Assembly: GCA_003326205.1 (NCBI GenBank)
Contig: LWTK01000035.1
Location: forward strand, 93,931-157,930
Source: Nostoc sp. ATCC 43529
Lineage (GTDB): Bacteria; Cyanobacteriota; Cyanobacteriia; Cyanobacteriales; Nostocaceae
Direction: 5' to 3'
DNA: 64,000 nt
The notes under the pieces were generated by a model, which worked only from the letters and a program-made list of their open reading frames with translations, did not search any database and was not told where the DNA came from. Below, one piece after another: positions 1-64,000 of this stretch (within the stretch, counting starts at the first letter, position 1; every line of letters starts with the position of its first letter). Position numbers and translations under genes: made by a program.

Positions 1-390
1 GGGTTTGAACCTAGTTGGACATTGCAACAAGCGATCGCCAATTTAGAAGATAATAAGAAAGCCTATCCCAATAAAAAAGTTGAAGGCTTATTCAACGGTC
101 AAAAAATCGGCTATGAATTAATTTGGGATGGCGTGCGAGTAGGGTTTGAACCTAGTTGGACATTGCAACAAGCGATCGCCAATTTAGAAGATAATAAGAA
201 AGCCTATCCCAATAAAAAAGTTGAAGGCTTATTCAACGGTCAAAAAATCGGCTATGAATTAATTTGGGATGGAGTGCGAGTCGGGTTTGAACCTGGTTGG
301 ACATTGCAACAAGCGATCGCTAATTTAGGAGATAATAAGAAAGCCTATCCCAATAAAAAAGTTGAAGGCTTATTTAACGGCAAGCCACTA
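1..390 (+). repeat. 141-bp in-frame tandem repeat, about 2.8 copies
   Basis: Units start with gggtttgaacct at 1, 142 and 283, giving an exact 141-bp (47-codon) period. Each complete copy carries a HIP1 octamer (gcgatcgc) at the same place, in the codons for QAIAN. The array extends left of the window by an unknown number of units. Confidence 0.9.
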
Positions 391-393
391 TAA
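1..393 (+). CDS. 47-residue tandem-repeat protein, 3' part only
   Basis: The reading frame is open from base 1, so the true start lies left of the window. The visible 130 residues consist of nearly three copies of a 47-residue unit that begins GFEPSWTLQQAIANL and contains the motifs NKKAYPNKKVEGLFNG and YELIWDGVRV. The last copy is cut short after EGLFNGKPL and the stop. Copies differ at only a few positions (S/G after GFEP, E/G in NLED), which points to recent or homogenised duplication. No signal peptide or enzyme motif is visible in this part. I do not recognise the family. A hairpin terminator follows at 427-454. Confidence 0.75.
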   Translation, partial: GFEPSWTLQQAIANLEDNKKAYPNKKVEGLFNGQKIGYELIWDGVRVGFEPSWTLQQAIANLEDNKKAYPNKKVEGLFNGQKIGYELIWDGVRVGFEPGWTLQQAIANLGDNKKAYPNKKVEGLFNGKPL

Positions 394-426
394 TCAATTA
401 GAGTTAATACCATAGCAAATAAAATT

Positions 427-454
427 AGCCCTAGCAAAGCTGCTAGGGCTTTTA
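427..454 (+). terminator. Rho-independent terminator
   Basis: A perfect 10-bp stem (agccctagca / tgctagggct) with a 4-base loop is followed by tttt. It lies 34 bp after the stop of the repeat protein and is oriented to end that plus-strand transcript. Confidence 0.8.
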
Positions 455-681
455 ATCTTGTGAAAAATTGGCAACCACAAGAAAGTAGAGATTTTTAATA
501 TGAACATGACTTACGCAAAATATTTCTCAAACTCTCATTTCTCGGCGAACTCTGTGCCTCTGTGGTTCGTTTTTCCGGGAAATTTATTCCAGGCGGGTGA
601 GGAAGCCAACTCATTTAGGATTGCTATAAGGCAATAAAGTTCAGTTAAGGTCAAAACTCTTTATAAAAGTCAATTTTTTTA

Positions 682-742
682 ACGAACCGCCTTCGCGTTG
701 GCGAAGCCTCTCGTAGAGAAGCGTCTCGAAGAGAAGGACGCC
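682..742. repeat. Palindromic Nostoc-type interspersed repeat
   Basis: The 650-bp gap 394-1045 holds no convincing gene. This part has nested short palindromes (cttcgcgttggcgaag; ctctcgtagagaag) of the kind scattered through Nostocales intergenic DNA. A similar GC-rich block is seen at 37943-38058. Confidence 0.5.
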
Positions 743-860
743 AAGGACGCAAAGAGAACCAAGAAATGCTTAACTGAACTGTATTGTGCTATGAGGCTCA
801 TATTTGATTTATGAAATAGACGTAGTGGCGTGGCAAGGCTTAAATGTTGCAAAAAAATTG

Positions 861-932
861 TAGGTTGGGTTGAACGAAGTGAAACCCAACACGAATATCT
901 ATGTTGGGTTTCGCGTTCCTCAACCCAACCTA
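861..932. repeat. Long inverted repeat (taggttgggt element)
   Basis: The left arm begins taggttgggttgaacgaa and the right arm ends cctcaacccaaccta, with inner arms gaaacccaaca / tgttgggtttc. The 72-bp unit could form a long imperfect hairpin and resembles a non-coding palindromic element. It lies between the tandem-repeat gene and the DUF928 gene. Confidence 0.7.
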
Positions 933-1045
933 CTCCTAATGCACTATTTTAGCCTTGTCACGCCACTACAAATACTGGAAAACTAGCTATAAATGGGTTG
1001 CTAAAAAATTTTTTTGGCTTTGTTGTAATTTGAGTGCATATCATA

Positions 1046-1828
1046 TTATTTAGAGATACAACAAGATGCGATCGCATCTGTACCAACCTGAGATAAATCA
1101 ACTTGTTTGAGTAGTTCTATCCAAGCTGATGCAATGTTTGGATCTTTTTGTTTAGTATTTTGTAAACTTTCTCCTAAACTGGTTAAAGCATCATACCAAA
1201 CACCTTGTTCGGCAAAAAAGCTAGCTTTTTCTAATGGTGTTTTAGCTGCTGCAAGTTGTTGTTGCCATGATGGGTTGATAGCAACTTGTGTCATTGAACC
1301 TTGGACGTAAACAGCAGAAGATGGCTTGTCAGGATCGCAATAAATCGAAAAAGTCCAACGATAAGATTTACCGGCTACTAAAGGTTTTGTAGGTTGTACG
1401 GGTAGGCTAAAAATTCCTGATTGGGTTTCTGGTGGATTAAATTTTGTATGATAAACGTAATTATCTGCTTCGTCTTGAATTACAAATTCAACAGGGACTT
1501 TTGGAGTTAATTTATCGGGTACAAAAAACCAAAATGTTGGGGTTTGAGATGCTGATTGTCCCCATACTAAATCTTTATTTCCTATCTTATTTATGGGTAC
1601 TAAAGCTGTCAGAGTTTCATATTGCTTACAGGAACCACGGCTACCTCCACCTCTACGTCTACCTGTAGGTTCTCCTGGCTTTTCCTGCCTTCTTGGTGCA
1701 ACATACGTGATTTTGTTTGTAGATGTTACGGTTTGAGCCTGTACTTGCCAATTTCCAGATGGGTTAAAAATACTCAAGGTAAGCGCAGATATCAGGGTTG
1801 TAGTGTGAAACCAAAGTACCTTTTTCAT
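1046..1828 (-). CDS. DUF928 family exported protein
   Basis: 260 residues, starting at an ATG. The first 31 residues form a signal peptide (MKK, hydrophobic core, VQAQ), followed by a basic Gly/Arg-rich linker (GRRRGGGSRGSCK) and a conserved body with the motifs LTALVP, PTFWFFVP and YRWTFSIYCD. This matches the DUF928 family of cyanobacteria, whose function is unknown. The protein is probably periplasmic or outer-membrane exposed. It is the last gene of a minus-strand run with the CHAT-CHASE2 protein, DUF1822 and a sigma-like factor. Genes of this kind recur together in filamentous cyanobacteria, as far as I recall, so it may be a substrate or sensor partner of that module (inference). Confidence 0.8.
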   Translation of the reverse strand: MKKVLWFHTTTLISALTLSIFNPSGNWQVQAQTVTSTNKITYVAPRRQEKPGEPTGRRRGGGSRGSCKQYETLTALVPINKIGNKDLVWGQSASQTPTFWFFVPDKLTPKVPVEFVIQDEADNYVYHTKFNPPETQSGIFSLPVQPTKPLVAGKSYRWTFSIYCDPDKPSSAVYVQGSMTQVAINPSWQQQLAAAKTPLEKASFFAEQGVWYDALTSLGESLQNTKQKDPNIASAWIELLKQVDLSQVGTDAIASCCISK

Positions 1829-1909
1829 AGTAGAAATTATTTAGTAATAGCAATAAAGAATTCAGAATTCAGAATTTTTATAGTTAATTTATTACTACAC
1901 TTGCGATCG

Positions 1910-4246
1910 CTATAATTTCTGGAATTTTTTGCTGATAAAGATGAATATAGTACTACTAAGTAGCAAAGAAATCATCGGTGGTACTAAAGGTATCCAGCCG
2001 CCTTGAGTCAATAGGATTAAGCAAAGTCCAAAAAGCGTAGCTGATGCTGCGGTTACGGCAATGGTGATGTAAGGTATTTTACGAAGATACCAAGCCATTA
2101 GACCACCTGTGAAAGACCATGCCCAAATCCAGCAAATACCAGCCCATTGACTCCAAACCCATAACAACGGTCTTTGGTCTAAAGCAGCACTTAGTATTTC
2201 ACTGACCATCTGTGCCTGGATAATTACGCCTGGGATAATTTCTGAAGGGTTTTTTCCATCTGGTGTATACCAATAATCGCTAGTACTGTTACTGGTGACG
2301 CCAATCAGAATAATCCGGTTTTTCAGGGCATTTGGGTTAACTTGTCCGTTCAAGACTTGGCTGAGGGTAACTTGAGGTGCGATCGCTTGCACGGAGGGCG
2401 AAAAACGGTAATTTAGTAAAATCTGACTACCTTGGGTATCTATGGACTGATAACCACCAGTTTGATTTTGTAACTTTGGGAAAGTTTTATTTCCTAGTTG
2501 TAAATCCCAATTTTTGGTAAATTTGGCTGTAATTCCCTGTTTTTTTAAATAAAGAAATGCTAGCTGGACGCTAAAAGCAGAAGACGCAGTACAACTTGAC
2601 GAAATCGGGTTGGGAGTCATCGCCAACAAATGACGCCGGAGTACGCCATCGTTATCTTCAACAAAATCGCTAAAACCTAGCCGTGTTTCTGGTATTTCCG
2701 GCGGGGGTGAAATACCTGTGGGGTCGTATTTGGGGTCAGCACGTTTACAAATTGCAATCAAGCGATCGCTTTTTTGCATCCGCTTGGCTAGTTCTGGTTG
2801 ATTGGCACTTACTGGAAAATCTCGGTATATATCTAGACCAATAGCCACTGGCTGATATTGTTCCAGTTTCGCCAGTAAGAGATTGAGATACTTATCAGAT
2901 AAGGAACCTTGGCGCGGTTCCTGTCCCTGCGCTTGAATATCTTGGTCGGTAATAGTTATTACTAAAAGTCGCGAGTCTGGCTGTTCTTTAGGTCGCAGTC
3001 GCATTAACAGGTCGAACGCTTCTAATTCTAGCGGTTGCAGCCCACCGAATAACCGTATTAATACGATAATTAAAGTAACACTAAAGCTATTTAAAAAAAC
3101 TGCTGGTAATTGCCTGAAATTGGGACGTGGCAGATATAAACTCAACCGACCACCGCAGAGATCCTCCCAGGTGGGGGAAATTTCTGCTGGATTTTGGCAA
3201 ATCACAGGTAACCAAGTGGCACAGGGAAAATCATCTTCTAGAGATTGTAATCTTTCCCTCGCCTCCCTGACGGCTGCATATAAAGTTTTGCCTCGTGAAA
3301 AAAGTGTCAAAAAGTGCTTCAAAAATTCCTGCGCCACCCGGTCTGGTACGGGTTCGCGCATGACAATTACCTGGGGTAAATGCAAATCGGCTAAATCTTG
3401 GGCTAATCCCAAACCATCACAAGAGTTAAAAATTGCCAGCTGCAAACCTTGAGCGATCGCCTTTTGTAAACCATACTTTAATTGGTCAATGGTTAAACTT
3501 TCGCCAGAATTTAGCAGCATTCGCCCTTTGCCTTGGCTGGAACTATGCCCTGCAAAAAACAGAATATCCCAGCCTGACTCCCATAACTGTTCTGTGAGTT
3601 GGGAACGGTTGGGTTCAACTAAAAACTTGAGTTCGGCATTAGGTAATTGTCGCAGTAAATTTTGGTCTTTTTCGAGATCGATGCCGTGGCGATCGCCTAA
3701 AATTGCTAAAATCCTGACTTTACCTTTACTCTTTTGAGAATTTGTCTTCACACGAGCATATTCTGGCGGACTCAGGGCAATTTCAGCCTGTGGATAATCG
3801 CTAAAAAAATGCCACAAACACCAAGGAAGCTTTAAAACCTGCGGTAATTCGGCAGTAATTATGCAACGAATTTCTTCTTTTGGTGAAAGTTGAGTACGTA
3901 GTTTCCGGTCAATATTGAGAAACAGCGAACTATTGAGCCAAGTATTTAAACTTTCTTGTAATTCTTGAGAGAGGTTGTCAAACTCCGCTTGAGAAATATG
4001 CGTAACGTCTTCTTCATCAATTTCAAAGTCTGCAATGTTGCCACTACGCCAACCCAAACTAGCATACAAAGCTGTATACATTTGTTGCCAACGTTGATAA
4101 AGATGCTCCAATTGTGGTGCAGCAGGTAATCCACCCGTAAACTGCATGGGAGTAGGAGTGTCCGTTTGCCAAAGTTGAGCGATGACTGTGGGAAAGCCTT
4201 GGTATAAGTTTCCTTTTCCTAAGTTGAGGACGATTAGTTTACTCAT
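1910..4246 (-). CDS. CHAT-CHASE2 membrane protein
   Basis: 778 residues. The N-terminal ~345 residues form a CHAT (caspase-like, HetF-associated) domain. The expected catalytic His is in FFAGHSSS (about residue 232) and the Cys in IFNSCDGLG (about 273), so it is probably an active cysteine protease. A membrane segment near 375-395 leads into an extracytoplasmic CHASE2 sensor domain (about 395-685, including VITITDQDI and AIGLDIYRDFP), which ends with three hydrophobic segments at 690-775. There is no kinase or cyclase output domain, so the cytoplasmic protease is the likely output. It sits between DUF1822 and DUF928, with a 134-bp gap upstream filled by an inverted repeat. Confidence 0.85.
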   Translation of the reverse strand: MSKLIVLNLGKGNLYQGFPTVIAQLWQTDTPTPMQFTGGLPAAPQLEHLYQRWQQMYTALYASLGWRSGNIADFEIDEEDVTHISQAEFDNLSQELQESLNTWLNSSLFLNIDRKLRTQLSPKEEIRCIITAELPQVLKLPWCLWHFFSDYPQAEIALSPPEYARVKTNSQKSKGKVRILAILGDRHGIDLEKDQNLLRQLPNAELKFLVEPNRSQLTEQLWESGWDILFFAGHSSSQGKGRMLLNSGESLTIDQLKYGLQKAIAQGLQLAIFNSCDGLGLAQDLADLHLPQVIVMREPVPDRVAQEFLKHFLTLFSRGKTLYAAVREARERLQSLEDDFPCATWLPVICQNPAEISPTWEDLCGGRLSLYLPRPNFRQLPAVFLNSFSVTLIIVLIRLFGGLQPLELEAFDLLMRLRPKEQPDSRLLVITITDQDIQAQGQEPRQGSLSDKYLNLLLAKLEQYQPVAIGLDIYRDFPVSANQPELAKRMQKSDRLIAICKRADPKYDPTGISPPPEIPETRLGFSDFVEDNDGVLRRHLLAMTPNPISSSCTASSAFSVQLAFLYLKKQGITAKFTKNWDLQLGNKTFPKLQNQTGGYQSIDTQGSQILLNYRFSPSVQAIAPQVTLSQVLNGQVNPNALKNRIILIGVTSNSTSDYWYTPDGKNPSEIIPGVIIQAQMVSEILSAALDQRPLLWVWSQWAGICWIWAWSFTGGLMAWYLRKIPYITIAVTAASATLFGLCLILLTQGGWIPLVPPMISLLLSSTIFIFISKKFQKL

Positions 4247-4255
4247 AATTTATAT

Positions 4256-4364
4256 CACGCAGAGACGCAGAGGCGCGGAGAGTAAGAGTTGAGGAGAGTA
4301 TTTCATATTTTACTTGAGCAACACCAAACTCCTTTTCCTCTCTGCGTCTCTGCGCCTCTGCGTG
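4256..4364. repeat. Inverted repeat within the CHAT gene cluster
   Basis: Arms cacgcagagacgcagaggcg (4256-4275) and cgcctctgcgtg (right end near 4364), with the right arm starting ctctctgcgtctctg, are separated by about 60 bp. This is the common 'gcagagacgcagaggc' intergenic repeat of Nostocales. It occupies the gap between the DUF1822 and CHAT-CHASE2 genes and could attenuate or process a shared transcript. Confidence 0.65.
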
Positions 4365-4380
4365 AGACAATACCCAACTA

Positions 4381-5523
4381 TTAACTTTCAAACTCCTCGA
4401 TAAAATTGAAATCATCTAAAACAACCTGAAGACTAAACCGCGTATTTTGCGGACATTTAAATCGTTTGAGTTGAATTGAGTTATCTGTTTCCCTTGCTTG
4501 CACCGATTGGACAATTTCTCCGGAAGCAGAAATCAATGCCAAACTAATATTTCTAGGTAGATAGACATTGCGTTCTTTAGGATATAGTTGGACACGAATT
4601 CCTACTCTACCATCTATTTCTGCTGTCAATGTCAACATTAACACTACAGGTTGATTGTTATTTGGTAGCTCAATTTCCTTAACTCGCTGGATTGATTGCT
4701 CAGCTGCATCAGCAACCTGGCGAAAGCTAAAGGCGAAATCTGGCTGTGTTCCCAAGAAGGTTTCTATTGTTTGCCAGCTATCTGCAACTATATTTTGGAA
4801 CCACTGACGCAAGTTTACAAGTGCTGGTTTCTGTGTGAATCTTTGTGGCCAGTCTTCGCTGTTTAACAAGGCTCCCCAAATTTCAAAGGGCAATTCTAAG
4901 CGAGGATTAGTAATTGTTGGACTTGTTAATCTTTGCCAGAGATTTTCTACTTGAGTAGCTGCTAAAACAGGTAAAGGAGCCAGAGCTGTTTGTGTTTGTT
5001 CTTCAGGATATAGTTGACGTACTACCCAAAGTACATTTAAATCCTCAATCATTTGAGTAGCATCTAAAAAATAAGTCCGTTCTTGAGAATCGTAACTACC
5101 TTGATTTTTTAATTGCTCGTGGGTAGTATAACCCCAAATTCTCATCCACTGACCATCGGGATTAACTTGTACAGCTAAGTAATAATCTCCTGCCCATTGA
5201 GGAATATCTACCCATTCTTGGGGTACAGAAAATTCTCTAGTTTCTAGGTTTTTATCTGGAATTAAAATTAAGCGTTTTGTATCAATATTTATAGCAGTGC
5301 CGTTGACCAATTCCCAACTTATTGGCAATGTATCAATAGTAGCTTCTGGTATATATTCTGCTTGCAACCAAGGCAAAAAAGTACTGAGGCATACTTGATT
5401 GAGAAAAACATTCCAACGGCTACGGGGACTAACGCTAGACTGGCTTTGTTGCCAAGATTGATTTTGAACTTCGGGAGATACCTCTAACCACAGTTGAGTC
5501 GGCGGAACACAAAATGATGACAT
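4381..5523 (-). CDS. DUF1822 family protein
   Basis: 380 residues. Recognisable features are a conserved N-terminal region (VPPTQLWLEV), a central WVDIPQWAGDYYLAVQVNPDGQWMRIWGYT segment and a C-terminal beta-rich part (GIRVQLYP, FSLQVVLDDF). This agrees with DUF1822, a cyanobacterial family of unknown function. No signal peptide or membrane segment is visible, so it is probably cytoplasmic. Its start lies only 2 bp after the stop of the sigma-like gene, so the two are almost certainly co-transcribed and perhaps translationally coupled. The pairing suggests a sigma-factor partner or a link to the CHAT protein downstream (inference). Confidence 0.75.
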   Translation of the reverse strand: MSSFCVPPTQLWLEVSPEVQNQSWQQSQSSVSPRSRWNVFLNQVCLSTFLPWLQAEYIPEATIDTLPISWELVNGTAINIDTKRLILIPDKNLETREFSVPQEWVDIPQWAGDYYLAVQVNPDGQWMRIWGYTTHEQLKNQGSYDSQERTYFLDATQMIEDLNVLWVVRQLYPEEQTQTALAPLPVLAATQVENLWQRLTSPTITNPRLELPFEIWGALLNSEDWPQRFTQKPALVNLRQWFQNIVADSWQTIETFLGTQPDFAFSFRQVADAAEQSIQRVKEIELPNNNQPVVLMLTLTAEIDGRVGIRVQLYPKERNVYLPRNISLALISASGEIVQSVQARETDNSIQLKRFKCPQNTRFSLQVVLDDFNFIEEFES

Positions 5524-5525
5524 AA

Positions 5526-6743
5526 CTATTGCTCCTTTGAGGGCTGAGGTTCTAAATTACCTAAATAATTTTGTAACCATTCCTCTAATACTGCACTAAT
5601 ATGTTTAACCACGTTGGAAGTCGGAGAAATATGCATTGTTTCTTGACTCCATTTGGCGATCGCTAGTAATAAAGATTCTCTCGTTTTCGCCAATTGCCGC
5701 GATACTTGATATTGCTGGATTTGCTGTTGTTTTGCAATTTGTTGTTGAGTCAGACCTTGTTGATAGTACAATTGCAGCAATTCTTGTGATTGGAGAGGCA
5801 GTTTTCCCAACGTAGTAATTAATAAATTCTGGATTTCTTGTTGTTGATTTTTTTGAGTTTCGGCTTCTTCTTTGGCGATTAAATCTGCTAATAAAGATTC
5901 ATTTTGAGTAGTATCTGGTAAATCATCTTGTAATTCGCTATCGGCTTGACCTGTTTTAGGGGCGTTGAGTGAAGAAACCACAGGATATAAATAAGAACGT
6001 GCGTGTTTTGCAGATAACAGCAACCATTTTTCTAGAGTTTGGGCGTTGGCTTCTGTGCCTGGTGGGTTAAGTTGTGTTAAGCGATCGCGGTTGTAGAGTT
6101 GAGCAATTGCTGACCAAGTATCTTGGTCTGGTCTTTGCAACTTCCGCACTCCTGGCAATTTACCCAGAATGTAACCATCGACAAAACATTTCCAAGCTAA
6201 CAAGTAACAAGCAATAGTTTCATCTGTTAGCCCAGCATTTTGTAAAGATTCCTGTAGTCGCTTGCGGCTCAATTTTAGTAGTAATGCCCAATCGTTACAA
6301 AAATCTATTTCTTGTTTTTGCCGCAAAGCATCACGAATTACATTACCAAAAGCCACATTACTGTAGCTTTTGAGGGTAGCTTTTTGGTCGGGATCGCAAG
6401 CTTTGAGAATTTTTGGGACTTCGGCGATCGCTATTTGAAAACAGTCAGACAAGGTACACTGGACGCTAGCAATTTGAGGAATCGTCCTTTGTGCTGACCA
6501 ATAACAAGTTTCTTGTAAATAAGCTGATAGATGTGCTTCAGCTAAAGAGTTAGGCTGATTTTGCCAGTTTTTATGCCAGTAAATTGCCCAAAAATTTTCT
6601 GAGTGTTTCGTTTCAGATATTTGTACCAAGCAATTTTGGATACTGCGCCGTAGTTTGGCATCATATATCCAAGACTTGAAGCGATCGGCTTCAAATTGAA
6701 TGAAAGTCGAAAATATTTCCGAAATATTCTGGCGAGGACGCAT
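5526..6743 (-). CDS. Sigma-70-like factor (region 4 HTH)
   Basis: 405 residues from the ATG at 6743. The frame also opens at a TTG at 6773, which would add ten residues; neither start has a strong ribosome-binding site. The C-terminal ~80 residues hold a clear sigma region-4 helix-turn-helix (LPLQSQELLQLYYQQGLTQQQIAKQ ... VSRQLAKTRESLL). The large N-terminal part is helical and lacks obvious region-2 motifs, as in divergent ECF-like factors of cyanobacteria. It heads the set DUF1822 / CHAT-CHASE2 / DUF928, which suggests a signalling module in which the membrane CHAT protease and the sigma factor are functionally linked (inference). Confidence 0.7.
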   Translation of the reverse strand: MRPRQNISEIFSTFIQFEADRFKSWIYDAKLRRSIQNCLVQISETKHSENFWAIYWHKNWQNQPNSLAEAHLSAYLQETCYWSAQRTIPQIASVQCTLSDCFQIAIAEVPKILKACDPDQKATLKSYSNVAFGNVIRDALRQKQEIDFCNDWALLLKLSRKRLQESLQNAGLTDETIACYLLAWKCFVDGYILGKLPGVRKLQRPDQDTWSAIAQLYNRDRLTQLNPPGTEANAQTLEKWLLLSAKHARSYLYPVVSSLNAPKTGQADSELQDDLPDTTQNESLLADLIAKEEAETQKNQQQEIQNLLITTLGKLPLQSQELLQLYYQQGLTQQQIAKQQQIQQYQVSRQLAKTRESLLLAIAKWSQETMHISPTSNVVKHISAVLEEWLQNYLGNLEPQPSKEQ

Positions 6744-6850
6744 GAATTCAAAAGGATGAACCTTCAAAAACAAGTATACTTGTTAATTTTTACCGTGAAT
6801 TCAATGATTCGCACCGTGTTCACCTAATTACCGATATAAATCCAGATGTA

Positions 6851-6873
6851 GAGACGTTGCATTGCAACGTCTC
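6851..6873. repeat. Perfect palindrome gagacgttgca-t-tgcaacgtctc
   Basis: Perfect 11-bp arms around a single base. The identical palindrome, with the same flanking 'agatgta', recurs at 63488-63510. It is a dispersed repeat in intergenic DNA and could act as a bidirectional hairpin. Confidence 0.85.
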
Positions 6874-6903
6874 TCTACCTCAGATTTACCCGTAGAAAAT
6901 GCG

Positions 6904-7272
6904 TTATAGTTTCCGCATATTTTGGCTGATGGGGTCAAAACCCTTAGAAAAACGGGTGGTTTCATCGTAGTAAGCACCAGTCAGATTTGCTCCATACAAC
7001 TTGGCATATTTGAGTTTTGCTCCTCGGAGATTCGCTTCATTGAGTTTGACACCGCTCAAATTCGCCCTAGTCAAATTCGCTCTGGCTAAGTTAGTTCTAC
7101 TCAAATCTGCACCCCAGAGTTTGGCTTTAGCTAAATTAGCTCCACTCAAGTCAGATCCCCATAAATTAATTCCAGGTAAGTAGGCTCCAATAAACTTGTA
7201 CCTACTCAAGTTAAGAGCGGGAAAATATCTCTCCCCTGCGGCATAACGCCTTTTCAATTCCTCAGCATCCAT
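6904..7272 (-). CDS. Pentapeptide-repeat protein
   Basis: 122 residues. From about residue 30 to 105 it is a run of A(D/N)LXX-type pentapeptides (LSGAN LAKAK LWGAD LSRTN LARAN LTRAN LSGVK and onward), which fold as a right-handed quadrilateral beta-helix. The N-terminal MDAEELKRRYAAGERYF is a common lead-in of cyanobacterial members. No membrane segment is present. Its ATG overlaps the end of the upstream gene (7262-7585) by 11 bp, so translation is probably coupled. Its biochemical role cannot be read from the sequence. Confidence 0.85.
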   Translation of the reverse strand: MDAEELKRRYAAGERYFPALNLSRYKFIGAYLPGINLWGSDLSGANLAKAKLWGADLSRTNLARANLTRANLSGVKLNEANLRGAKLKYAKLYGANLTGAYYDETTRFSKGFDPISQNMRKL

Positions 7273-7585
7273 GCATCACATTGACCTTTCTCAGTAATAT
7301 AGAAGTTATCTGTTCCCATTCTTGGCTTAAGTCTCCTGCAAACTCTTGCTGCCCACTGCGTCGATACCAGTAACGCGCATTATTCAAATCGCCCTCTTTG
7401 CGGTGCAGGTAAGCATGAACCCAAGCACTATCAGCATCACTGGCATCTTGAACTATTTCATGAGCTTTGCTCCAATCGCCTTTCTTTTCGTACCACATTG
7501 CTTGCAGCGCTTTTGGCAATGTCTGAGGACATGGGCGCTGTTTTTCCATCAATCGCAAGAATTCCTCTGTATTCACGATCGCCAC
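7262..7585 (-). CDS. Small helical (TPR-like) protein
   Basis: 107 residues, cytoplasmic. The central part (ALQAMWYEKKGDWSKAHEIVQDASDADSAWVHAYLHRKEGDLNNARYWYRRSG) has the helix pairs and the W-x3-G-D-W / G-D-x-x-x-A-x-Y-W-Y spacing of TPR-like repeats. The C-terminus (MHGC) overlaps the start of the pentapeptide-repeat gene by 11 bp. It is probably an adaptor. I do not recognise a named family. Confidence 0.65.
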   Translation of the reverse strand: MAIVNTEEFLRLMEKQRPCPQTLPKALQAMWYEKKGDWSKAHEIVQDASDADSAWVHAYLHRKEGDLNNARYWYRRSGQQEFAGDLSQEWEQITSILLRKVNVMHGC

Positions 7586-7691
7586 CCAACAAAAATCAAA
7601 CTTCTATTTTTAAGATACCCTCTACGGGGCAGACCGATGAGGGAGCTGAGGGAGAGAATTTCAACCCATCACTCCTAATTCCTCATTTAAC

Positions 7692-7722
7692 ACTCCCTAG
7701 TCCCCAGTCCCCAGTCCCTTTT
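7692..7722. repeat. Short tandem repeat (agtcccc type)
   Basis: Tandem 'tccccagtccccagtccc' heptamer-like repeat in the intergenic region, next to the 3' end of the exported protein gene. The same repeat family lies inside the PKS gene at 50686-50765 and 51468-51552. Confidence 0.7.
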
Positions 7723-8257
7723 ATATCCGCTTGACTGGAATAACTTCAAACTCGAAAGTATTAATTAAACGGTCATCAACGTAGACCTCTATTTTATATT
7801 TACCAAGTGGATCGCCAGGAGCGATCGTCCAAAAATTCTCAATCACTCCATCGGGGGCAGGCTGTGTGCGCCGTGTTACAGATGTGGTACCGTCTGCGGA
7901 GATTGAGAAGTTTTCACCGTTATCTGTACCCCAAGTTTCTGGAGGTTTTGGTAAACGCAAGACTTCCCGCCATTTAACTTCACCTTGGTAATTTTTGAGT
8001 TTAATTCGCCATCCGTAGGCGTTTCCTTCTTGGAGTGGCACTGTTTTTGTCTCAACAATGATAACGTTACCTTTGGCGTCAACTCTCTTCAACCCAAACT
8101 CAGCGTTACTAACAGTAATCTTTTTCAGGCTTGTTGGTGTAGGAAATTGTGCGGCATTTTGTACTACAACAGAATTAGCGTTGATTGGCTCAGAAGCTAT
8201 GATGCCAAATATTAGCCAAGAAGAAGCTAGCACAGCAGTAGTAACCCAAATTCTCAT
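7721..8257 (-). CDS. Exported hypothetical protein
   Basis: 178 residues with an N-terminal signal peptide (MRIWVTTAVLASSWLIFGIIA, likely cleavage in the ASEPINANS region). The remainder is beta-rich with an Ig-like C-terminus (NFWTIAPGDPLGKYKIEVYVDDRLINTFEFEVIPV), suggesting a periplasmic beta-sandwich. No catalytic motif is visible and I do not recognise the family. It is monocistronic in appearance, and no partner can be inferred from its neighbours. Confidence 0.7.
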   Translation of the reverse strand: MRIWVTTAVLASSWLIFGIIASEPINANSVVVQNAAQFPTPTSLKKITVSNAEFGLKRVDAKGNVIIVETKTVPLQEGNAYGWRIKLKNYQGEVKWREVLRLPKPPETWGTDNGENFSISADGTTSVTRRTQPAPDGVIENFWTIAPGDPLGKYKIEVYVDDRLINTFEFEVIPVKRI

Positions 8258-8408
8258 TTTTTTTGGTTTTCCTGTCAGACGTTTCGTACTTATTCCAGTA
8301 ATCTGACATATTTTCCGGGCTAAAGATACTGATGATTGAACAAGGATAAAATTATTTTTACTAGTTAGTTTGATTGAATACTAGTGTTGGCGATCGCAAT
8401 TTAAAACT

Positions 8409-8444
8409 TAGACCCCTGACTTTTTTTTACAAGTCGGGGGTCTA
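8409..8444 (-). terminator. Inverted repeat, likely terminator
   Basis: Arms tagacccctgactt and aagtcgggggtcta with a T-rich loop. It lies about 80 bp beyond the 3' end of the 8522-9091 gene. The same sequence type (cccgactt...aagtcggg) follows several other genes here, at 21196-21228, 28391-28420 and 61822-61850. Confidence 0.55.
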
Positions 8445-8521
8445 AATACCGGAAATATGAAATCAAATATGGTTGCCATAGAGCAAACTTATATTGATGG
8501 AGAATGAATTCTGAGTTGAAA

Positions 8522-9091
8522 TTAATAATGTTTGCTGACTTCAATACCTTTTTCAACAGTATGATAATTTCTTCGCCATTTTTCTAAATGGTCTATAGAT
8601 ATTGATTTCGATATGACATTCACACCATTTCCTCGCCAAGCAACTTCTGGATCTGTTGTGAAAACCCCACATTCTAACTGGTCTAGCCTAATATTCCAAT
8701 ATTCGCTAAATCGGCCTTTTAAAGTAATAACTTGTTCAAATACCTTATTTCTGTGTTTATTTCTTCTTTTTCTTTCTGTTGCTCCTGTTGCTTCTGTATC
8801 AATAAACTTAGTTTCAATTAAAAACAGACTGCCTTTAAAGGTCAGGTAAACAAAATCACATTTACCCAAATCCGTATAATCTGATATTGGTGATTTTTCA
8901 AATAACAACAATTCAGCGCATGAGGGAAACAAGTTTTTAATATTCAAAAATAAATAAGCCTGCAACAAAAGTTCCTTATCATAAGGAAACAACAGCACCC
9001 CTTCAAAAAATTTTTGAATATCTTCCTGAGTTTGGGGTTGAATTCTTTTACAGTATGAGACAAATTTATGCAGGTCGTTGACGATCATCAA
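8522..9091 (-). CDS. Hypothetical protein, possible PD-(D/E)XK nuclease fold
   Basis: 189 residues. The core CDFVYLTFKGSLFLIETKF fits the D-x(n)-E-x-K pattern of PD-(D/E)XK nuclease-like proteins, preceded by a helical N-terminus and followed by a basic stretch (ERKRRNKHRNK). This is a motif-level assignment only. No methyltransferase or toxin/antitoxin partner lies beside it. It could be a solitary restriction-like or repair nuclease, or an inactive derivative. Confidence 0.55.
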   Translation of the reverse strand: MMIVNDLHKFVSYCKRIQPQTQEDIQKFFEGVLLFPYDKELLLQAYLFLNIKNLFPSCAELLLFEKSPISDYTDLGKCDFVYLTFKGSLFLIETKFIDTEATGATERKRRNKHRNKVFEQVITLKGRFSEYWNIRLDQLECGVFTTDPEVAWRGNGVNVISKSISIDHLEKWRRNYHTVEKGIEVSKHY

Positions 9092-9289
9092 GTTATAACT
9101 CCTTCCCCCAGTCGCAGCCTCAAGGTCATGGCATAAAAAGATACCACTTTCTTAAGAGAAATTTCATCCGCATAAGTAACGAAAAAAACTATAAAAATCC
9201 TAAATACTTAAGGTAATTTACTGTTGACAGCTAAGTAAAACTGCTAACTTCATGTACTTTCAGTACTGATGGACTTTTGACTTTTAGTA

Positions 9290-10642
9290 TCAGCTACCAG
9301 TCAGTGATTTGATATGAGCAGGAAATCTAGCGTTTTGTAAAGCTTGAACAGTGATTCTAGAATCTTGTACGGAAAATTGCCAACCCAAGCGAACAAGTTT
9401 ACGTGAATTTTCAGTTTGTATAACTCCAATTACTGGCATTTTTGCCTTTTCTTTATCTGGTGAATGTTCTTGCAAAATTGTTTTCAACCTATGTAGTTCT
9501 TCAATATTAACTGCTTGCTGGGGATTTAATTCCACCATTACCATTTGTACTGTTTCTACTGGTTCTGCATCTTCAACGATAAATTGAGTTTGCTCGTCAC
9601 GTCGATCTACTTTTCCCCAAATAATCAATCTGGTATCAACTTGGAGTAGGGAACTAATGCGTTCATAAGTTTTGGGAAAGACTACAGCTTCTACTTGTGT
9701 AGTTAGGTCTTCGATTTGCAAAATTGCCATTTGATCGCCTTTTTTGGTAACAACCTTTTTGACATTATTCAACATGACAACGGCACAAAGTCTTGTATCT
9801 TCCCTTTGCTCTCCAAGCTGTGAAAGATTAATCGGAGTTAAAAGTGGTGCTATTTGTCGTAAAGACTTGAGTGGATGATCTGATACATAAAAACCTAATA
9901 ATTCTTTCTCCATTTGTAGCTTTTTTTGTGGAGGGAAATCTGCCACAGGTTTAGCTTTAGGAGCAGTTTCAAAGGCATTATTTACTCTTTTATTTTGAGT
10001 TTGAGAAAATCCATCGCCTAATAAGTCAAAGAGATTCCCTTGACCGCTGGCTCTATCTTTAGCGCGAGATTGTGCCCAATCATATACTAATTCTAGGTCA
10101 TGAATTAACTGTTGACGGTTAGGTTCAATTTTATCAAATGCTCCACAGTATATGAGTGACTCTAAAGTGCGGCGGTTAACTGCACGTAAATCGACGCGAT
10201 CGCAAAAATCGGCTAGAGATTTAAACTCTCCTGTCTCATTTCTCGCTGACAAAATACAGGCGATCGCATTTTGTCCCACATTACGCACAGCCGAAAATCC
10301 AAATAAAATCTTTCCTGCTGTTGGCGTAAAATCAACACCAGAACGGTTAATATCTGGCGGATCTATGGGAATACCCATATTTGTACAGTTAGTAATGTAT
10401 TTTTGTACCTTATCTGTATCACCACTGTTAGCGGTTAGCAGTGCCGCCATGTATTCCAATGGATAATTAGCTTTTAAATATGCTGTTTGATAAGTTACAT
10501 AACCGTAGGCAGTTGAATGGGATTTATTGAAGCAATTAGAAGCTATTAAACCGCTTTTAATCGCAAAATTATGGTCGCGTTCAACCCCAATATCATAGAC
10601 ATTTTGCCTGCCTATATATTTGCGTGTTAGTATTTTTACCAT
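9290..10642 (-). CDS. dnaE: DNA polymerase III alpha subunit, C-terminal half with split intein-C
   Basis: 450 residues from ATG 10642, which has a strong Shine-Dalgarno (gaggggg) just upstream. An open extension to 10675 exists but lacks one. The first 36 residues (MVKILTRKYIGRQNVYD...IASN) are the C-half of the cyanobacterial DnaE split intein, ending in Asn and followed by the extein residues CFNKSHSTAYGYVTYQTAYLK. The extein carries the end of the polymerase domain, the helix-hairpin-helix region, an OB-fold (VVMLNNVKKVVTKKGDQMAILQIEDL, about residues 270-350) and a C-terminal domain. The N-half, made by a distant gene not in this window, must join it by protein trans-splicing. Essential replicase. 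Confidence 0.95.
   Translation of the reverse strand: MVKILTRKYIGRQNVYDIGVERDHNFAIKSGLIASNCFNKSHSTAYGYVTYQTAYLKANYPLEYMAALLTANSGDTDKVQKYITNCTNMGIPIDPPDINRSGVDFTPTAGKILFGFSAVRNVGQNAIACILSARNETGEFKSLADFCDRVDLRAVNRRTLESLIYCGAFDKIEPNRQQLIHDLELVYDWAQSRAKDRASGQGNLFDLLGDGFSQTQNKRVNNAFETAPKAKPVADFPPQKKLQMEKELLGFYVSDHPLKSLRQIAPLLTPINLSQLGEQREDTRLCAVVMLNNVKKVVTKKGDQMAILQIEDLTTQVEAVVFPKTYERISSLLQVDTRLIIWGKVDRRDEQTQFIVEDAEPVETVQMVMVELNPQQAVNIEELHRLKTILQEHSPDKEKAKMPVIGVIQTENSRKLVRLGWQFSVQDSRITVQALQNARFPAHIKSLTGS
10535..10642 (-). other. DnaE split-intein C fragment
   Basis: 36 codons with the terminal motif DHNFAIKSGLIASN, then Cys as the +1 extein residue. The conserved penultimate His of many inteins is replaced by Ser (IASN), as is normal in the naturally split DnaE inteins of Nostocales. 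It is expected to be active in trans. Confidence 0.93.
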
Positions 10643-10675
10643 CCTACCCCCTCTGAAAACAAATTTTGCAAACAA

Positions 10676-11103
10676 AATTAATTAATTGATAAAATGATGA
10701 AAATTGTAAATTAAGTATTACTGATAATACAACTCTTCAACACTAAAAAACATTGCTATACTCTTACACAAAATTAATCACAATATATCAAAAGTTTAAT
10801 AAACGAATAAATACACAGTTAATAAGCAGATAATTGGTGTTTCAAAAGCTTATTAAACACATTTAAATACATGTTGATCCGCTTAGTCAGATCCCTGGGT
10901 GATAGAGATGCAAAGATGGAAAGACGTAGGGAGAGAAGATGACAGGGAACTCTTGAGAATAAATCCTCATAGGAAGCGGAGCTTTCCTTGCTTTGCTCAA
11001 CAGTCATCAGTCATCAATCATCAGTCAACAGTCAGCACTCCCCACTCCCCAATCCATCCAATATGTACTAAAATCAAGGACTTGAGTCACAAAGAGAGCA
11101 ATC
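10676..11103. other. Intergenic region with short tandem repeats
   Basis: 428 bp without a convincing gene. From about 11000 to 11050 there is an array of degenerate heptamers (cagtcat / caatcat / cagtcaa, then cactcccc). It precedes gatA; promoter elements for gatA must lie here, but I cannot single them out. Confidence 0.5.
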
Positions 11104-12564
11104 ATGGTATCCATCCGCGAGTTGCACGAACAGCTAGTAAAAAAAGAACGTTCTGCTGTTGAAATTACCCAAGAAGCTTTAGAGCGCATTCAAGCGTTAG
11201 AGCCAAAATTACACAGCTTTTTATGTGTGACGGCAGAACGGGCATTAGAGCAGGCGGGTACTGTGGATGCCAAAATCGCTGCGGGAGAAAAAATCGGGCT
11301 GCTAGCAGGCATTCCTGTGGGGATTAAGGACAATATGTGTACTAAGGGGATTCCTACCACCTGCGGTTCCCGGATTTTGGAAAATTTTGTGCCGCCTTAT
11401 GAATCAACGGTGACACAAAAACTGGCAGATGCTGGGGCGGTGATGGTGGGTAAAACCAACTTAGATGAGTTTGCGATGGGTAGTTCCACAGAAAACTCCG
11501 CCTACCAAGTGACGGCTAACCCTTGGGATTTGTCACGAGTCCCTGGTGGTTCTTCTGGTGGTTCTGCTGCTGCGGTAGCAGCCGAAGAATGTGTGGTTGC
11601 TCTCGGTTCTGATACTGGCGGTTCAATTCGCCAACCTGCATCTTTCTGCGGTGTTGTGGGGATGAAACCGACTTATGGTTTGGTTTCGCGTTATGGTTTG
11701 GTGGCCTATGCTTCATCTTTAGATCAAATTGGGCCATTTGGAAACACAGTAGAAGATGCAGCGATATTATTGAATGCGATCGCAGGTTACGATCCCAAAG
11801 ATTCCACTAGTCTGAAAGTTCCCATTCCCAACTACGCTGCTAGCTTAAAACCAGACTTTAAACCAAGAGGTCAGCTCAGAATTGGTATCATCAAAGAAAC
11901 TTTTGGCGAAGGTCTAGATTCTGTTGTAGAACAAGCTGTTACTAAAGCAGTTGACCAACTACAAAGTTTGGGAGCAGAAATTCATATAATTTCCTGTCCC
12001 CGCTTTCGCTATGGCTTACCTACTTACTACATCATCGCTCCATCAGAAGCCTCAGCTAACCTAGCTCGTTACGATGGCGTTAAATACGGTTACCGCGCTG
12101 CTGATGCCGATAATCTCCTATCGATGTACACTCGTACCCGTGCCACTGGCTTTGGCACAGAAGTCAAACGCCGGATTATGATTGGCACCTACGCGCTTTC
12201 GGCTGGCTATTACGACGCCTATTACTTGAAAGCTCAAAAAGTCCGCACGCTGATTAAGCAAGACTTTGAAAGGGCTTTTGGTAAGGTTGATGTGTTAGTT
12301 TGTCCCACATCTCCCACTACAGCATTCAAAGCAGGGGAAAAAACCACTGACCCCTTAAGTATGTATTTAAATGACTTAATGACTATTCCCGTAAATCTTG
12401 CTGGTTTACCTAGCTTAAGTTTGCCATGTGGTTTTGACGAGCAAGGGTTACCCATAGGATTACAGCTAATTGGTAATGTCCTAAGAGAAGACCAACTTTT
12501 TCAAGTAGCTCATGCTTATGAGCAATCAACTAATTGGCATCTGCGTAAACCGCAAATATCTTGA
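11104..12564 (+). CDS. gatA: Glutamyl-tRNA(Gln) amidotransferase subunit A
   Basis: 486 residues, the usual length. It has the amidase-signature catalytic triad: Lys75 in GIKDNM, Ser150 in PGGSSGGSA and nucleophile Ser174 in [11 protein letters not shown]. GatA hydrolyses glutamine and passes the ammonia to GatB, which amidates misacylated Glu-tRNA(Gln) (and Asp-tRNA(Asn) where needed), a route cyanobacteria rely on. An agagag ribosome-binding site precedes the ATG. gatB and gatC are not next to it, which is usual for cyanobacteria. Confidence 0.97.
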
Positions 12565-12568
12565 AAAT

Positions 12569-12656
12569 TGGGCATGGGGCATAGGGCATGGGGCATGGGG
12601 CATTGGTTATTCTCCGCGTCCCCACGTCCCCGCGTCTCCCTATCTCCCCATCTCCC
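12569..12656. repeat. Short tandem repeats after gatA
   Basis: Two blocks: a purine-rich gggcatg/gggcata heptamer array (12569-12606) and a pyrimidine-rich ccacgtccccgcgtctcccta array (about 12615-12656). Both fill the space between the convergent gatA and RodZ-like genes. Confidence 0.75.
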
Positions 12657-13112
12657 TCACTGATTACTAACTAGCGACTGCTGATTGTTATCTTCTGGAG
12701 TCACGGATTCAGCTGTAAGGCGCGGATTGAGTGTATGAAGAAGACCAGCAGATGCACTTACTAATAATAAAATATAGGTCACAACAAGAGGTATGTATGT
12801 ATTTCGTTTTTTATCTAAATTCTTATGAGTATTTTTAAAGTCTTGGCGGACAACATTGATTATGAGCATGTGCGATAAAGCATTTCCATCTAATCCTAAG
12901 GCATCTCCATAACGACGGATAAATCCTTGAAGAAAAATAGGCTCTGGTAGTTCTTCAAATCGCTCATGTTCTAATGCTTCCAAAACGCCTAATCGAATCA
13001 TTGTTTTTTCACTTATTTCTTCGATGCGTATGGATTTTTGTTGTCTGACTTGTCGCAAGTGTGTGCTGATTTCCTTTAGTTGCTCTAGTTGAGCTTCGTT
13101 TAAGGGTGTCAC
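12657..13112 (-). CDS. RodZ-like HTH membrane protein
   Basis: 151 residues. The N-terminus is an XRE/Cro-type helix-turn-helix of the RodZ class (LKEISTHLRQVRQQKSIRIEEISEKTMIRLGVLEALE, then FLQGFIRRYGDALGLD). After a basic linker there is one membrane helix (YIPLVVTYILLLVSASAGLLHTL, about 107-129) and a short periplasmic tail. RodZ links the MreB cytoskeleton to cell-wall synthesis. This protein lacks the longer periplasmic beta domain of E. coli RodZ, as many cyanobacterial homologues do. Its function by family is cell shape; that assignment is moderately certain. Confidence 0.75.
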   Translation of the reverse strand: MTPLNEAQLEQLKEISTHLRQVRQQKSIRIEEISEKTMIRLGVLEALEHERFEELPEPIFLQGFIRRYGDALGLDGNALSHMLIINVVRQDFKNTHKNLDKKRNTYIPLVVTYILLLVSASAGLLHTLNPRLTAESVTPEDNNQQSLVSNQ

Positions 13113-13310
13113 GGTCTTCTCCTGGTATGGGCTAATTCTACTTTCATTGATGAAGACTTAAACTTGCATACGTAAATTTACTAAATATTTGATTTTAAGA
13201 TAAATTTTTTTCATTATGGCTTAATCGTGCATTTTAAAATGCTAAAGCACTTATGGCAAGTATTTTTTTGTTATAATAAGCACTTCAAAAATCAAAAAAA
13301 TCAAGCATGA

Positions 13311-14204
13311 ATGAATAAAAACCTACAATTTATAATACCAGTATTTATACTAATGCTAATTTGGGCTGGGATAATTACAGCGTTTATCTACTTTGCTATA
13401 TGTCTATTTCTTTTTATTAGCCAAACTCGATTCATTTTTTTTCCCACTGCTGTTATTGAAAAGACACCAGAGTTTTTTAATCTCCCTTACGAAGATGTTT
13501 GGTTACCTGTAGCTGTTAAAACAAGTAAGGTAGAAAGCATTCATGGTTGGTGGATAAAAGCCAAGCAACCAAATGCCAAGGTGTTGCTATATTTGCACGG
13601 CAACGGTATTAATATTGGCGCAAATGTAGCTCATGCCAATCGATTTTATCAGTTGGGATTTTCGGTATTGCTGATTGATTATCGGGGTTATGGCCGCAGT
13701 GAGAGTTCTTTTCCCAATGAAAAGCGGGTTTATGAAGATGCAGCCACAGCTTGGAATTATTTGGTACAGCAACAACAAATTCCACCCAGGCAAATTTTTA
13801 TTTATGGTCATTCTTTGGGGGGTGCAATAGCTATTGATTTAGCAGTGAAACACCCACAAGCTGCTGGTTTAATTGTCGAAAGCTCTTTTACATCCATCCG
13901 CGAATTGATTGCTTATCGAAAACAGTTTGGCATGTTTCCTGTAGATTTAATTTTGATGCAGCGGTTTGAATCAATTCAAAAATTGCCCAACTTAAAAGTA
14001 CCTGTTTTATTCATTCATGGCGTTGCCGATTTGGCTGTACCTTCTTTCATGAGCCAAAAACTTTATGCTGCTGCTCCCGAACCAAAGCAGCTATTTTTGG
14101 TTCCAGCTGCGGAGCATAATAATACCGCAGTAGTCGCCGGTTCACAATATTTACAATTGGTAGAATCTTTTGTTGAACAAGTCTTGACAGTAGATAAAGT
14201 ATAA
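13311..14204 (+). CDS. Alpha/beta hydrolase with N-terminal membrane anchor
   Basis: 297 residues. The N-terminal hydrophobic stretch (about 5-37) anchors the protein. The hydrolase domain shows the oxyanion-hole region LYLHGNG, the nucleophile elbow YGHSLGG, an Asp in HGVADLAVP and the terminal His in AAEHNN, so a full Ser-Asp-His triad is present. It resembles the BEM46/ABHD13-like serine hydrolases. The substrate is unknown, with an ester or thioester likely. It stands alone on the plus strand between convergent neighbours. Confidence 0.8.
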   Translation: MNKNLQFIIPVFILMLIWAGIITAFIYFAICLFLFISQTRFIFFPTAVIEKTPEFFNLPYEDVWLPVAVKTSKVESIHGWWIKAKQPNAKVLLYLHGNGINIGANVAHANRFYQLGFSVLLIDYRGYGRSESSFPNEKRVYEDAATAWNYLVQQQQIPPRQIFIYGHSLGGAIAIDLAVKHPQAAGLIVESSFTSIRELIAYRKQFGMFPVDLILMQRFESIQKLPNLKVPVLFIHGVADLAVPSFMSQKLYAAAPEPKQLFLVPAAEHNNTAVVAGSQYLQLVESFVEQVLTVDKV

Positions 14205-14283
14205 CTTCTAATGGAGTTTTAGATTTAAGATTAGGATTATTTTAGTGGATCTGGCTTGATGCGATACATTTTAATAAATCGAT

Positions 14284-14424
14284 GTGAATTCGATGTATAG
14301 GATTTTGACCTCACCCCCAGCCCCTCTCCTTGAAGGAGAGGGGAGCAAAAAGCTTAATTTTTACTTACTCCTCCCTCTCCTGCGAGGAGAGGGAGGCTGG
14401 GTGGGTGAGGCCTGTCGAATTCAC
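14284..14424. mobile_element. 141-bp palindromic MITE-like element
   Basis: Terminal inverted repeats gtgaattcga (14284-14293) and tcgaattcac (14415-14424) enclose two internal GC-rich hairpins (ccctctccttgaaggagagggg; cctctcctgcgaggagaggg). No coding capacity. The internal 'tcacccccagcccctctcc' block also occurs inside the element at 23018-23211, which suggests related non-autonomous elements. Confidence 0.65.
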
Positions 14425-14452
14425 CTAAAATCATATTTCATCTAATCTTGCA

Positions 14453-14851
14453 TTATGGCAATTTATAACTACCAATACGCAGATTTAATTTACCTTTGCT
14501 GGGGTTTTGGCTGAATACAAATGCGCCTTCTTCTGTTTCACGACTAGATAAAAAGTCAATTTGTTGTTCTCCAGATTCTGCAACTTCGCCATCAATTACT
14601 AATTCAGCAATAATTTGAACTGACTCGGCTGTATCTCCTCCAGTATTTGCGACTTCAAAGGGTACATAAAATTGCCCATCAATTTCGCGGATTGTTTCTT
14701 TTTTACTGACAGAAATAATAGGAGGTTGGTTTTTTTCGTTTAACCAAGTGTAGACTACTAAACTTACAATAATGGCTAGGATAAACGAGGCGACAGTGAA
14801 TGTCACCCACTCAGCAAGGGAACGCTTTGGTTGTTGTTCTGTTTTAGTCAT
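14453..14851 (-). CDS. TIGR02588-type membrane-anchored protein
   Basis: 132 residues: a short cytoplasmic N-terminus, one membrane helix (VTFTVASFILAIIVSLVVYTWL, about 16-37), then an extracytoplasmic beta domain (YVPFEVANTGGDTAESVQIIAELV ... EEGAFVFSQNPSKGKLNLRIGSY). It matches the uncharacterised TIGR02588 family, which is found beside TIGR02587. Its ATG overlaps the stop of the upstream TIGR02587 gene by 4 bp (ATGA), so translation is coupled. The function is unknown; a two-component membrane complex is likely. Confidence 0.75.
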   Translation of the reverse strand: MTKTEQQPKRSLAEWVTFTVASFILAIIVSLVVYTWLNEKNQPPIISVSKKETIREIDGQFYVPFEVANTGGDTAESVQIIAELVIDGEVAESGEQQIDFLSSRETEEGAFVFSQNPSKGKLNLRIGSYKLP

Positions 14852-15732
14852 ATCGCTAACCTACCAGCTGCACCGCCAATGGTTGCGGGTAAACCTAACA
14901 TTAAGGTGTGATCTAACCACATTGTCCACGGGTCGCTAAAAGTCAACTTTTGAAAGAACCACAGCATAAAAGCGCCTGCTAGTAGTGATACTAGATAAGA
15001 CATGATGGTTTCGCTAGATGGTCTTTGGAAAATTCCTTTTTGCTGTCTTCGCTTTCGCTGGTCAGAAAAGCCTGCCTGAAATACTATACCGTAGGAAATC
15101 AGCAAAGACGCGGCGATGATTGCTAACTCCCAAAGCGGTGAAGCGGCGGCGGCTAACATGGTGATTTCATCTGTTGGGGCAATGTTAAATGCAATGACGA
15201 TCGCACCAATCAAAGTTGCACCTATATCTGCTAAGGTGGCGTCTATTTGATTCTCGTTTTTCTTGGTTGCATCATATCTTGCAGGTGGTGTTTCCTTGTC
15301 ATCGTCGTTTCTGGTATCTCCCAAAAACTGGTTGGCTAATGCTACGCCAAGAGTGAAAGGTACACTTTCAAAGATGATTTTACCTAAAGATTCTCTCAGG
15401 GAAGTTTCTAGTGTCAATTCTCGCAATAGTAGCAGCACAAAGGTAGAGCAAGTTATTCCGATCGCTATTGCTTCTACGGTATCCATTGCGGCTTGTTGAG
15501 CTTGCCAACTATATCTGCGTTTGCGAAAACCTTCTGTTTGATTGAGCAAGAAAACCACAATAAACATCAGGGCGATCGCCATCATCATCATTTGTGGTTT
15601 TGCTAGCGATCCAATCCACCATACCTCCATTGTATACAGCAAAGGTATGCCAAATAAAAAACCTCCACACGCACCCCGAATGATGTCATTAATCTCACTT
15701 CTCCAGACGTTTTTATGACGTTTTGTTGCCAC
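14848..15732 (-). CDS. TIGR02587-type integral membrane protein
   Basis: 294 residues with about seven to eight hydrophobic helices (for example GACGGFLFGIPLLYTMEVWWIG, MMMMAIALMFIVVFLLN, LWELAIIAASLLISYGIVFQ, YLVSLLAGAFMLWFF). It belongs to the uncharacterised TIGR02587 family and is followed by its usual partner TIGR02588 with a 4-bp overlap. There are no obvious transporter motifs. The conserved pairing predicts a stable complex in the plasma membrane. Confidence 0.8.
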   Translation of the reverse strand: MATKRHKNVWRSEINDIIRGACGGFLFGIPLLYTMEVWWIGSLAKPQMMMMAIALMFIVVFLLNQTEGFRKRRYSWQAQQAAMDTVEAIAIGITCSTFVLLLLRELTLETSLRESLGKIIFESVPFTLGVALANQFLGDTRNDDDKETPPARYDATKKNENQIDATLADIGATLIGAIVIAFNIAPTDEITMLAAAASPLWELAIIAASLLISYGIVFQAGFSDQRKRRQQKGIFQRPSSETIMSYLVSLLAGAFMLWFFQKLTFSDPWTMWLDHTLMLGLPATIGGAAGRLAI

Positions 15733-16074
15733 TCCTTGACTTTCCTTTTGTTGAAAATTTGCTTTCTATAAAAATTGCCAAAGCGATACCTACATATCTA
15801 AATTGTTAAGCAACATATAAATCAGCGATAGGGGCGTACAAACATACGCCCCTACATATCTCTCTGCTGATTACATTGTGACTTTTTCTTCAAGATATAT
15901 AAGTTTTATTCATTGATTATTCATATCTTACACTAAATGGTGCTGCGGCATTTGGCACCCATCTCAAGATACTATAATTTATGTAATTTTTCTCTCACTT
16001 GGAGGAAGTAAAAAACAATACCTTACTAATAAATTTAGTAGTAGCTTAACCAACTACAAGCCGGAGATAAAACC

Positions 16075-16257
16075 ATGAGTGCCGAAAAAAGAATCGAAGC
16101 TACTGCAAAAAATATTGAAGGAAAAATTCAAGAGGTTGTGGGTGAATTAACTGGCAACCCTCAGGATAAAGTTGAAGGACAAGCAAAGCAAGCCGAAGCC
16201 CAAGGTATTCACGTTGTAGAAAATATCAAAGATGAAATCAAGAAGGCTTTAAGCTAG
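16075..16257 (+). CDS. CsbD family stress protein
   Basis: 60 residues, hydrophilic and helical, with the CsbD pattern (MSAEKRIEATAKNIEGKIQEVVGELTGNPQDKVEGQAKQ). CsbD-like proteins are abundant under general stress in many bacteria; their biochemical role is unknown. A hairpin with a T-run follows at 16323-16354, so the gene looks monocistronic. Confidence 0.9.
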   Translation: MSAEKRIEATAKNIEGKIQEVVGELTGNPQDKVEGQAKQAEAQGIHVVENIKDEIKKALS

Positions 16258-16322
16258 TTTAGCTTCTGCAATGTAAATCGTAATTTTAGTGCTGATTTAT
16301 TACTAGTAGTCCGACATTAATT

Positions 16323-16354
16323 ACTCCACTAATTTTGGAAAGTGGAGTTTTTTT
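16323..16354 (+). terminator. Rho-independent terminator of the csbD-like gene
   Basis: Stem actccact / agtggagt followed by a run of T residues, about 65 bp after the CsbD stop codon. Confidence 0.75.
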
Positions 16355-16416
16355 ATTGGGGCAAAATTGGCTAAAAGCTTGGCTCCAATCATAATTTTTG
16401 TAGCAATTCGGTTCAA

Positions 16417-16692
16417 TTAATAACTGGCACGACCAGCCACTAAATTCCATATAAAGATAGCGATGATTGCACCAATTATGGCGACAATTATACCAGGGAT
16501 GCTGAGGGATGCAGCAGCTAATTGAAATCTACCCGTCTCTAAAAGAGTAACTAAAATTCCGCCAATTACAGCACCTACGATACCTAGTACCATAGTTGCA
16601 ACAATTCCACCACCTTGACGACCGGGATAGATGGCTTTTGCTATGGCTCCGGCAATTAAACCCAGAATTATCCAAGCAATAATGTTCAGCAT
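16417..16692 (-). CDS. GlsB/YeaQ/YmgE family membrane protein
   Basis: 91 residues, made of three hydrophobic Gly-rich helices (IAWIILGLIAGAIAKAIYPG, GIVATMVLGIVGAVIGGIL, IPGIIVAIIGAIIAIFIWNLV). This is the transglycosylase-associated/GlsB stress membrane protein family. It lies back to back with the CsbD gene end, and both families are general-stress related, but they are on opposite strands. Confidence 0.88.
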   Translation of the reverse strand: MLNIIAWIILGLIAGAIAKAIYPGRQGGGIVATMVLGIVGAVIGGILVTLLETGRFQLAAASLSIPGIIVAIIGAIIAIFIWNLVAGRASY

Positions 16693-16994
16693 AAATTAAT
16701 CCATCAGAAAAGTTAATAACTAGCTTAGAAATTACAATACTGTTTTCCTTCTACCATAAGATATAGGTATTCAACTCAAGCTTAGTTAGTGTACTTTCTT
16801 TGAATCTAAGGTTGTTAGCAAGCAATAGCTAAGTTTTTGGTAATACAAGTGCAACTTTTATTGCTAAGAATGACTCATATCATGTAAAGTTTGTATCGTA
16901 AATAATTAGACGAACCTGATATTATCTTGTAATTTGCTTGATTTTTAAACTTCATTTACTCTTGTATAGCAGTGGAGGATCAGCTTTTTCAAGT

Positions 16995-17540
16995 TCAAAT
17001 TTTTTGTAGATATTCAAGTGGCACATTATCCACCAACCAAACACCATTATCAGAACAATAAAAAATGTAACCAGCCTGATGCATTGCCGCAGCATCTACA
17101 ATAAAAACTACTGGTTTACCATGTCTTGCTCCCACGTTCTGGGCTGTCGCAATATCCTTGGATAAATGAACGTGGTGACGCGACATTTTGCAAAGTCCTG
17201 TTTTGAGAATTGATTCTACAGATTTGTGTCCCGTACCGTGATAAAGCCGATCTGGGGGAATAACAGGTTCTAATTGTAAATCAATTTCTACACTATGTCC
17301 TTGATTAGCACGAATCATAGTACCTGTAGAGTCAAAAGAAAAGCGTTGTTTATCGTTAGATGCAACTACTAACTCTAATTCTTGACGGCTAATGGGAAAC
17401 TTGTTTTTTGCACAAGCTGTAAGTAGTTTATCAACAGCAACCCAACCACCCGGAGCAAGTTCAATTCCGATTGCATCTGGTGTGTGTCGCAGATATTTGC
17501 TGAGATATTTGCTGATTTTGATGAGTCGAGAATTACTCAT
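16995..17540 (-). CDS. kptA: RNA 2'-phosphotransferase, Tpt1/KptA family
   Basis: 181 residues, the typical length. Conserved features are LSKYLRHTPDAIGIEL (the N-terminal SKxLRH motif), RANQGHSV, LYHGTGHKSVESILKTGL and HVHLSKD. The family transfers an internal RNA 2'-phosphate to NAD+, giving ADP-ribose 1'',2''-cyclic phosphate. In bacteria without tRNA ligase-type splicing its substrate is unclear. No RNA-repair partner (RtcB, RNA ligase) is adjacent. Confidence 0.93.
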   Translation of the reverse strand: MSNSRLIKISKYLSKYLRHTPDAIGIELAPGGWVAVDKLLTACAKNKFPISRQELELVVASNDKQRFSFDSTGTMIRANQGHSVEIDLQLEPVIPPDRLYHGTGHKSVESILKTGLCKMSRHHVHLSKDIATAQNVGARHGKPVVFIVDAAAMHQAGYIFYCSDNGVWLVDNVPLEYLQKI

Positions 17541-17612
17541 TTGATTGTGGTTGGGATGATTGATACTACAAAACTACGTTTATATACTACATTCAAATTT
17601 CAGTTGATAGTT

Positions 17613-18932
17613 TTAATTTGTATAAATTGACATAATTTGTCTAATCATCAGGACTAATGCCACTGCAATCATCGCAATGAGTGTCAACTTACCGCCAGGA
17701 ACGAGTGGTTCATGGATGCTATTCGAGTTTTTTTGTTCTTGACGTTGCTTCCAAGTCATTAACGCTGGAATTATTCCACCTAACACTGAGATGCTGAATG
17801 TTCCTGTGTAATCTAGGGCAGTAAAAAAGATGCTGGGATTGAGGGTACCGAGAGTCATCGGAGGGAAAAGAACTAGCGAATAGAGGGGTAGGCGAGTAGA
17901 TCCTTTGCCCTGTGTAACGAGGAAAATATCTTTGAACAGATCCAATAAACCGTATACAAATCCAATGAATGATGTGACGATCGCAAACTCTGAAAACACT
18001 GATACTAGCACTCCTAACCATTCTCCTGCACCACCGGCTCGTAAAATTTGTAGTGGGTCAAAAATAGTTTTCCCGACAGATGTGCTGTGTACCATATCCG
18101 GGCTGACGCTTGCCAAAATTACAGCATTCCACGCCAAGAACATAATTAGGGGAATTAACGAACCAATAAAGATGGACTGACGAATTTTGCGGACATCTCC
18201 TTCAAGTTGCGTCACCACCACCGGTACAATGTTTTGATAAAACATTGCTACACACATAACTGAAACAGCGCTACCAAGGGCACTCCAGTTCTGAGTTAAG
18301 AATTGGCTACTCTTAACTTGTCCTCCTGCTAGCAATAAAAGTCCCAAGAAAGAAATAATCACAATTGCCACAAAGGCGCTATTTAATTTCTCAATAAACT
18401 TTTCTCGTCCAACATACATCACACCACCAAAGATGAATGTGAAAGCCGTTGTACCCACCCATGTAGGCAATAAGTTATGCACGCCCCAAAGATTTGCGAT
18501 CGCAGTTCCTAAAATCTCTCCACCTTGGGTAATGTATGCTACCAACAGAGCGTAGTGCATAAATAAATATGCGCTGCTAGCAACTCGCGCCCCCAGCTTT
18601 CCCAGAGTCTTTTCAACAACTCCCAACAGACCTATACTCGGTCGCCCTTCTAGACGCATGGTGTTTAAAGTCACCTCTGCAATCAACAAACCTGAAATTA
18701 AAGCGTAGAGCCAAACAGCAATCAACCCAAAGGTTGATGGCAAAATACCTGATGGCAGTGTGACCGCTGGTAGGGCGAGAATTCCAGCCCCGACCGTGGT
18801 TCCCGCAATCAGCGCTGTACTTCCCAATACACTACCTGGTTGATGATTGAGTTTATTTCCATCAAATTGAAGGTGAGAAAAGAACCGAGTTACTTGCCCT
18901 GAATCTTTGAGAACTGCCTTCATGAGGGTCAT
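17613..18932 (-). CDS. Aromatic amino-acid permease (HAAAP family)
   Basis: 439 residues from the ATG at 18932; the frame also opens at a GTG at 18947. After a 30-residue cytoplasmic lead it has about eleven membrane helices starting with the conserved LGSTALIAGTTVGAGILALPAVT, diagnostic for the tyrosine/tryptophan permease family (TyrP/Mtr-like). It ends with a membrane helix and a short tail (MSIYTN). It probably imports an aromatic amino acid by proton symport. No associated catabolic gene is adjacent. Confidence 0.85.
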   Translation of the reverse strand: MTLMKAVLKDSGQVTRFFSHLQFDGNKLNHQPGSVLGSTALIAGTTVGAGILALPAVTLPSGILPSTFGLIAVWLYALISGLLIAEVTLNTMRLEGRPSIGLLGVVEKTLGKLGARVASSAYLFMHYALLVAYITQGGEILGTAIANLWGVHNLLPTWVGTTAFTFIFGGVMYVGREKFIEKLNSAFVAIVIISFLGLLLLAGGQVKSSQFLTQNWSALGSAVSVMCVAMFYQNIVPVVVTQLEGDVRKIRQSIFIGSLIPLIMFLAWNAVILASVSPDMVHSTSVGKTIFDPLQILRAGGAGEWLGVLVSVFSEFAIVTSFIGFVYGLLDLFKDIFLVTQGKGSTRLPLYSLVLFPPMTLGTLNPSIFFTALDYTGTFSISVLGGIIPALMTWKQRQEQKNSNSIHEPLVPGGKLTLIAMIAVALVLMIRQIMSIYTN

Positions 18933-19050
18933 ATTGAGTAATTGCACCTAAATTAAGGACAAAATGTTAACATATGTAAACGATTTTAGCAAAAATCCCT
19001 GATTTACTGTTTTTTGGGCAAATTGTTGGAAAGAATTCAGAATTCAGAAT

Positions 19051-20031
19051 TTACTCCGCGGTTTGATAGATTAAATTTTTACCAACTTGTGCCAAATCTA
19101 CATTTCCACCGCTGATGATGACACCAATCTTGGCTTGTGGTGCTGTTACCACACCTTCGAGTAAGGCGGCGGCGGCGAGTACTCCAGTGGGTTCAACGAC
19201 GATTTTCAGACGTTCCCATAAGAAAAACATGGTGCGAACGATCGCTTCTTCAGATACGGTCACCATATCATCGACGTAGCGCAAAACTAGGGGAAAAGTA
19301 ATTTGACCAAGGCTAGGAGTCCGGGCACCGTCAGCTATGGTGTTGGGATTTTTGACAGTTTGCAGGGTTTTGCTGTGAAAGGAACGGGTGGCATCGTCGG
19401 CAAGTGCCGGTTCTACACCGATTACTTTACAATCAGGTAGAAGTGCTTTGGTGGCGATCGCACTACCGGAAAGTAAGCCACCACCGCCACAACAAACTAA
19501 CAGCAAGTCCAATTCGCCAACTTCTTGAATCAGTTCTAAAGCTGCTGTACCTTGTCCTGCAACTACATGGGGATGATCGTATGGCGGAATCAGTGTGAGA
19601 TTCTTATCGCTTGCTAAACTTTGGGCTAATTGTTCCCGGTTTGTTGTTTGGCGATCGTACAAAATTATCTCTGCACCATAACTGCGGGTGGCAGTTTGCT
19701 TAACAGCTGGTGCATCCTCAGGCATGACAATGGTGGCGGGGATATTTAGCAGTTGTCCAGCTAAGGCGATGGCTTGGGCATGATTTCCGGATGAATAAGT
19801 GAGAACGCCTGTTTGTTTTTGTGCTGGGGATAGTTGCGCTAAGGCGTTGTATGCACCTCGAAATTTAAATGAACCGGTGCGTTGAAAATTTTCGCACTTA
19901 AAAAATACTTGGCTATGAGTGCGATCGTTAACAATTCTAGCAGTCAGCACGGGTGTGCGATGGGCAATTCCCAAAAGTCGCGCTTGTGCTGCTTGGACAT
20001 CAGTTATAGTAACAAAGTTATCCTGAGACAT
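19051..20031 (-). CDS. PLP-dependent threonine/serine ammonia-lyase or racemase-like enzyme
   Basis: 326 residues. This is a fold-type II PLP enzyme with the Schiff-base Lys56 in GSFKFRGAYNAL, a substrate loop SSGNHAQAIA and a phosphate-binding glycine loop CCGGGGLLSG. The length fits the short group (serine racemase, threo-3-hydroxyaspartate or threonine dehydratase without the C-terminal ACT regulatory domain), so it is not the feedback-regulated biosynthetic IlvA. The exact substrate (L-Thr, L-Ser, hydroxyaspartate) cannot be settled by reading. Confidence 0.85.
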   Translation of the reverse strand: MSQDNFVTITDVQAAQARLLGIAHRTPVLTARIVNDRTHSQVFFKCENFQRTGSFKFRGAYNALAQLSPAQKQTGVLTYSSGNHAQAIALAGQLLNIPATIVMPEDAPAVKQTATRSYGAEIILYDRQTTNREQLAQSLASDKNLTLIPPYDHPHVVAGQGTAALELIQEVGELDLLLVCCGGGGLLSGSAIATKALLPDCKVIGVEPALADDATRSFHSKTLQTVKNPNTIADGARTPSLGQITFPLVLRYVDDMVTVSEEAIVRTMFFLWERLKIVVEPTGVLAAAALLEGVVTAPQAKIGVIISGGNVDLAQVGKNLIYQTAE

Positions 20032-20208
20032 CGATGGCGGTATTAAAGATTCTTGCTCTTTATTCTCAGACGAAGGAGTAATTATGCCAATCGCCTACCG
20101 ATTCGTAGCCAATTTCTTGATATATATGATTGGATGTTGGGTTTGCCAAATCCGTGAATAAAAAACAGAATTTATTTCCTCGATCTAGTAAAGTCTGAAA
20201 CAAAAATT

Positions 20209-20239
20209 AAAGATTCGCGTCACCCATCCGCGAATCTTT
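20209..20239 (-). terminator. Terminator of the SDR gene
   Basis: Perfect 11-bp inverted repeat aaagattcgcg / cgcgaatcttt around a 9-base loop, 30 bp beyond the SDR stop on the minus strand, followed on that strand by a T-rich run. Confidence 0.8.
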
Positions 20240-20269
20240 ATTGCATATCAAAAATTTTGAGATTTCAAG

Positions 20270-21082
20270 CTACTTATTGTTTTTGAGTTCGTGCATACTT
20301 CTGACAACTTTTGTAACTAAATTTCTGGGTGTAAATCTGACGCTTTGAGTCAATATCTTATTTCTCATCCCAGGAATAACAACAGTTTTGTTTGTCATTA
20401 AACCGCGATAGCCAATCTTAGCAACGGTTTCTGTGTTCATCATTCTGTTAACACTGGCAATTTTCGAGTCTTCCATTGCAGCTGTTTGCTGAAATTCCGA
20501 GGCTGTAGGCCCTGGACAAAGAACAGTCACGCTGACACCCGTACCTTCTAATTCATTAGCGATCGCTTCTGAAAATGATAATACATAAGCTTTAGTAGCG
20601 AAATAAACTGCCATTAAAGGCCCAGGTTGAAAAGCAGCAGCTGAGGCAACGTTTAATATTTTTCCATAATCCTGTTCGATCATATCTTTAAGGAATAATT
20701 TAGTTAAATGAGTCAGACTCACCATATTTACCTGTAGCATTTTTAGTTCAGTGGTGAGGTCTGTTTCGCTAAATGTTCCGTAAGTACCAAAACCAGCATT
20801 ATTAATCAGCACATCAATTTTAATAGATGCTTGCTGTAGTTCTGTGAAAATTTCTTCTGGTGATGTTGGTATCGATAAATCTTTAGCAAAAGTTTTGACA
20901 AAGATATTAAATTTTTGCGGCAATTCATCTGCAATTTCAGTAAGTTTTTGTTCATTCTTATCTACTAGAACAAGGTTATAATTATGGCGGGCAAAAATCT
21001 GGGTAAATTGGTAGCCTATTCCACTCGCTGCTCCAGTAATCAAAGCAGTTCTTTGCTGTTGACTTTTTGATGTTGTATTCAT
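20270..21082 (-). CDS. Short-chain dehydrogenase/reductase
   Basis: 270 residues, classical SDR. It has the nucleotide-binding TGAASGIG motif near residue 18, NNAGFGTYG, the catalytic Ser region NVASAAAF and YxxxK as YFATK. It most resembles the membrane-peripheral SDRs of the YqjQ/DltE-like group (LTTELKMLQVNMVSLTHLTKLFL). The substrate is unknown and no operon partner is visible. Confidence 0.85.
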   Translation of the reverse strand: MNTTSKSQQQRTALITGAASGIGYQFTQIFARHNYNLVLVDKNEQKLTEIADELPQKFNIFVKTFAKDLSIPTSPEEIFTELQQASIKIDVLINNAGFGTYGTFSETDLTTELKMLQVNMVSLTHLTKLFLKDMIEQDYGKILNVASAAAFQPGPLMAVYFATKAYVLSFSEAIANELEGTGVSVTVLCPGPTASEFQQTAAMEDSKIASVNRMMNTETVAKIGYRGLMTNKTVVIPGMRNKILTQSVRFTPRNLVTKVVRSMHELKNNK

Positions 21083-21195
21083 TAAAATTGCAAATGTGAG
21101 TTAATTAATTGAAGTGCAGTAAGATATAAAGAAGTATATATTATCGAATTTAAAAATATGTATCTATATAAACAGTTAATTATTCGCTAACAATT

Positions 21196-21228
21196 AGATC
21201 CCCGACTTCTTTGAGAAGTTGGGGATCT
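21196..21228. repeat. Inverted repeat (agatccccgacttct type)
   Basis: Arms agatccccgacttct and agaagttggggatct with a 3-base loop. It lies upstream of the SDR start and downstream of the AAA gene's 3' end, so it may terminate the minus-strand AAA transcript. It belongs to the same family as 8409-8444 and 28391-28420. Confidence 0.6.
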
Positions 21229-21277
21229 ATAGCGATTTTCAATTGAATGGAATACACCGAAAGAAAATCAAATCATT

Positions 21278-21305
21278 GTAGGGGCGAACAGCTGTGCGCC
21301 CCTAC
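21278..21305. repeat. Palindromic repeat gtaggggcg...cgcccctac
   Basis: Intact copy of a 28-bp palindrome (gtaggggcgaacagctgt, then gcgcccctac). A relative at 15824-15855 reads aggggcgtac...acgcccct, and a third copy at 23000-23236 is split by an insertion. It serves as the reference for the target of the 23018-23211 element. Confidence 0.8.
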
Positions 21306-21393
21306 TGTAGTCTATTCAAGTGCAAATTGCTATAAGACTTGAGATTTTGAAGTAACGAGAATTTATCTATGATTTTGTTTGTCAAAAACGACT

Positions 21394-22596
21394 TTACACA
21401 AATAGTTGCGTAAACTCATACATTAAATCGACCCTACCTTTACGTAACATGGCTGGATCTAATCTTTCAGTGGTATTGCAAGTCATTAAGACAACTAACC
21501 TTTGCTGCATTTGAATACCAGAGTCATCAATTACACTCTGATATAAAGTACCATCCAGCAAACTCAGAATGTGTTCGGTTTTGTTATTGTATTGCGCTAC
21601 TTCAGATGCACGATTTTGGGCTAAATTATCAGCTTCGTTAATTACTATACAAATACGTTCTAAGTAATTAGGTGGGACAAAGTTGGCGATCGCATCATGA
21701 TCTAAAATGAAAATTACAAAACCTAAAGGTACGAGAATTTCTTTTGCTACTGCTTGTGTCCAAGCTGTTTTACCAGTCCCTGGTTCTCCATGTACAACAA
21801 CTGCTAACTGATTTTGATTGAGAATTGCTTGTTGTACAGAATCGGTAAAGTTTTGGATATCTTCTGGAAATGTGCGAATGGGAAATTGACTGTGAACTTT
21901 GCCTACGCGACTTTGATATCCACTCAGCATTACTGCTAAGTCGTAAGTTGCTTTGTTAATTAATGGCGCTAAATTTCTCGCCATTAAAGTATATTGTCGT
22001 CGTCCGCGATCGTAAGGATCGATTTGCAACCAAACGTCATATTGAGACCAGTAAGCATAAACAGTATTAATAACATCTAACCGTTCCCAACTAAAAAACT
22101 TTTCTACAGGGAAGTGAAAATCTCTTTCTGAGTAATATTGGGTAATAATATCAGGACGAGCTAACAAATGTAAAACACGCAGTACAGTAATTTCTTGCAA
22201 TCTATTCAAAACATAATCAATCGGAATGCTACTGCGACTGACAAATTGAACTATCGGCGTTTCCGTACTCAAAACATCTTTGTATCGATGATCTGGTGAT
22301 TGAGGATCTGGTGTGATGTAATTCCAAAATTTTTCAATTTCGTAACGCGTATTATCAGAAACAACATTTAATAAATTTGCCCACCAAGCATAATTATTTC
22401 GCCCCAAAATATCAGCAACATTACTTGCTAAATTCAAAGTTTTTTGGCTTAATTCGCGTGAGTCCTGAGACAATAAATGCCATAAAAAGCCCCAGTCTAA
22501 TTCTCGGTGAAACGGCCGCCAACCGCTAGCAAGTAAGCTTTGACGAGTATTATTCGCAGGACTGCCATCATGGCTTCTATAATAGTCAAAATCCAT
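21394..22596 (-). CDS. AAA-family ATPase
   Basis: 400 residues. The N-terminal ~240 residues are an uncharacterised helical region rich in aromatic residues. The ATPase domain follows, with Walker A GEPGTGKTAW (about residue 272), Walker B ICIVINEADN, a sensor region LVVLMTCNTTERLDPAMLRKGRVDL and an Arg-containing end. The layout resembles BCS1/Cdc48-type single-AAA proteins, but no membrane segment is visible. It has no operon partner. A perfect 27-bp palindrome lies about 155 bp upstream. Confidence 0.8.
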   Translation of the reverse strand: MDFDYYRSHDGSPANNTRQSLLASGWRPFHRELDWGFLWHLLSQDSRELSQKTLNLASNVADILGRNNYAWWANLLNVVSDNTRYEIEKFWNYITPDPQSPDHRYKDVLSTETPIVQFVSRSSIPIDYVLNRLQEITVLRVLHLLARPDIITQYYSERDFHFPVEKFFSWERLDVINTVYAYWSQYDVWLQIDPYDRGRRQYTLMARNLAPLINKATYDLAVMLSGYQSRVGKVHSQFPIRTFPEDIQNFTDSVQQAILNQNQLAVVVHGEPGTGKTAWTQAVAKEILVPLGFVIFILDHDAIANFVPPNYLERICIVINEADNLAQNRASEVAQYNNKTEHILSLLDGTLYQSVIDDSGIQMQQRLVVLMTCNTTERLDPAMLRKGRVDLMYEFTQLFV

Positions 22597-22750
22597 ATAT
22601 ATCTAAGTATGTAGCGTTATCGAGTTATTTTGTGCTGAACTAAGAGATTTTGAAAAAATTTTCTCGTAATATCAATAAATTGCATACAAATGTTAAGTTT
22701 ATTTTCACCGTGCTCTACTGGCTAGCAAGTTTTCTTAATGTAACTCATCT

Positions 22751-22777
22751 TATATGTATTATACTATAATACATATA
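22751..22777. promoter_or_regulatory. Perfect AT palindrome, possible operator
   Basis: tatatgtattata, one base, then tataatacatata: 13-bp perfect arms about 155 bp upstream of the AAA ATPase start codon. It could be a regulator-binding site or a small hairpin. No consensus I know matches it. Confidence 0.35.
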
Positions 22778-22796
22778 GATTACTTGTGTCAATTTA

Positions 22797-23415
22797 TTTT
22801 AGCAAGTAATTGGCAAATGAGAAGCTTTTGATGTACCCGCTGCGACACTTATAGCCTTTCGTCCTTTAGTCAGGTACACTATAACCATCAATGGTGTATT
22901 TTGAATTAAGTAAGAATGAAGCGATAGTTACTAGTAAGAATTTACAATTATGAATTCACAATTCTGAATTAATATAGCGGTTTTCAATTACATCAGAAGG
23001 TAGGGGCGCACAGCTGTCATTGGTGTCAACTTAAGCCCAAAACTATATCGGACAGGCGTTTTGCAAATCCGTCACGCCCTCATCCCCTAACCCCTTCTCC
23101 CACAGGAGAAGGGGAATTTAATTTCTGGCTCCCCTCTCACTTAGGGAGAGGGGCTGGGGGTGAGGGCAAAGCCTTGTTACAAAGCGGGTTTCACGTTAAG
23201 TTGACACCCATGCACAGCTGTAAAGCCCCTACAAAGGTATCTGTATCAACCTTAAAGTGAAACAATATTAATCTGTGGTTAATTATTTTTTCCGTAGCTT
23301 ATACCATTTCACAAAATACTTGATACAAATGATTAGTCTTTAATTCTCTCCTACCTGCGGTATATTTGTATGACTTTTAAAGTGAAACTGTATTATCTGT
23401 GCTGAACTCATATAA
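22797..23415. other. Gene-free region with nested repeats
   Basis: About 800 bp between the AAA ATPase start and the argJ 3' end carry no coding sequence that I can support. It contains gaattcacaattctgaatt-type short repeats near 22950 and the nested element described at 23018-23211. Confidence 0.5.
23018..23211. mobile_element. 194-bp MITE-like element with TIRs and 10-bp target duplication
   Basis: Terminal inverted repeats tggtgtcaacttaa (23021-23034) and ttaagttgacaccca (23196-23210) match at 14 of 15 positions. The identical 10-bp word gcacagctgt lies immediately outside on both sides (23008-23017 and 23212-23221). Removing the element and one copy of that word restores a palindromic repeat of the type intact at 21278-21305. 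The interior has two hairpins (ccccttctcccacaggagaagggg; cccctctcacttagggagaggggc) and no ORF, so mobilisation must depend on a transposase elsewhere. Confidence 0.85.
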
Positions 23416-24579
23416 TCAAGTTGAGTATTTGCCATTAATTTCTATGTAACCCTCTGAAAGATCGCAACCCCACACAGTTGCAGAGGCTTCACCAATATTC
23501 AGGCTCACATGAATATCTACTTTGTCTTTGGACATAATTTGCCGCAACTGTTCCAGATTTTCTGCGGTTAAACTATCAGGATAAACTCTCACATTGTCAA
23601 ACCTGATAACAACTCCTTCGGGATTTATTTGTTGTTCATTTTCACATTTTCCTATAGCCATAGCAACCCTTCCCCAGTTGGGATCTGCTCCATAAACGGC
23701 GGTTTTTACTAATGGTGAATTGACAATTGCTTTAGCTACTTTTTTAGCTTGTGCATAGTTAATAGCAGAGTCCACAGTTACCTGAATAATTTTAGTAGCG
23801 CCTTCTGCATCTCTGGCAATTTTGAGTACTAATTCATGTGCAACTTCTTGCAATGCATTAGCAAAATCTGTTTCCGGAACTTCGCCTGCTAAACCATTTG
23901 CTAAAATTACGGCGGAGTCACTTGTAGAAGTGTCAGTGTCTACACTCAGGCAATTAAATGTTTTATCGATAGTAGAGCGAAAAATTGAACGCAGACTATT
24001 TGCTTCAATAGCAGCATCAGTAAAAAAGAAAGTTAGAAGGGTAGCCATATTCGGTTCAATCATACCGACACCTTTGGCAATTCCCACCAGGTTGGCATTT
24101 CCGATTTGACGTGTAGCTAATTTCGCCACTGTATCGGTGGTCATAATACCACGGGCTGCGGCATGAAAATCAGCAGCAGTTAATTTTTTCCCAATTCCTG
24201 ATAAGCCCGTGCGGATTTTTTCAATGGGGTAACGTCTGCCAATGACACCTGTAGAAGCTATAACAATATTATGTGAAGCAATTCCAGTTTCAGCTGCAAC
24301 TAATTGTAAAACCTCTTTAGCGTCAGCAATACCAACAGAACCGTTGGCGACATTTGCATTTTTAGATATAACCACAATTGCTTGCGCTTGTGAATCTTTT
24401 AAGTTATCGCGGCTAATAGTAACACTCGGCCCAGCAAAAAGACTTTGAGTGAAAACTCCATCAGCGACGCAAGGAACTTCTGATTTAATCAAGACAAAAT
24501 CATCTGTCGTATCTCTGATTCCCAAGTTAGTAATAAATGTGCTAAAACCTTGAGGTTTGGAAGATATAGTTAATGACAT
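23416..24579 (-). CDS. argJ: Glutamate N-acetyltransferase / ornithine acetyltransferase (ArgJ family, Oat2-like)
   Basis: 387 residues, somewhat shorter than typical ArgJ (about 400-415). It has the oxyanion motif STGVIGRRYP and the self-cleavage site MIEPNMATLLTFF (cleavage between Ala and Thr, Thr being the nucleophile), and ends CDLSEGYIEINGKYST. It transfers the acetyl group of N-acetylornithine to glutamate. Several stretches (FAGPSV, GVIGRxYP, MATLLTFFxTDA, the C-terminus) look more like the Oat2 ornithine acetyltransferase of clavulanate clusters than housekeeping ArgJ; this comparison is from memory. It is not beside other arg genes, so it may be a second, specialised copy. Confidence 0.85.
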   Translation of the reverse strand: MSLTISSKPQGFSTFITNLGIRDTTDDFVLIKSEVPCVADGVFTQSLFAGPSVTISRDNLKDSQAQAIVVISKNANVANGSVGIADAKEVLQLVAAETGIASHNIVIASTGVIGRRYPIEKIRTGLSGIGKKLTAADFHAAARGIMTTDTVAKLATRQIGNANLVGIAKGVGMIEPNMATLLTFFFTDAAIEANSLRSIFRSTIDKTFNCLSVDTDTSTSDSAVILANGLAGEVPETDFANALQEVAHELVLKIARDAEGATKIIQVTVDSAINYAQAKKVAKAIVNSPLVKTAVYGADPNWGRVAMAIGKCENEQQINPEGVVIRFDNVRVYPDSLTAENLEQLRQIMSKDKVDIHVSLNIGEASATVWGCDLSEGYIEINGKYST

Positions 24580-24664
24580 TTTTCTCTATTTAATGGTGTG
24601 CTTCAGGAGAAAGAATTCTGAATTCTAATTATCTCAGTTTTTGGAACTGATAGAAGCTAATAAA

Positions 24665-26179
24665 CTATAAATCAGGTAACGTCAGGGTAAATGTTGTCCA
24701 TCCATTGCTGCTTTCTACTTGAATGGTTCCTTGTAGTTGTTCGACTAACTTTTGTACTATGGGTAGGCCTAATCCTGACCCACCTTGATTCCAGATGTCT
24801 GCATGAGGAAGACGATAAAATTTCTCAAAAATGCGTGGTAATTCTGTTGCCGGAATTTCTGTTGAGTTACTAATACTAATAATAGTTTTTGGGGGTATTT
24901 CTGAAGAGTTGTGATGTATATTGAGGATAATTTCACCACCCGCAGGTGTGTATTTACAGGCATTATTGAGCAATTCTACTAAGATTCGTTCTAGGTTAGT
25001 GCTGTCTGAGGAAAGTGGCGGGAGATTTGCAGGAATATTTATTTGTAGAGTTTGCTGATATTCTTGAATACGAATTTGAAATGGCTCAATTACCCAAGGT
25101 AGCCATTGTTGTAACAATAGCGCATCAGGTGTAACTATTGAGTAAGATGAGCTTTCTAGACGTTGTAAGTCTAGTAAATCGTTGATTAATTCTAGCTCAC
25201 GATCGCACTCAGCATCCATTAGTTCTAAATAGTACTGAGTTTCATCGATATCAGTAGATATTTGTAACATTTGAATCATGACTTTGATATTACTCAAAGG
25301 CGATCGCAATTCATGAGATACTAAACTCAAGAAGTCATTTTTGAGTTGATTTATCTCTTCTAATTGGCTCACAAGTTGCTCTTGCTCAATTTGCTTTTGA
25401 CGCGCTTCAATGGCTCGTTTGCGCTCAGTAATATCTCGAAATACCAACACAGCACCGGTAATATTATTTTTGTCATCTTTAATTGGTGCAGCACTATCAT
25501 CAATTGGTATTTCTGCGCCGTCTCTGGCAATCAAAACCGTTTCTGTCGGTAGTTCGACGATATTACCATCTTGAAGGACTTTTACAATCGGACTTTCAAT
25601 AGGGTGATGAGTTTCGGCATTGGCAATATTAAATACTTCTGATGAATTTCTACCAAATGCTTCTTCCTGTTTCCATCCAGTCAAATTTTCAGCCACAGGA
25701 TTCATAAAAGTTACCAATTCTTGCAAATCGCTAGCTATCACACCATCGCTGATACTTTTTAAAAGTGCATCCAGCCATTTTTTATTTGCTTTCAATTGCT
25801 TTTCTAGTCCGTGTTTAACCAAAGTTATCTCAATATTAGTTTGCAATTCTTTCTCTTTAAAAGGTTTGAGTAAATAGCCAAATGGCTCGGTTATCTTAGC
25901 TCTTTGTAATGTATTATCATCTGCATAGGCAGTCAAATAAATTATTGGAATATCTAACTGCCTAGAGATTTCTTGAGCAGCTTGTATTCCGTCCATATTT
26001 CCTTTGAGTCTAATATCCATTAACACTAAATCTGGCAATATTTCTAGTGCTTTATTAATAGCTTCTTCTCCAGAAGAAGCTATGGCAGGAACTGTATAAC
26101 CAAATTTATTTAATCGATACTGTAAATCTTTGGCAACAATAGCTTCATCTTCTACAACTAAAATTTTTGCGTTTGTCAT
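24665..26179 (-). CDS. Response regulator-PAS-histidine kinase hybrid
   Basis: 504 residues, soluble. An N-terminal receiver domain (phospho-acceptor Asp in LVLMDIRLKG, about residue 55; Thr and Lys in YLTAYADD and LLKPF) is followed by a PAS domain (about 140-260), a HisKA domain with the phosphorylated His in SLVSHELRSPLSN (about 290) and an HATPase domain (NNACKYTP, FEKFYRLP, GGSGLGLPIV). The receiver-first order implies that input phosphate from another kinase modulates its own kinase activity. It lies 16 bp after the ethylene-receptor-like kinase gene, the likely phosphate donor. Confidence 0.93.
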   Translation of the reverse strand: MTNAKILVVEDEAIVAKDLQYRLNKFGYTVPAIASSGEEAINKALEILPDLVLMDIRLKGNMDGIQAAQEISRQLDIPIIYLTAYADDNTLQRAKITEPFGYLLKPFKEKELQTNIEITLVKHGLEKQLKANKKWLDALLKSISDGVIASDLQELVTFMNPVAENLTGWKQEEAFGRNSSEVFNIANAETHHPIESPIVKVLQDGNIVELPTETVLIARDGAEIPIDDSAAPIKDDKNNITGAVLVFRDITERKRAIEARQKQIEQEQLVSQLEEINQLKNDFLSLVSHELRSPLSNIKVMIQMLQISTDIDETQYYLELMDAECDRELELINDLLDLQRLESSSYSIVTPDALLLQQWLPWVIEPFQIRIQEYQQTLQINIPANLPPLSSDSTNLERILVELLNNACKYTPAGGEIILNIHHNSSEIPPKTIISISNSTEIPATELPRIFEKFYRLPHADIWNQGGSGLGLPIVQKLVEQLQGTIQVESSNGWTTFTLTLPDL

Positions 26180-26195
26180 GTTTAATGTTTTTTAT

Positions 26196-28232
26196 TTATA
26201 TTTGTATAAATGGAAATTTCAACTGGCATTTTACTCCATTCTCACCTTTGATATTGATAGTTCCTCCTAACTGATAGGTGAGAGCATCGACTAACTGTAA
26301 ACCTAATGATGATATTTGTTTGAAATCAAAGCTAGAAGGTAAACCAACACCATCATCACTAACCTCCAGGATAAAATTATTGTCATAACTTTGATGAAGT
26401 TCAATAGAAATTGAACCAGTTCTACCTGCGGGAAATGCATATTTTAAAGAGTTAGATACAAGCTCATGGATAATTAAACTACAAGGAATAGCTGTATCTA
26501 AACCTAATAAAACATCTTCGTCAATATTTATGTTTATGGCGATCGCATCTTCACTCACTTCGTATGCAGTCAATAAAGTTACTACCAAATCCCTAGTATA
26601 TTCCCTAAAATTAATCCTGGCTAAATCTTGGGATTGATACAATTTTTCGTGAATCAGAGCTATTGATGCTATTCGCTGCTGGCTTTGTCGGAATATTGCT
26701 AAATCGTGTTGATCTTGGATATAGGCAGATTGCAAATTTAGCAAACTAGAAATTACCTGCAAATTGTTTTTGACGCGATGGTAAATTTCTTTTAATAATA
26801 CCTCTTTTTCTAAGAGTGATGCTTTGATTTGCTCTTGTGAGTGCTTGCGATCGCTAATATCTTCAATCACAGAAATAAAATACTTTGGCTCTCCATTAGA
26901 TTCACGCATCAAAGCTACCGTGAGGTTAACCCAAACAATAGAATTATCTTTGCAAAAAAAGCGCTTTTCCATTGAGTAAGTTTGAATACGATCGGCTAAA
27001 ATATCATCAACATATTTTAGGTCAGCCTCAAGATCGTCTGGGTGGGTAATATCTTGAAAACTTAGCAATTGTAGTTCTTCAAGTGTATAACCAATAATAT
27101 CGCAAAGCCTCTGGTTAACTAACAACCATCTCCCATTTATTCCCACATGAGCAATGCCAACAGCAGCTTGATGAAATGCAGACCGGAATCGCTGTTCGCT
27201 TTCTCGCAATGCTGCTTCTATTCGTTGGCGCTCAGTAATTTCTGCTTGTAATGATTGATTAATTCTTGTTAACTCTGCTGTCCGTTCGTCAACTATGCTT
27301 TCTAGTTGGTTAAGTAGACTACTGAGCGCTTCCTCTGCTTGCTTACGCTCGGTTATATCCGTATGCGAACCTGCCATTCGCACTACATTACCGTTTTCAT
27401 CCCACAGTCCTTGACCTCGATTTAAAATCCATTTGTAACTGCCGTCTTTACATAAAACTCGATGCTCGGTAATGTAAAAAGGTGTTTTCTTTGCAAAGTG
27501 ATCTTGAACTGCTTGTGTTACCCAATGGAGATCGTTGGGATGCACTCGTGTCAACATTTCATCTAGATGGTTAGAAATTTCATGGTCTTGGTAACCGAGC
27601 ATTTCCTTCCAACGAGTGGAGAAAAAAACTTCATTAGTTTTAAGATTCCAGTCCCAAATTCCATCATTATTGCCACGTAAAGCTAATTGCCAGCGTTGTT
27701 CGCTTTCTCTTAAAATCTCCTCAGTACGTTTGCGTTCAGCAATTTCCTTTGCTAGTTGACAGTTAGCCGCCTCTAGTTGAGCAGGACTCGGTAAAGCTAA
27801 TGCCTGGGGTATCAATGGCACAAGCTCTAAGGCGGTAACTACGGAGACAAAAGCAGTAATAGCTTTAATTAACCCTGATACCCAATAAGTAGGATACCAA
27901 AGCGTCCACACATCCATTAAATGAGTTGTCCCACAAGCAACAATGAATGTGCTAAACATCAAGAACATCCAATCGAAAGGCACATCTCGCCGTTTGCGAA
28001 CAAAATAAATTAGCATTACTGGAATTGAATAATAAGCAAGTCCAGTTAGCACATCTGAAAGTAAATGCAACCATACCAGCCCTGGTTTCCAGAGGTAGCA
28101 ATGTCCGTGAGGGATAAACTGGTTAACAGAGAAAAAATTATTTAAAAATTCCACGATTAAAACCCATATACTGCACAAACTGTAGGCTAGGCTTGAGTAC
28201 GCTTGGACGTTGGCTGTGGCTTCTACACACAC
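26196..28232 (-). CDS. Ethylene-receptor-like histidine kinase with PAS domains
   Basis: Up to 678 residues from ATG 28232; a GTG at 28154, giving VEFLNNFF, is a plausible shorter start. The N-terminus has three membrane helices like plant ETR1: [22 protein letters not shown], then [17 protein letters not shown] with the copper-ligand Cys and His (C-G-T-T-H, about residue 100). Two PAS domains (about 175-300 and 345-465) separated by a coiled coil lead to a HisKA_2-type kinase (phospho-His in [22 protein letters not shown], about 482) and an HATPase with DDGVGLP. It probably binds ethylene through Cu(I). Co-transcribed with the hybrid regulator. Confidence 0.92.
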
Positions 28233-28390
28233 ATCATTGTTTACTCATACTTTGTAAAGTTTTTAACCTGAGAACTTAAGATTTATTTAAATTAAAATAC
28301 CGCGATTGCTTTGGTGATTGTTACCGTAGATCTTCTGAAATCAACCATTTATATATAGCAAGCAATCCACAATTATTAATGAAAAACAAA

Positions 28391-28420
28391 AACCTCGACT
28401 TCTGGTAAGAAGTCGAGGTT
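28391..28420 (-). terminator. Terminator at the end of the biosynthetic locus
   Basis: Perfect 13-bp stem aacctcgacttct / agaagtcgaggtt with a 4-base loop. It lies 38 bp beyond the SMR-like gene and is followed on the minus strand by ttttgttttt. It marks the 3' edge of the long minus-strand locus. Confidence 0.85.
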
Positions 28421-28457
28421 CTGCGACTTGTAACTATCACAAATTAAGATTAATGAA

Positions 28458-28817
28458 TTAAGAACGTGACATAACAATTATCCCAATCATAATTATTGCT
28501 AATCCAAGGTATTGGTTGAGGCCAAGGCGTTCTCCAAAAAACCAACTTCCAGTAATAGCAATCATTCCAAATCCCAACCCAGCGAAGACAGGGTAAGCTG
28601 TTGAAACTGGTAATTTATCTAATGCTTTAGCAAATAGCACGACGTTCATACTGTAGAAAACCAGTCCGCTGATAAACCAAGGAGACAATAACAATGATAC
28701 TAAACCAGGATCGGGGGCTTCAAGACGCGATCGCTTCAATAACAAATTGCCAATGCAAGTATTGATGCTAGCAGCGAAAACAAAACTCCATGTGTTGAAA
28801 CTAAAGTTGATATTCAT
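28458..28817 (-). CDS. SMR/EmrE-like small membrane transporter
   Basis: 119 residues with four membrane helices (WSFVFAASINTCIGNLLLK; WFISGLVFYSMNVVLFAKAL; LPVSTAYPVFAGLGFGMIAITG; YLGLAIIMIGIIVMS). The PVSTAYPVFAGLGF stretch is typical of the SMR superfamily. It lacks the membrane-embedded Glu14 seen in EmrE-type drug exporters, so it is closer to ArnE/ArnF-like or EamA-like members that move lipid-linked sugars. It is the last gene of the biosynthetic locus, right after a glycosyltransferase, which suits lipid-sugar flipping (inference). Confidence 0.75.
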   Translation of the reverse strand: MNINFSFNTWSFVFAASINTCIGNLLLKRSRLEAPDPGLVSLLLSPWFISGLVFYSMNVVLFAKALDKLPVSTAYPVFAGLGFGMIAITGSWFFGERLGLNQYLGLAIIMIGIIVMSRS

Positions 28818-28898
28818 ACAATCCCGATCAAGAAAATTACTTAATAACCGATAATCAACTCTCTTCTTGAGCGCTTCTAAAGTTGGAATAGCGATAGT

Positions 28899-29906
28899 TC
28901 ATTTCACACAAAAAGATTTTAAATCTTCCAACCACAAATTAACTAAATACAATTCTTTTTGTGGAATAATTCCAGCTTCTACTAATTTTTCATAGCATAG
29001 ACGTAAGTTCTCACCCGTTTGCTCTGGCAGATTTGAGAGCGGTAGATCGCTCAAAATTTGTATAATTCTAACATTATCTAGATAACCAGGAACTTCATCC
29101 TTGAAGTCGCGGATAAGAGAATGCTCGTTTCTTAATTGAAATACAGTTGCTTCTCGAAAAGCAAGGTGTTTACCAAGCTTATACAAGCAGATTTGTGCAA
29201 CGAATGACCGCCAAATGTCTGTCATCCGAAAGCTTACAAAGCTAGGTAAATAAAGGAGTGGATATGCCTCTGGCCACCAGAGGGTGTTCTGGGAGTTGAA
29301 GGGACAGAATGTACCATTCCCAAGAATGACTGTATTCGGCTTGAACTTAGTCTCAGTTTCTGTAGTTAAACGATAAACCGCATCGACATCTGGGTCGCCG
29401 TCAGCTAAATACTGCTGAATAGGGCAATCAAAAGTGGATGCTTCACCTAAAGGACTAGGATTTTTCAAACTTTCATTGACATATTCTAAAGGAAAACCAC
29501 GCGGCCAAATTTTTGTATCTACAAAGTGCGTGTAAATGTTTTCCCAACCTTGCTTGTGCACTGGTTGACCTACAACATGTTTATTAATTTCAGCTAGAAA
29601 AGAATCGTATGGAATGTTATCATCATCTGTCTCAGCAATAATTTCTGCACTAGATTGTATAGCTTTGAGATAACCAATATTTTTTCGGGCATAGTGATTG
29701 ACAGGGCATTCTTTCACTAAGGCACTGGCTAAATTGAGCTGGCCTTCAAAAGAGAGAAAATGAACTCCTTCGCAGTTCCAATCATTCGGACTTTTTTTGT
29801 CACCAACAATGATTATTTTCCAGTTTTTGGAGAATTTTGCTATTTTTTTAACTCCCTCAGTTGGATAGTTTATACTGGTGATAACGATAAATTTTTTATT
29901 CTGCAT
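28899..29906 (-). CDS. DUF288 (STELLO-like) glycosyltransferase
   Basis: 335 residues. It opens with KKFIVITSINYPTEGVKK and WKIIIVGDKKSP. A conserved YARKNIGYLKAIQ motif precedes the acidic ETDDDNIPYDSF (DxD, likely metal/nucleotide-sugar site, about residue 93). Later come NGTFCPFNSQNTLW, YLPSFVSFRMTDIWRSFVAQ and FREATVFQLRNEHSL. These are hallmarks of the DUF288/STELLO family, known from plant and nematode Golgi proteins and some bacteria. The sugar and acceptor are unknown. Its position suggests a glycosylation step on the product of the upstream PKS locus. Confidence 0.82.
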   Translation of the reverse strand: MQNKKFIVITSINYPTEGVKKIAKFSKNWKIIIVGDKKSPNDWNCEGVHFLSFEGQLNLASALVKECPVNHYARKNIGYLKAIQSSAEIIAETDDDNIPYDSFLAEINKHVVGQPVHKQGWENIYTHFVDTKIWPRGFPLEYVNESLKNPSPLGEASTFDCPIQQYLADGDPDVDAVYRLTTETETKFKPNTVILGNGTFCPFNSQNTLWWPEAYPLLYLPSFVSFRMTDIWRSFVAQICLYKLGKHLAFREATVFQLRNEHSLIRDFKDEVPGYLDNVRIIQILSDLPLSNLPEQTGENLRLCYEKLVEAGIIPQKELYLVNLWLEDLKSFCVK

Positions 29907-30088
29907 AATTTTACTGCCATGACGATTATTTCATTAGAAAAAACATAATTTGACGAAAATTAAAAACTATCTAAATCTATTTAAAGTGTTTGAATTTACT
30001 TAATAGATTTTTAATCTATACTTATACATATATTTAAGTTAAAAATATGTCAAATAAAATAAATCTTTTTAAAGAGAATACTTGTTTT

Positions 30089-31027
30089 TCAGCTAATAAA
30101 TATATTCGAGTCAAAAGGCATTATCATTTTATTCCAATCTTGATGAATTTCAAAATTTTTAGCATTCTTGAGAGCCTCTAATAATTCACTACGGTATTTA
30201 TAGTTGTATTCCTTTCCACGAATAAGTATACTTTTGACATAAGACCAATTTGTTGGTGTATCTTTATCTCCTGTAAGATAAGATACGCTCTTAAATCTAC
30301 CGACTTTTACTCCACAGTAATCAATATGACTTTTCAAGTGACTTTCGTGGTTTAGTTCATTTTTTCCAAAAAAACAATATTTTTTTAACTTTAGATAATT
30401 CATAGCTCTTAAATCTAGCATGTACTCAAACAAACTTAAATAATGGTCAATATTTGTTTCACTACAAACTGCATGTCTATCATTGTAACCACCGTAATTT
30501 TCTTTTGTAGGTATCCAAATTAAATTAGGATTTAGTAGCTTGAGTGGTGGATGTTCAAGCAGCCAAAGAAAATCTGTTCTTGTAATTACATATCTGTGAT
30601 AACTTAAATTTTTAGATCGTAAATATTCTATTCTTTTCAAGAGGTTCCAAAAATTATAATTTAAATGCATACCCGAACCTTTACGCCCCTTCATCCCGCC
30701 TAACCAATTACCTTCAATATTCAAGTATTTATACCATTCTTCTTTTAAATTATATTTTGTGTAAAACTCTTCAAATAAATTTTCATAACCATACTTAGGA
30801 TTTTCATAAAAAGTCACATCAATAATATTGAGTTTTTCTAAATATTTCAAATACTTTTCATCTTCTGATTTTAGTTTAGTTACACAAACTATTAAATCAG
30901 CGTTTAAAGGTTTAATAACTTTTTCAATTAAGTTTTTATAGGTTATATCAAGTGCTCTTAATGTGCCAACTATACAGATGACTGCACGCTGATTATTATA
31001 ATTTATAGGACTATAAATATGGTTCAT
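30089..31027 (-). CDS. Uncharacterised glycan-related protein
   Basis: 312 residues, AT-rich and Lys/Asn/Tyr-rich. The pattern AVICIVGTLRALDITYKNLIEKVIKPLNADLIVCVTK ... HRYVITRTDFLWLLEHPPL ... NLIWIPTKENYGGYNDRHAVC resembles proteins of capsule and exopolysaccharide clusters with a GT-A-like fold: an N-terminal strand-helix unit, a central R-T-D-F-L-W acidic motif, and a later YGGYNDRH. I cannot name the family with confidence. No signal peptide or membrane helix is visible. It sits between two glycosyltransferase-like genes and is probably part of the same locus. Confidence 0.6.
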   Translation of the reverse strand: MNHIYSPINYNNQRAVICIVGTLRALDITYKNLIEKVIKPLNADLIVCVTKLKSEDEKYLKYLEKLNIIDVTFYENPKYGYENLFEEFYTKYNLKEEWYKYLNIEGNWLGGMKGRKGSGMHLNYNFWNLLKRIEYLRSKNLSYHRYVITRTDFLWLLEHPPLKLLNPNLIWIPTKENYGGYNDRHAVCSETNIDHYLSLFEYMLDLRAMNYLKLKKYCFFGKNELNHESHLKSHIDYCGVKVGRFKSVSYLTGDKDTPTNWSYVKSILIRGKEYNYKYRSELLEALKNAKNFEIHQDWNKMIMPFDSNIFIS

Positions 31028-31492
31028 GGTTCTAAACTTATCAATGAGGATTCTGTATTAAAGAAAGAGAAATAGATAGACGATTTAATGGGTTGAAGTT
31101 CAAGCTTTTATATTAGTGAATTAGCTTATAATCTAAATTTTTAGCCAAAATATTTCGATTTTTTTAGTATTTAGCGGGTCTTAGATCTATAGATATTTTA
31201 TGTTTATGAATCAATTAATTACAAGTCTTATGCAACCATCAAAGAATTTTTTTATGATTAAAATCTGTAAAAAATTATTTTTAACTATTGGTTGCACTAT
31301 ACTGAATTATTTTAAATAAAGTTCGTCACTTGTGTTGAAAATCAAGCCTTACAGGGAGTTATAGCTTCAAGTTCAGAAATCTTATCTCAAATGGTAAGAT
31401 TAACGGCTTTTATTATTGCCCAGCAAGGATTTTAAGCTTATTGACAGACGTATTTAGCATAACAAGTACTGAAGAACCAACAATATTTAATT
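31028..31492. other. AT-rich intergenic stretch
   Basis: About 465 bp between the uncharacterised glycan protein start and the C-terminus of GT-like protein A. Very AT-rich; I see no gene, no clear terminator and no known repeat. It may hold the promoter for the 31027-28458 subgroup. Confidence 0.4.
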
Positions 31493-32860
31493 TTACCAGC
31501 AAGCTTTCGCTTTGTTTCCTTGTAGTATGTCAGGTTTTTCTAAACTCTTATTAGTAATTTTTTGAGAAATTAAGAAGGCGCTTGCTAAAACTTCTATTTT
31601 TTTAAGTATTGTATATAAACTTACTTTATCTCTTCCCTTCAATCTTTTCAAAAATTGAAGTGGTTCTGTGAAAATAGATAAAGGAATTTTACCACCTGAT
31701 GTTATAGTACTAATATTATGTCTTCCATAGCATAACTCCAATGCATGATGACCAGCACTCCATCTAGATACTTGCTCTACCCAAGCTTTTTTTGATGGTT
31801 TATCCATCGTTGTATCGATAGAACTGAAAGTTCTATTTATAGAAACAACATCTAAAAATACTTCATATATAAAACCTGCATACTTAGCTAAAATTGTGAG
31901 ATGAGTATCTTCAACCCTCATCCCTGGATAAGTTTGAGCGATAACAACTAACAAACTAATAAGTGCATCTGTCCTTCCAAATGTGCCTCCTCCTTGCATC
32001 CACTGAAAGCCATTGTGTCTACCATGCATCAGGTCTAAAAATAATTGGATAGGAGGAATTTCTTGATTAAAGTCAGGGAGAAGAATTTCAATTCCATCTA
32101 CCATAGCTTTTTGATATACAGCAAATCTATTTCTAGTACTAAAAATATCTATTTGCGGATGCTCATTCAAGTGATTAATCATTAATTGTAAGCCGTTAGA
32201 ATCTAAATCTAAAAAAGGATATTTTCTTTCAATAAAAAACAGAGATTCAGCATCGAAAGTAAATAATATTGCAGGAGGTATCCATCCATTTTCTATGCTA
32301 TTCAAGAGCAACGAACAATAAATATCACCCAATACTCGAATTTTACCTGCCGCATGTAGTCCTTCTTTTTGATGAACTACAAATATTCTATGCTGTAAAT
32401 AATTGGAAACGATATTAGTTAATAAATATGGTTTTCCTGCACACATTAAATTGTCAAATATTTTCGATGGTATATTATTTGCCGCTTTTTCATCAGTATA
32501 TAAATGAATAACTTGAACATTTGGCAGCAAAGTAAAACGGTTGATAACAGTCGGAGCTTCAAATCCATTATTCAAACCGATTACAATATCAGCCATCATC
32601 CCTGTTTCAGAAATTTGGTCAATAATTTTAGGGATAGTATAGGGGAAATATTTATCGGCACTTTTACCAGCTGCAACAATTCCTAATATTCGGGTGCTAT
32701 CAAAAGTATTATTAGTTTTAGCTTGAATCGATTCTCTGCAAGACAGAATAGCTTTTACATCTGCTTCTAACGTTCTGTCTTGTTTTTGCTGTATTGTAAG
32801 TCTTTCCTCTTTTAAAAATTTATTTGACTGTTGTGATGGTAATAATTTCGTAAAAAACAT
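31493..32860 (-). CDS. GT-A-like protein, paralogue A
   Basis: 455 residues, with an aaggag ribosome-binding site before the ATG. It is similar along its whole length to the protein at 34098-35462. Features point to a family-2-type glycosyltransferase: TRILGIVAAGKSADKYFPYTIPKII, MMADIVIGLNNGFE, the putative metal motif FTFDAES, GGGTFGRTDALISLL, and an acidic RVEDTHLTILAKYAGF like the ED of GT2 enzymes. A hydrophobic patch near 425-437 may associate with the membrane. The last residues PDILQGNKAKACW are nearly the same as in its paralogue, although the preceding 60 residues have diverged. Confidence 0.65.
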   Translation of the reverse strand: MFFTKLLPSQQSNKFLKEERLTIQQKQDRTLEADVKAILSCRESIQAKTNNTFDSTRILGIVAAGKSADKYFPYTIPKIIDQISETGMMADIVIGLNNGFEAPTVINRFTLLPNVQVIHLYTDEKAANNIPSKIFDNLMCAGKPYLLTNIVSNYLQHRIFVVHQKEGLHAAGKIRVLGDIYCSLLLNSIENGWIPPAILFTFDAESLFFIERKYPFLDLDSNGLQLMINHLNEHPQIDIFSTRNRFAVYQKAMVDGIEILLPDFNQEIPPIQLFLDLMHGRHNGFQWMQGGGTFGRTDALISLLVVIAQTYPGMRVEDTHLTILAKYAGFIYEVFLDVVSINRTFSSIDTTMDKPSKKAWVEQVSRWSAGHHALELCYGRHNISTITSGGKIPLSIFTEPLQFLKRLKGRDKVSLYTILKKIEVLASAFLISQKITNKSLEKPDILQGNKAKACW

Positions 32861-33007
32861 TGCTTTGCTCCTTTAAGATATAACTTACTTGTCAAACTAA
32901 TTTCATACACATCAATTGAGGTATCTCGCTGTTTAACCACTCTGGGAAAATAAAAATTTGAATGGGGTCATTGTATGCATCTCAATTTAAGTGAATTCTA
33001 ACAATAC

Positions 33008-33895
33008 TTAATTGTGTTTGTGATACCTTATATAATGATGAACTGATGTAGCGCTACTATCTGTGGCAAAAATATTGGCATTTGCACGCTTGCGGTTCAG
33101 TTTAACTATGTCCAACCAATGGTAAAGTTTATCTACAAGTTGTGGACAAAATTGCCCAATAGCAAACATTAGTTTAGCCATATTTGTTGTTAGCGAATTT
33201 TGATTAACAATTATCTCCGCTTTGTTTTGTTTGATAGCTTTAATCACTGCATTTGCTACATCTATTGGCGTAGATGTACCTGCTAACCAAGGAGCAGGTA
33301 TCCGGCTATTAATAGTCATACCAGTTTCGGAGATATATCCTGGACAAATTACCGAAATATTAGTATCGGTAGCAGCTAATTCTTGCCGCATAGCATCAGT
33401 CCACATAATCAAACCAGCTTTACTTGCAGAATAAATGCTGTTGTAAGGAACTCCCTTTTTACCAGCCAGAGAAGCAATATTAACAATGTGACCAGTACGC
33501 CGTTCCAACATGCTTGGTAGAAACAAACGGGTTAATTCCGCAGCAGCGAGTAGATTAATTGTCAATATAGACTGGAGATCGTCTAGAGAATAATCAACAA
33601 AATCTCGATAAATTTCTATGGCAGCATTATTAATTATGATGTCTACTGGGCCAACAACTTTATTAATTTGCTGTTTAAGAGTTGATAATTCTGCCACGTT
33701 TTTAATATCAAAGGGAATACTTATCCCTTTGCCACCCAAAGCTTTTATTTGAGCGCATGTTATATCTAGTCCTGACTTCAAACGAGAAACGCAAACTACA
33801 GTTGCTCCTTCTCTGGCTAAAGCGCGAGCAATGTATACTCCTAAACCGCGTGATGCGCCTGTCAAAAGTATTGTTTTATCAGCTAAACTTGTCAT
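33008..33895 (-). CDS. Short-chain dehydrogenase/reductase in the PKS locus
   Basis: 295 residues from ATG 33895 (aaggtg site upstream); the frame extends to a GTG at 33904. It has TGASRGLG for the cofactor, NNAAIEIYRDF, the catalytic Ser in NIASLAGKKG and YxxxK as YSASK. The C-terminal ~60 residues extend beyond the core with a hydrophobic LMFAIGQFCPQLVDKLYHWL, suggesting membrane association with a lipid substrate. It lies between the two GT-A-like paralogues. It probably reduces or oxidises a group on the lipid or the sugar (inference). Confidence 0.82.
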   Translation of the reverse strand: MTSLADKTILLTGASRGLGVYIARALAREGATVVCVSRLKSGLDITCAQIKALGGKGISIPFDIKNVAELSTLKQQINKVVGPVDIIINNAAIEIYRDFVDYSLDDLQSILTINLLAAAELTRLFLPSMLERRTGHIVNIASLAGKKGVPYNSIYSASKAGLIMWTDAMRQELAATDTNISVICPGYISETGMTINSRIPAPWLAGTSTPIDVANAVIKAIKQNKAEIIVNQNSLTTNMAKLMFAIGQFCPQLVDKLYHWLDIVKLNRKRANANIFATDSSATSVHHYIRYHKHN

Positions 33896-34097
33896 GGTAA
33901 ACACCTTAAGTTTGAATCTATTACTGTCACACTATTTAAAGTTCAACAAAAATTTCAACTTTAAATAACAGTTTTTTTAGAAACCTTAAATATTGATTTC
34001 TATTACTTTTTTCACAGCCTTTTTAGTGTAGTAGCTGAATAAGTTAAATTAAATAAGCTACAAATATACAGCATGTTATTTACTAAATATAATAATT

Positions 34098-35462
34098 TTA
34101 CCAAAAAGCTTTTGCTTTATCACCTTGTAGAATATCAGGGTTTTTAGTACTATGTTTTTGAATTTTTTGATAATACAAAAAACTCAAAAATAATAATTTA
34201 CTTTTATTAAATATAGTATTTAAATTAATACTTTTATTTGCTATTACCAGCTTCAAAAATCTAATTGGATGAGTCAATGTAAACCAAGGAAAACCGATAT
34301 TTACCAACATGCTAATATTATGCTCTCCATAAAGTAATTTTAATGACTCAACAGAAGTTAACCATCTATAAATTTGTTCTATCCAAGCTTTTCTTTGTGG
34401 GTGTTCCATTGTCATATCTGCGATACTGGGAGTTCTGTTTGTAGAAATCACATCTAAAAATATGTCACCTATAAAGCCTGCATACTTGCTTAAGATTGTG
34501 AGTTGAGTATCCTCAGTTCTAATGCCTGGATAATTTATAGAAATTACTATTAACAAACTAACTATCACATCAGTTTTGCCAAATGTGCCTCCTCCCCATT
34601 TACATTCAAAGCTACTGAATCTACCATGAACAATATCTATAAACCATTGGATAGGAGGCAGTTCTTCACTAAAATCAGGCAGTAAAATTTCAATTCCATC
34701 TACTATTGCTTTGTGGTAAACTGCAAACTTATTTCTTGTACCTAAAATATCGATTTTCGGGGAATTTAGGAGTTGGTTTATTATTAATTTTAAGCCATTA
34801 GATTCTAGATCTATAACTGAATAATTGCGTGCTACTAAAAACTGAGACTCAGCATCAAAAGTTATTAAAAGGGCAGGTGGTATCCATCCATGTTCAATAC
34901 TCTTGAGTAATAATGAACCATAAATATCTCCCAAAACTCGAATTTTTCCTGCTGAGTTTTGCCCCTGTTTTTGATGGACAACAAATATTCTATGTCTGTA
35001 TTTGTAAGCGCCAGTGTTAGTTAAACAATATGGTTTACCTTGGCACATTATATTGTCAAATATTGGTGCTGGAATATTGTTTGCTAACTTTTCTTGAGTA
35101 TATAGATGAATGATTTGGGTATTTTGCAACAAAGTAAAACGGTCGATAATAGCGGGACATTCAAAGCCATGATTTAAACCAATGACTATATCAGCCGTCA
35201 TTCCTATTTCCGAGATTTGTTTAATAATTTGAGGGATAGTATAAGGTAAATAATTTTCGGCTCCTTTAGTGGCTGCAACTATTCCTAATATTCGAGTCTT
35301 GTCGAAAGTATGGTTAGTTTGAGTCTGAATCCAATCTCTATAATACAGAACAGATTTTACATCTGCACTTAAAGTTCTGTTTTGCTTTTCCCGTAATGCA
35401 CTTTTTTCTTGGTAAAGTTTTCTGGATTGATCAGATACTTTGAGTAAATTATTCAAAAACAT
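34098..35462 (-). CDS. GT-A-like protein, paralogue B
   Basis: 454 residues from the ATG at 35462, preceded by aaggagcaaatta. The frame is open six codons further, but the paralogue also begins MFxx at this point. It overlaps the end of the ABC transporter gene by 14 bp, so translation is coupled. The same motifs as paralogue A are present: ADIVIGLNHGFE, ITFDAESQF, GGGTFGKTDVIVSLL, RTEDTQLTILSKYAGF, and the C-terminal tail PDILQGDKAKAFW. I infer a GT2-like glycosyltransferase acting on the locus product. The duplicated pair could add two different sugars. Confidence 0.65.
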   Translation of the reverse strand: MFLNNLLKVSDQSRKLYQEKSALREKQNRTLSADVKSVLYYRDWIQTQTNHTFDKTRILGIVAATKGAENYLPYTIPQIIKQISEIGMTADIVIGLNHGFECPAIIDRFTLLQNTQIIHLYTQEKLANNIPAPIFDNIMCQGKPYCLTNTGAYKYRHRIFVVHQKQGQNSAGKIRVLGDIYGSLLLKSIEHGWIPPALLITFDAESQFLVARNYSVIDLESNGLKLIINQLLNSPKIDILGTRNKFAVYHKAIVDGIEILLPDFSEELPPIQWFIDIVHGRFSSFECKWGGGTFGKTDVIVSLLIVISINYPGIRTEDTQLTILSKYAGFIGDIFLDVISTNRTPSIADMTMEHPQRKAWIEQIYRWLTSVESLKLLYGEHNISMLVNIGFPWFTLTHPIRFLKLVIANKSINLNTIFNKSKLLFLSFLYYQKIQKHSTKNPDILQGDKAKAFW

Positions 35463-37104
35463 TAATTTGCTCCTTTCCATTATTTAAATGTTCAGTTTTC
35501 ACTTGACCGTATTCCAGCTTGACGATTCGATCTGCTAAGTAAAAATATTGGTCGTCGTGGCTAATAACCAGTACAGTTTTTCCTCTATTCTTTAGCTCTA
35601 AAAGAAGTTGAGTATAAAAAATTTCCTTGAACACAGGATCTTGATCTGATGCCCACTCATCAAACATATAGATAGGACGGTCTTCTAAATAGGCAGTGAC
35701 TAAAGCAAGGCGCTTGCGCTGTCCTTGAGAAAGGTCGGTGGTAGAAAGCACTCCATTATTGACCTTAACTTTATGGTCTAGTTGCAATTGAACGAGGTAC
35801 TTTCGAGTCTGAATATCTAGATCGTTACTATCTAGACCAAGGAAGCGATCAAAAAGATAAAAATCAGAAAATACTACAGAAAACTGCTGGCGATACCACT
35901 CTAAATTATGATTATCTATCAGCTTGTCATCTAGATAAATCTTTCCTGTTTCAGGGATGTAAAGTCCAGTAATTAATTTAGCGAGGGTAGACTTGCCACT
36001 ACCGTTACCTCCTACAATAAAAACAAGTTCTCCTGGATGAAATTTCAAGTTAATAGGCCCCAGGATGAAGTTGCTTTCTTCTTTTTCCTGATAATAGGTA
36101 TGGGTTACATTTATTAGTTTTAGGCAGTTCCAATATTTATCTGATACCAGCGAAACATTGTAACCAATTTCGTTTGAGTAATTTGCTAATGATAGTCCCA
36201 GAGACTCCACTTTATTTAAAGCAACTAAGGCTTTGGTTATACCAGGCATCATACTCATAATGTATTCTAAAGGTGATATTAAGTAAATAATGGTTAAGGC
36301 ATAGGCAGATACAATTGCTGGGGAAATTTTATTGATACTAGGAATGATAAATAAAAGCAAACCTATAGCAACAAAAAATAGAATTTGTCCCCAACTAGCA
36401 GCAGCAGCAAAGATACTCATACCCGCAACATGATGACGGCGAGATGATAGGGCACTGGTATGCAACTCTTCAGACAGAAATGCTTGCCGTCGTCGGTGAT
36501 GTAGCTTCAGTTCTTTTGTGCCTTGAATGACGCTGCGAAAATGCTTAAATAATCTATCTTCCTGTTCACGAGCCAATTTTAAAAAAGACATAGCTTTTAT
36601 CATTGGTACTGAATAGCTGAATATTCCCAGGAACATAAAGCTAATACCTATTAGGAAAACAATTTTAGATAACCAACTCAGATAAATCAGGCAGGCAATC
36701 ACAATGGCAATGTTAATGCACAGAAAAGGAACAGTAATAACTGTGTTAGATATTGTTTGAATATCTTCAGTGAGAACGGCTAAAAGACTATGAGCGCCGA
36801 TTTGTTCTAACTGACGTAGGGGTGAGGCAAGAATACGACTGGTTAAAATTATCCGTAAGTTGAGAATTGCTTTTTGTGAAAGCTGGATTAACAAAAATTG
36901 CGAAGTAAAATTAGCAACTAACCGCAGTAAACAAAGACAGATAAAACTCCAAATAAGTATAGCTTTTGATGGGTGATTTTGACTCAATGTCTTATTAATT
37001 AATGCAATTAGAGCAGCGGCAGTGCCGCCGCTGAAAATCCCAGCTAAAATTGCAAAACAAAGCTGAAGAGAAGAAGTACGTAATAGCAGACGGATTAAGT
37101 TCAT
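35449..37104 (-). CDS. ABC exporter of the cyclic peptide/siderophore type (PvdE/SyrD-like)
   Basis: 551 residues from ATG 37104; a GTG at 37140 is also open. A six-helix membrane domain (about 1-300) is fused to one nucleotide-binding domain with Walker A GGNGSGKST, signature LSQGQRKRLAL and Walker B IYMFDEWASDQDP. The DEWAxDQDP form is typical of the PvdE/SyrD/cyclic peptide transporter family that moves modified peptides or lipopeptides across the plasma membrane. This suggests that the locus product, or an intermediate, is exported to the periplasm. The gene for GT-like protein B starts within its last codons. Confidence 0.9.
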   Translation of the reverse strand: MNLIRLLLRTSSLQLCFAILAGIFSGGTAAALIALINKTLSQNHPSKAILIWSFICLCLLRLVANFTSQFLLIQLSQKAILNLRIILTSRILASPLRQLEQIGAHSLLAVLTEDIQTISNTVITVPFLCINIAIVIACLIYLSWLSKIVFLIGISFMFLGIFSYSVPMIKAMSFLKLAREQEDRLFKHFRSVIQGTKELKLHHRRRQAFLSEELHTSALSSRRHHVAGMSIFAAAASWGQILFFVAIGLLLFIIPSINKISPAIVSAYALTIIYLISPLEYIMSMMPGITKALVALNKVESLGLSLANYSNEIGYNVSLVSDKYWNCLKLINVTHTYYQEKEESNFILGPINLKFHPGELVFIVGGNGSGKSTLAKLITGLYIPETGKIYLDDKLIDNHNLEWYRQQFSVVFSDFYLFDRFLGLDSNDLDIQTRKYLVQLQLDHKVKVNNGVLSTTDLSQGQRKRLALVTAYLEDRPIYMFDEWASDQDPVFKEIFYTQLLLELKNRGKTVLVISHDDQYFYLADRIVKLEYGQVKTEHLNNGKEQINVFE

Positions 37105-37178
37105 AACGTAATTGATTAACAACCCATAGTATTGGGGCACATTAGCCGGCTACTTGTGATTATTTGACTATGTTATAA

Positions 37179-37616
37179 CTAGCGAACCAGCAGTTTGTAC
37201 TTAGTCAGTTGTTCTTGGGAAGAAAAATAATTGACATCATAAGCCTCACTATATTGCTTAATTAAAGTAGGAATAATCGGACGCAGAAATCTGAAAGACC
37301 ACTCTCCTATGTAATATCGAATATAAGCAAAAATATCGGTATGAAATATAGATATTATTTGGGTGCCTGTTCGCCTTGGGTATTCGGTGCCAATAGGGCG
37401 ACCATAACCTTGGAGAAAAAGCGAATAGAGCCTTAACATGCAGCGATCGCGAACTTGTTTAGGATATAGATCGTTGACTCCAGGATGGATTAAAAAGACT
37501 TCATGCCCCTGCTGTAGCAACCAGCGAACCCGCTGGTGTACTCCCATAGAAACCCCCGACATGAATGGAGCATATAGTGCAGTAAAAATCGCAATCCGAA
37601 GAGGTTGTTTATTCAT
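37179..37616 (-). pseudogene. Truncated GT4-type glycosyltransferase
   Basis: 145 residues from the ATG at 37616 (MNKQPLRIAIFTALYAPFMSGVSMGVHQRVRWLLQQGHEV). This is the N-terminal Rossmann half of a GT4/SqdX-like glycosyltransferase (normal length about 370-400), with HTDIFAYIRYYIGEW and FSSQEQL. It stops at KYKLLVR, and the whole UDP-sugar-binding C-terminal half is missing; the ABC transporter gene starts 75 bp later. It is probably a remnant. A sugar-epimerase fragment lies just upstream. Confidence 0.75.
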
Positions 37617-37679
37617 GATGTAACACTTTATATCTATGGATGATGGTCTAACACTTTGTATTAAACCTTTCTCAATCAA

Positions 37680-37812
37680 CTACAGCGATTCAATTATCTT
37701 TTGGATGTCTATTTTTATCAGCCATTCCTGGATGGGCTGCATCCCCTCTTTTAAATCAATATTAGGTTTATAATCCAAAAGATTTTCTGCTATCAAACCA
37801 GTTTTCACACCG
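37680..37812 (-). pseudogene. Remnant of a nucleotide-sugar epimerase C-terminus
   Basis: Too short to call as a gene. On the minus strand a frame reads GVKTGLIAENLLDYKPNIDL, then KEGMQPIQEWLIKI, and ends at a TAG at 37680-37682. The 'LxYKPNxDLKEGMxxIQEW' pattern is the classic C-terminal helix of NAD-dependent sugar epimerases/dehydratases. The rest of the gene is absent upstream, where a stop interrupts the frame. With the truncated GT4 it shows that sugar genes have been lost from this spot. Confidence 0.6.
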
Positions 37813-37942
37813 ATTAATCAAACCATTAAGTTTTGATTTATAAGCATATTAGGGGAGTGAGATGCTCAATTGCAACTCATATGCAACTCATGATATACAA
37901 CGTCTGATAGCAATTTTGGATTTTAGATTTTGCGTACTACTA

Positions 37943-38058
37943 GGTCGAAGCAAGCTACGCATAGCGTGTCGGAGACAAAAGTTAGAGCGGAGGTTTCCGA
38001 GGCTCGCGGACACGGCGAATCGCTGCTCTATCCGTTGGCGTAGCCCGCCGCAGGCATC
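37943..38058. repeat. GC-rich Nostoc-type repeat block
   Basis: Interspersed repeat with pieces such as gcatagcgtgtcggagac, ggcgaatcgctgctctatcc and gtagcccgccgcaggcatc, in the gap between the epimerase remnant and the TubC-domain gene. Insertion of such repeats may accompany the local gene decay. Confidence 0.6.
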
Positions 38059-38133
38059 TAAACTTTTTAAGAATTTAAAATAATACTTGCTATACGAATT
38101 TGGTCTTATAAATGAAAATAAATCTGTAAATAA

Positions 38134-38164
38134 TAACCCCGATTTATTTAATAAATCGGGGTTA
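38134..38164 (-). terminator. Terminator after the TubC-domain gene
   Basis: Inverted repeat taaccccgatttat / aaatcggggtta, about 95 bp beyond the stop at 38259 and followed on the minus strand by a T-rich stretch. It probably ends the PKS-side transcript, separating it from the exporter/glycosyltransferase group. Confidence 0.7.
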
Positions 38165-38258
38165 TGTGGCTTTCATTCGAGGAAGCAAGCTACATAGCTA
38201 CAATCTTTTGTCCCCTTGTTAAGGGGATTGTGAAATCTAAAAGAGGGTAATCAGAAAT

Positions 38259-40136
38259 TTAGATGCTACAGTCTTGTATCTTAGATTTTAGAGAAGCAAA
38301 ATGTTTTCCACCTAGTTCGATTTGTCCCTTTGTACATCCATCTTTCAATCTTTCAACTAGATATTCCAAATCATGAGCTATAAAATTTGCGCCATGATCT
38401 GGTTCGATTAAACTAACTAAAGATATGTTGCTTGCTTCTCGATCCGCCAAGCTAGAAATACCGAGAAAATTGAATACGCCAGATTCATAAGTTCCACAAG
38501 GAACGGAAGGATTATCAACTCCAACGCAGTATTCATCTGGTTTAAACCAATCAAATGCTGGATAGCCGTGGAAATGGACAATTGGTGCACCATCTTTGAT
38601 TAATTCTGGTGTATATAAAGCAGCAGAAAGACTGATGGCAAGCATGACATAGATATCATAAGAAGGTTTCATGTCTACTAAATCCGAACGAATCACTTTA
38701 GGTAATTGGAGATATAGCTTTTCTTTCAAACCAATTCTGATAACATCGTCAGCGATATTCAAGTCTGTTTTATTAGACCCTGAGCGAGAACTTACAAGCC
38801 AAATATCGGGTATTTGCTTAAATACATACTCTTCTAATTTTTTGATTTTGGCATAACGCCTACCTTTGTCATTTTGACGAATTTCATTACTACTAAATCC
38901 TGGAACAGGTAATAGATTGTCCCACTCATTTTTTGTGATTTCTATTTCTCCAAAATATTGTGGTGGTTCAACATAAGCAACAAAACCATAAGAAACACCT
39001 GTCCTACCATTTATAATGATGCTGACAATATCTCTATGGGATTTTCTTTTAATAATTTTATCCAGCTTAAAACCAGGAGGAAATAAACCTGTTGATGCCA
39101 ACTCTTGGCCTAATCTAACTAGTTTTGCAGCATAAATAGATTCTTGAGGATTATACTGCTCAACCTCAAATCTACTTAATAACAGTGGAGCAATTGGTAC
39201 AAAAACTTTAGGAATCAGTGATTTTAAAACAAAATTACTAATCTCATTTCTTGTAAAAATAGAATCTGAAAGATTCATGTTAAGTATGGAAATTTTATCG
39301 GATGATACACCAATAACAATTTCTGAGAATGTTCTAATTAAAGTGTTTAACCCTATGTTGATTTTTTGTTTATAAGGGATGAGAGGATTAATGAAATCGT
39401 GGTCAATATTGGTAATTACAATTACTTGTGTTTTACTAGGATTATCAACATATTTAGCTGCATAATCTTCAGCCCAACTGCTCAATCTAGCTATTTTGAT
39501 TACAGGAATTTTTCGATTGTTTAAAATTAAACTAGAATAAATTTGATAGACAGCTTCTGCTACAATAATTCCCAATCTCCTGATAAAAGAAGGAGGTATT
39601 TCTACATCGATAATTGCATTAACTTCTGATTTAACTCCCTTGAATTGAAAATTCTTCTTTTTGTTGATTAGCGGGAGTATAAGGTCATAATTAAATTCTG
39701 CGATCGCTTCTTCCCAAGGTAAAATTTTTACACCGTAATATTTTAGTTTATCTTGCAATTCTTGGTGAAATTTTAAAATTTCTTGATTATTGTAATTCCT
39801 AGATAAAGGTTTAAATGTAACTATTAGCTTTTGAGCCATAATTTTAGGATCGATAATTGGCGGCTTATATTCCACCGATGATTGCTGAGCGAATCCACCA
39901 ATTAAACGCCCAATAGTTTGTAGATTTAATCCTTGAGGTAAAGGGGCAGACTCCAAATCTATAGCTACATCCATTTCGTGCAAAAATGCCACAATTTCTG
40001 TTTTATAAGCAACTATTTTTTCCTGAATGTCTGGTGTGATTACTCCTTTTGGGGAGCGAATCTTTAATTTTTCGTTATCAACCCACAAATTAACACCCTG
40101 TTGTGTAAGGTTTTCTAGAAGTTCTGATACGTTCAT
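38259..40136 (-). CDS. Protein of unknown family with N-terminal TubC docking domain
   Basis: 625 residues. Residues 1-55 (MNVSELLENLTQQGVNLWVDNEKLKIRSPKG..TPDIQEKIVAYKTEIVAFL) are a TubC-type docking domain, normally found at the N-terminus of NRPS or PKS subunits. The remaining ~570 residues match no carrier, condensation, adenylation or other domain that I know. Visible conserved-looking stretches are NAIIDVEIPPSFIRRLGIIVAEA, SSWAEDYAAKYV, SYGFVAYVEPPQYFGEIEI, and a C-terminal PIVHFHGYPAFDWFKPDEYCVGVDNPSVPCGTYESGVFNFLG rich in His, Asp and Cys, which could be catalytic. It follows the acyltransferase gene and probably docks on a locus protein. Confidence 0.65.
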   Translation of the reverse strand: MNVSELLENLTQQGVNLWVDNEKLKIRSPKGVITPDIQEKIVAYKTEIVAFLHEMDVAIDLESAPLPQGLNLQTIGRLIGGFAQQSSVEYKPPIIDPKIMAQKLIVTFKPLSRNYNNQEILKFHQELQDKLKYYGVKILPWEEAIAEFNYDLILPLINKKKNFQFKGVKSEVNAIIDVEIPPSFIRRLGIIVAEAVYQIYSSLILNNRKIPVIKIARLSSWAEDYAAKYVDNPSKTQVIVITNIDHDFINPLIPYKQKINIGLNTLIRTFSEIVIGVSSDKISILNMNLSDSIFTRNEISNFVLKSLIPKVFVPIAPLLLSRFEVEQYNPQESIYAAKLVRLGQELASTGLFPPGFKLDKIIKRKSHRDIVSIIINGRTGVSYGFVAYVEPPQYFGEIEITKNEWDNLLPVPGFSSNEIRQNDKGRRYAKIKKLEEYVFKQIPDIWLVSSRSGSNKTDLNIADDVIRIGLKEKLYLQLPKVIRSDLVDMKPSYDIYVMLAISLSAALYTPELIKDGAPIVHFHGYPAFDWFKPDEYCVGVDNPSVPCGTYESGVFNFLGISSLADREASNISLVSLIEPDHGANFIAHDLEYLVERLKDGCTKGQIELGGKHFASLKSKIQDCSI

Positions 40137-40294
40137 AGTTTGATAATCTCCTAATTTTTTAAAATCTTGTTTTGTCAGTCTCTCAATAAGAGTTGCAGGA
40201 TTTAAAAATAAATGCAGAATTTGTAATCGGTTGTTTTATCATTTGTGATAAGTTTTGATTGCTTGATACAGGGAACTTTTATTATCCAATATTA

Positions 40295-41623
40295 TTACTT
40301 TTGATAAAAATTATCCTTAAAATTACAAATATCAAAAATATTAGATATGAGATTATCGACAAGATGCTCCATAGTATTTTGGGTAATTGAAGGTTGAGAG
40401 AATGCAATATTTAAGAACATTTGTTCTTGGAATGTTGAAACATGGATTGCAAAAACACCTGCAAAAAAACTATTAGAACCGATGAAACTGATTTCTTCGA
40501 GTTCAAAATTGCCGTAATGTCTCGGAATATTAATTTTACCAACATTAGAAACAGATACTGTTGCAGCTATTTTTTTGGGATAAATGCAACAAAAATTTAT
40601 CAGGTCTTTAGCAATTAAAACCATTTTAAAAAGATCGCCATGTTTTTTACTCGCTTCAAGCTTATGTTTCACTTCTCTAGCTAATTCCCAATATGAACTG
40701 TTTGGCTTTATGAGGTGAAATTGCATGATAGAAGAGGCTAATATAGCTAGATGTTCATCACTAACGGCAGGTTCTAAATGTCTTCTCAAATCAAGATAGG
40801 AAAAGCAATTTACTCGTATATATTTTCTACGGCTTTTAGTTATTCTTCTAGCTACCGTCAACATCATTGCAGCACATAAAGCATTGTGTACTGTTGTATT
40901 TTCTTGTCTACAGCAATTGACAAACTTTTGAGTTAACTCTTGGTCAAGTTTTCTGTGGATAATATTACAACTACGCTTTGCAATAGGTACATACTTTTCA
41001 AAACCTAATGTTTTTGGTCGATTCCAGATTTCTTGTAACCCAAGTTGTAATAAAAAAATTGTGCTATTTATCCTACCTCTGAACCCCTTAGTCCATTGAG
41101 GTATTAGTTCTTCAATAGGCGGGAGTGGGGTTAAGCTAGTAACTGAATCAATTGGTTCGCCTGATACAATTTTTTGGCAAAAAGTTAAGATTTCTGAGTG
41201 AAGTCGGATGCATGATAAACCATCTGCGATCGCATGGTGTACTGTTGTGATCAAATAGTTTATAGGCTCATCACCTAAAACATAGACAATAACCACTCTG
41301 AGCAGAGTTTTACTACTATCAATTACCTCGTTCATCTCTTGGCAAACAACTTCTTGCCACTGGTAATTATCTAACGCTTTGACGAAACGTAAAGGAATAT
41401 TTACTGGTTCTTGAGTTTGAAAGCTGAGACTATTCCAAGAACGCACAATTCGGGAATTAAGACGAGGATGGCGGCACTGAATTATTTTCAAAGCCTGTGT
41501 CATAGTTTCTTCATCGATACAGCCATTGATACGGCTAATAGTTACTATGTTCCAGGTTTTAGCACGGCTATTTAAAATTTCCATAGCCTGTTCAAGGCGT
41601 CCCAGCTTTCTGTTGTAAATCAT
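40295..41623 (-). CDS. HHxxxDG acyltransferase / condensation-like enzyme
   Basis: 442 residues with the BAHD/condensation/PapA superfamily motif HHAIADG (His129-His130, Asp134, Gly135), preceded by TT-V and followed by an N-terminal-half core. The C-terminal half has TVSVSNVGKINIP, like the DFGWG-region strand of the superfamily, but with no standard DFGWG. The stand-alone size suits PapA-like acyltransferases that move an acyl chain from a carrier protein to a hydroxyl or amine. It lies 37 bp downstream of the free ACP gene, which is its likely acyl donor. Confidence 0.82.
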   Translation of the reverse strand: MIYNRKLGRLEQAMEILNSRAKTWNIVTISRINGCIDEETMTQALKIIQCRHPRLNSRIVRSWNSLSFQTQEPVNIPLRFVKALDNYQWQEVVCQEMNEVIDSSKTLLRVVIVYVLGDEPINYLITTVHHAIADGLSCIRLHSEILTFCQKIVSGEPIDSVTSLTPLPPIEELIPQWTKGFRGRINSTIFLLQLGLQEIWNRPKTLGFEKYVPIAKRSCNIIHRKLDQELTQKFVNCCRQENTTVHNALCAAMMLTVARRITKSRRKYIRVNCFSYLDLRRHLEPAVSDEHLAILASSIMQFHLIKPNSSYWELAREVKHKLEASKKHGDLFKMVLIAKDLINFCCIYPKKIAATVSVSNVGKINIPRHYGNFELEEISFIGSNSFFAGVFAIHVSTFQEQMFLNIAFSQPSITQNTMEHLVDNLISNIFDICNFKDNFYQK

Positions 41624-41660
41624 TTGAATTTTGATGTCTGTTCAAAAACAGCTTTGACGT

Positions 41661-41966
41661 TTAAATCTCAAAAATTTCTGACTCTGAAGCTTTAGATTCT
41701 TCGGCTAAACGCTCGGACAAAGTTTCAATAGTGGGGTAACGCCACAATAAAATTGGAGATAGCTCAAAACCAAACAACTTCTCCGCTTTGCTAACAAGAA
41801 GCATTGCTTGTGCTGACTCTAAACCGTAACTATCTAAAGGCTGTCGGACATCTATATCTTTGGGTTCAACTCCCAACTGCTCTGCAATATGAGAGACTAA
41901 CCAAGCTTGAATTTCTTCTGCGGTATAAGACTGCTTTTTAATTGCTTCAGGACTAGACTGGCTCAT
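41661..41966 (-). CDS. Stand-alone acyl carrier protein
   Basis: 101 residues. The phosphopantetheine attachment site is Ser51 in [11 protein letters not shown], with the following helix and [24 protein letters not shown] as in PKS-type ACPs. An N-terminal extension of about 15 residues and an acidic C-terminus ([13 protein letters not shown]) are present. It sits between the ferredoxin/diiron oxygenase pair and the acyltransferase, so it may carry the substrate that is oxygenated and then transferred. Confidence 0.9.
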
Positions 41967-42117
41967 TTTAACACCTTTAATTTTACTAGAAAAAAGATTT
42001 AGACTTCACTGTTTGTATTTTGGACTACTACCATCGATTTTTTTATTGATAGCAGTGTCCAAATTACATCTATTTCATATTTGCCAAATAGATATTTAGC
42101 TATGTGAGAACTATCAA

Positions 42118-42417
42118 TTAATTAGCTACCCGAATCCGAATATCACCTTTGACTATGCATTGACAAGCTAGGCGAAAATTGGGATTATCTGGAGCTAAGA
42201 CATCCAGTAAAATCTGCTCCTCATCCATGACAGGAGCTAAATTTTCTATGCCGCTGACAACTTCTATCAGACAGGTTCCACAAGCAACACTACGACAACC
42301 AAAAAAAATTGAACTAGGATGCTCGTCACAAATCTTAGTTAAACGTTGATTTGCTTCGACTTGCACTGTTTTATCATCATCTTCAAAATGAATAGACACT
42401 ATCATTTCTAGATTCAC
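42118..42417 (-). CDS. Plant-type 2Fe-2S ferredoxin
   Basis: 99 residues. Cluster ligands are Cys41, Cys46 and Cys49 (GCRSVACGTC) and Cys85 in RLACQC, the spacing of plant/vertebrate-type [2Fe-2S] ferredoxins. MDEEQILLDVL precedes the last ligand, as in that family. A second Met at residue 5 could be the start. It directly follows the diiron oxygenase gene and is the obvious electron donor to it. No reductase is encoded nearby, so a host FNR would be needed. Confidence 0.93.
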   Translation of the reverse strand: MNLEMIVSIHFEDDDKTVQVEANQRLTKICDEHPSSIFFGCRSVACGTCLIEVVSGIENLAPVMDEEQILLDVLAPDNPNFRLACQCIVKGDIRIRVAN

Positions 42418-42567
42418 CCTGATTCTGAAAGAAAGTTAACAGATGTAACTAATATCCCAAGCGTTTAGCACTAAAAAATCAGCAATGAGAAATTGTCAGC
42501 AATTTATTATTATTGGTATCTTAATTCATCAAACTTGCGACTTCTGAATTCTGAATTCTGACAACTA

Positions 42568-43866
42568 TTAGGCAACTTCAAGAACCTTTTGAAGCTCTTT
42601 AATTGCCAGAGCATCCTGATAACGCTCATAGCGATTACCTAACTTAGTTGTATTTAACTCTAATCCCAGTTCTTTTATCAAACGCTCTAGTTGCTGAGAT
42701 TTGTATTGCCAACTCTTTTGTTCCATGTAACCAATGATATTTCGCCACTTTGAGCTTACCTGTCTCCAAGAATCAATTAGTTGACTTATATCTACCTGCT
42801 TATCAGCTAATTCAGGATGATGCAGAGACATACGTAGTGAATTCAGACCAATTCTAGTATCAGTTAGCAACATTCCTTGGGCAGTGAGATCTAACTTCTC
42901 CAAATAAGTTGTGTAACTAGCATTAATGTAGTCTTCCACAATTATCTGTAGGAAATGTCTAACAAAATCTTGAGCTTCTGGAGGAGCTGCTTTATACAGT
43001 TCTACTCCTAATTCAAAAGATGTTGTATAGTGACGTGCTTCATCTGTTAAATGGCCTTGATTTAATTCAAAAGCTAATGGTTCATAATCAAAATCTTCCG
43101 GAGAATCAAATAAATATGCCTCGCTTTTTTTCAATTCCACATTAGCCATGTACCGATACAGCAGAGTCAAACTACCCAAGCCACTTTCTTGAACTTTTTC
43201 GCCGGGTAGCATTCTCATAGCGTCCCCAACCATAAACCGTAAAGTTCTATATGTGAAATTTTTATCTTGCTGCTGTGTCTCTTCCACTATGTTTTTCAGA
43301 AAGCTTTTACCCTTCTGGAGATAAGACAGAATTCCATTGAGGTTTTCATCAAAAGTAAAACGGGTATCGAACTTTTCAAAATCTGACTGGGGTATTACAC
43401 CAACAGTTCCATAGAAAAAACTAGGCTCATCAAACGAAGTTTGAATTCCTATTTCTCGGCAGACCATACTATGTACGGTTCTAAAAGACCAAATATGATC
43501 CATCTCTTCATTAGTTTCCTGATGAAGAATCATAAATTCGTCTGAGTATGGAGCAAAAACTTTCTCAGCAATACTCATATTGGATATCAGAGACTGATAT
43601 TCGCTATTTGCAACATACTTATAGAAGTTAGCAAAGAATGTCGCAGATAAAATTGCCTTTTGGCGATTATTAAAAGAAAACAAATAATCACAAATTGGTA
43701 CAGGTAAAGGCAGCATTCCAGGATGACAGTAGAGCTTTTCTCCTTTAATCCCCTGTTTGCTCATAGCTATAGCAATAGGTTTTAATTCTAAGGCATGACT
43801 ATGTGCTTGCTCAAAAAGCTTGTTTTGAATTTTAGGAATTTTGCGATCTATTTGGACAGTATTCAT
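42568..43866 (-). CDS. AurF-like diiron oxygenase
   Basis: 432 residues, somewhat longer than AurF. Diiron ligand motifs are visible: ETNEEMDHIWSF (E-x-x-H, about residue 122) and LTDEARHYTTSFE (E-x-x-H, about 277), with a further ASYTTYLEKLD region. AurF/CmlI-type enzymes oxidise arylamines to nitro groups on free acids or carrier-bound substrates; other relatives hydroxylate. The substrate here is not readable. Its neighbours (PfaD upstream by 14 bp, ferredoxin and ACP downstream) suggest N- or C-oxidation of the polyketide chain on an ACP. Confidence 0.82.
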   Translation of the reverse strand: MNTVQIDRKIPKIQNKLFEQAHSHALELKPIAIAMSKQGIKGEKLYCHPGMLPLPVPICDYLFSFNNRQKAILSATFFANFYKYVANSEYQSLISNMSIAEKVFAPYSDEFMILHQETNEEMDHIWSFRTVHSMVCREIGIQTSFDEPSFFYGTVGVIPQSDFEKFDTRFTFDENLNGILSYLQKGKSFLKNIVEETQQQDKNFTYRTLRFMVGDAMRMLPGEKVQESGLGSLTLLYRYMANVELKKSEAYLFDSPEDFDYEPLAFELNQGHLTDEARHYTTSFELGVELYKAAPPEAQDFVRHFLQIIVEDYINASYTTYLEKLDLTAQGMLLTDTRIGLNSLRMSLHHPELADKQVDISQLIDSWRQVSSKWRNIIGYMEQKSWQYKSQQLERLIKELGLELNTTKLGNRYERYQDALAIKELQKVLEVA

Positions 43867-43880
43867 GTAATTTTACTCCT

Positions 43881-45542
43881 CTATTGAAAATTAAATGGGC
43901 GATATTCACTATAAGAAGCTGGCATTTGTAAACCCTGGATTTTCAAACTTTGAATCCGGTATAAAAATGCGGCTCCAGTCATAATGTGATTAGCAACATC
44001 AACTACATGACGATTTTTTGAATCAGATAAATAAGAACCTCTAACCCAGTCATTGAAGCTGCCCATAGCTGGACCACACCAGATTTGGTAATCCATTTCT
44101 CTTCCTTTTTCACCAAAGTTAGACCAACGAGATGATAATCCAAGATACCAGCGGAAAATTAAAGCCATTTTTAGTTTGGGATTGTTAACAACCTTAGTTA
44201 ATTTATCAGGATTGCGTTGAGACAAATAAGTAACGGTTTCTTCCCAAACTGCTTCTAAGCTTTTTCGCAAAACTTGTTTTTCTAACTTGTCTCTTTCTGC
44301 TAATGGAATATCTTCAATTGAGTCATAATTTTTGTATAACTCAAACAGTTTTTGCGCTCGTAAAGGAAAGAGAGTCCCTCTTTTAAGAACTTGAAGTTTT
44401 ACTCCCATTTCAAACATATCTGCTGCTGGAGCCATCATCACATCAGCCATCTCGGCTTGAGCCAGCAAATTTTTTGTATGTTCAGAAGTTCCGGCTTCAA
44501 TACAAGACTGGTTAATTGAGCCGGTTACAACATAAGCAGCCCCCATCATAAAGGCAGCTAACGCTGATTGTGGTGTAGCAATTCCTCCTGCTACTCCAAC
44601 TCTAACTGGTTTTTCATAGGAAAATTTGTTTTGAATTTCATCTCTCAATTCCAATATGGAGGGTAATAAACAAACTAGAGGACGATTATCTGTATGACCA
44701 CCAGAATCAGCTTCTACGGTAATATCATCAGCTACAGGAATTTTTTCAGCTAAACTTGCTTGTAATTCAGTAATCAGACCTTGCTCAACTAATTGTTTTA
44801 AAATTTTTGTAGGAGCAGGTTGCAGAAATTTGGTTGCAACTTCTCTGCGAGAAATTTTGGCAATGATTTTATTTTTGATTTCGATTTGATTAGCTGTATT
44901 CAAACTAAGTCCAGCAGCCCGGTAATAGATGATGTTGTCACTCAAATCTAAGAAGGCAGAAGCTTCTACTGTTCTTACCTGATGTTTAAGATACAAATCA
45001 ACTACGCCGCGTTCAATTGCAGGCTCACTGGGACTGTGGAGTAAGTTAAAAGCATAAGGCCCTTGGGGTAAAGCTTGTTGGATACGGTTAATGGCTGCTT
45101 CGACGCGAGCAGGAGACAAACCACCAGCCCCAAATGAACTCAATATTTTCTCTTTACCAAGAGCAATTACCAGTTCTTCGGAAGCAATACCTTGAGCCAT
45201 TGCTCCCGTGGCATAAGCATATTTTACACCATGAAACTTGAGAAAATTTGCATCGCCTAACTGTTGAGTTGATATTGGTGGAACAGCTATTATGATTTCT
45301 GCTTGTTCGGTTTTTTGTTGGTTGTAAGCAGATAAATAACCTTCGTTAGTTACGCCAATTTTTCCTTCAACTTTAATAATATAACAAGGTTTATCTAAAT
45401 TTAGCAACTTAGATTTTATCCCTGTTTCATTAAAAGAAATAGAATCTAAAACAACTTGCAAGATTTGATTTTGTTGATGAATAATATCTGAGATTTTCAG
45501 ATAGTTACCATTTTTATTTAATATATTGTTTGTGCCAATCAT
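43881..45542 (-). CDS. PfaD-like flavin-dependent enoyl reductase
   Basis: 553 residues from the ATG at 45542, preceded by agagg; the frame is open to 45587. It belongs to the PfaD/FabI-unrelated TIM-barrel family (2-nitropropane dioxygenase-like, FMN). Visible motifs are GAMAQGIASEELVIALGKEKILSSFGAGGLSP, VEADSGGHTDNRPL (FMN region) and VRVGVAGGIATPQSALAAFMMGAAYVVTGSINQ, as in trans-acting enoyl reductases of PUFA synthases and of the heterocyst glycolipid system. It would supply the ER activity that the main PKS lacks. The next gene, the AurF-like oxygenase, follows after 14 bp. Confidence 0.9.
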   Translation of the reverse strand: MIGTNNILNKNGNYLKISDIIHQQNQILQVVLDSISFNETGIKSKLLNLDKPCYIIKVEGKIGVTNEGYLSAYNQQKTEQAEIIIAVPPISTQQLGDANFLKFHGVKYAYATGAMAQGIASEELVIALGKEKILSSFGAGGLSPARVEAAINRIQQALPQGPYAFNLLHSPSEPAIERGVVDLYLKHQVRTVEASAFLDLSDNIIYYRAAGLSLNTANQIEIKNKIIAKISRREVATKFLQPAPTKILKQLVEQGLITELQASLAEKIPVADDITVEADSGGHTDNRPLVCLLPSILELRDEIQNKFSYEKPVRVGVAGGIATPQSALAAFMMGAAYVVTGSINQSCIEAGTSEHTKNLLAQAEMADVMMAPAADMFEMGVKLQVLKRGTLFPLRAQKLFELYKNYDSIEDIPLAERDKLEKQVLRKSLEAVWEETVTYLSQRNPDKLTKVVNNPKLKMALIFRWYLGLSSRWSNFGEKGREMDYQIWCGPAMGSFNDWVRGSYLSDSKNRHVVDVANHIMTGAAFLYRIQSLKIQGLQMPASYSEYRPFNFQ

Positions 45543-45593
45543 GTTTAGACCTCTGCTCAGATAATGTAGCTGAATAAAAGTATGCAAATTTTA

Positions 45594-48500
45594 TTATTCA
45601 AATAACTTTTGGTAGCAAGCTATTTGCGACTGAATTATGATGCTGATTTGTTTTAGGGACTCCTGTCGCGCTTGTAAAAAAACAGCATGGGCTTTGGTCA
45701 TCTGGGAAGCATTTTCGCTCAGTTTTTGATACAAAGGGCTGCGGAAGTTGAATAAATGGGATTCATCAGCAACACTGTAAGTGGTCAAATTGTATTCATT
45801 ATTTTTCTCTTCTGTCGTCCAATTTTCTTTAGCTTGTGATTTTTCTACAGTTTGCAAATTGCGTTCTTGTAGCAACAATCGAGCAGGTTGGCTGCCATTT
45901 TGAAGATTGACTGGCTCTGAGATATTCTCTAGTTTTTTAGAGAAATGTTCAGCATTTTCTGTAAAAGAATAATTCATTAGCGTCAATTCCTTTAAATCTG
46001 GTAGTGCATCTTTGTGTTGTTTTATATTGATGATGGGATGTAGATATATATCTTGTTGAACAATTTTTTGATTGTTATTTCTCAAAGATGTGTAATTAAC
46101 CATAGTGCTATCTAAAGTTACATTTTTAACTCTAGACTGACTGTTATGGGAAACTTCTTTTACCTGAGAATATAGTGGTGATAAATCTAGATTAACTCTA
46201 TAACTCAGGAGTTTTGCTAAAGCTTTCAGAAAAGAAGTATGATCGTCTACACCTCTTTTATTAAAAGTTACTGTAAGGTGTTCTTTTTCGTTAAGGACTT
46301 TATTAATCCATCTAGAACAGTTACTACCAGCACCTACTTCGATGAATATGTTGAAACCATCTTGATAAACGCGGTTAATTAATTGAGGAAAATTAAGTTG
46401 CTGACAGAGGTTTTTAGCAATATTGTGAGCAATAGAATGGCTATCTAGTTTAATGGGTTTATACTCGGCTGCGGAATAAAATATAGTTTCTGGTACGTTT
46501 TGGGTAGGGAATGTATTTAATCTCACAAGTTCATCGTACTCAGAACACATTGGTTCGCAATGGATAACATGAGTGAAGGGAGCAGAAAAAGCATCACAAT
46601 TTAGATTGGCAATTACCCGCTTACAGGCTTGGATATCACCAGCGATCGCCACTTCTTCTGTAGTATTAATTAAAGGTAAATAAACTCGCTTTTCCTGTTT
46701 AATTGCTTCTCTCACACGAGATACTGGACACATAACAATATAGTTACGCCAGAAATTTTCATGTTTATCATCTTCTGCTTGAGATAATCCCCAATATTCC
46801 CGCACAGAATTTTTCGGACCAGATAGCCTTGTCTTCAATAGAGATGATGAATTAAAGCCTTCACTACCTTCTTGAAACTGAGTCCAGACACCTTGAGCCA
46901 ACATCATGCTAATTTCGCCCAGACTATAACCAAAAGCACATTGAGCCTTCACTTGAAAATAATTTTTTAAAATTGCTGTCATCATTCCAGCACAGCCCAT
47001 TTCTGATTCCAATACTGCTACTGAATTATTGAGAAATTGCTTTTCAATAACTTCTAGTTGCCTATTGGATAATCTTTCTAAACTTCGAGGATAAATAAGC
47101 TTTTCTACGTTGGCTACACGTTTATAAACACTGCCGATGAGGGGGTCATCATAAAGTTGAGGAAACAAACGAAACAGATTTCGGCCTAGTCCAAGATAAG
47201 CACTATAAGCACCTGGATAAACAAAAGCGATTTTTCCTTTTTGTCCCAGTGGTTTTGCTGTGAAATAGCTGCCTAAAGGACTTTGCCAGTCTTTCCCTGT
47301 CTCGAAGGCATTAGTAATACCTTTGAGGGAATGCTGAATTTCCCGCTGTAATTCATCTTGATTGTGCCCAAGAATTGCTACAGCATAAGTCGCCTGTTGA
47401 CGCTGTTGAAAAGTTGCAAAAGTCTGGCTAGCAGCATTAGATAGGGAAGAACAATTTTTAATAGTTTCTTGAAGATTGCGAACTTCTTCTAGTAGACTTG
47501 ATTGATCGTCAGCAGCGATCGCAAATAAATAATAAGGCATTTGTTCTAAATATTTGCTGCTGCGATGTTTCTGACATACCTCTTCTGACAAAATTAAATG
47601 TACGTAACTTCCATCTCCCTCCATCCCATTGATTGCGGCTATTCTTTTAATACTTCCTTTTTCTAGAAACCAAGGTTTTGATTCAGTAGCAACATAAAAA
47701 GGACTACCTTGCCAAACCTCTGGCATTTTGGGTTTAGACCATTGGGGAACTGCGGGAATATAGCGGTGATATAAACACAATGCTGTTTTTATTAAACTAA
47801 TTATTCCCGATACAGTATATGTATGACCAATATTCGCTTTCACACTCCCGATCGCACAACTTAAATTTACTTCAGATGTGCGATATGCCTGAATCAAGCC
47901 TTGAATTTCTGACTCATCTTGCTGTGGAATTCCACTACCAACAACTTCTAAATAATTAATATATGTTGGTTTAATATTTGCAAGCTCAAAAGCCATCTGA
48001 CAAGCTTGTGTTATTGCTTCTTGCGGAGTGGGATTTATGGAATTTTCTAGGAGACTGAGGGCGTCAATTGTGGCATAGATGCGATCGTTTTCTTGTTTTG
48101 CTGTTTCGTGGAGCTTTAATACTACAGCGGCTGCACCTTCCCCTATTATCCAGCCGTTAACATTTTCATCGTAACTGAGAGTATTTACGCCTGTATTGAC
48201 TTTTGCGATCTGATTTCGTAATAAAACACTAGCGCCATCCCCAGCAAGCTCAACCGCACCGACTAAAACAGCATCTACTTCTTTAATTGCCAGTAGTTTT
48301 TGTGCCAGTTCTAAGGCTTTGAAAACAGAGTTTTCTTCAGCAGTTAATGTAAATGCTGGCCCAGCATAATTCCATAATTTAGAAATATAATTGGCCAGAT
48401 CGTTTTCAATGTAACTTGGATATTCACTGTCTTTTTCAATGTTTGTTTTTCGGCTCAATTCTGTAGGAGTAACAATAATAATTGCTATTCTTGTCCCTTG

Positions 48501-48854
48501 AGGAAGTGCCGCATCTTTCAAACTGCGATCGGCTACCTCAAGCATCAACAGTTCTTGAGAATTAAAATTTTCTATTTCTTCTGGTGGGATTTCTAAAGGT
48601 AAAGCATTAATTTCAAAATCTTTAATGTATGCACCTAATGGCGCTAGATCCTCAGCAAAATCATAGTTTTTTAGCAACTCTTTTTGTGTTTCTATTCCTT
48701 GCCATCGCTGAGGAGGTATGGAAATAAAATGCTGAGTTCCCTCATAAATACTGCGTTCAAAGGTATCTAATCCCTTACAATCGCCGCCCATATAGCAATC
48801 CATTCCGACAATTGCTATTTTAGGAGTTTTATTTTTTGCAAATTCTTCCATCAC
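45594..48854 (-). CDS. PfaB/HglD-like protein: inactive KS plus AT
   Basis: 1086 residues. Residues about 10-440 have a ketosynthase fold but no KS active site: the Cys position is Glu (LTAEENSV, about residue 172) and the first His of EAHGTG is lost (YLEVVGSG), while the NIGHT His is kept. Residues about 550-870 are an acyltransferase with nucleophile Ser in GYSLGE (about 643) and HVIHCEP. A helical C-terminal tail (FLQARQESLKQISIII) ends the protein. This matches PfaB-type dead-KS-AT proteins, which load or edit acyl groups on the PKS. It lies between the PKS and PfaD genes. Confidence 0.87.
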   Translation of the reverse strand: MMEEFAKNKTPKIAIVGMDCYMGGDCKGLDTFERSIYEGTQHFISIPPQRWQGIETQKELLKNYDFAEDLAPLGAYIKDFEINALPLEIPPEEIENFNSQELLMLEVADRSLKDAALPQGTRIAIIIVTPTELSRKTNIEKDSEYPSYIENDLANYISKLWNYAGPAFTLTAEENSVFKALELAQKLLAIKEVDAVLVGAVELAGDGASVLLRNQIAKVNTGVNTLSYDENVNGWIIGEGAAAVVLKLHETAKQENDRIYATIDALSLLENSINPTPQEAITQACQMAFELANIKPTYINYLEVVGSGIPQQDESEIQGLIQAYRTSEVNLSCAIGSVKANIGHTYTVSGIISLIKTALCLYHRYIPAVPQWSKPKMPEVWQGSPFYVATESKPWFLEKGSIKRIAAINGMEGDGSYVHLILSEEVCQKHRSSKYLEQMPYYLFAIAADDQSSLLEEVRNLQETIKNCSSLSNAASQTFATFQQRQQATYAVAILGHNQDELQREIQHSLKGITNAFETGKDWQSPLGSYFTAKPLGQKGKIAFVYPGAYSAYLGLGRNLFRLFPQLYDDPLIGSVYKRVANVEKLIYPRSLERLSNRQLEVIEKQFLNNSVAVLESEMGCAGMMTAILKNYFQVKAQCAFGYSLGEISMMLAQGVWTQFQEGSEGFNSSSLLKTRLSGPKNSVREYWGLSQAEDDKHENFWRNYIVMCPVSRVREAIKQEKRVYLPLINTTEEVAIAGDIQACKRVIANLNCDAFSAPFTHVIHCEPMCSEYDELVRLNTFPTQNVPETIFYSAAEYKPIKLDSHSIAHNIAKNLCQQLNFPQLINRVYQDGFNIFIEVGAGSNCSRWINKVLNEKEHLTVTFNKRGVDDHTSFLKALAKLLSYRVNLDLSPLYSQVKEVSHNSQSRVKNVTLDSTMVNYTSLRNNNQKIVQQDIYLHPIINIKQHKDALPDLKELTLMNYSFTENAEHFSKKLENISEPVNLQNGSQPARLLLQERNLQTVEKSQAKENWTTEEKNNEYNLTTYSVADESHLFNFRSPLYQKLSENASQMTKAHAVFLQARQESLKQISIIIQSQIACYQKLFE

Positions 48855-48990
48855 CTAGCTCCTCAAGCTGATACACGTGCTGATTTTTACTAAATAAGGG
48901 GAAGGGGAAAAAGTGCCTTAGCGGGTAAAAATTAAAGGAAAAAGTAAAAGTCATTAAAAAAGTTTTTACCCGTTCCCTATCCCCTTTCAT

Positions 48991-51900
48991 TTAAATTTCG
49001 TCTAATTGCTTGGGCAAAATAGTTCCCTTAGCTCCTAGCATTCGGGTATATATTTGTCCTTGCTGATTATGGGCAATGACATCAACAACTAAAGCCGATT
49101 CTGTCTTGGATTTAATTTGACAAGAAACATAAAATGTTTCATCAAATGGCACAGGCACAAACTGTTCAAAGGTTGTGATTTCTGAAGGTAAACAAGCTAC
49201 TTGATGAAAATGTTGTGCCCAAATCCAAAATGCATGAATCTGTACATCTGTAATGTAAGGATTAAATGTTTGGACTGGGAATTGTCCTTGCTGTTTTTCG
49301 TGAGGTTCCGGCAAGTAACATTCTATGGTAATCTTGTCCAGATTGGCATTTAAGACAGATTTTACGCCTTGAAAAGTAGCTCCGTGAAATAAAGTAGTTG
49401 TCCCATTTTGATAAAGCGATGAATCGGTAGCAGTGATTTTGCCATCCTGGCTTAAGTTCATCAATTTGTGTGTTGGGGCGCTAGGAATTTCCCGCTTTAG
49501 TTTCATTTGGCTACTGAAATGATAACGGATTTTACCTTCAGGCGTTTTACTCCAAATTTTGGCATCAAAATCTATTTCTGAAATACCAGTTTTAGCAATT
49601 TCTTGCAACTCTAAAGTGTATTCAGTTGGCAAATTTTCATCAAAGATTAGCCCTTTCAAAACTTTATAGTTTGTGCAACTGAAGGCTTTGTAACCAGGAT
49701 AGAGTTGTTCGCAGGTATTAGCAATCCATAATAGTCCACAAGTTGCTGGTAAAACTGGATGGCCTGCAATTACGTGGTCTTGTAAAAATGGATTAGCTGC
49801 TAATTTTAGATGCCTGTGGATACGAAACTTTTTCAACTCATTTGGTAATTTATCTGGGACATATACCAAAGGGCTACCAATAATAACTTGCACAGTTTCT
49901 TGATTGGCGCTAGCTAGTTCCTCAGCTAACATTTTTGTGCCAATTTTAATCGGAATAGTCTCGATATTGCGTTCAGCAAAAGCTTGTTTTAATTCCGGAG
50001 AAACCATACCACTGTCCCAAGGACCCCAATTAATCGCTACGACATGAGCATCGGGATGGTTGAGTTTGAAAAGGTGGGCTGATTTGTTGAGGATTTCATT
50101 AGCGATCGCATAATCAGACTGTCCCACATTTCCGTAGAAACCAACTACAGAAGAAAACAGGACTAAATAATTCAATTGATTCGGCAATACACACCGCAAT
50201 AGGTTTTCTAAACCTTTAACTTTGGCAGCGTAAACTGTTTCAAAATCTTGGAGTGATTTTTTCTCAATCCGCTTATCAGCTAAGTTACCAGCCCCGTGAA
50301 TAATTCCTGTTACCGCACCAAAACGCTCAACTATACTAGCAACTTGTTCAGAAACAGCCAATCCATCAGTTACATCCACACTCAAATATTCAGCTTGTCC
50401 GCCCGCCTGTTCAATAGCTTGTAGGGTTGCGGCAATTTCCCGACTAGATGAAATAGCGTTAAACCTTTTCTGCACCATTGCAGGTGTCGGCTTTTCTCCT
50501 CTAGCTAGGAAATCCTCCATAATCTGCTTTTTCAAATCTGCTTCACCCAAGTAGCCTTCAGCCCACACGGGTTCTGAACCAGCGGCGGAACGACCTAGCA
50601 GAATAAATTTGCATTGATAACGCTGCGCTAGCTCGATGGCACACTGAGCTGTTATCCCTTTGGCGCCGCCACTGACGAGAAAAACTTGGGATTGGGGATT
50701 GGGTACTGGGGATTGGGAAAACCCTTCCCCAGTCGCCAGTCCCCAGCCCCTAGTCCCCAATCCCTGTATTAGGGTTACTCGTCCTTGTGGGCTATATCCT
50801 GTTTCGACAACTAATAGATTGGGGTCTTGGAGTTCGGCGAGGATATACTGTGCTGATGTTTGAGGATCTAAATCGGGACTGAGGTCGATCGCTCGACAAA
50901 ATACATTTTCCCATTCCTGGTTTAAAGTTTTGGTCAGCCCAAATAAGCCAGCGCCAATGGCACCAAAGTTAGTTTTATGTCCCAGTCCGAACTCGCCATC
51001 AAGACGAGCCACAGTTACAAAACAACTACGTCCTTGAGTGGCTGCTTGATTGAGCGGTTCTTTGAGATATTTGGCAATCAGAAAGACATGGCGAAGAATA
51101 GCTTTTTCTGATTCTAGATAGCGGACACCATTGCTACTATCTTCATGATTTGAGGGATTGAGATGGATAAATGCGGCGATTTGACCATAGTTAGTAGCGA
51201 TCGCTGTTAACTGTTCTTGCAAATGTTCCTCGGTCAAATCTGCAAGCACTACCCGACTAATCCCTTCAGCTAAAGGCAATTGTTGAGCAATCAAACTTTG
51301 AGGAAAACTTAAGACAACAATTTTCCAACCCCGGCTATGCAAAATCTCAGCCAGTTTCGCCGTCGTCAGAGAACCATCATCGGTAAGCAAAGCGATATGC
51401 TCATCAGGTAAGGTGAAATCTAAAACATCAGGTTCGGGAAGATATTTCAGTCTGACGGGACTGCGAAGAATTTGGGATTGGGTATTGGGGATTGGGGATT
51501 GAGAAAACTCTTTCCCAGTCCCTAGTCCCCAGTCCCTAGTCCCCAGTCCCTCTTGTATATATCCAAGAAGTTGCCCCACGGTAGGCACTTGAGCCAATAT
51601 TTCTGGATTCAGCTTGGGTAAATCAGGGTAAAGTTCTGACAATGCTCCTTGAATTTCCACAAGTTTGACACCATCAATTCCCAAATCTGTTTCTATATCC
51701 ATTGACAGATCTAACATCGTCGTTGGGTAGCCTGTTTTATCGCTAACGACGTTGAGGAAATTTTTAGTGAATTCTGGATCTGCTGAGTCATTAGATGAAA
51801 CCTCCCGGTGCCCCCGCGTCTCCGTGTCCTCTTCTCCCTGCGCCACGGTATCTACTGCGATCGCGGGTGCAAGTCCGGCTGAGATTTCTGATGCGATTTT

Positions 51901-54900
51901 CGCCATATACTCAGCTATTTGAGCGAGGGTGCGTAGCTGTCCTACTTCTTCGGGGTTTGGCTTGGGCAAATCAGGATATAGTTCTAGCAATGCTCCCAAA
52001 ATTTCTACACGTTTGATGGAATCAATCCCCAAATCTGCTTCGATATCCATCGTTAGTTCTAACATCTCAGTTGGGTAGCCTGTTTTATCACTAACGACGT
52101 TCAGCAGAGTTTGACTGAGGGTAGCTTCATCAATGACTACTGGTGCGGCGGGTGCTACCGTTGCGATCGCAGCTTGATTCTCTTTTGGTGAGGTAATATC
52201 CACAACTGGTGGTGCGGATATTTGCGTTGCAGTCTGATTTTCGTTGGCTGGGGTAATATCCAGAACTGCTATTGCTTGATGATTTGCACCATTACTTGTG
52301 CCGTTACCATTAGTTAAAGCTGGCTCAGTTTTGCTAGCAAATCCATTGCTAGGTACAACAACAGATGCATTATTAACAATCAGATTGTCTTCTTTTGATA
52401 ATGAAACCGTCGGACTATCTTGATAGTTTACTGGTGCTATTAGACTTTGTTGAATGGTATTGCTAGAAGCCGGCAGTTGATAATGTCGCTGAAGCAATTG
52501 GAACAAGTTATTAGTGTATTCCTGCTGATAGTTGAGATATTGTTCATGGATGCGGAGACTTTCACCTTGATGGTCGTGAAACCGCATGATGCTACGCTCG
52601 GAACTAGAGACTATTTGTTGCTGTGTTGCTATTGGTGATTCGCTAAATTTACTATTTTTCCACAACCCATGTTGTTGTTCCATGAGTTGAAAGAAGGTTT
52701 TGGTATATTCTGTCTGATGCTTTAAAGATTGTTCGTGAATTTGTAAGATGTCATGTTGATGGCGATTAAATTCTATTAAGGTGTACTCTAAGTTATCTAT
52801 AGCTGTTAGATAATTCCGAGGCAGTTCGGCGCTAGTTTGTAAAGACTTGAAATCGAGTTGTTCTGATTGCCCGTTCTGCACAGATTTCACTCCACCATTA
52901 ACTGTTACTTTCTCTGTTGTTAGAGAGGGATTATATGTTACTGATTTATGGTTATTGCTATTAGTAACAGGAGATTGATGATTTACTGCTACTTTCTCTG
53001 AAGGATTATATGTTACTGGGTTATGATTATTGCCATTAGCAACAGGGGATTGATCGTTGACTGCTACTTTCTCTGTTATTGGAGAGGCTGTTGGTGAGTG
53101 GGGTGTATTGCCGTTAGTTGCAGTAGATTTTACTTGATACCCATTTTGCATAGCTTTCTCAAAGGACTGCTTGGTTTTTTCTGACACATAATTAGTGCTA
53201 TTTAAGCGAATATTCAAAACCTTGTTCGGGGAAACTTCTAGGATTTTCTGCTCTAGTTGATAGGGGTCTAAGTTTTGTAAAGGTAATCCAGCAACGCGCA
53301 ACTGGATAACAGCTTCTCTCAAAGAGCGATCGCTATCTTTGAGATGACTGGGATTTAAAGCCACAGCTAAATGAGGGCGATCGCTTAAAATATCTTTGAC
53401 TAAGTTGGTGAGAACGCTTCGCGGCCCAAATTCAACAAAGCAGTAACCGCCTTCAGCATAAATATTTTCAATTTCCTGCTTAAACAATACTTGATTTGTC
53501 AAGTGTTCTTTGAGAACTTTTTGAATAACTTGCGCTTCACTTGGGTAACGCTTGCCGGTCACATTGGTGTAAACCGGGATTTGTGGCTTGTTGAAAGTCA
53601 CTTTCTCAATTGCTTTGGCAAAGGGTTGCTGTGCATGAGCCACTAATGAAGTGTGAAAAGCTGCTGAAACCGACAACAAAACTGTAGAGAATCCTTGAGT
53701 TTTCAGAGCTTCTTGCACATTAGCAATTTCAGCTTTTGCCCCAGCCAACACCATTTGATTTTGGGAATTCAAGTTAGCAATGCTGATTTCGGGGAAACTT
53801 TGAATTACTTGTCTAACTTGATTGACATCCCCTTTCACGGCTAACATTGCTCCTGCATCAAACCGGGGATCTGTTGGTGTCGCCATTGCTTGACCCCTAG
53901 CTTTCACCAGGAAAAAGTAATCTTCTTCACTCAAAACCCCCGCAGCCCATAAAGCGGTAAGTTCTCCAAAGCTGTGTCCAGCAACAAAATTCGGCTTGAA
54001 TCCAGCTTTTTGCAATATCTTGTACAGCCCAGCGCTAAAAGCCCCAATTGCTGGCTGTGCGTATTCTGTTTGCTGCAACAGCTTCATTTGGGCAGTTTTT
54101 CGATCTAAATCGAACACAGGCGCAGGGAAAACAACTTCTGAAATCGGCTGCAAGCCATCTTTGCTCAAAAGGTTATCAATTTGAGTATAAGTCTGTCCCA
54201 AGGAAGGGAAATTAATCGTCAGTTCGCGACCCATTTCTAAATATTGCGAACCTTGTCCCGAAAATAGGGCAACTACTTTCCCTTCTGTAACTATGCCTGT
54301 TTTGCGGTAGTAAATACCTTGGGGATGCTCCCAAGATTCTACTTGCAGCTTGTTTTTCAGCAATTCAATACTTGTTTGTAATAAATTGCCAGCTTGGGCG
54401 AGAGAATCAGCAACAAACCCAAGTCTGGCATTTGCCACTGGAATTTCTAAAGATTGAGATGCTGCAATCAATTCTGCATAATGCTGCTCTCCCGCCTCTG
54501 ATTGCAATTGATTTTTGATTGCTTGACAACGGGACAACAATTCTTCAGGTGTTGGCGCAAATAACAACACTGATTGAGCAGGTTTGTGTAAACGATAAGG
54601 GTGATTGTGTTGGGTTTGGTATTCTTCCAAAATCACGTGATAATTTGTGCCACCAAAGCCAAAAGAACTCACTCCTGCCCTTCTTGGCTGGTCGTCGCTA
54701 GTAATCCAAGGTCTGGTTTCGGTATTTAAATAAAATGGGGAATTCTCAATATCTAATTTAGGATGGGGTTTGGTAACGTTAATTGTGGGTGGTAATACTT
54801 TGTGGTGCAAAGCTAAAGCTGTTTTGATCAAACTCGCCGCACCCGCAGCCGCTTTTGTATGTCCAATTTGTGATTTTACGGTTCCCAAAGCAATATATTG

Positions 54901-56139
54901 TTTTTTGGGATTGTTTTCGCCAAAGACTTCTTTAATCGAGCTAAATTCCGCTGGATCTCCAGCCATAGTACCGGTACCGTGTGCTTCAATCAAACCGACA
55001 CTAGCAGGGGAAAATCCCGCATCTTCGTAAGCACGACGTAAGGCTCTGACTTGGCCTTCTGGACGGGGTGCATAGATGCTTTTATAACGCCCATCGCTGG
55101 AAGTACCAATGCCTTTGATGACTGCATAAATGCGATCGCCATCTCGTTCGGCATCTGCAAGGCGCTTGAGTACTAACATCCCGACCCCTTCACCCAACAT
55201 CATCCCATCGGATTCTGCATCGAAAGGTTTGACATTTTGACCAGGCGAAACGGCAGGAGTTTTACTGAAACACATATACGCCAAAATTGAGTTGTCGGTG
55301 TCAACTCCGCCGGTCAGCATCATGTCAGCGCGATGTTCAACTAGCTCACTAATTGCCATTTTTAAAGCACCTAATGAACTAGCACAGGCAGCATCTACGA
55401 CACAGTTAGTCCCTCCAAAATCTAGGCGGTTAGCAATTCGTCCAGAAACAACGTTTGCAAGCATACCAGGAAAGGCGTTTTCTTCCCACTGCACATATGC
55501 ACTTTTGATTTTCTCGATAATTTTTTGTGTATCCTCATCGGATAAACCACTGCTTTTCAGGGCTTTTTCCCAAATCGGATACTGCATTCTGGAAGTTAGT
55601 GGCACTCCTAACTGTCTACCTAGTGCTACACCTAAGATTACGCCAGTGGCCTGATGATTAAACTGTCGGGATTCGCCGTAACCGGCGTCTTCCATCGCGG
55701 CTTTAGCAACAATCAAACCTAGCAATTGCGAAATATCTGTAACTTCTAAAATGTTGGGCGGTAGTCCAAATTCCATCGGATTGAAATTAACATCTGGGAT
55801 AAATCCACCTCTTTTACAGTAGGTTTTGTCAGGTGTTCTGGGGTTAGGATCATAATATTCATTTATGTTCCAACGGGAAGCAGGAACATCAGTAATACAA
55901 TCAACTTTATGAATGATTTTTTCCCAGTATTCTTGTAAGTTTTTTGATTGCGGGAATATAGAAGCCATGCCAATGATGGCAATATCAACTTGTTGCTGCT
56001 GAGTGCTAATTTTGGTATTTAATGGTGAATTTTCAACCATAATTTTTTTTCCTTGTATGAGTTTGAGTACAGCTTGTTCACAATTGCTTACTTCTTCTTG
56101 CAACTGTGCCAAAACAGCTTCAATTCTAGAAGCGGCCAT
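48991..56139 (-). CDS. PfaA/HglE-like type I PKS (KS-AT-ACP-ACP*-KR-DH)
   Basis: 2382 residues from ATG 56139; a TTG at 56205 would add 22. Numbering here is from 56205. KS at 70-530 with VDAACASSLG (Cys about 272), EAHGTG and GHTKAA, so active. AT at 650-950 with GHSFGEL (about 745). A linker at 1080-1330 holds a 25-residue tandem repeat (EKVAVN...NNHNPVTYNPS) and two helical HEQxLxxQxEYT units. ACP1 about 1360-1430 (LGIDSIK); ACP2 about 1490-1550 (LGIDGVK, no Ser). KR about 1835-2070 (SGGAKGITAQ; YAIANE). DH about 2140-2404 (HVIAGHPVLP). One iterative module of the hgl/PUFA type, with no ER and no thioesterase. Confidence 0.9.
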   Translation of the reverse strand: MAASRIEAVLAQLQEEVSNCEQAVLKLIQGKKIMVENSPLNTKISTQQQQVDIAIIGMASIFPQSKNLQEYWEKIIHKVDCITDVPASRWNINEYYDPNPRTPDKTYCKRGGFIPDVNFNPMEFGLPPNILEVTDISQLLGLIVAKAAMEDAGYGESRQFNHQATGVILGVALGRQLGVPLTSRMQYPIWEKALKSSGLSDEDTQKIIEKIKSAYVQWEENAFPGMLANVVSGRIANRLDFGGTNCVVDAACASSLGALKMAISELVEHRADMMLTGGVDTDNSILAYMCFSKTPAVSPGQNVKPFDAESDGMMLGEGVGMLVLKRLADAERDGDRIYAVIKGIGTSSDGRYKSIYAPRPEGQVRALRRAYEDAGFSPASVGLIEAHGTGTMAGDPAEFSSIKEVFGENNPKKQYIALGTVKSQIGHTKAAAGAASLIKTALALHHKVLPPTINVTKPHPKLDIENSPFYLNTETRPWITSDDQPRRAGVSSFGFGGTNYHVILEEYQTQHNHPYRLHKPAQSVLLFAPTPEELLSRCQAIKNQLQSEAGEQHYAELIAASQSLEIPVANARLGFVADSLAQAGNLLQTSIELLKNKLQVESWEHPQGIYYRKTGIVTEGKVVALFSGQGSQYLEMGRELTINFPSLGQTYTQIDNLLSKDGLQPISEVVFPAPVFDLDRKTAQMKLLQQTEYAQPAIGAFSAGLYKILQKAGFKPNFVAGHSFGELTALWAAGVLSEEDYFFLVKARGQAMATPTDPRFDAGAMLAVKGDVNQVRQVIQSFPEISIANLNSQNQMVLAGAKAEIANVQEALKTQGFSTVLLSVSAAFHTSLVAHAQQPFAKAIEKVTFNKPQIPVYTNVTGKRYPSEAQVIQKVLKEHLTNQVLFKQEIENIYAEGGYCFVEFGPRSVLTNLVKDILSDRPHLAVALNPSHLKDSDRSLREAVIQLRVAGLPLQNLDPYQLEQKILEVSPNKVLNIRLNSTNYVSEKTKQSFEKAMQNGYQVKSTATNGNTPHSPTASPITEKVAVNDQSPVANGNNHNPVTYNPSEKVAVNHQSPVTNSNNHKSVTYNPSLTTEKVTVNGGVKSVQNGQSEQLDFKSLQTSAELPRNYLTAIDNLEYTLIEFNRHQHDILQIHEQSLKHQTEYTKTFFQLMEQQHGLWKNSKFSESPIATQQQIVSSSERSIMRFHDHQGESLRIHEQYLNYQQEYTNNLFQLLQRHYQLPASSNTIQQSLIAPVNYQDSPTVSLSKEDNLIVNNASVVVPSNGFASKTEPALTNGNGTSNGANHQAIAVLDITPANENQTATQISAPPVVDITSPKENQAAIATVAPAAPVVIDEATLSQTLLNVVSDKTGYPTEMLELTMDIEADLGIDSIKRVEILGALLELYPDLPKPNPEEVGQLRTLAQIAEYMAKIASEISAGLAPAIAVDTVAQGEEDTETRGHREVSSNDSADPEFTKNFLNVVSDKTGYPTTMLDLSMDIETDLGIDGVKLVEIQGALSELYPDLPKLNPEILAQVPTVGQLLGYIQEGLGTRDWGLGTGKEFSQSPIPNTQSQILRSPVRLKYLPEPDVLDFTLPDEHIALLTDDGSLTTAKLAEILHSRGWKIVVLSFPQSLIAQQLPLAEGISRVVLADLTEEHLQEQLTAIATNYGQIAAFIHLNPSNHEDSSNGVRYLESEKAILRHVFLIAKYLKEPLNQAATQGRSCFVTVARLDGEFGLGHKTNFGAIGAGLFGLTKTLNQEWENVFCRAIDLSPDLDPQTSAQYILAELQDPNLLVVETGYSPQGRVTLIQGLGTRGWGLATGEGFSQSPVPNPQSQVFLVSGGAKGITAQCAIELAQRYQCKFILLGRSAAGSEPVWAEGYLGEADLKKQIMEDFLARGEKPTPAMVQKRFNAISSSREIAATLQAIEQAGGQAEYLSVDVTDGLAVSEQVASIVERFGAVTGIIHGAGNLADKRIEKKSLQDFETVYAAKVKGLENLLRCVLPNQLNYLVLFSSVVGFYGNVGQSDYAIANEILNKSAHLFKLNHPDAHVVAINWGPWDSGMVSPELKQAFAERNIETIPIKIGTKMLAEELASANQETVQVIIGSPLVYVPDKLPNELKKFRIHRHLKLAANPFLQDHVIAGHPVLPATCGLLWIANTCEQLYPGYKAFSCTNYKVLKGLIFDENLPTEYTLELQEIAKTGISEIDFDAKIWSKTPEGKIRYHFSSQMKLKREIPSAPTHKLMNLSQDGKITATDSSLYQNGTTTLFHGATFQGVKSVLNANLDKITIECYLPEPHEKQQGQFPVQTFNPYITDVQIHAFWIWAQHFHQVACLPSEITTFEQFVPVPFDETFYVSCQIKSKTESALVVDVIAHNQQGQIYTRMLGAKGTILPKQLDEI
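50686..50765. repeat. Intergenic-type tandem repeat captured in PKS linker (copy 1)
   Basis: Inside the PKS gene, just before the KR cofactor motif. The DNA is an array of 'ggggattggg' / 'ccagtccccag' units forming a palindrome, the same family as the intergenic array 7692-7722. It is read in frame as GLGTRGWGLATGEGFSQS and following residues. It is 80 bp, with no stop in the coding frame. Confidence 0.8.
51468..51552. repeat. Intergenic-type tandem repeat captured in PKS linker (copy 2)
   Basis: Between ACP2 and the next domain. Another ggattggggattg...cccagtccctagtcccc array of about 85 bp, translated as GLGTRDWGLGTGKEFSQS and following residues. It is nearly the same peptide as copy 1, although the two loci are otherwise unrelated. 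Confidence 0.8.
51800..51843. repeat. Intergenic-type repeat captured in PKS linker (copy 3)
   Basis: Between ACP1 and ACP2. A pyrimidine-rich 'cccccgcgtctccgtgtcctc' block like the one after gatA (12615-12656), translated in frame as QGEEDTETRGHREV. Confidence 0.65.
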
Positions 56140-56205
56140 GACTTTATTTTCACTAATGGATTGATGAAATATAGAGGTATGGATAGATTTAAGCTCAAAA
56201 TTCAA

Positions 56206-56803
56206 AAATAAGTCGAACTAACGATTAGTTTACGCCTTCTCACTTTGTCTAGCGTTTCCTCAAAAAGCAAAACTGGTGTTTGTGCAGCCCGTCTTCAGGC
56301 TCGAAACTTCCGAGAGTCAATTGTCATAATTCAGTTTAGAATCGTTAAATCAAGCGTATTATGGTTTGTTAGATTCTCTGAAACTGATTAAGCTTGGCTA
56401 TCAAAGTTTGATGAATTTTGAATTCAAGATTTTAAATCTTTAGGATTTAATACCTCTAAATAGAAGGTAAGTTGAGATTTCAGACTAATGACGATTTTTA
56501 TGGAAAATGACAAAAATTAAGTATATTAGCTTGGCCTCAACGTTGTAACATGAATTTTTAATCAGATGCAGGTGGATATTCTCTGAGTCAGAATTCGTAT
56601 TCAGCTGTGGCTTACAGGTAATATTAGACTAATTATGTCTTCATTACAATTGATATGCAACTTAGATACAATTAGATACGTATTCCTAGATGAAATGTTT
56701 TTTGAGGATTACGTTTTAGGGCATTCAGAACTGACAAGATTGTATATTTGCTTCTAAATTTACAACTCAAAATGTGTAAATGAATTAGAAACAATATCAA
56801 AAA
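56206..56803. promoter_or_regulatory. PKS upstream region
   Basis: About 600 AT-rich bp upstream of the PKS start, up to the small gene at 56804. No gene is visible. It must contain the promoter of the minus-strand PKS operon. I searched by eye for an NtcA-type GTAN8TAC site and did not find a convincing one. Confidence 0.45.
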
Positions 56804-57199
56804 TTATACAGACTTGTCTTCTGAATTAGCATCATCTCCTTTAATCGTTATCGCCTGCTGCTGAGCAGATGCTAAGAGCTTTTCCTCAAGTTTACTAATA
56901 CTAATTCCAAGCTCAGAAGCTGTTTTGCGTTTCCATTCTTCCAGCTCACAATCATGTTGATTGAGCCATTCACGCACCGCAAGGCGGGCCATCTCTGCTT
57001 TGCGAAGCGTCTGTCGAGCTGCATGAAAGATCAGTCGCTGGTTATCAAAGCTTGGCAATGAGAGCATGAATCGCTGTAGTTTCATCTTATTCAGTGTCTT
57101 TCGGGGGCGATCGCTATCGCTCACATAACTATTAAAACTCTTTTCAATTAGTATCTCATACCGCAAAAATACATGGCCAAAATTGCATAAAAATTGCAT
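56804..57199 (-). CDS. Small helical hypothetical protein
   Basis: 131 residues from the first start; Met39 (57085) is a plausible alternative, giving 93 residues. The body is charged and helical (AEMARLAVREWLNQHDCELEEWKRKTASELGISISKLEEKLLASAQQQ), with no membrane segment and an acidic tail. The family is unknown. It precedes the PKS in the same orientation, 600 bp upstream, and could be regulatory. Confidence 0.45.
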   Translation of the reverse strand: MQFLCNFGHVFLRYEILIEKSFNSYVSDSDRPRKTLNKMKLQRFMLSLPSFDNQRLIFHAARQTLRKAEMARLAVREWLNQHDCELEEWKRKTASELGISISKLEEKLLASAQQQAITIKGDDANSEDKSV

Positions 57200-57847
57200 A
57201 TCTCTGAATTTAAAAGTTAATATCTGACTGTTGAAGGTTCACAGTTAACTGTTAACAGTTAACTCTCAACCACCACCACTGATATCTTTCACACGTCAAA
57301 TATGATTGCTATATAGTTTTTACATCTATCCAGAAGTTGATTTATTTAAAATATTTTTATGTCTTAATCAATCAGTTAATTTTCCGCATTTTCTTTGTCG
57401 AACAATAAATTTTACAACCAAGTAAAGTTAGCCACTAGGAACTATATCTAAAGAATGATAAATTTTAATCAACAAAAAATAAATCACAAATTAAACACAC
57501 ATTTTCTGATGCTAAGTAACACCAAGTGTAGAAAAGTTTTCAAAGTCTATCAGAATTTACAACTATGTTGTCTGATTTTATGCGATACATTTCTACTAAT
57601 TCATGAACCAAAGTGTTGCATATGGATTGCAATTGAGTATCAGTCGGTTTATCGTATGTAATTAAATAGTGAAATTCAATACTGTTTGTTCGGGAAAGTG
57701 GAGAGATAAAATATAATATCATCTGATTGTCAATTATTCCATAGATTCCTAAATCGACAGTATTACAATGTGATTTATGCGATGACCCGTGTTGTATGAA
57801 GCGTTCTGCATAATTAAACTGTCATGAAAATATAAGGGCTTGCTGGC
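57200..57847. other. Divergent intergenic region between the PKS side and devBCA side
   Basis: About 650 AT-rich bp. It contains a tttaaaa-rich stretch, a gttaactgttaacagttaac palindromic tract at 57240-57262, and short open frames on both strands (57455-57661 plus, 57540-57722 minus) that have no ribosome-binding site and no recognisable product. It separates the leftward PKS operon from the rightward dev operon. Confidence 0.45.
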
Positions 57848-58171
57848 ATGAGACTATCTGAGCTAGATCCACTCATACCGCTAACTGAGTTAAGAGAAGA
57901 ACTCTTGAAGTTGCCAAAAGGTTATTCGTTTTATGAAGAAGAATTGGTAGATTTTTTATCCCGAAGAAGATGGCCTGAAAGCAATCGTCGCATTGATAGA
58001 ACTACTTTTTGGCGGTGGAGAAATGACAACGGAATCGAACATCAAAAAGTATTCAGCAGATTGGATATATTGAAACTCTGCCAAATTTGCGACCACTATC
58101 GAATAGATGGAACTCGCAGCGAATACTTAGCGATACTTAAAAGTAAAAAAGAGGCAGTGCTAAACAAATAA
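57848..58171 (+). CDS. Small putative DNA-binding protein
   Basis: 107 residues. The central part (YSFYEEELVDFLSRRRWPESNRRIDRTTFWRWRNDNGI) reads like a helix-turn-helix, with a basic recognition segment and a following helical region (FSRLDILKLCQICDHYRIDGTRSEYLAIL). It is soluble and 250 bp upstream of devB on the same strand. It could regulate dev or PKS expression (inference). I cannot assign the family. Confidence 0.6.
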   Translation: MRLSELDPLIPLTELREELLKLPKGYSFYEEELVDFLSRRRWPESNRRIDRTTFWRWRNDNGIEHQKVFSRLDILKLCQICDHYRIDGTRSEYLAILKSKKEAVLNK

Positions 58172-58421
58172 AATCAGAATTCAGAATTCAGGAATCAGAA
58201 TTCAAAAGCAAACTTAGAGATGCTGCGCCTGGGCTTCAGCATAACTGGAAAATTAAGGGTGTTACAACTACTTGATTTTCTCAAAATTCTAAGCTTAGGG
58301 TATCCAATTCTGATAAATTCGCTGATTCTGGATTCTGAATCCTGACAATGCAATGCATGAAAGTAAAAGATTTCAGAATTCTGAATTCTTTTACTTTATT
58401 CGGTAACTTGAAAAGATAGTT
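58172..58421. repeat. Short tandem repeat region (tcagaattca family)
   Basis: Degenerate heptamer-type repeats: 'cagaattcagaattcagg' near 58174-58210 and 'ctgattctggattctgaatcctgac' near 58321-58346, then 'cagaattctgaattc' at 58374-58388. The same family occurs near 1857, 19031, 24612, 42541 and 59640. Confidence 0.75.
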
Positions 58422-59627
58422 ATGATACCAAAACAAAAAGAGTCATTTCTAAAACCATTCATCAAGCCTGTGGGTTGGTCGTCAGCTATGTTAGCAGGCA
58501 TTGTCGCTGTAGCTAGTGGTGGAGTTTCACTTTACATATTTTCACAATTTCAATTGTCTTCTAAAGTAGAGCCTGTAGCTACTCCAAGTAGTTCTCCTAA
58601 AATGACTGCTGTTTCTGCCTTAGGACGTTTAGAACCTCAAGGAGAAGTTATTCGTCTATCTGCTCCCGACTCCCAAGCGGGTGTTCGAGTCACAAAACTG
58701 CTGGTAAATAAAGGAGATAAGGTGCGAGAGGGGCAAATAGTTGCACTCCTTGACACTTACTTTCCTCGTCTTGCAGCTTTAGAAAAAGCTCAACGACAAG
58801 TCTTAGTTGCTCAAGCTAGTCTCAATCAGGTGAAAGCGGGGGCAAAAGCTGGAGATATCTCTGCACAGGAAGCAACCATCGCTCGATTAGAAGCAGAGTT
58901 GGAGGGAGAAACTTCTGCACAACAAGCAACCATCGCTCGCTTGGAGGCAGAGTGGCGTAATGCTGAAAGCGAAAACCAGCGATATCAGCAGTTATATAAA
59001 GATGGTGCGATTTCTGCTTCCGATGCAGATGCTAAACGTTTGCGAGTGGATACTGTTCAACAACAGCTCAATGAAGCTAAAGCTTCTCTGCATCGCACTA
59101 TCGAAACTCTACAAAAGCAATTAATCGAGGCCAATGCCAGACTCAAGAGTATTGCCGAAGTTCGTCCCACCGATATTGCAGCAGCAGAAGCTGATGTTGA
59201 TAGTGCGATCGCTTCTGTTAAACAAGCTCAGGCAGAATGGGATTTAAGTGTGGTGCGATCGCCCATAACCGGGCAAATTATGAAAATTAATACTTGGCCT
59301 GGAGAAATTATCGGCACTATAGGAATAGCTGATATAGGTCGCACACAACAAATGTATGTCGTTGCAGAAGTCTATGAAACTGATATCCAAAAAGTACGTC
59401 TAGGCCAATCCGCCATTATTACTAGCGATGCTTTTCCAGGAAAACTACGAGGAAAAGTTGCTGATATTGGTTTACAAGTTGGTAAACAAAATATCTTTAA
59501 TAACGCTATCCAAGCAGACACGGATAATAAAATAATTGATGTCAAAATTCGTATTGATAACCCAGCAGATAATAGGCTAGCTGCTAGTTTTACTGACTTA
59601 CAAGTAGAGGTCATGATTTATCTTTAA
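58422..59627 (+). CDS. devB: DevB-like ABC exporter membrane-fusion protein
   Basis: 401 residues of the HlyD/membrane-fusion family. One N-terminal membrane helix (MLAGIVAVASGGVSLYIFSQF) is followed by a lipoyl-like half-motif (LGRLEPQGEVIRLSAP), a long coiled coil (about 110-260, rich in Gln/Glu/Ala, with near-repeats of QEATIARLEAELEGE and QQATIARLEAEWRNA) and a beta barrel (QMYVVAEVYETDIQKVRLGQ). It links the DevC/DevA transporter to a TolC-like outer-membrane channel. In heterocysts, DevBCA exports envelope glycolipids; several paralogues exist per genome. Confidence 0.92.
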   Translation: MIPKQKESFLKPFIKPVGWSSAMLAGIVAVASGGVSLYIFSQFQLSSKVEPVATPSSSPKMTAVSALGRLEPQGEVIRLSAPDSQAGVRVTKLLVNKGDKVREGQIVALLDTYFPRLAALEKAQRQVLVAQASLNQVKAGAKAGDISAQEATIARLEAELEGETSAQQATIARLEAEWRNAESENQRYQQLYKDGAISASDADAKRLRVDTVQQQLNEAKASLHRTIETLQKQLIEANARLKSIAEVRPTDIAAAEADVDSAIASVKQAQAEWDLSVVRSPITGQIMKINTWPGEIIGTIGIADIGRTQQMYVVAEVYETDIQKVRLGQSAIITSDAFPGKLRGKVADIGLQVGKQNIFNNAIQADTDNKIIDVKIRIDNPADNRLAASFTDLQVEVMIYL

Positions 59628-59906
59628 GGCAATAATTGTGAATTATGAATTCATAATTCATAATTCAGAAGACTTTGATAGCCTAGCTTAATAATCAATA
59701 AGAAAAGCAAAAAATAGTAGTACCCTTTATTTTCCATCTCCACCTGAATTCTGACTATTAACTAGATGAGAAATTAGGCTAATAAGTGACCAATGCCCAA
59801 TAACGCCAGTTGCTACTCTGCGGGTTCTCCAAAGGAGTACAAGTCGGCAGAGCCGCCCAACGCACTGGCTCCCCAATGCCCAATTTCTATCCTTGAGGTT
59901 AACTAA
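59628..59906. repeat. Repeat-containing spacer between devB and devC
   Basis: Holds the 'gaattatgaattcataattc' palindrome at 59639-59666 and a 'gcccaataacgccagttgc...ccccaatgcccaat' block ending near 59885, like other Nostoc interspersed repeats. No gene. It could affect relative expression of devB and devC. Confidence 0.6.
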
Positions 59907-61079
59907 ATGATTCTCAATATACCTCTGGCTTGGCTACAACTAGCCCGACAAAGAATTCGCTTTCTTGTAGCTTTAGCTGGGATTGCTTTTGTTGCAGTTC
60001 TTATGTTTATGCAAATTGGTTTCCAAGATGCTCTTTATGATAGCGCTACACAGTTGCATAATAATTTAGAAGGAGATTTATTTTTAATCAGTGCCCAATA
60101 TAAATCTCTCACATCTAATCAAAGCTTTGAGCGGGCATACTTATATCAATTAATGGGTTTTGAAAGTGTAGAATCAGTTAACCCGTTATATGTACAATTC
60201 GCTAAGTTTAAAAATCCAGATAATGGTTTAAAATATCCACTATACGTGCTTGGTTTCGATCCAGTACAGTCAATTTTTAAATTTCCCAATATTCAAGAAA
60301 AATTGAATATACTCAGAATACCTAATATTGTTTTATTTGACCGTGATTCTCGTCCAGAATTTGGAGCGATCGCCAAAGATTTTGAAGAAGGAAAAACTAT
60401 AAGAGTTGAAATATACACCTACACTGGATTAGTTGGTTACAAAGTTAAAATTGGTGGTTTGTTTAGTCTGGGGCCGTCCTTTGGAGTTGATGGAAATTTA
60501 ATTGTTAGTTCTTCAACTTTCTTGAGGATATTTCAAGATCGTTCGGTACAAAAGATAGATATAGGCTTAATTAAGCTCAAACGTAATGCCAATGCCGAAA
60601 AAGTTTTGAGAGATTTATCAGTCAATTTACCCAAAGACGTAAAACTTATTACTAAAAAAGACTTTGTTGCTCTTGAAAAAGGCTATTGGTCTTTGAGAAC
60701 ACCCATCGGTTTTGTGTTTAACTTAATGGTATTAATGGGGTTTGTTGTTGGTGTAATCGTTGTTTATCAAATTCTGTATAGTAATATTTCAACTCATTTA
60801 ACTGAATATGCAACCCTAAAAGCAATGGGGTTCAAAAACAAATATTTATTAAGTGTGGTTTTTAAACAAGCTCTAATTTTAGCATCTCTAGGTTATGTTC
60901 CAGGTTTTATTATCTCTATTGGTCTTTATGACATTTCCAAAAATGCCACTAAATTACCAGTTATCATGAGTACTGACAAGGCGATACTAGTATTAATTTC
61001 AGCAACCTTGATGTGTTTAACTTCGGCATTTTTATCTACAAATAAACTCAGAAAAGTAGATCCAGCAGATATTTTTTAA
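59907..61079 (+). CDS. devC: DevC-like ABC exporter permease
   Basis: 390 residues, MacB/FtsX-like: an N-terminal helix (RFLVALAGIAFVAVLMFMQIGF, about 18-39), a large extracytoplasmic domain (about 45-270) and three C-terminal helices (IGFVFNLMVLMGFVVGVIVVYQIL; LSVVFKQALILASLGYVPGFIISIGLY; AILVLISATLMCLTSAF). It forms the membrane part of the DevBCA exporter. It is separated from devB by 279 bp of repeat-containing DNA and from devA by 21 bp. Confidence 0.92.
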   Translation: MILNIPLAWLQLARQRIRFLVALAGIAFVAVLMFMQIGFQDALYDSATQLHNNLEGDLFLISAQYKSLTSNQSFERAYLYQLMGFESVESVNPLYVQFAKFKNPDNGLKYPLYVLGFDPVQSIFKFPNIQEKLNILRIPNIVLFDRDSRPEFGAIAKDFEEGKTIRVEIYTYTGLVGYKVKIGGLFSLGPSFGVDGNLIVSSSTFLRIFQDRSVQKIDIGLIKLKRNANAEKVLRDLSVNLPKDVKLITKKDFVALEKGYWSLRTPIGFVFNLMVLMGFVVGVIVVYQILYSNISTHLTEYATLKAMGFKNKYLLSVVFKQALILASLGYVPGFIISIGLYDISKNATKLPVIMSTDKAILVLISATLMCLTSAFLSTNKLRKVDPADIF

Positions 61080-61100
61080 TTTATATAGATTTTATAACAG

Positions 61101-61793
61101 ATGGAACCAAAATCTATTGTTAGTATCACAAATCTCAACCACTATTTTGGCGAAAAAAGAATTCGCACTCAAACATTATTCAATATTAATTTTCATATCA
61201 GATTTGGCGAGATTGTCATTATGACTGGGCCATCAGGCTCAGGAAAAACAACTTTACTGACTTTAATTGGTGGATTACGCTCTGTTCAAGAGGGAAGTCT
61301 TAAATTTCTAGGTCATGAGCTTTTTGGAGCTAGTAATGAGCAATTAGTTAAAGTACGCCGTCATATTGGTTATATTTTCCAAGCTCACAACTTATTAGAT
61401 TTTTTAACAGCTAGACAAAATGTTCAAATGTCGCTGGAGTTACACAAAAATATTTCCGAATCGGAAGCTCGTAGCAAATCAGAAGCTATCCTCAATGCTG
61501 TTAAATTAGAAAATAGGGTTAATTACTACCCATCAGATCTATCAGGAGGACAAAAACAACGGGTAGCCATTGCTCGTGCTTTAGTCAGTCATCCTAAATT
61601 GGTTTTAGCTGATGAACCTACTGCTGCTTTAGACAGCAAGACTGGCCGAGATGTTGTCACTCTGATGCAAGAACTAGCTAAAGAACAGAATTGTGCCATT
61701 TTAATGGTTACTCACGACAACAGAATTTTAGATATTGCCGATCGCATAATCCATATGGAAGATGGTCATCTAGTCAAAGAAGTTTTGCAATAG
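61101..61793 (+). CDS. devA: DevA-like ABC transporter ATPase
   Basis: 230 residues. Walker A GPSGSGKTT, signature LSGGQKQRVAIARAL, Walker B LVLADEPTAALD and switch His in MVTHDNRI. It is of the LolD/MacB/DevA class of cytoplasmic ATPases. It completes the devBCA operon. The adjacent PKS locus is transcribed divergently, which supports, but does not prove, that this exporter handles its lipid product. Confidence 0.94.
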   Translation: MEPKSIVSITNLNHYFGEKRIRTQTLFNINFHIRFGEIVIMTGPSGSGKTTLLTLIGGLRSVQEGSLKFLGHELFGASNEQLVKVRRHIGYIFQAHNLLDFLTARQNVQMSLELHKNISESEARSKSEAILNAVKLENRVNYYPSDLSGGQKQRVAIARALVSHPKLVLADEPTAALDSKTGRDVVTLMQELAKEQNCAILMVTHDNRILDIADRIIHMEDGHLVKEVLQ

Positions 61794-61821
61794 CTCAAAT
61801 TACAGAGAATTAAATAACAAG

Positions 61822-61850
61822 ATTCCCGATTTCTTTAGGAAGTCGGGAAT
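61822..61850 (+). terminator. Terminator of the dev operon
   Basis: Inverted repeat attcccgatttct / aggaagtcgggaat (one mismatch plus wobble) followed by ttt, 29 bp after the devA stop. Confidence 0.75.
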
Positions 61851-61944
61851 TTAAATATATTGTCATAATCAAATCTCTTTTTGTTTTCACGGACGAGTAA
61901 GCTTTTTCTACTTTCAAAAACTTTTGGGCAAACCTACATCATTT

Positions 61945-62110
61945 TCCTATCTGCGTTCGTTCTTGACGTTGCCGTTCGCGCAGCATCTCCGATAGGAAAA
62001 GGTATCGCCGCTTCTCATGCCATTAATGCTCAATTGGCATTAAAAGCTGTAATCCTTATTTTACATAGCTTAGAGATTTTCTTAGTGTCATTCGATTTTG
62101 GGGGTTGTTT
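61945..62110. repeat. Nostoc-type repeats left of the MpaB-like gene
   Basis: A GC-rich tract (gacgttgccgttcgcgcag, catctccgatagg) is followed by a unit reading ctgtaatccttatttt...attttcttagtgtcattcg (62043-62095). A related unit lies at 63397-63450 on the other side of the MpaB gene. A 92-codon open frame (61881-62159) crosses this DNA but looks like translated repeat sequence. Confidence 0.6.
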
Positions 62111-62190
62111 TTTGTCTTCTTTATACGCCCTGAAGGCTTATTATTTTATCATTGTCTGATTTCTCAAAAAAACTACAGATTTAAAGACTG

Positions 62191-63321
62191 ATGTTATCAA
62201 ACCGATGGACCCTCAACACCCTAGACTCGTATCGTGAAATCGGTGATCCACAAGCCGATTCCGTCATTGAGAAAATCTTTGGACTCAATGAGGTGGACGC
62301 TGTAAATAAACTCCTAAAAGACATTCAAAACAACGATGATCTCGTAGCAGTCGAAATGCCTGACGCTCTCGAAGATTTCCTCAATACCACAGATGACTGG
62401 CCTTCATGGGCGGATCGGGAGCAGATCCGGCTCGGACAGCAACTGTTCTCGCGTTATGGTATGCAAATGACGATGGCGTTGTTTTGCTGGTCGTTGCCTT
62501 CATGCTACTCTTGTGCCAAGGGAGCGCAGGTACTGAGTGTGACGCACCGGATCACCAAAAGGGTACATCAACGCCTCATCGAAACCGCGCAGTTTGTCAT
62601 CGATGTTATGGCCGAGGGTGGGTTGGAGCCAAATGGTCGTGGGGTACGCACGGCTCAAAAGATCCGTCTGCTGCACACCACAATTCGCTACCACATGCGG
62701 CAATATCCCCGGTGGCTTGCTGAGTACGGCGTTCCCATCAACCAGGAAGACTTGGTTGGTACGATGCTATCCTTTGCACTGTTGCCCCAGGTCTTGACCA
62801 GGCTAGGATTGGATTTTACCACGGAGGAAGAAGCCGGGTTCTTTCACTGTTGGCGTGTCATTGGCAGCATAATGGGAATTCAGGAGGAGATGCTACCCCG
62901 CGATGTCGAGGATGGCAAAGCATTGTGGGATGCGATAATAGCCCGTCATGCGGCTCCGTCAGATGCCGGGCGAGAACTGACTGCTGCGCTGGTTGATTAC
63001 ATGAAGGAACGCGTTCCTGGTGAGATGTTCGATGGTATTGTTCCCACGCTCATCCGCGAGATGTGCGACCAACGCGTGGTTGAAGCGGTTGGTATCGAAC
63101 CCGCCAATTGGACTCGGCACTTTTTACGTCCACTGCGCTGGATTTTTGGAGTCACCGACGAGATACAGGATCGCTCGAAGCTGGCGGCGCGGATCAGCGG
63201 CGCATTCTCACGCAGGCTGATTGAAGGACTGCATTACCTCGAGCGGGAAGGACAAAAGGTGGAATTCACGATTCCCAATAGCTTGCAGGATAACTGGGGG
63301 CTGAACCTCCCTGAGAAATAA
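62191..63321 (+). CDS. MpaB/rubber-oxygenase family (DUF2236) oxygenase
   Basis: 376 residues. Family hallmarks: RLLHTTIRYHMRQYPRWLAEYGVPINQEDLVGTMLSFA, GFFHCWRVIGSIMGIQEEMLP and a C-terminal LRPLRWIFGVTD. The H residues in RLLH and HCWR are typical haem-associated positions of the latex-clearing/MpaB group of oxygenases that cleave or oxidise C=C bonds. The gene is clearly GC-richer than its surroundings and its codon choice differs (frequent CGG, CTC, GCG), pointing to acquisition from another bacterium. Not an obvious part of the dev operon, whose terminator precedes it. Confidence 0.85.
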   Translation: MLSNRWTLNTLDSYREIGDPQADSVIEKIFGLNEVDAVNKLLKDIQNNDDLVAVEMPDALEDFLNTTDDWPSWADREQIRLGQQLFSRYGMQMTMALFCWSLPSCYSCAKGAQVLSVTHRITKRVHQRLIETAQFVIDVMAEGGLEPNGRGVRTAQKIRLLHTTIRYHMRQYPRWLAEYGVPINQEDLVGTMLSFALLPQVLTRLGLDFTTEEEAGFFHCWRVIGSIMGIQEEMLPRDVEDGKALWDAIIARHAAPSDAGRELTAALVDYMKERVPGEMFDGIVPTLIREMCDQRVVEAVGIEPANWTRHFLRPLRWIFGVTDEIQDRSKLAARISGAFSRRLIEGLHYLEREGQKVEFTIPNSLQDNWGLNLPEK

Positions 63322-63396
63322 TTGCACGTTTGTCAAGACTAAATGGTGAAAAACAGGGTTTGCACCTGTTCGGCAGTTTCCTGTGGGAGTGGGTAT

Positions 63397-63450
63397 TAAG
63401 CCTGTAGCCCTTATTGGGCATAACTTTGCGCTTTTCTTAGTGCCATTCGG
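63397..63450. repeat. Second copy of the repeat flanking the MpaB-like gene
   Basis: Reads aagcctgtagcccttattg ... cttttcttagtgccattcgg and aligns, with about 30% mismatch by eye, to 62043-62100. Both copies have the same orientation, so they form an imperfect direct repeat around the foreign-looking gene. Confidence 0.55.
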
Positions 63451-63487
63451 CTACACCCCACGATTTTTCGTCCTTCCAACAGATGTA

Positions 63488-63510
63488 GAGACGTTGCATT
63501 GCAACGTCTC
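63488..63510. repeat. Second copy of the gagacgttgca palindrome
   Basis: Identical to 6851-6873, including the agatgta flank. It lies 27 bp beyond the 3' end of the deaminase-family gene. Confidence 0.85.
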
Positions 63511-63536
63511 TAACCATTTTGTGACAATTTGATAAA

Positions 63537-64000
63537 TTAAAGCAAACTAGCAGAGTTGACATCTAAAAATAACGTTGCTTGGGGTTGTTGGCGGAGAATA
63601 GAAGCCGGACATTCTGTGCTTATAGCTCCTTGCAACATCTGTTTCACCACATTTGCTTTACGTGTTTCTGGAGCAAGACAAATAATTTTTTTGGCTGAAC
63701 AAATCGTGGGAATAGTAACAGTAAAAGCGTATTGCGGGACACTTTCCAGATTTGGAAAGTGGCCTGTGTTTACTTGTTGTTGACGATTGACTTTATCTAG
63801 TTTGACTAGTTTTACACTGTAAGGATCTTGAAAATTTGCGACTGCTGGATCGTTAAAAGCCAAGTGTCCATTTTCGCCAACACCAAGACAGCACAAGTCA
63901 ATTGGTTGTGCTTGCAATAGTTTAGTGTAGCGATCGCATTCTGCCACTGGTTGCAATGTATCACCTTCTATATAGTGAAATTGCTTAGGAGCAACCCTTT
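63537..64000 (-). CDS. Glucosamine-6-phosphate deaminase family protein, 3' part
   Basis: The frame is open to the window edge, so the N-terminus lies to the right. The visible 154 residues include LCCLGVGENGHLAFNDPA (the GxGxxGHxAFNEP active-site region of NagB with the catalytic His) and ICLAPETRKANVVKQML. NagB converts glucosamine-6-phosphate to fructose-6-phosphate and ammonia; the related 6-phosphogluconolactonases share the fold. The FNDPA loop and KANVVKQ favour NagB. Confidence 0.85.
   Translation of the reverse strand, partial: RVAPKQFHYIEGDTLQPVAECDRYTKLLQAQPIDLCCLGVGENGHLAFNDPAVANFQDPYSVKLVKLDKVNRQQQVNTGHFPNLESVPQYAFTVTIPTICSAKKIICLAPETRKANVVKQMLQGAISTECPASILRQQPQATLFLDVNSASLL

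Follow-up and report, generated by a model that had tools for sequence, protein, structure and literature searches.

Gene content of the locus

The window is the whole stretch of 64,000 nucleotides of Nostoc sp. ATCC 43529 DNA that was analysed. Positions 28458–56205 contain 16 ORFs, all on the minus strand. The preliminary description placed about 16 minus-strand genes with named functions here; each of these genes was found, and Pfam and NCBIfam matches support the assignments. The features of the locus and its flank are as follows.

28458–28817, minus: SMR/EamA small transporter (Multi_Drug_Res match), present in five of the 12 relative loci as fetched
28899–29906, minus: STELLO/DUF288-like glycosyltransferase, in 1 of 12 relative loci
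30089–31027, minus: DUF7796 protein, possible glycosyltransferase, in 1 of 12 relative loci
31493–32860, minus: GT2-type glycosyltransferase paralogue b (GTb), 59–60% to GTa
33008–33904, minus: SDR oxidoreductase (adh_short; TGxxxGxG, YxxxK)
34098–35480, minus: GT2-type glycosyltransferase paralogue a (GTa), with invariant D97, D209, E211, D324 and QxxRW
35449–37140, minus: cyclic-peptide-type ABC exporter (TIGR01194, 506 bits against a cut-off of 286)
37179–37679, minus: GT4 glycosyltransferase gene remnant, about 55 internal residues fewer than two relatives
38259–40136, minus: TubC_N (beta-hairpin docking) plus predicted class II aldolase/AraD-fold domain
40295–41623, minus: PapA/condensation-like acyltransferase (Condensation/PapA_C; HHAIADG)
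41661–41966, minus: free ACP (PP-binding) with a C-terminal docking-type tail, SEIFEI
42118–42417, minus: [2Fe-2S] ferredoxin (Fer2 match)
42568–43866, minus: diiron protein of the AurF/CylC superfamily (EExxH and HxxDExxH; PF28091, precomputed)
43881–45587, minus: PfaD enoyl reductase (TIGR02814, 667 bits against a cut-off of 449)
45594–48854, minus: PfaB/HglC-like protein, inactive KS (no Cys) plus AT (GYSLGE)
48991–56205, minus: PfaA/HglE+F+G-like PKS, KS-AT-ACP-ACP*-KR-DH, the second ACP without carrier serine
56804–57199, minus: conserved protein of 131 aa, encoded upstream of the PKS gene, 78–90% in 12 of 12 relative loci
57848–58171, plus: 107-aa protein, 94–99% conserved
58422–59627, plus: DevB/HgdB-type membrane-fusion protein (TIGR02971, 348 against 129)
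59907–61079, plus: DevC/HgdC-type permease (TIGR01185, 455 against 290)
61101–61793, plus: DevA-type ATPase (TIGR02982, 377 against 296)

With an ATG start the PKS spans 48991–56139. Its C-terminal dehydratase region was absent from the preliminary description. No family was found for the 107-aa ORF, which gave just a sub-threshold DUF772 match. The DevB–DevC–DevA exporter (58422–61793) lies just beyond the interval described before and belongs to the locus. A core of eight genes is collinear in all 12 relative loci, and therefore the gene set is not a chance assembly. The free ACP and the TubC protein are likewise found in all 12 related islands. The sequence itself shows which genes are present and in what order, the state of their domains, their conservation, the linkage to DevBCA, the tail of the carrier and the TubC docking domain.

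Synthase core and its relation to heterocyst glycolipid islands

The PKS matches the HglE-type PKS of the same genome at 57–60% across long aligned parts, and the serine of its second ACP is lost in 13 of 13 loci of the genus. The PfaB/HglC-like protein is barely over the cut-off of the PfaB family TIGR02816 (150.2 against 144.3). It lacks the N-terminal KS of the canonical 1591-aa HglC-type protein of its own genome; the active KS of canonical HglC (KS-CLF-AT) is thus absent, and an inactive KS and an AT are all that is left. PfaD is 77% to the PfaD of the canonical island in the same genome, and its presence is not unusual for an hgl-like locus since canonical clusters contain PfaD too. In the PfaD tree, 14 of the 17 canonical-labelled rows form a clade at 99/99 and the remaining three are placed elsewhere, while the node uniting all 18 diiron islands with two others is weakly held (84/82).

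A class of hgl-like islands was reported in 2025 to be widespread in heterocytous cyanobacteria, to stand apart from the extended hgl island, also as a phylogenetic clade, and to consist of hgdBC and homologues of hglE, F, G, C and A (seven genes in five ORFs), with no product assigned in the available part of that report (PMC11804610). At the present locus the DevB and DevC models are over their cut-offs, and the two genes are adjacent and linked, giving the hgdC and hgdB homologues. The five ORFs are PfaA (E, F and G domains), PfaB (C), PfaD (A), DevB and DevC, a mapping of the hgl letters onto domains that is partly our assumption. The preliminary description regarded the locus as unlike canonical hgl systems. 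This view is not upheld, because the core fits the published hgl-like type, with DevBCA adjoining. Nor is the locus the only hgl island of its genome, as a canonical one lies separately at C105. The two have a PKS, an HglC-like protein, PfaD and DevB/C in common; judged against the available account of the canonical island (PMC8073705), the present one lacks the HglB thioester reductase and the HglC-type KS, and its second ACP lacks the serine. Compared with the hgl-like islands as available in PMC11804610, the diiron–ferredoxin pair, the TubC–aldolase protein, the free ACP and the PapA protein are extra here; the string "tubc" has no hits in the main text of that paper. A Pfa-type iterative synthase is also shared with the secondary lipid synthases (PMC3098273) and the PKS-NRPS-PUFA hybrids (PMC13291983), but in contrast to those systems, as far as these sources cover them, the locus is without PfaC and without an NRPS or modular PKS partner.

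No PfaC (KS-CLF-DH/I) is present among the typed genes of the locus, and no HglB thioester reductase among the Pfam-typed genes of 28458–56205. The earlier statement that PfaC, TE and reductase are missing thus stands for PfaC and, in the operon, for the thioester reductase and TE, but not for reductases in general, because a KR, PfaD (ER) and an SDR are present. We consider it reasonably probable, taking the explanation as a whole, that the locus represents an additional secondary-lipid island of the hgl-like kind, into which an oxidation cassette has been recruited.

Sugar-transfer genes on the left side

The claim of two GT-like paralogues is borne out by a GT2 fold and QxxRW. We take the QxxRW and acidic motif residues of GTa to be those of GT2-type enzymes. 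The glycosylation genes differ from strain to strain, so that "glycosylated" is the weakest part of the earlier proposal of an oxidised, acylated and glycosylated lipid, although sugar-transfer and export genes are indeed present. The GT/SDR/SMR block could be partly unrelated to the lipid island. In its full form, the left half (28458–35480; GTs, SDR, SMR) would be an unrelated and often exchanged surface-sugar neighbourhood that does not glycosylate the lipid. The varying GT/SDR/SMR content, with the STELLO and DUF7796 genes each in a single relative locus and SMR in five, is consistent with this, as is locus G001, which is without GTa/GTb and without an exporter match. In 8 of the 12 loci, however, the TubC side carries the exporter together with an entire GTa-type gene, and a GTa relative adjoins TubC in another genus (L104). 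We regard an unrelated left half as a doubtful, though serious, alternative.

The diiron protein and the adjoining ferredoxin

The diiron protein was first described as AurF-like. The superfamily is right, and the protein shares with AurF N-oxygenases (PF11583) an acidic residue at the D135 position, but its AurF match is weak (16.4 bits against a PF11583 cut-off of 29.6), it falls in its own family, PF28091, and it occurs in an acyl-carrier context. PF11583 (precomputed) is assigned to 6 of the 60 diiron-type proteins listed. Searches of solved structures gave two implausible matches only (E 0.11 and 1.4) with the protein alone, and nothing at E≤10 with the alignment. A ferredoxin match adjoins the diiron gene in all 17 named loci, and the [2Fe-2S] ferredoxin is likely to be the partner of the diiron protein. 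The pair also stands alone, without any PKS, in two distant cyanobacteria, and therefore its substrate need not be the chain of the island. The diiron gene does not strictly follow strain descent, a second allele type being present in G014, G001 and G022. These alleles are 66–70% to the other ten and 89–92% among themselves, whereas the PfaDs of the same three genomes are 86–93% to the ten, suggesting that the oxygenase has been exchanged.

The protein shares HxxDExxH, the conserved ligand set and a nearby ACP with the CylC/NocO dimetal halogenases, as described in the available part of PMC12101540, and it shows about 26–29% identity over a partial span to a CylC-type protein (L040). It could be a CylC-type halogenase, making a chlorinated lipid. 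Eight of the nine named CylC positions are matched, the two outside the motifs being placed by our own alignment. Ferredoxin was used in the NocO assay. A published survey (PMC8406957), as far as available, describes three CylC clusters from LEGE strains of Nostocales as "nitronate monooxygenase-containing", and PKSI, ferredoxin, ACP or GT occur in them. LEGE 12450 carries an island of the present type (L049), and a ferredoxin-like match adjoins its CylC-type gene (L086), so that a partner ferredoxin does not separate the subfamily from the halogenases. TubC genes are also present in CylC-type clusters (L114, L115). However, the ninth position differs. It is a Gln in CylC enzymes, and in NocO its replacement by Ala abolishes activity, but all 59 listed diiron-type proteins that cover the site have Glu there; they read EExxH, whereas the three CylC-type comparators have QExxH. 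Moreover, a CylC-type query in LEGE 12450 at E≤1e-3 matches a different locus and not the diiron gene, and no PfaD match lies within the 19-kb stretch fetched at that CylC-type locus. We consider a halogenase unlikely.

Carrier, acyltransferase and the TubC protein with a predicted aldolase fold

A carrier with a docking-type C-terminal tail lies beside the TubC gene in all 39 loci examined (21 + 18). The TubC_N fold of an acceptor is present in the TubC protein, which is called an NRPS in a number of records; it has TubC_N only and no C, A or PCP domain, and the NRPS assignment is rejected. No aldolase family match was listed for its sequence up to E 10. In the predicted model (mean pLDDT 82.9), residues about 328–624 take a class II aldolase/AraD fold, and the protein is thus predicted to be a docking domain fused to a class-II-aldolase fold. 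H521, H523 and H581 are invariant (HxH...H) and are candidates for the three-His metal site of class II aldolases. With a short tail on the carrier and a docking domain at the N-terminus of the enzyme that follows, the arrangement resembles SLiM–beta-hairpin docking pairs, but the partner types named in the available part of PMC9113145 do not include an enzyme of aldolase fold.

The place of HglB in the 12 related islands holds PapA in five, an HglB-like ORF or ACP match in four, a split version in one and neither in two. Chain release through the acyltransferase, as first proposed, is therefore possible but not general.

Proposed pathway and product

In the pathway that we propose, the single functional ACP of the PKS would hold a long chain that PfaA, the inactive-KS/AT protein and PfaD extend iteratively and reduce in part; the chain would then move on to the free ACP. 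There it may be oxidised by the diiron protein, through hydroxylation or a similar C–H oxidation, with electrons from the adjoining ferredoxin. The tail of the free ACP would dock on the TubC protein at its beta-hairpin domain, and the class-II-aldolase-type domain of that protein, presumed to be metal-dependent, may modify or release the chain. The PapA-type acyltransferase would form an ester, sugars might be added by the GT2-type and other strain-specific transferases, and export to the envelope would be carried out by DevBCA and/or the TIGR01194 exporter. That a new diiron subfamily oxidises the ACP-bound chain and the docked aldolase-fold enzyme then performs a new chain-release or C–C step is, as a combined proposal, tentative.

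Judging from the genes, the product is most likely a long-chain lipid that is oxygenated, may also be esterified and bear sugars, and is exported. Since the genome has retained its canonical hgl island, this lipid is unlikely to be the heterocyst glycolipid itself. Shared ancestry with the hgl genes and the DevBCA neighbour would suit a variant heterocyst or akinete glycolipid, but such a product is very improbable given the retained canonical island, the lack of HglB at the locus and the available part of PMC11804610, where no HG types are tied to hgl-like islands and some akinete formers lack such islands. In agreement with the preliminary description, which knew of no matching product, a literature search for the product or gene set of the island returned none in the sources as available.

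Significance

New here are a diiron–ferredoxin pair in which Glu replaces the Gln of CylC halogenases, a docking domain with a predicted aldolase fold (HxH...H) next to a carrier with a docking-type tail, a serine-less second PKS ACP, and the GT2-type (QxxRW) nature of the "GT-like" paralogues. Also new is the variation at the place of HglB, where some islands have an HglB-like ORF, others an acyltransferase and still others neither. Since the diiron and docked aldolase modules are common to other cyanobacterial gene settings, they would be portable, and it is suggested that an oxidation module can be joined to a heterocyst-glycolipid-type synthase. The question of what hgl-like islands make is now tied to concrete genes, namely the diiron–ferredoxin pair, the docked aldolase-fold enzyme, the acyltransferase found where the reductase would be and the serine-less ACP. 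Some Nostoc-type cyanobacteria probably possess a second protective-lipid factory in which an iron-based oxidising enzyme and a docking enzyme of unusual fold lead to a long-chain lipid. The Glu/Gln contrast beside the diiron site also provides a comparison made by nature, from which the determinants of halogenation and of oxygenation in such enzymes might be learned.

Gene content and surroundings of the island

The host is a cyanobacterium with a genome of 8.46 Mb, and Nostoc paludosum FACHB-159 is among its near relatives. The preliminary description listed 16 minus-strand genes, all of which are borne out by the window sequence. The PKS has the domain order KS-AT-ACP-ACP-KR-DH and is followed by a protein that combines an inactive KS, whose TAEENSVFKALELA has no active-site Cys, with an AT carrying GYSLGE. 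On TIGR02814, PfaD reaches 667 bits against a cut-off of 449. After PfaD come, in order, the diiron protein, a 2Fe-2S ferredoxin carrying CxxxxCxxC, a free ACP, a PapA-like protein carrying HHAIADG and the TubC_N protein. Beyond the last lie a degraded GT4 gene, a TIGR01194 exporter, two paralogues (GTa and GTb), an SDR, a DUF7796 protein, a STELLO-family protein and an SMR transporter. The flanking genes are:

24665-26179: a second response-regulator/kinase protein, after which argJ follows
26196-28232: a histidine kinase whose N-terminal domain is of the ethylene-receptor (ETR1) type
57848-58171: a 107-aa protein without a family match
58422-61793: DevB, DevC and DevA, each above the NCBIfam cut-off
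62191-63321: an MpaB/rubber-oxygenase-family gene, directly after DevBCA on the same strand

All 12 relative loci have the 107-aa protein, at 94-99% identity, and it stands beside the island in other genera too (86-94% in L104, L105, L106 and L108).

Relation to hgl islands

A canonical hgl island is present on contig C105 of the same genome. Over the long aligned parts, its PKS ORFs share 57-60% identity with the window PKS; its PfaD is 77% identical to that of the window, and its DevB and DevC relatives are 53% and 60% identical. It also contains a 1591-aa KS-CLF-AT protein, HglB (ACP plus thioester reductase, 504 aa) and an SDR. PMC11804610 describes smaller hgl-like islands, apart from the extended island, with hgdC, hgdB, hglE, F, G, C and A homologues in five ORFs; their product is unknown and they are not linked to any type of heterocyte glycolipid. 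DevB, DevC, PfaA, PfaB and PfaD of the window fit this five-ORF count, each domain being given the hgl letter that it presumably bears, and in gene content the core of the window locus matches such an island.

Of 59 genomes, 13 (the host among them) have the DevB orthologue at E<=1e-150, and these are exactly the genomes with the diiron gene; three of them have a second DevB copy at 68%. Another DevBCA set, sharing about 67-79% identity with that of the window, lies at about 117,000-120,000 of contig C36 of G000 (L085). A PfaD tree with 48 rows includes 17 labelled canonical, of which 14 make up a single clade (support 99/99) and L129, L132 and L163 fall outside it. The label means that no TubC island was known at the locus, and the own-genome locus is the one that was checked gene by gene. 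The 18 diiron islands group together with weak support (71/25).

The diiron protein and the neighbouring ferredoxin

The protein search listed 60 diiron-family proteins, including that of the window. The first motif is EExDH in all 59 listed proteins covering that stretch, and the HxxDExxH region is covered by 59 of the 60, whereas CylC-type comparators have QExxH (3/3; L040, L114 and L115). According to PMC12101540, this Gln is one of nine residues conserved in 241 further homologues, NocO Q128A is inactive, and AurF has Asp at the Gln position. Since the family has EExDH in place of QExxH and the Gln is essential in NocO, the residues of the diiron protein would favor oxygenation over halogenation. 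The remaining eight positions, E89, E121, H124, E249, H272, D275, E276 and H279, are invariant in the family, E89 and E249 being assigned by an alignment made here.

That the diiron protein is instead a CylC-type halogenase is unlikely. The CylC survey PMC8406957 reports, from LEGE strains, three clusters without a known product that contain nitronate monooxygenase, PKSI, ferredoxin, ACP or GT, and LEGE 12450 carries the present island. However, a CylC-type query in LEGE 12450 returned another locus and not the present diiron gene, and that locus (L086) has no PfaD match within the 19 kb fetched. The present island and the nitronate monooxygenase clusters may or may not be the same.

A ferredoxin match lies beside the diiron gene in 17/17 named loci. 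Sixteen of these are Pfa islands; only Ca. Cyanaurora vandensis differs, its two genes lying by themselves among ordinary genes, and G333, another sampled genome, again has the pair without Pfa genes. In L086, at about 11939-13446, the CylC-type gene (a 405-aa ORF) is directly adjoined by a ferredoxin-like match (42%), which counts against a special role of the ferredoxin, and the pairing may be wider than the present diiron family.

The diiron gene is present in 7 of 386 sampled genomes of the phylum. Within the genus it has two allele types; those of G014, G001 and G022 are 66-70% identical to those of the other ten loci. The distribution of the allele types does not agree with the PfaD groups, and from these sequences the oxygenase seems to be exchanged while the synthase stays. 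In Amazonocrinis nigriterrae (L057, 10001-10553) the gene looks broken or frameshifted because the match consists of two overlapping segments.

TubC islands and the release gene

Of the 148 genomes of the order that were sampled, 15 have the TubC protein, counting the host. PfaA, PfaB and PfaD adjoin its gene in 12 of the 14 other loci, and none of the 14 has a diiron gene match above 60 bits. The remaining two, L114 and L115, are FAAL-ACP-CylC-PKS-PKS-TubC-SDR clusters, that is, CylC-type halogenase clusters ending in the same TubC-aldolase protein and an SDR, and so the docked, predicted aldolase-fold enzyme is common to halogenase pathways too. In-frame stops occur once in the TubC match of G005 and once in the PfaD match of G007; some copies in relatives may therefore be damaged, or the matches may run too far.

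Among the 12 islands, PapA lies between PfaD and TubC in five (L102, L104, L105, L106 and L108), and an ACP match occupies the canonical HglB place in four (L109, L111, L112 and L113), the ORF there being 490-506 aa in L109, L112 and L113; for L112, Pfam confirms the reductase domain. The corresponding stretch is split across two ORFs in L107, and L103 and L110 have neither PapA nor an HglB-place gene between PfaD and TubC. Therefore, the reductase for release can be replaced, and the acyltransferase does not stand in for it everywhere; the constant pair is ACP plus TubC.

Carrier domains and glycosyltransferases

In 13/13 genus loci, another residue takes the place of the serine in the second PKS ACP (Gly in 9, Ala in 3, Arg in 1). 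Both ACP serines are kept in the own canonical hgl island, in three diiron islands from outside the genus (G510, G418 and G341) and in 10 of the 12 other TubC islands, the exceptions being L107 (one ACP seen) and L113 (Ala).

GTa and GTb, at 34098..35480 and 31493..32860 on the minus strand, gave no match in the Pfam search. Their fold is predicted to be that of GT2-type enzymes; the GTa model (pLDDT 92.1) best matches hyaluronan synthase (E 2e-10), and QxxRW is present in 49/49 aligned rows. One relative of the two paralogues, the metagenomic protein P0249 (748 aa), is fused to a second, Pfam-recognised GT2 domain. The content of the GT/SDR/SMR block differs among 12 relative loci: the STELLO and DUF7796 genes occur in one, SMR in five as fetched, and the exporter with a whole GTa-type gene in eight, one locus having neither.

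Proposed pathway

The anatomy, linkage and conservation of the locus are matters of observation, and the folds of its proteins are predicted models. The chain would be built iteratively, handed over to the free ACP and oxidized on its carrier, and a docking-dependent, aldolase-type step, ester formation, glycosylation and export may complete the pathway. The locus is real, conserved and uncharacterised, and its core is of a known kind with an unknown product. As far as literature searches show, the oxidation cassette, the docked predicted-aldolase-fold protein and the swap of the release gene are new.
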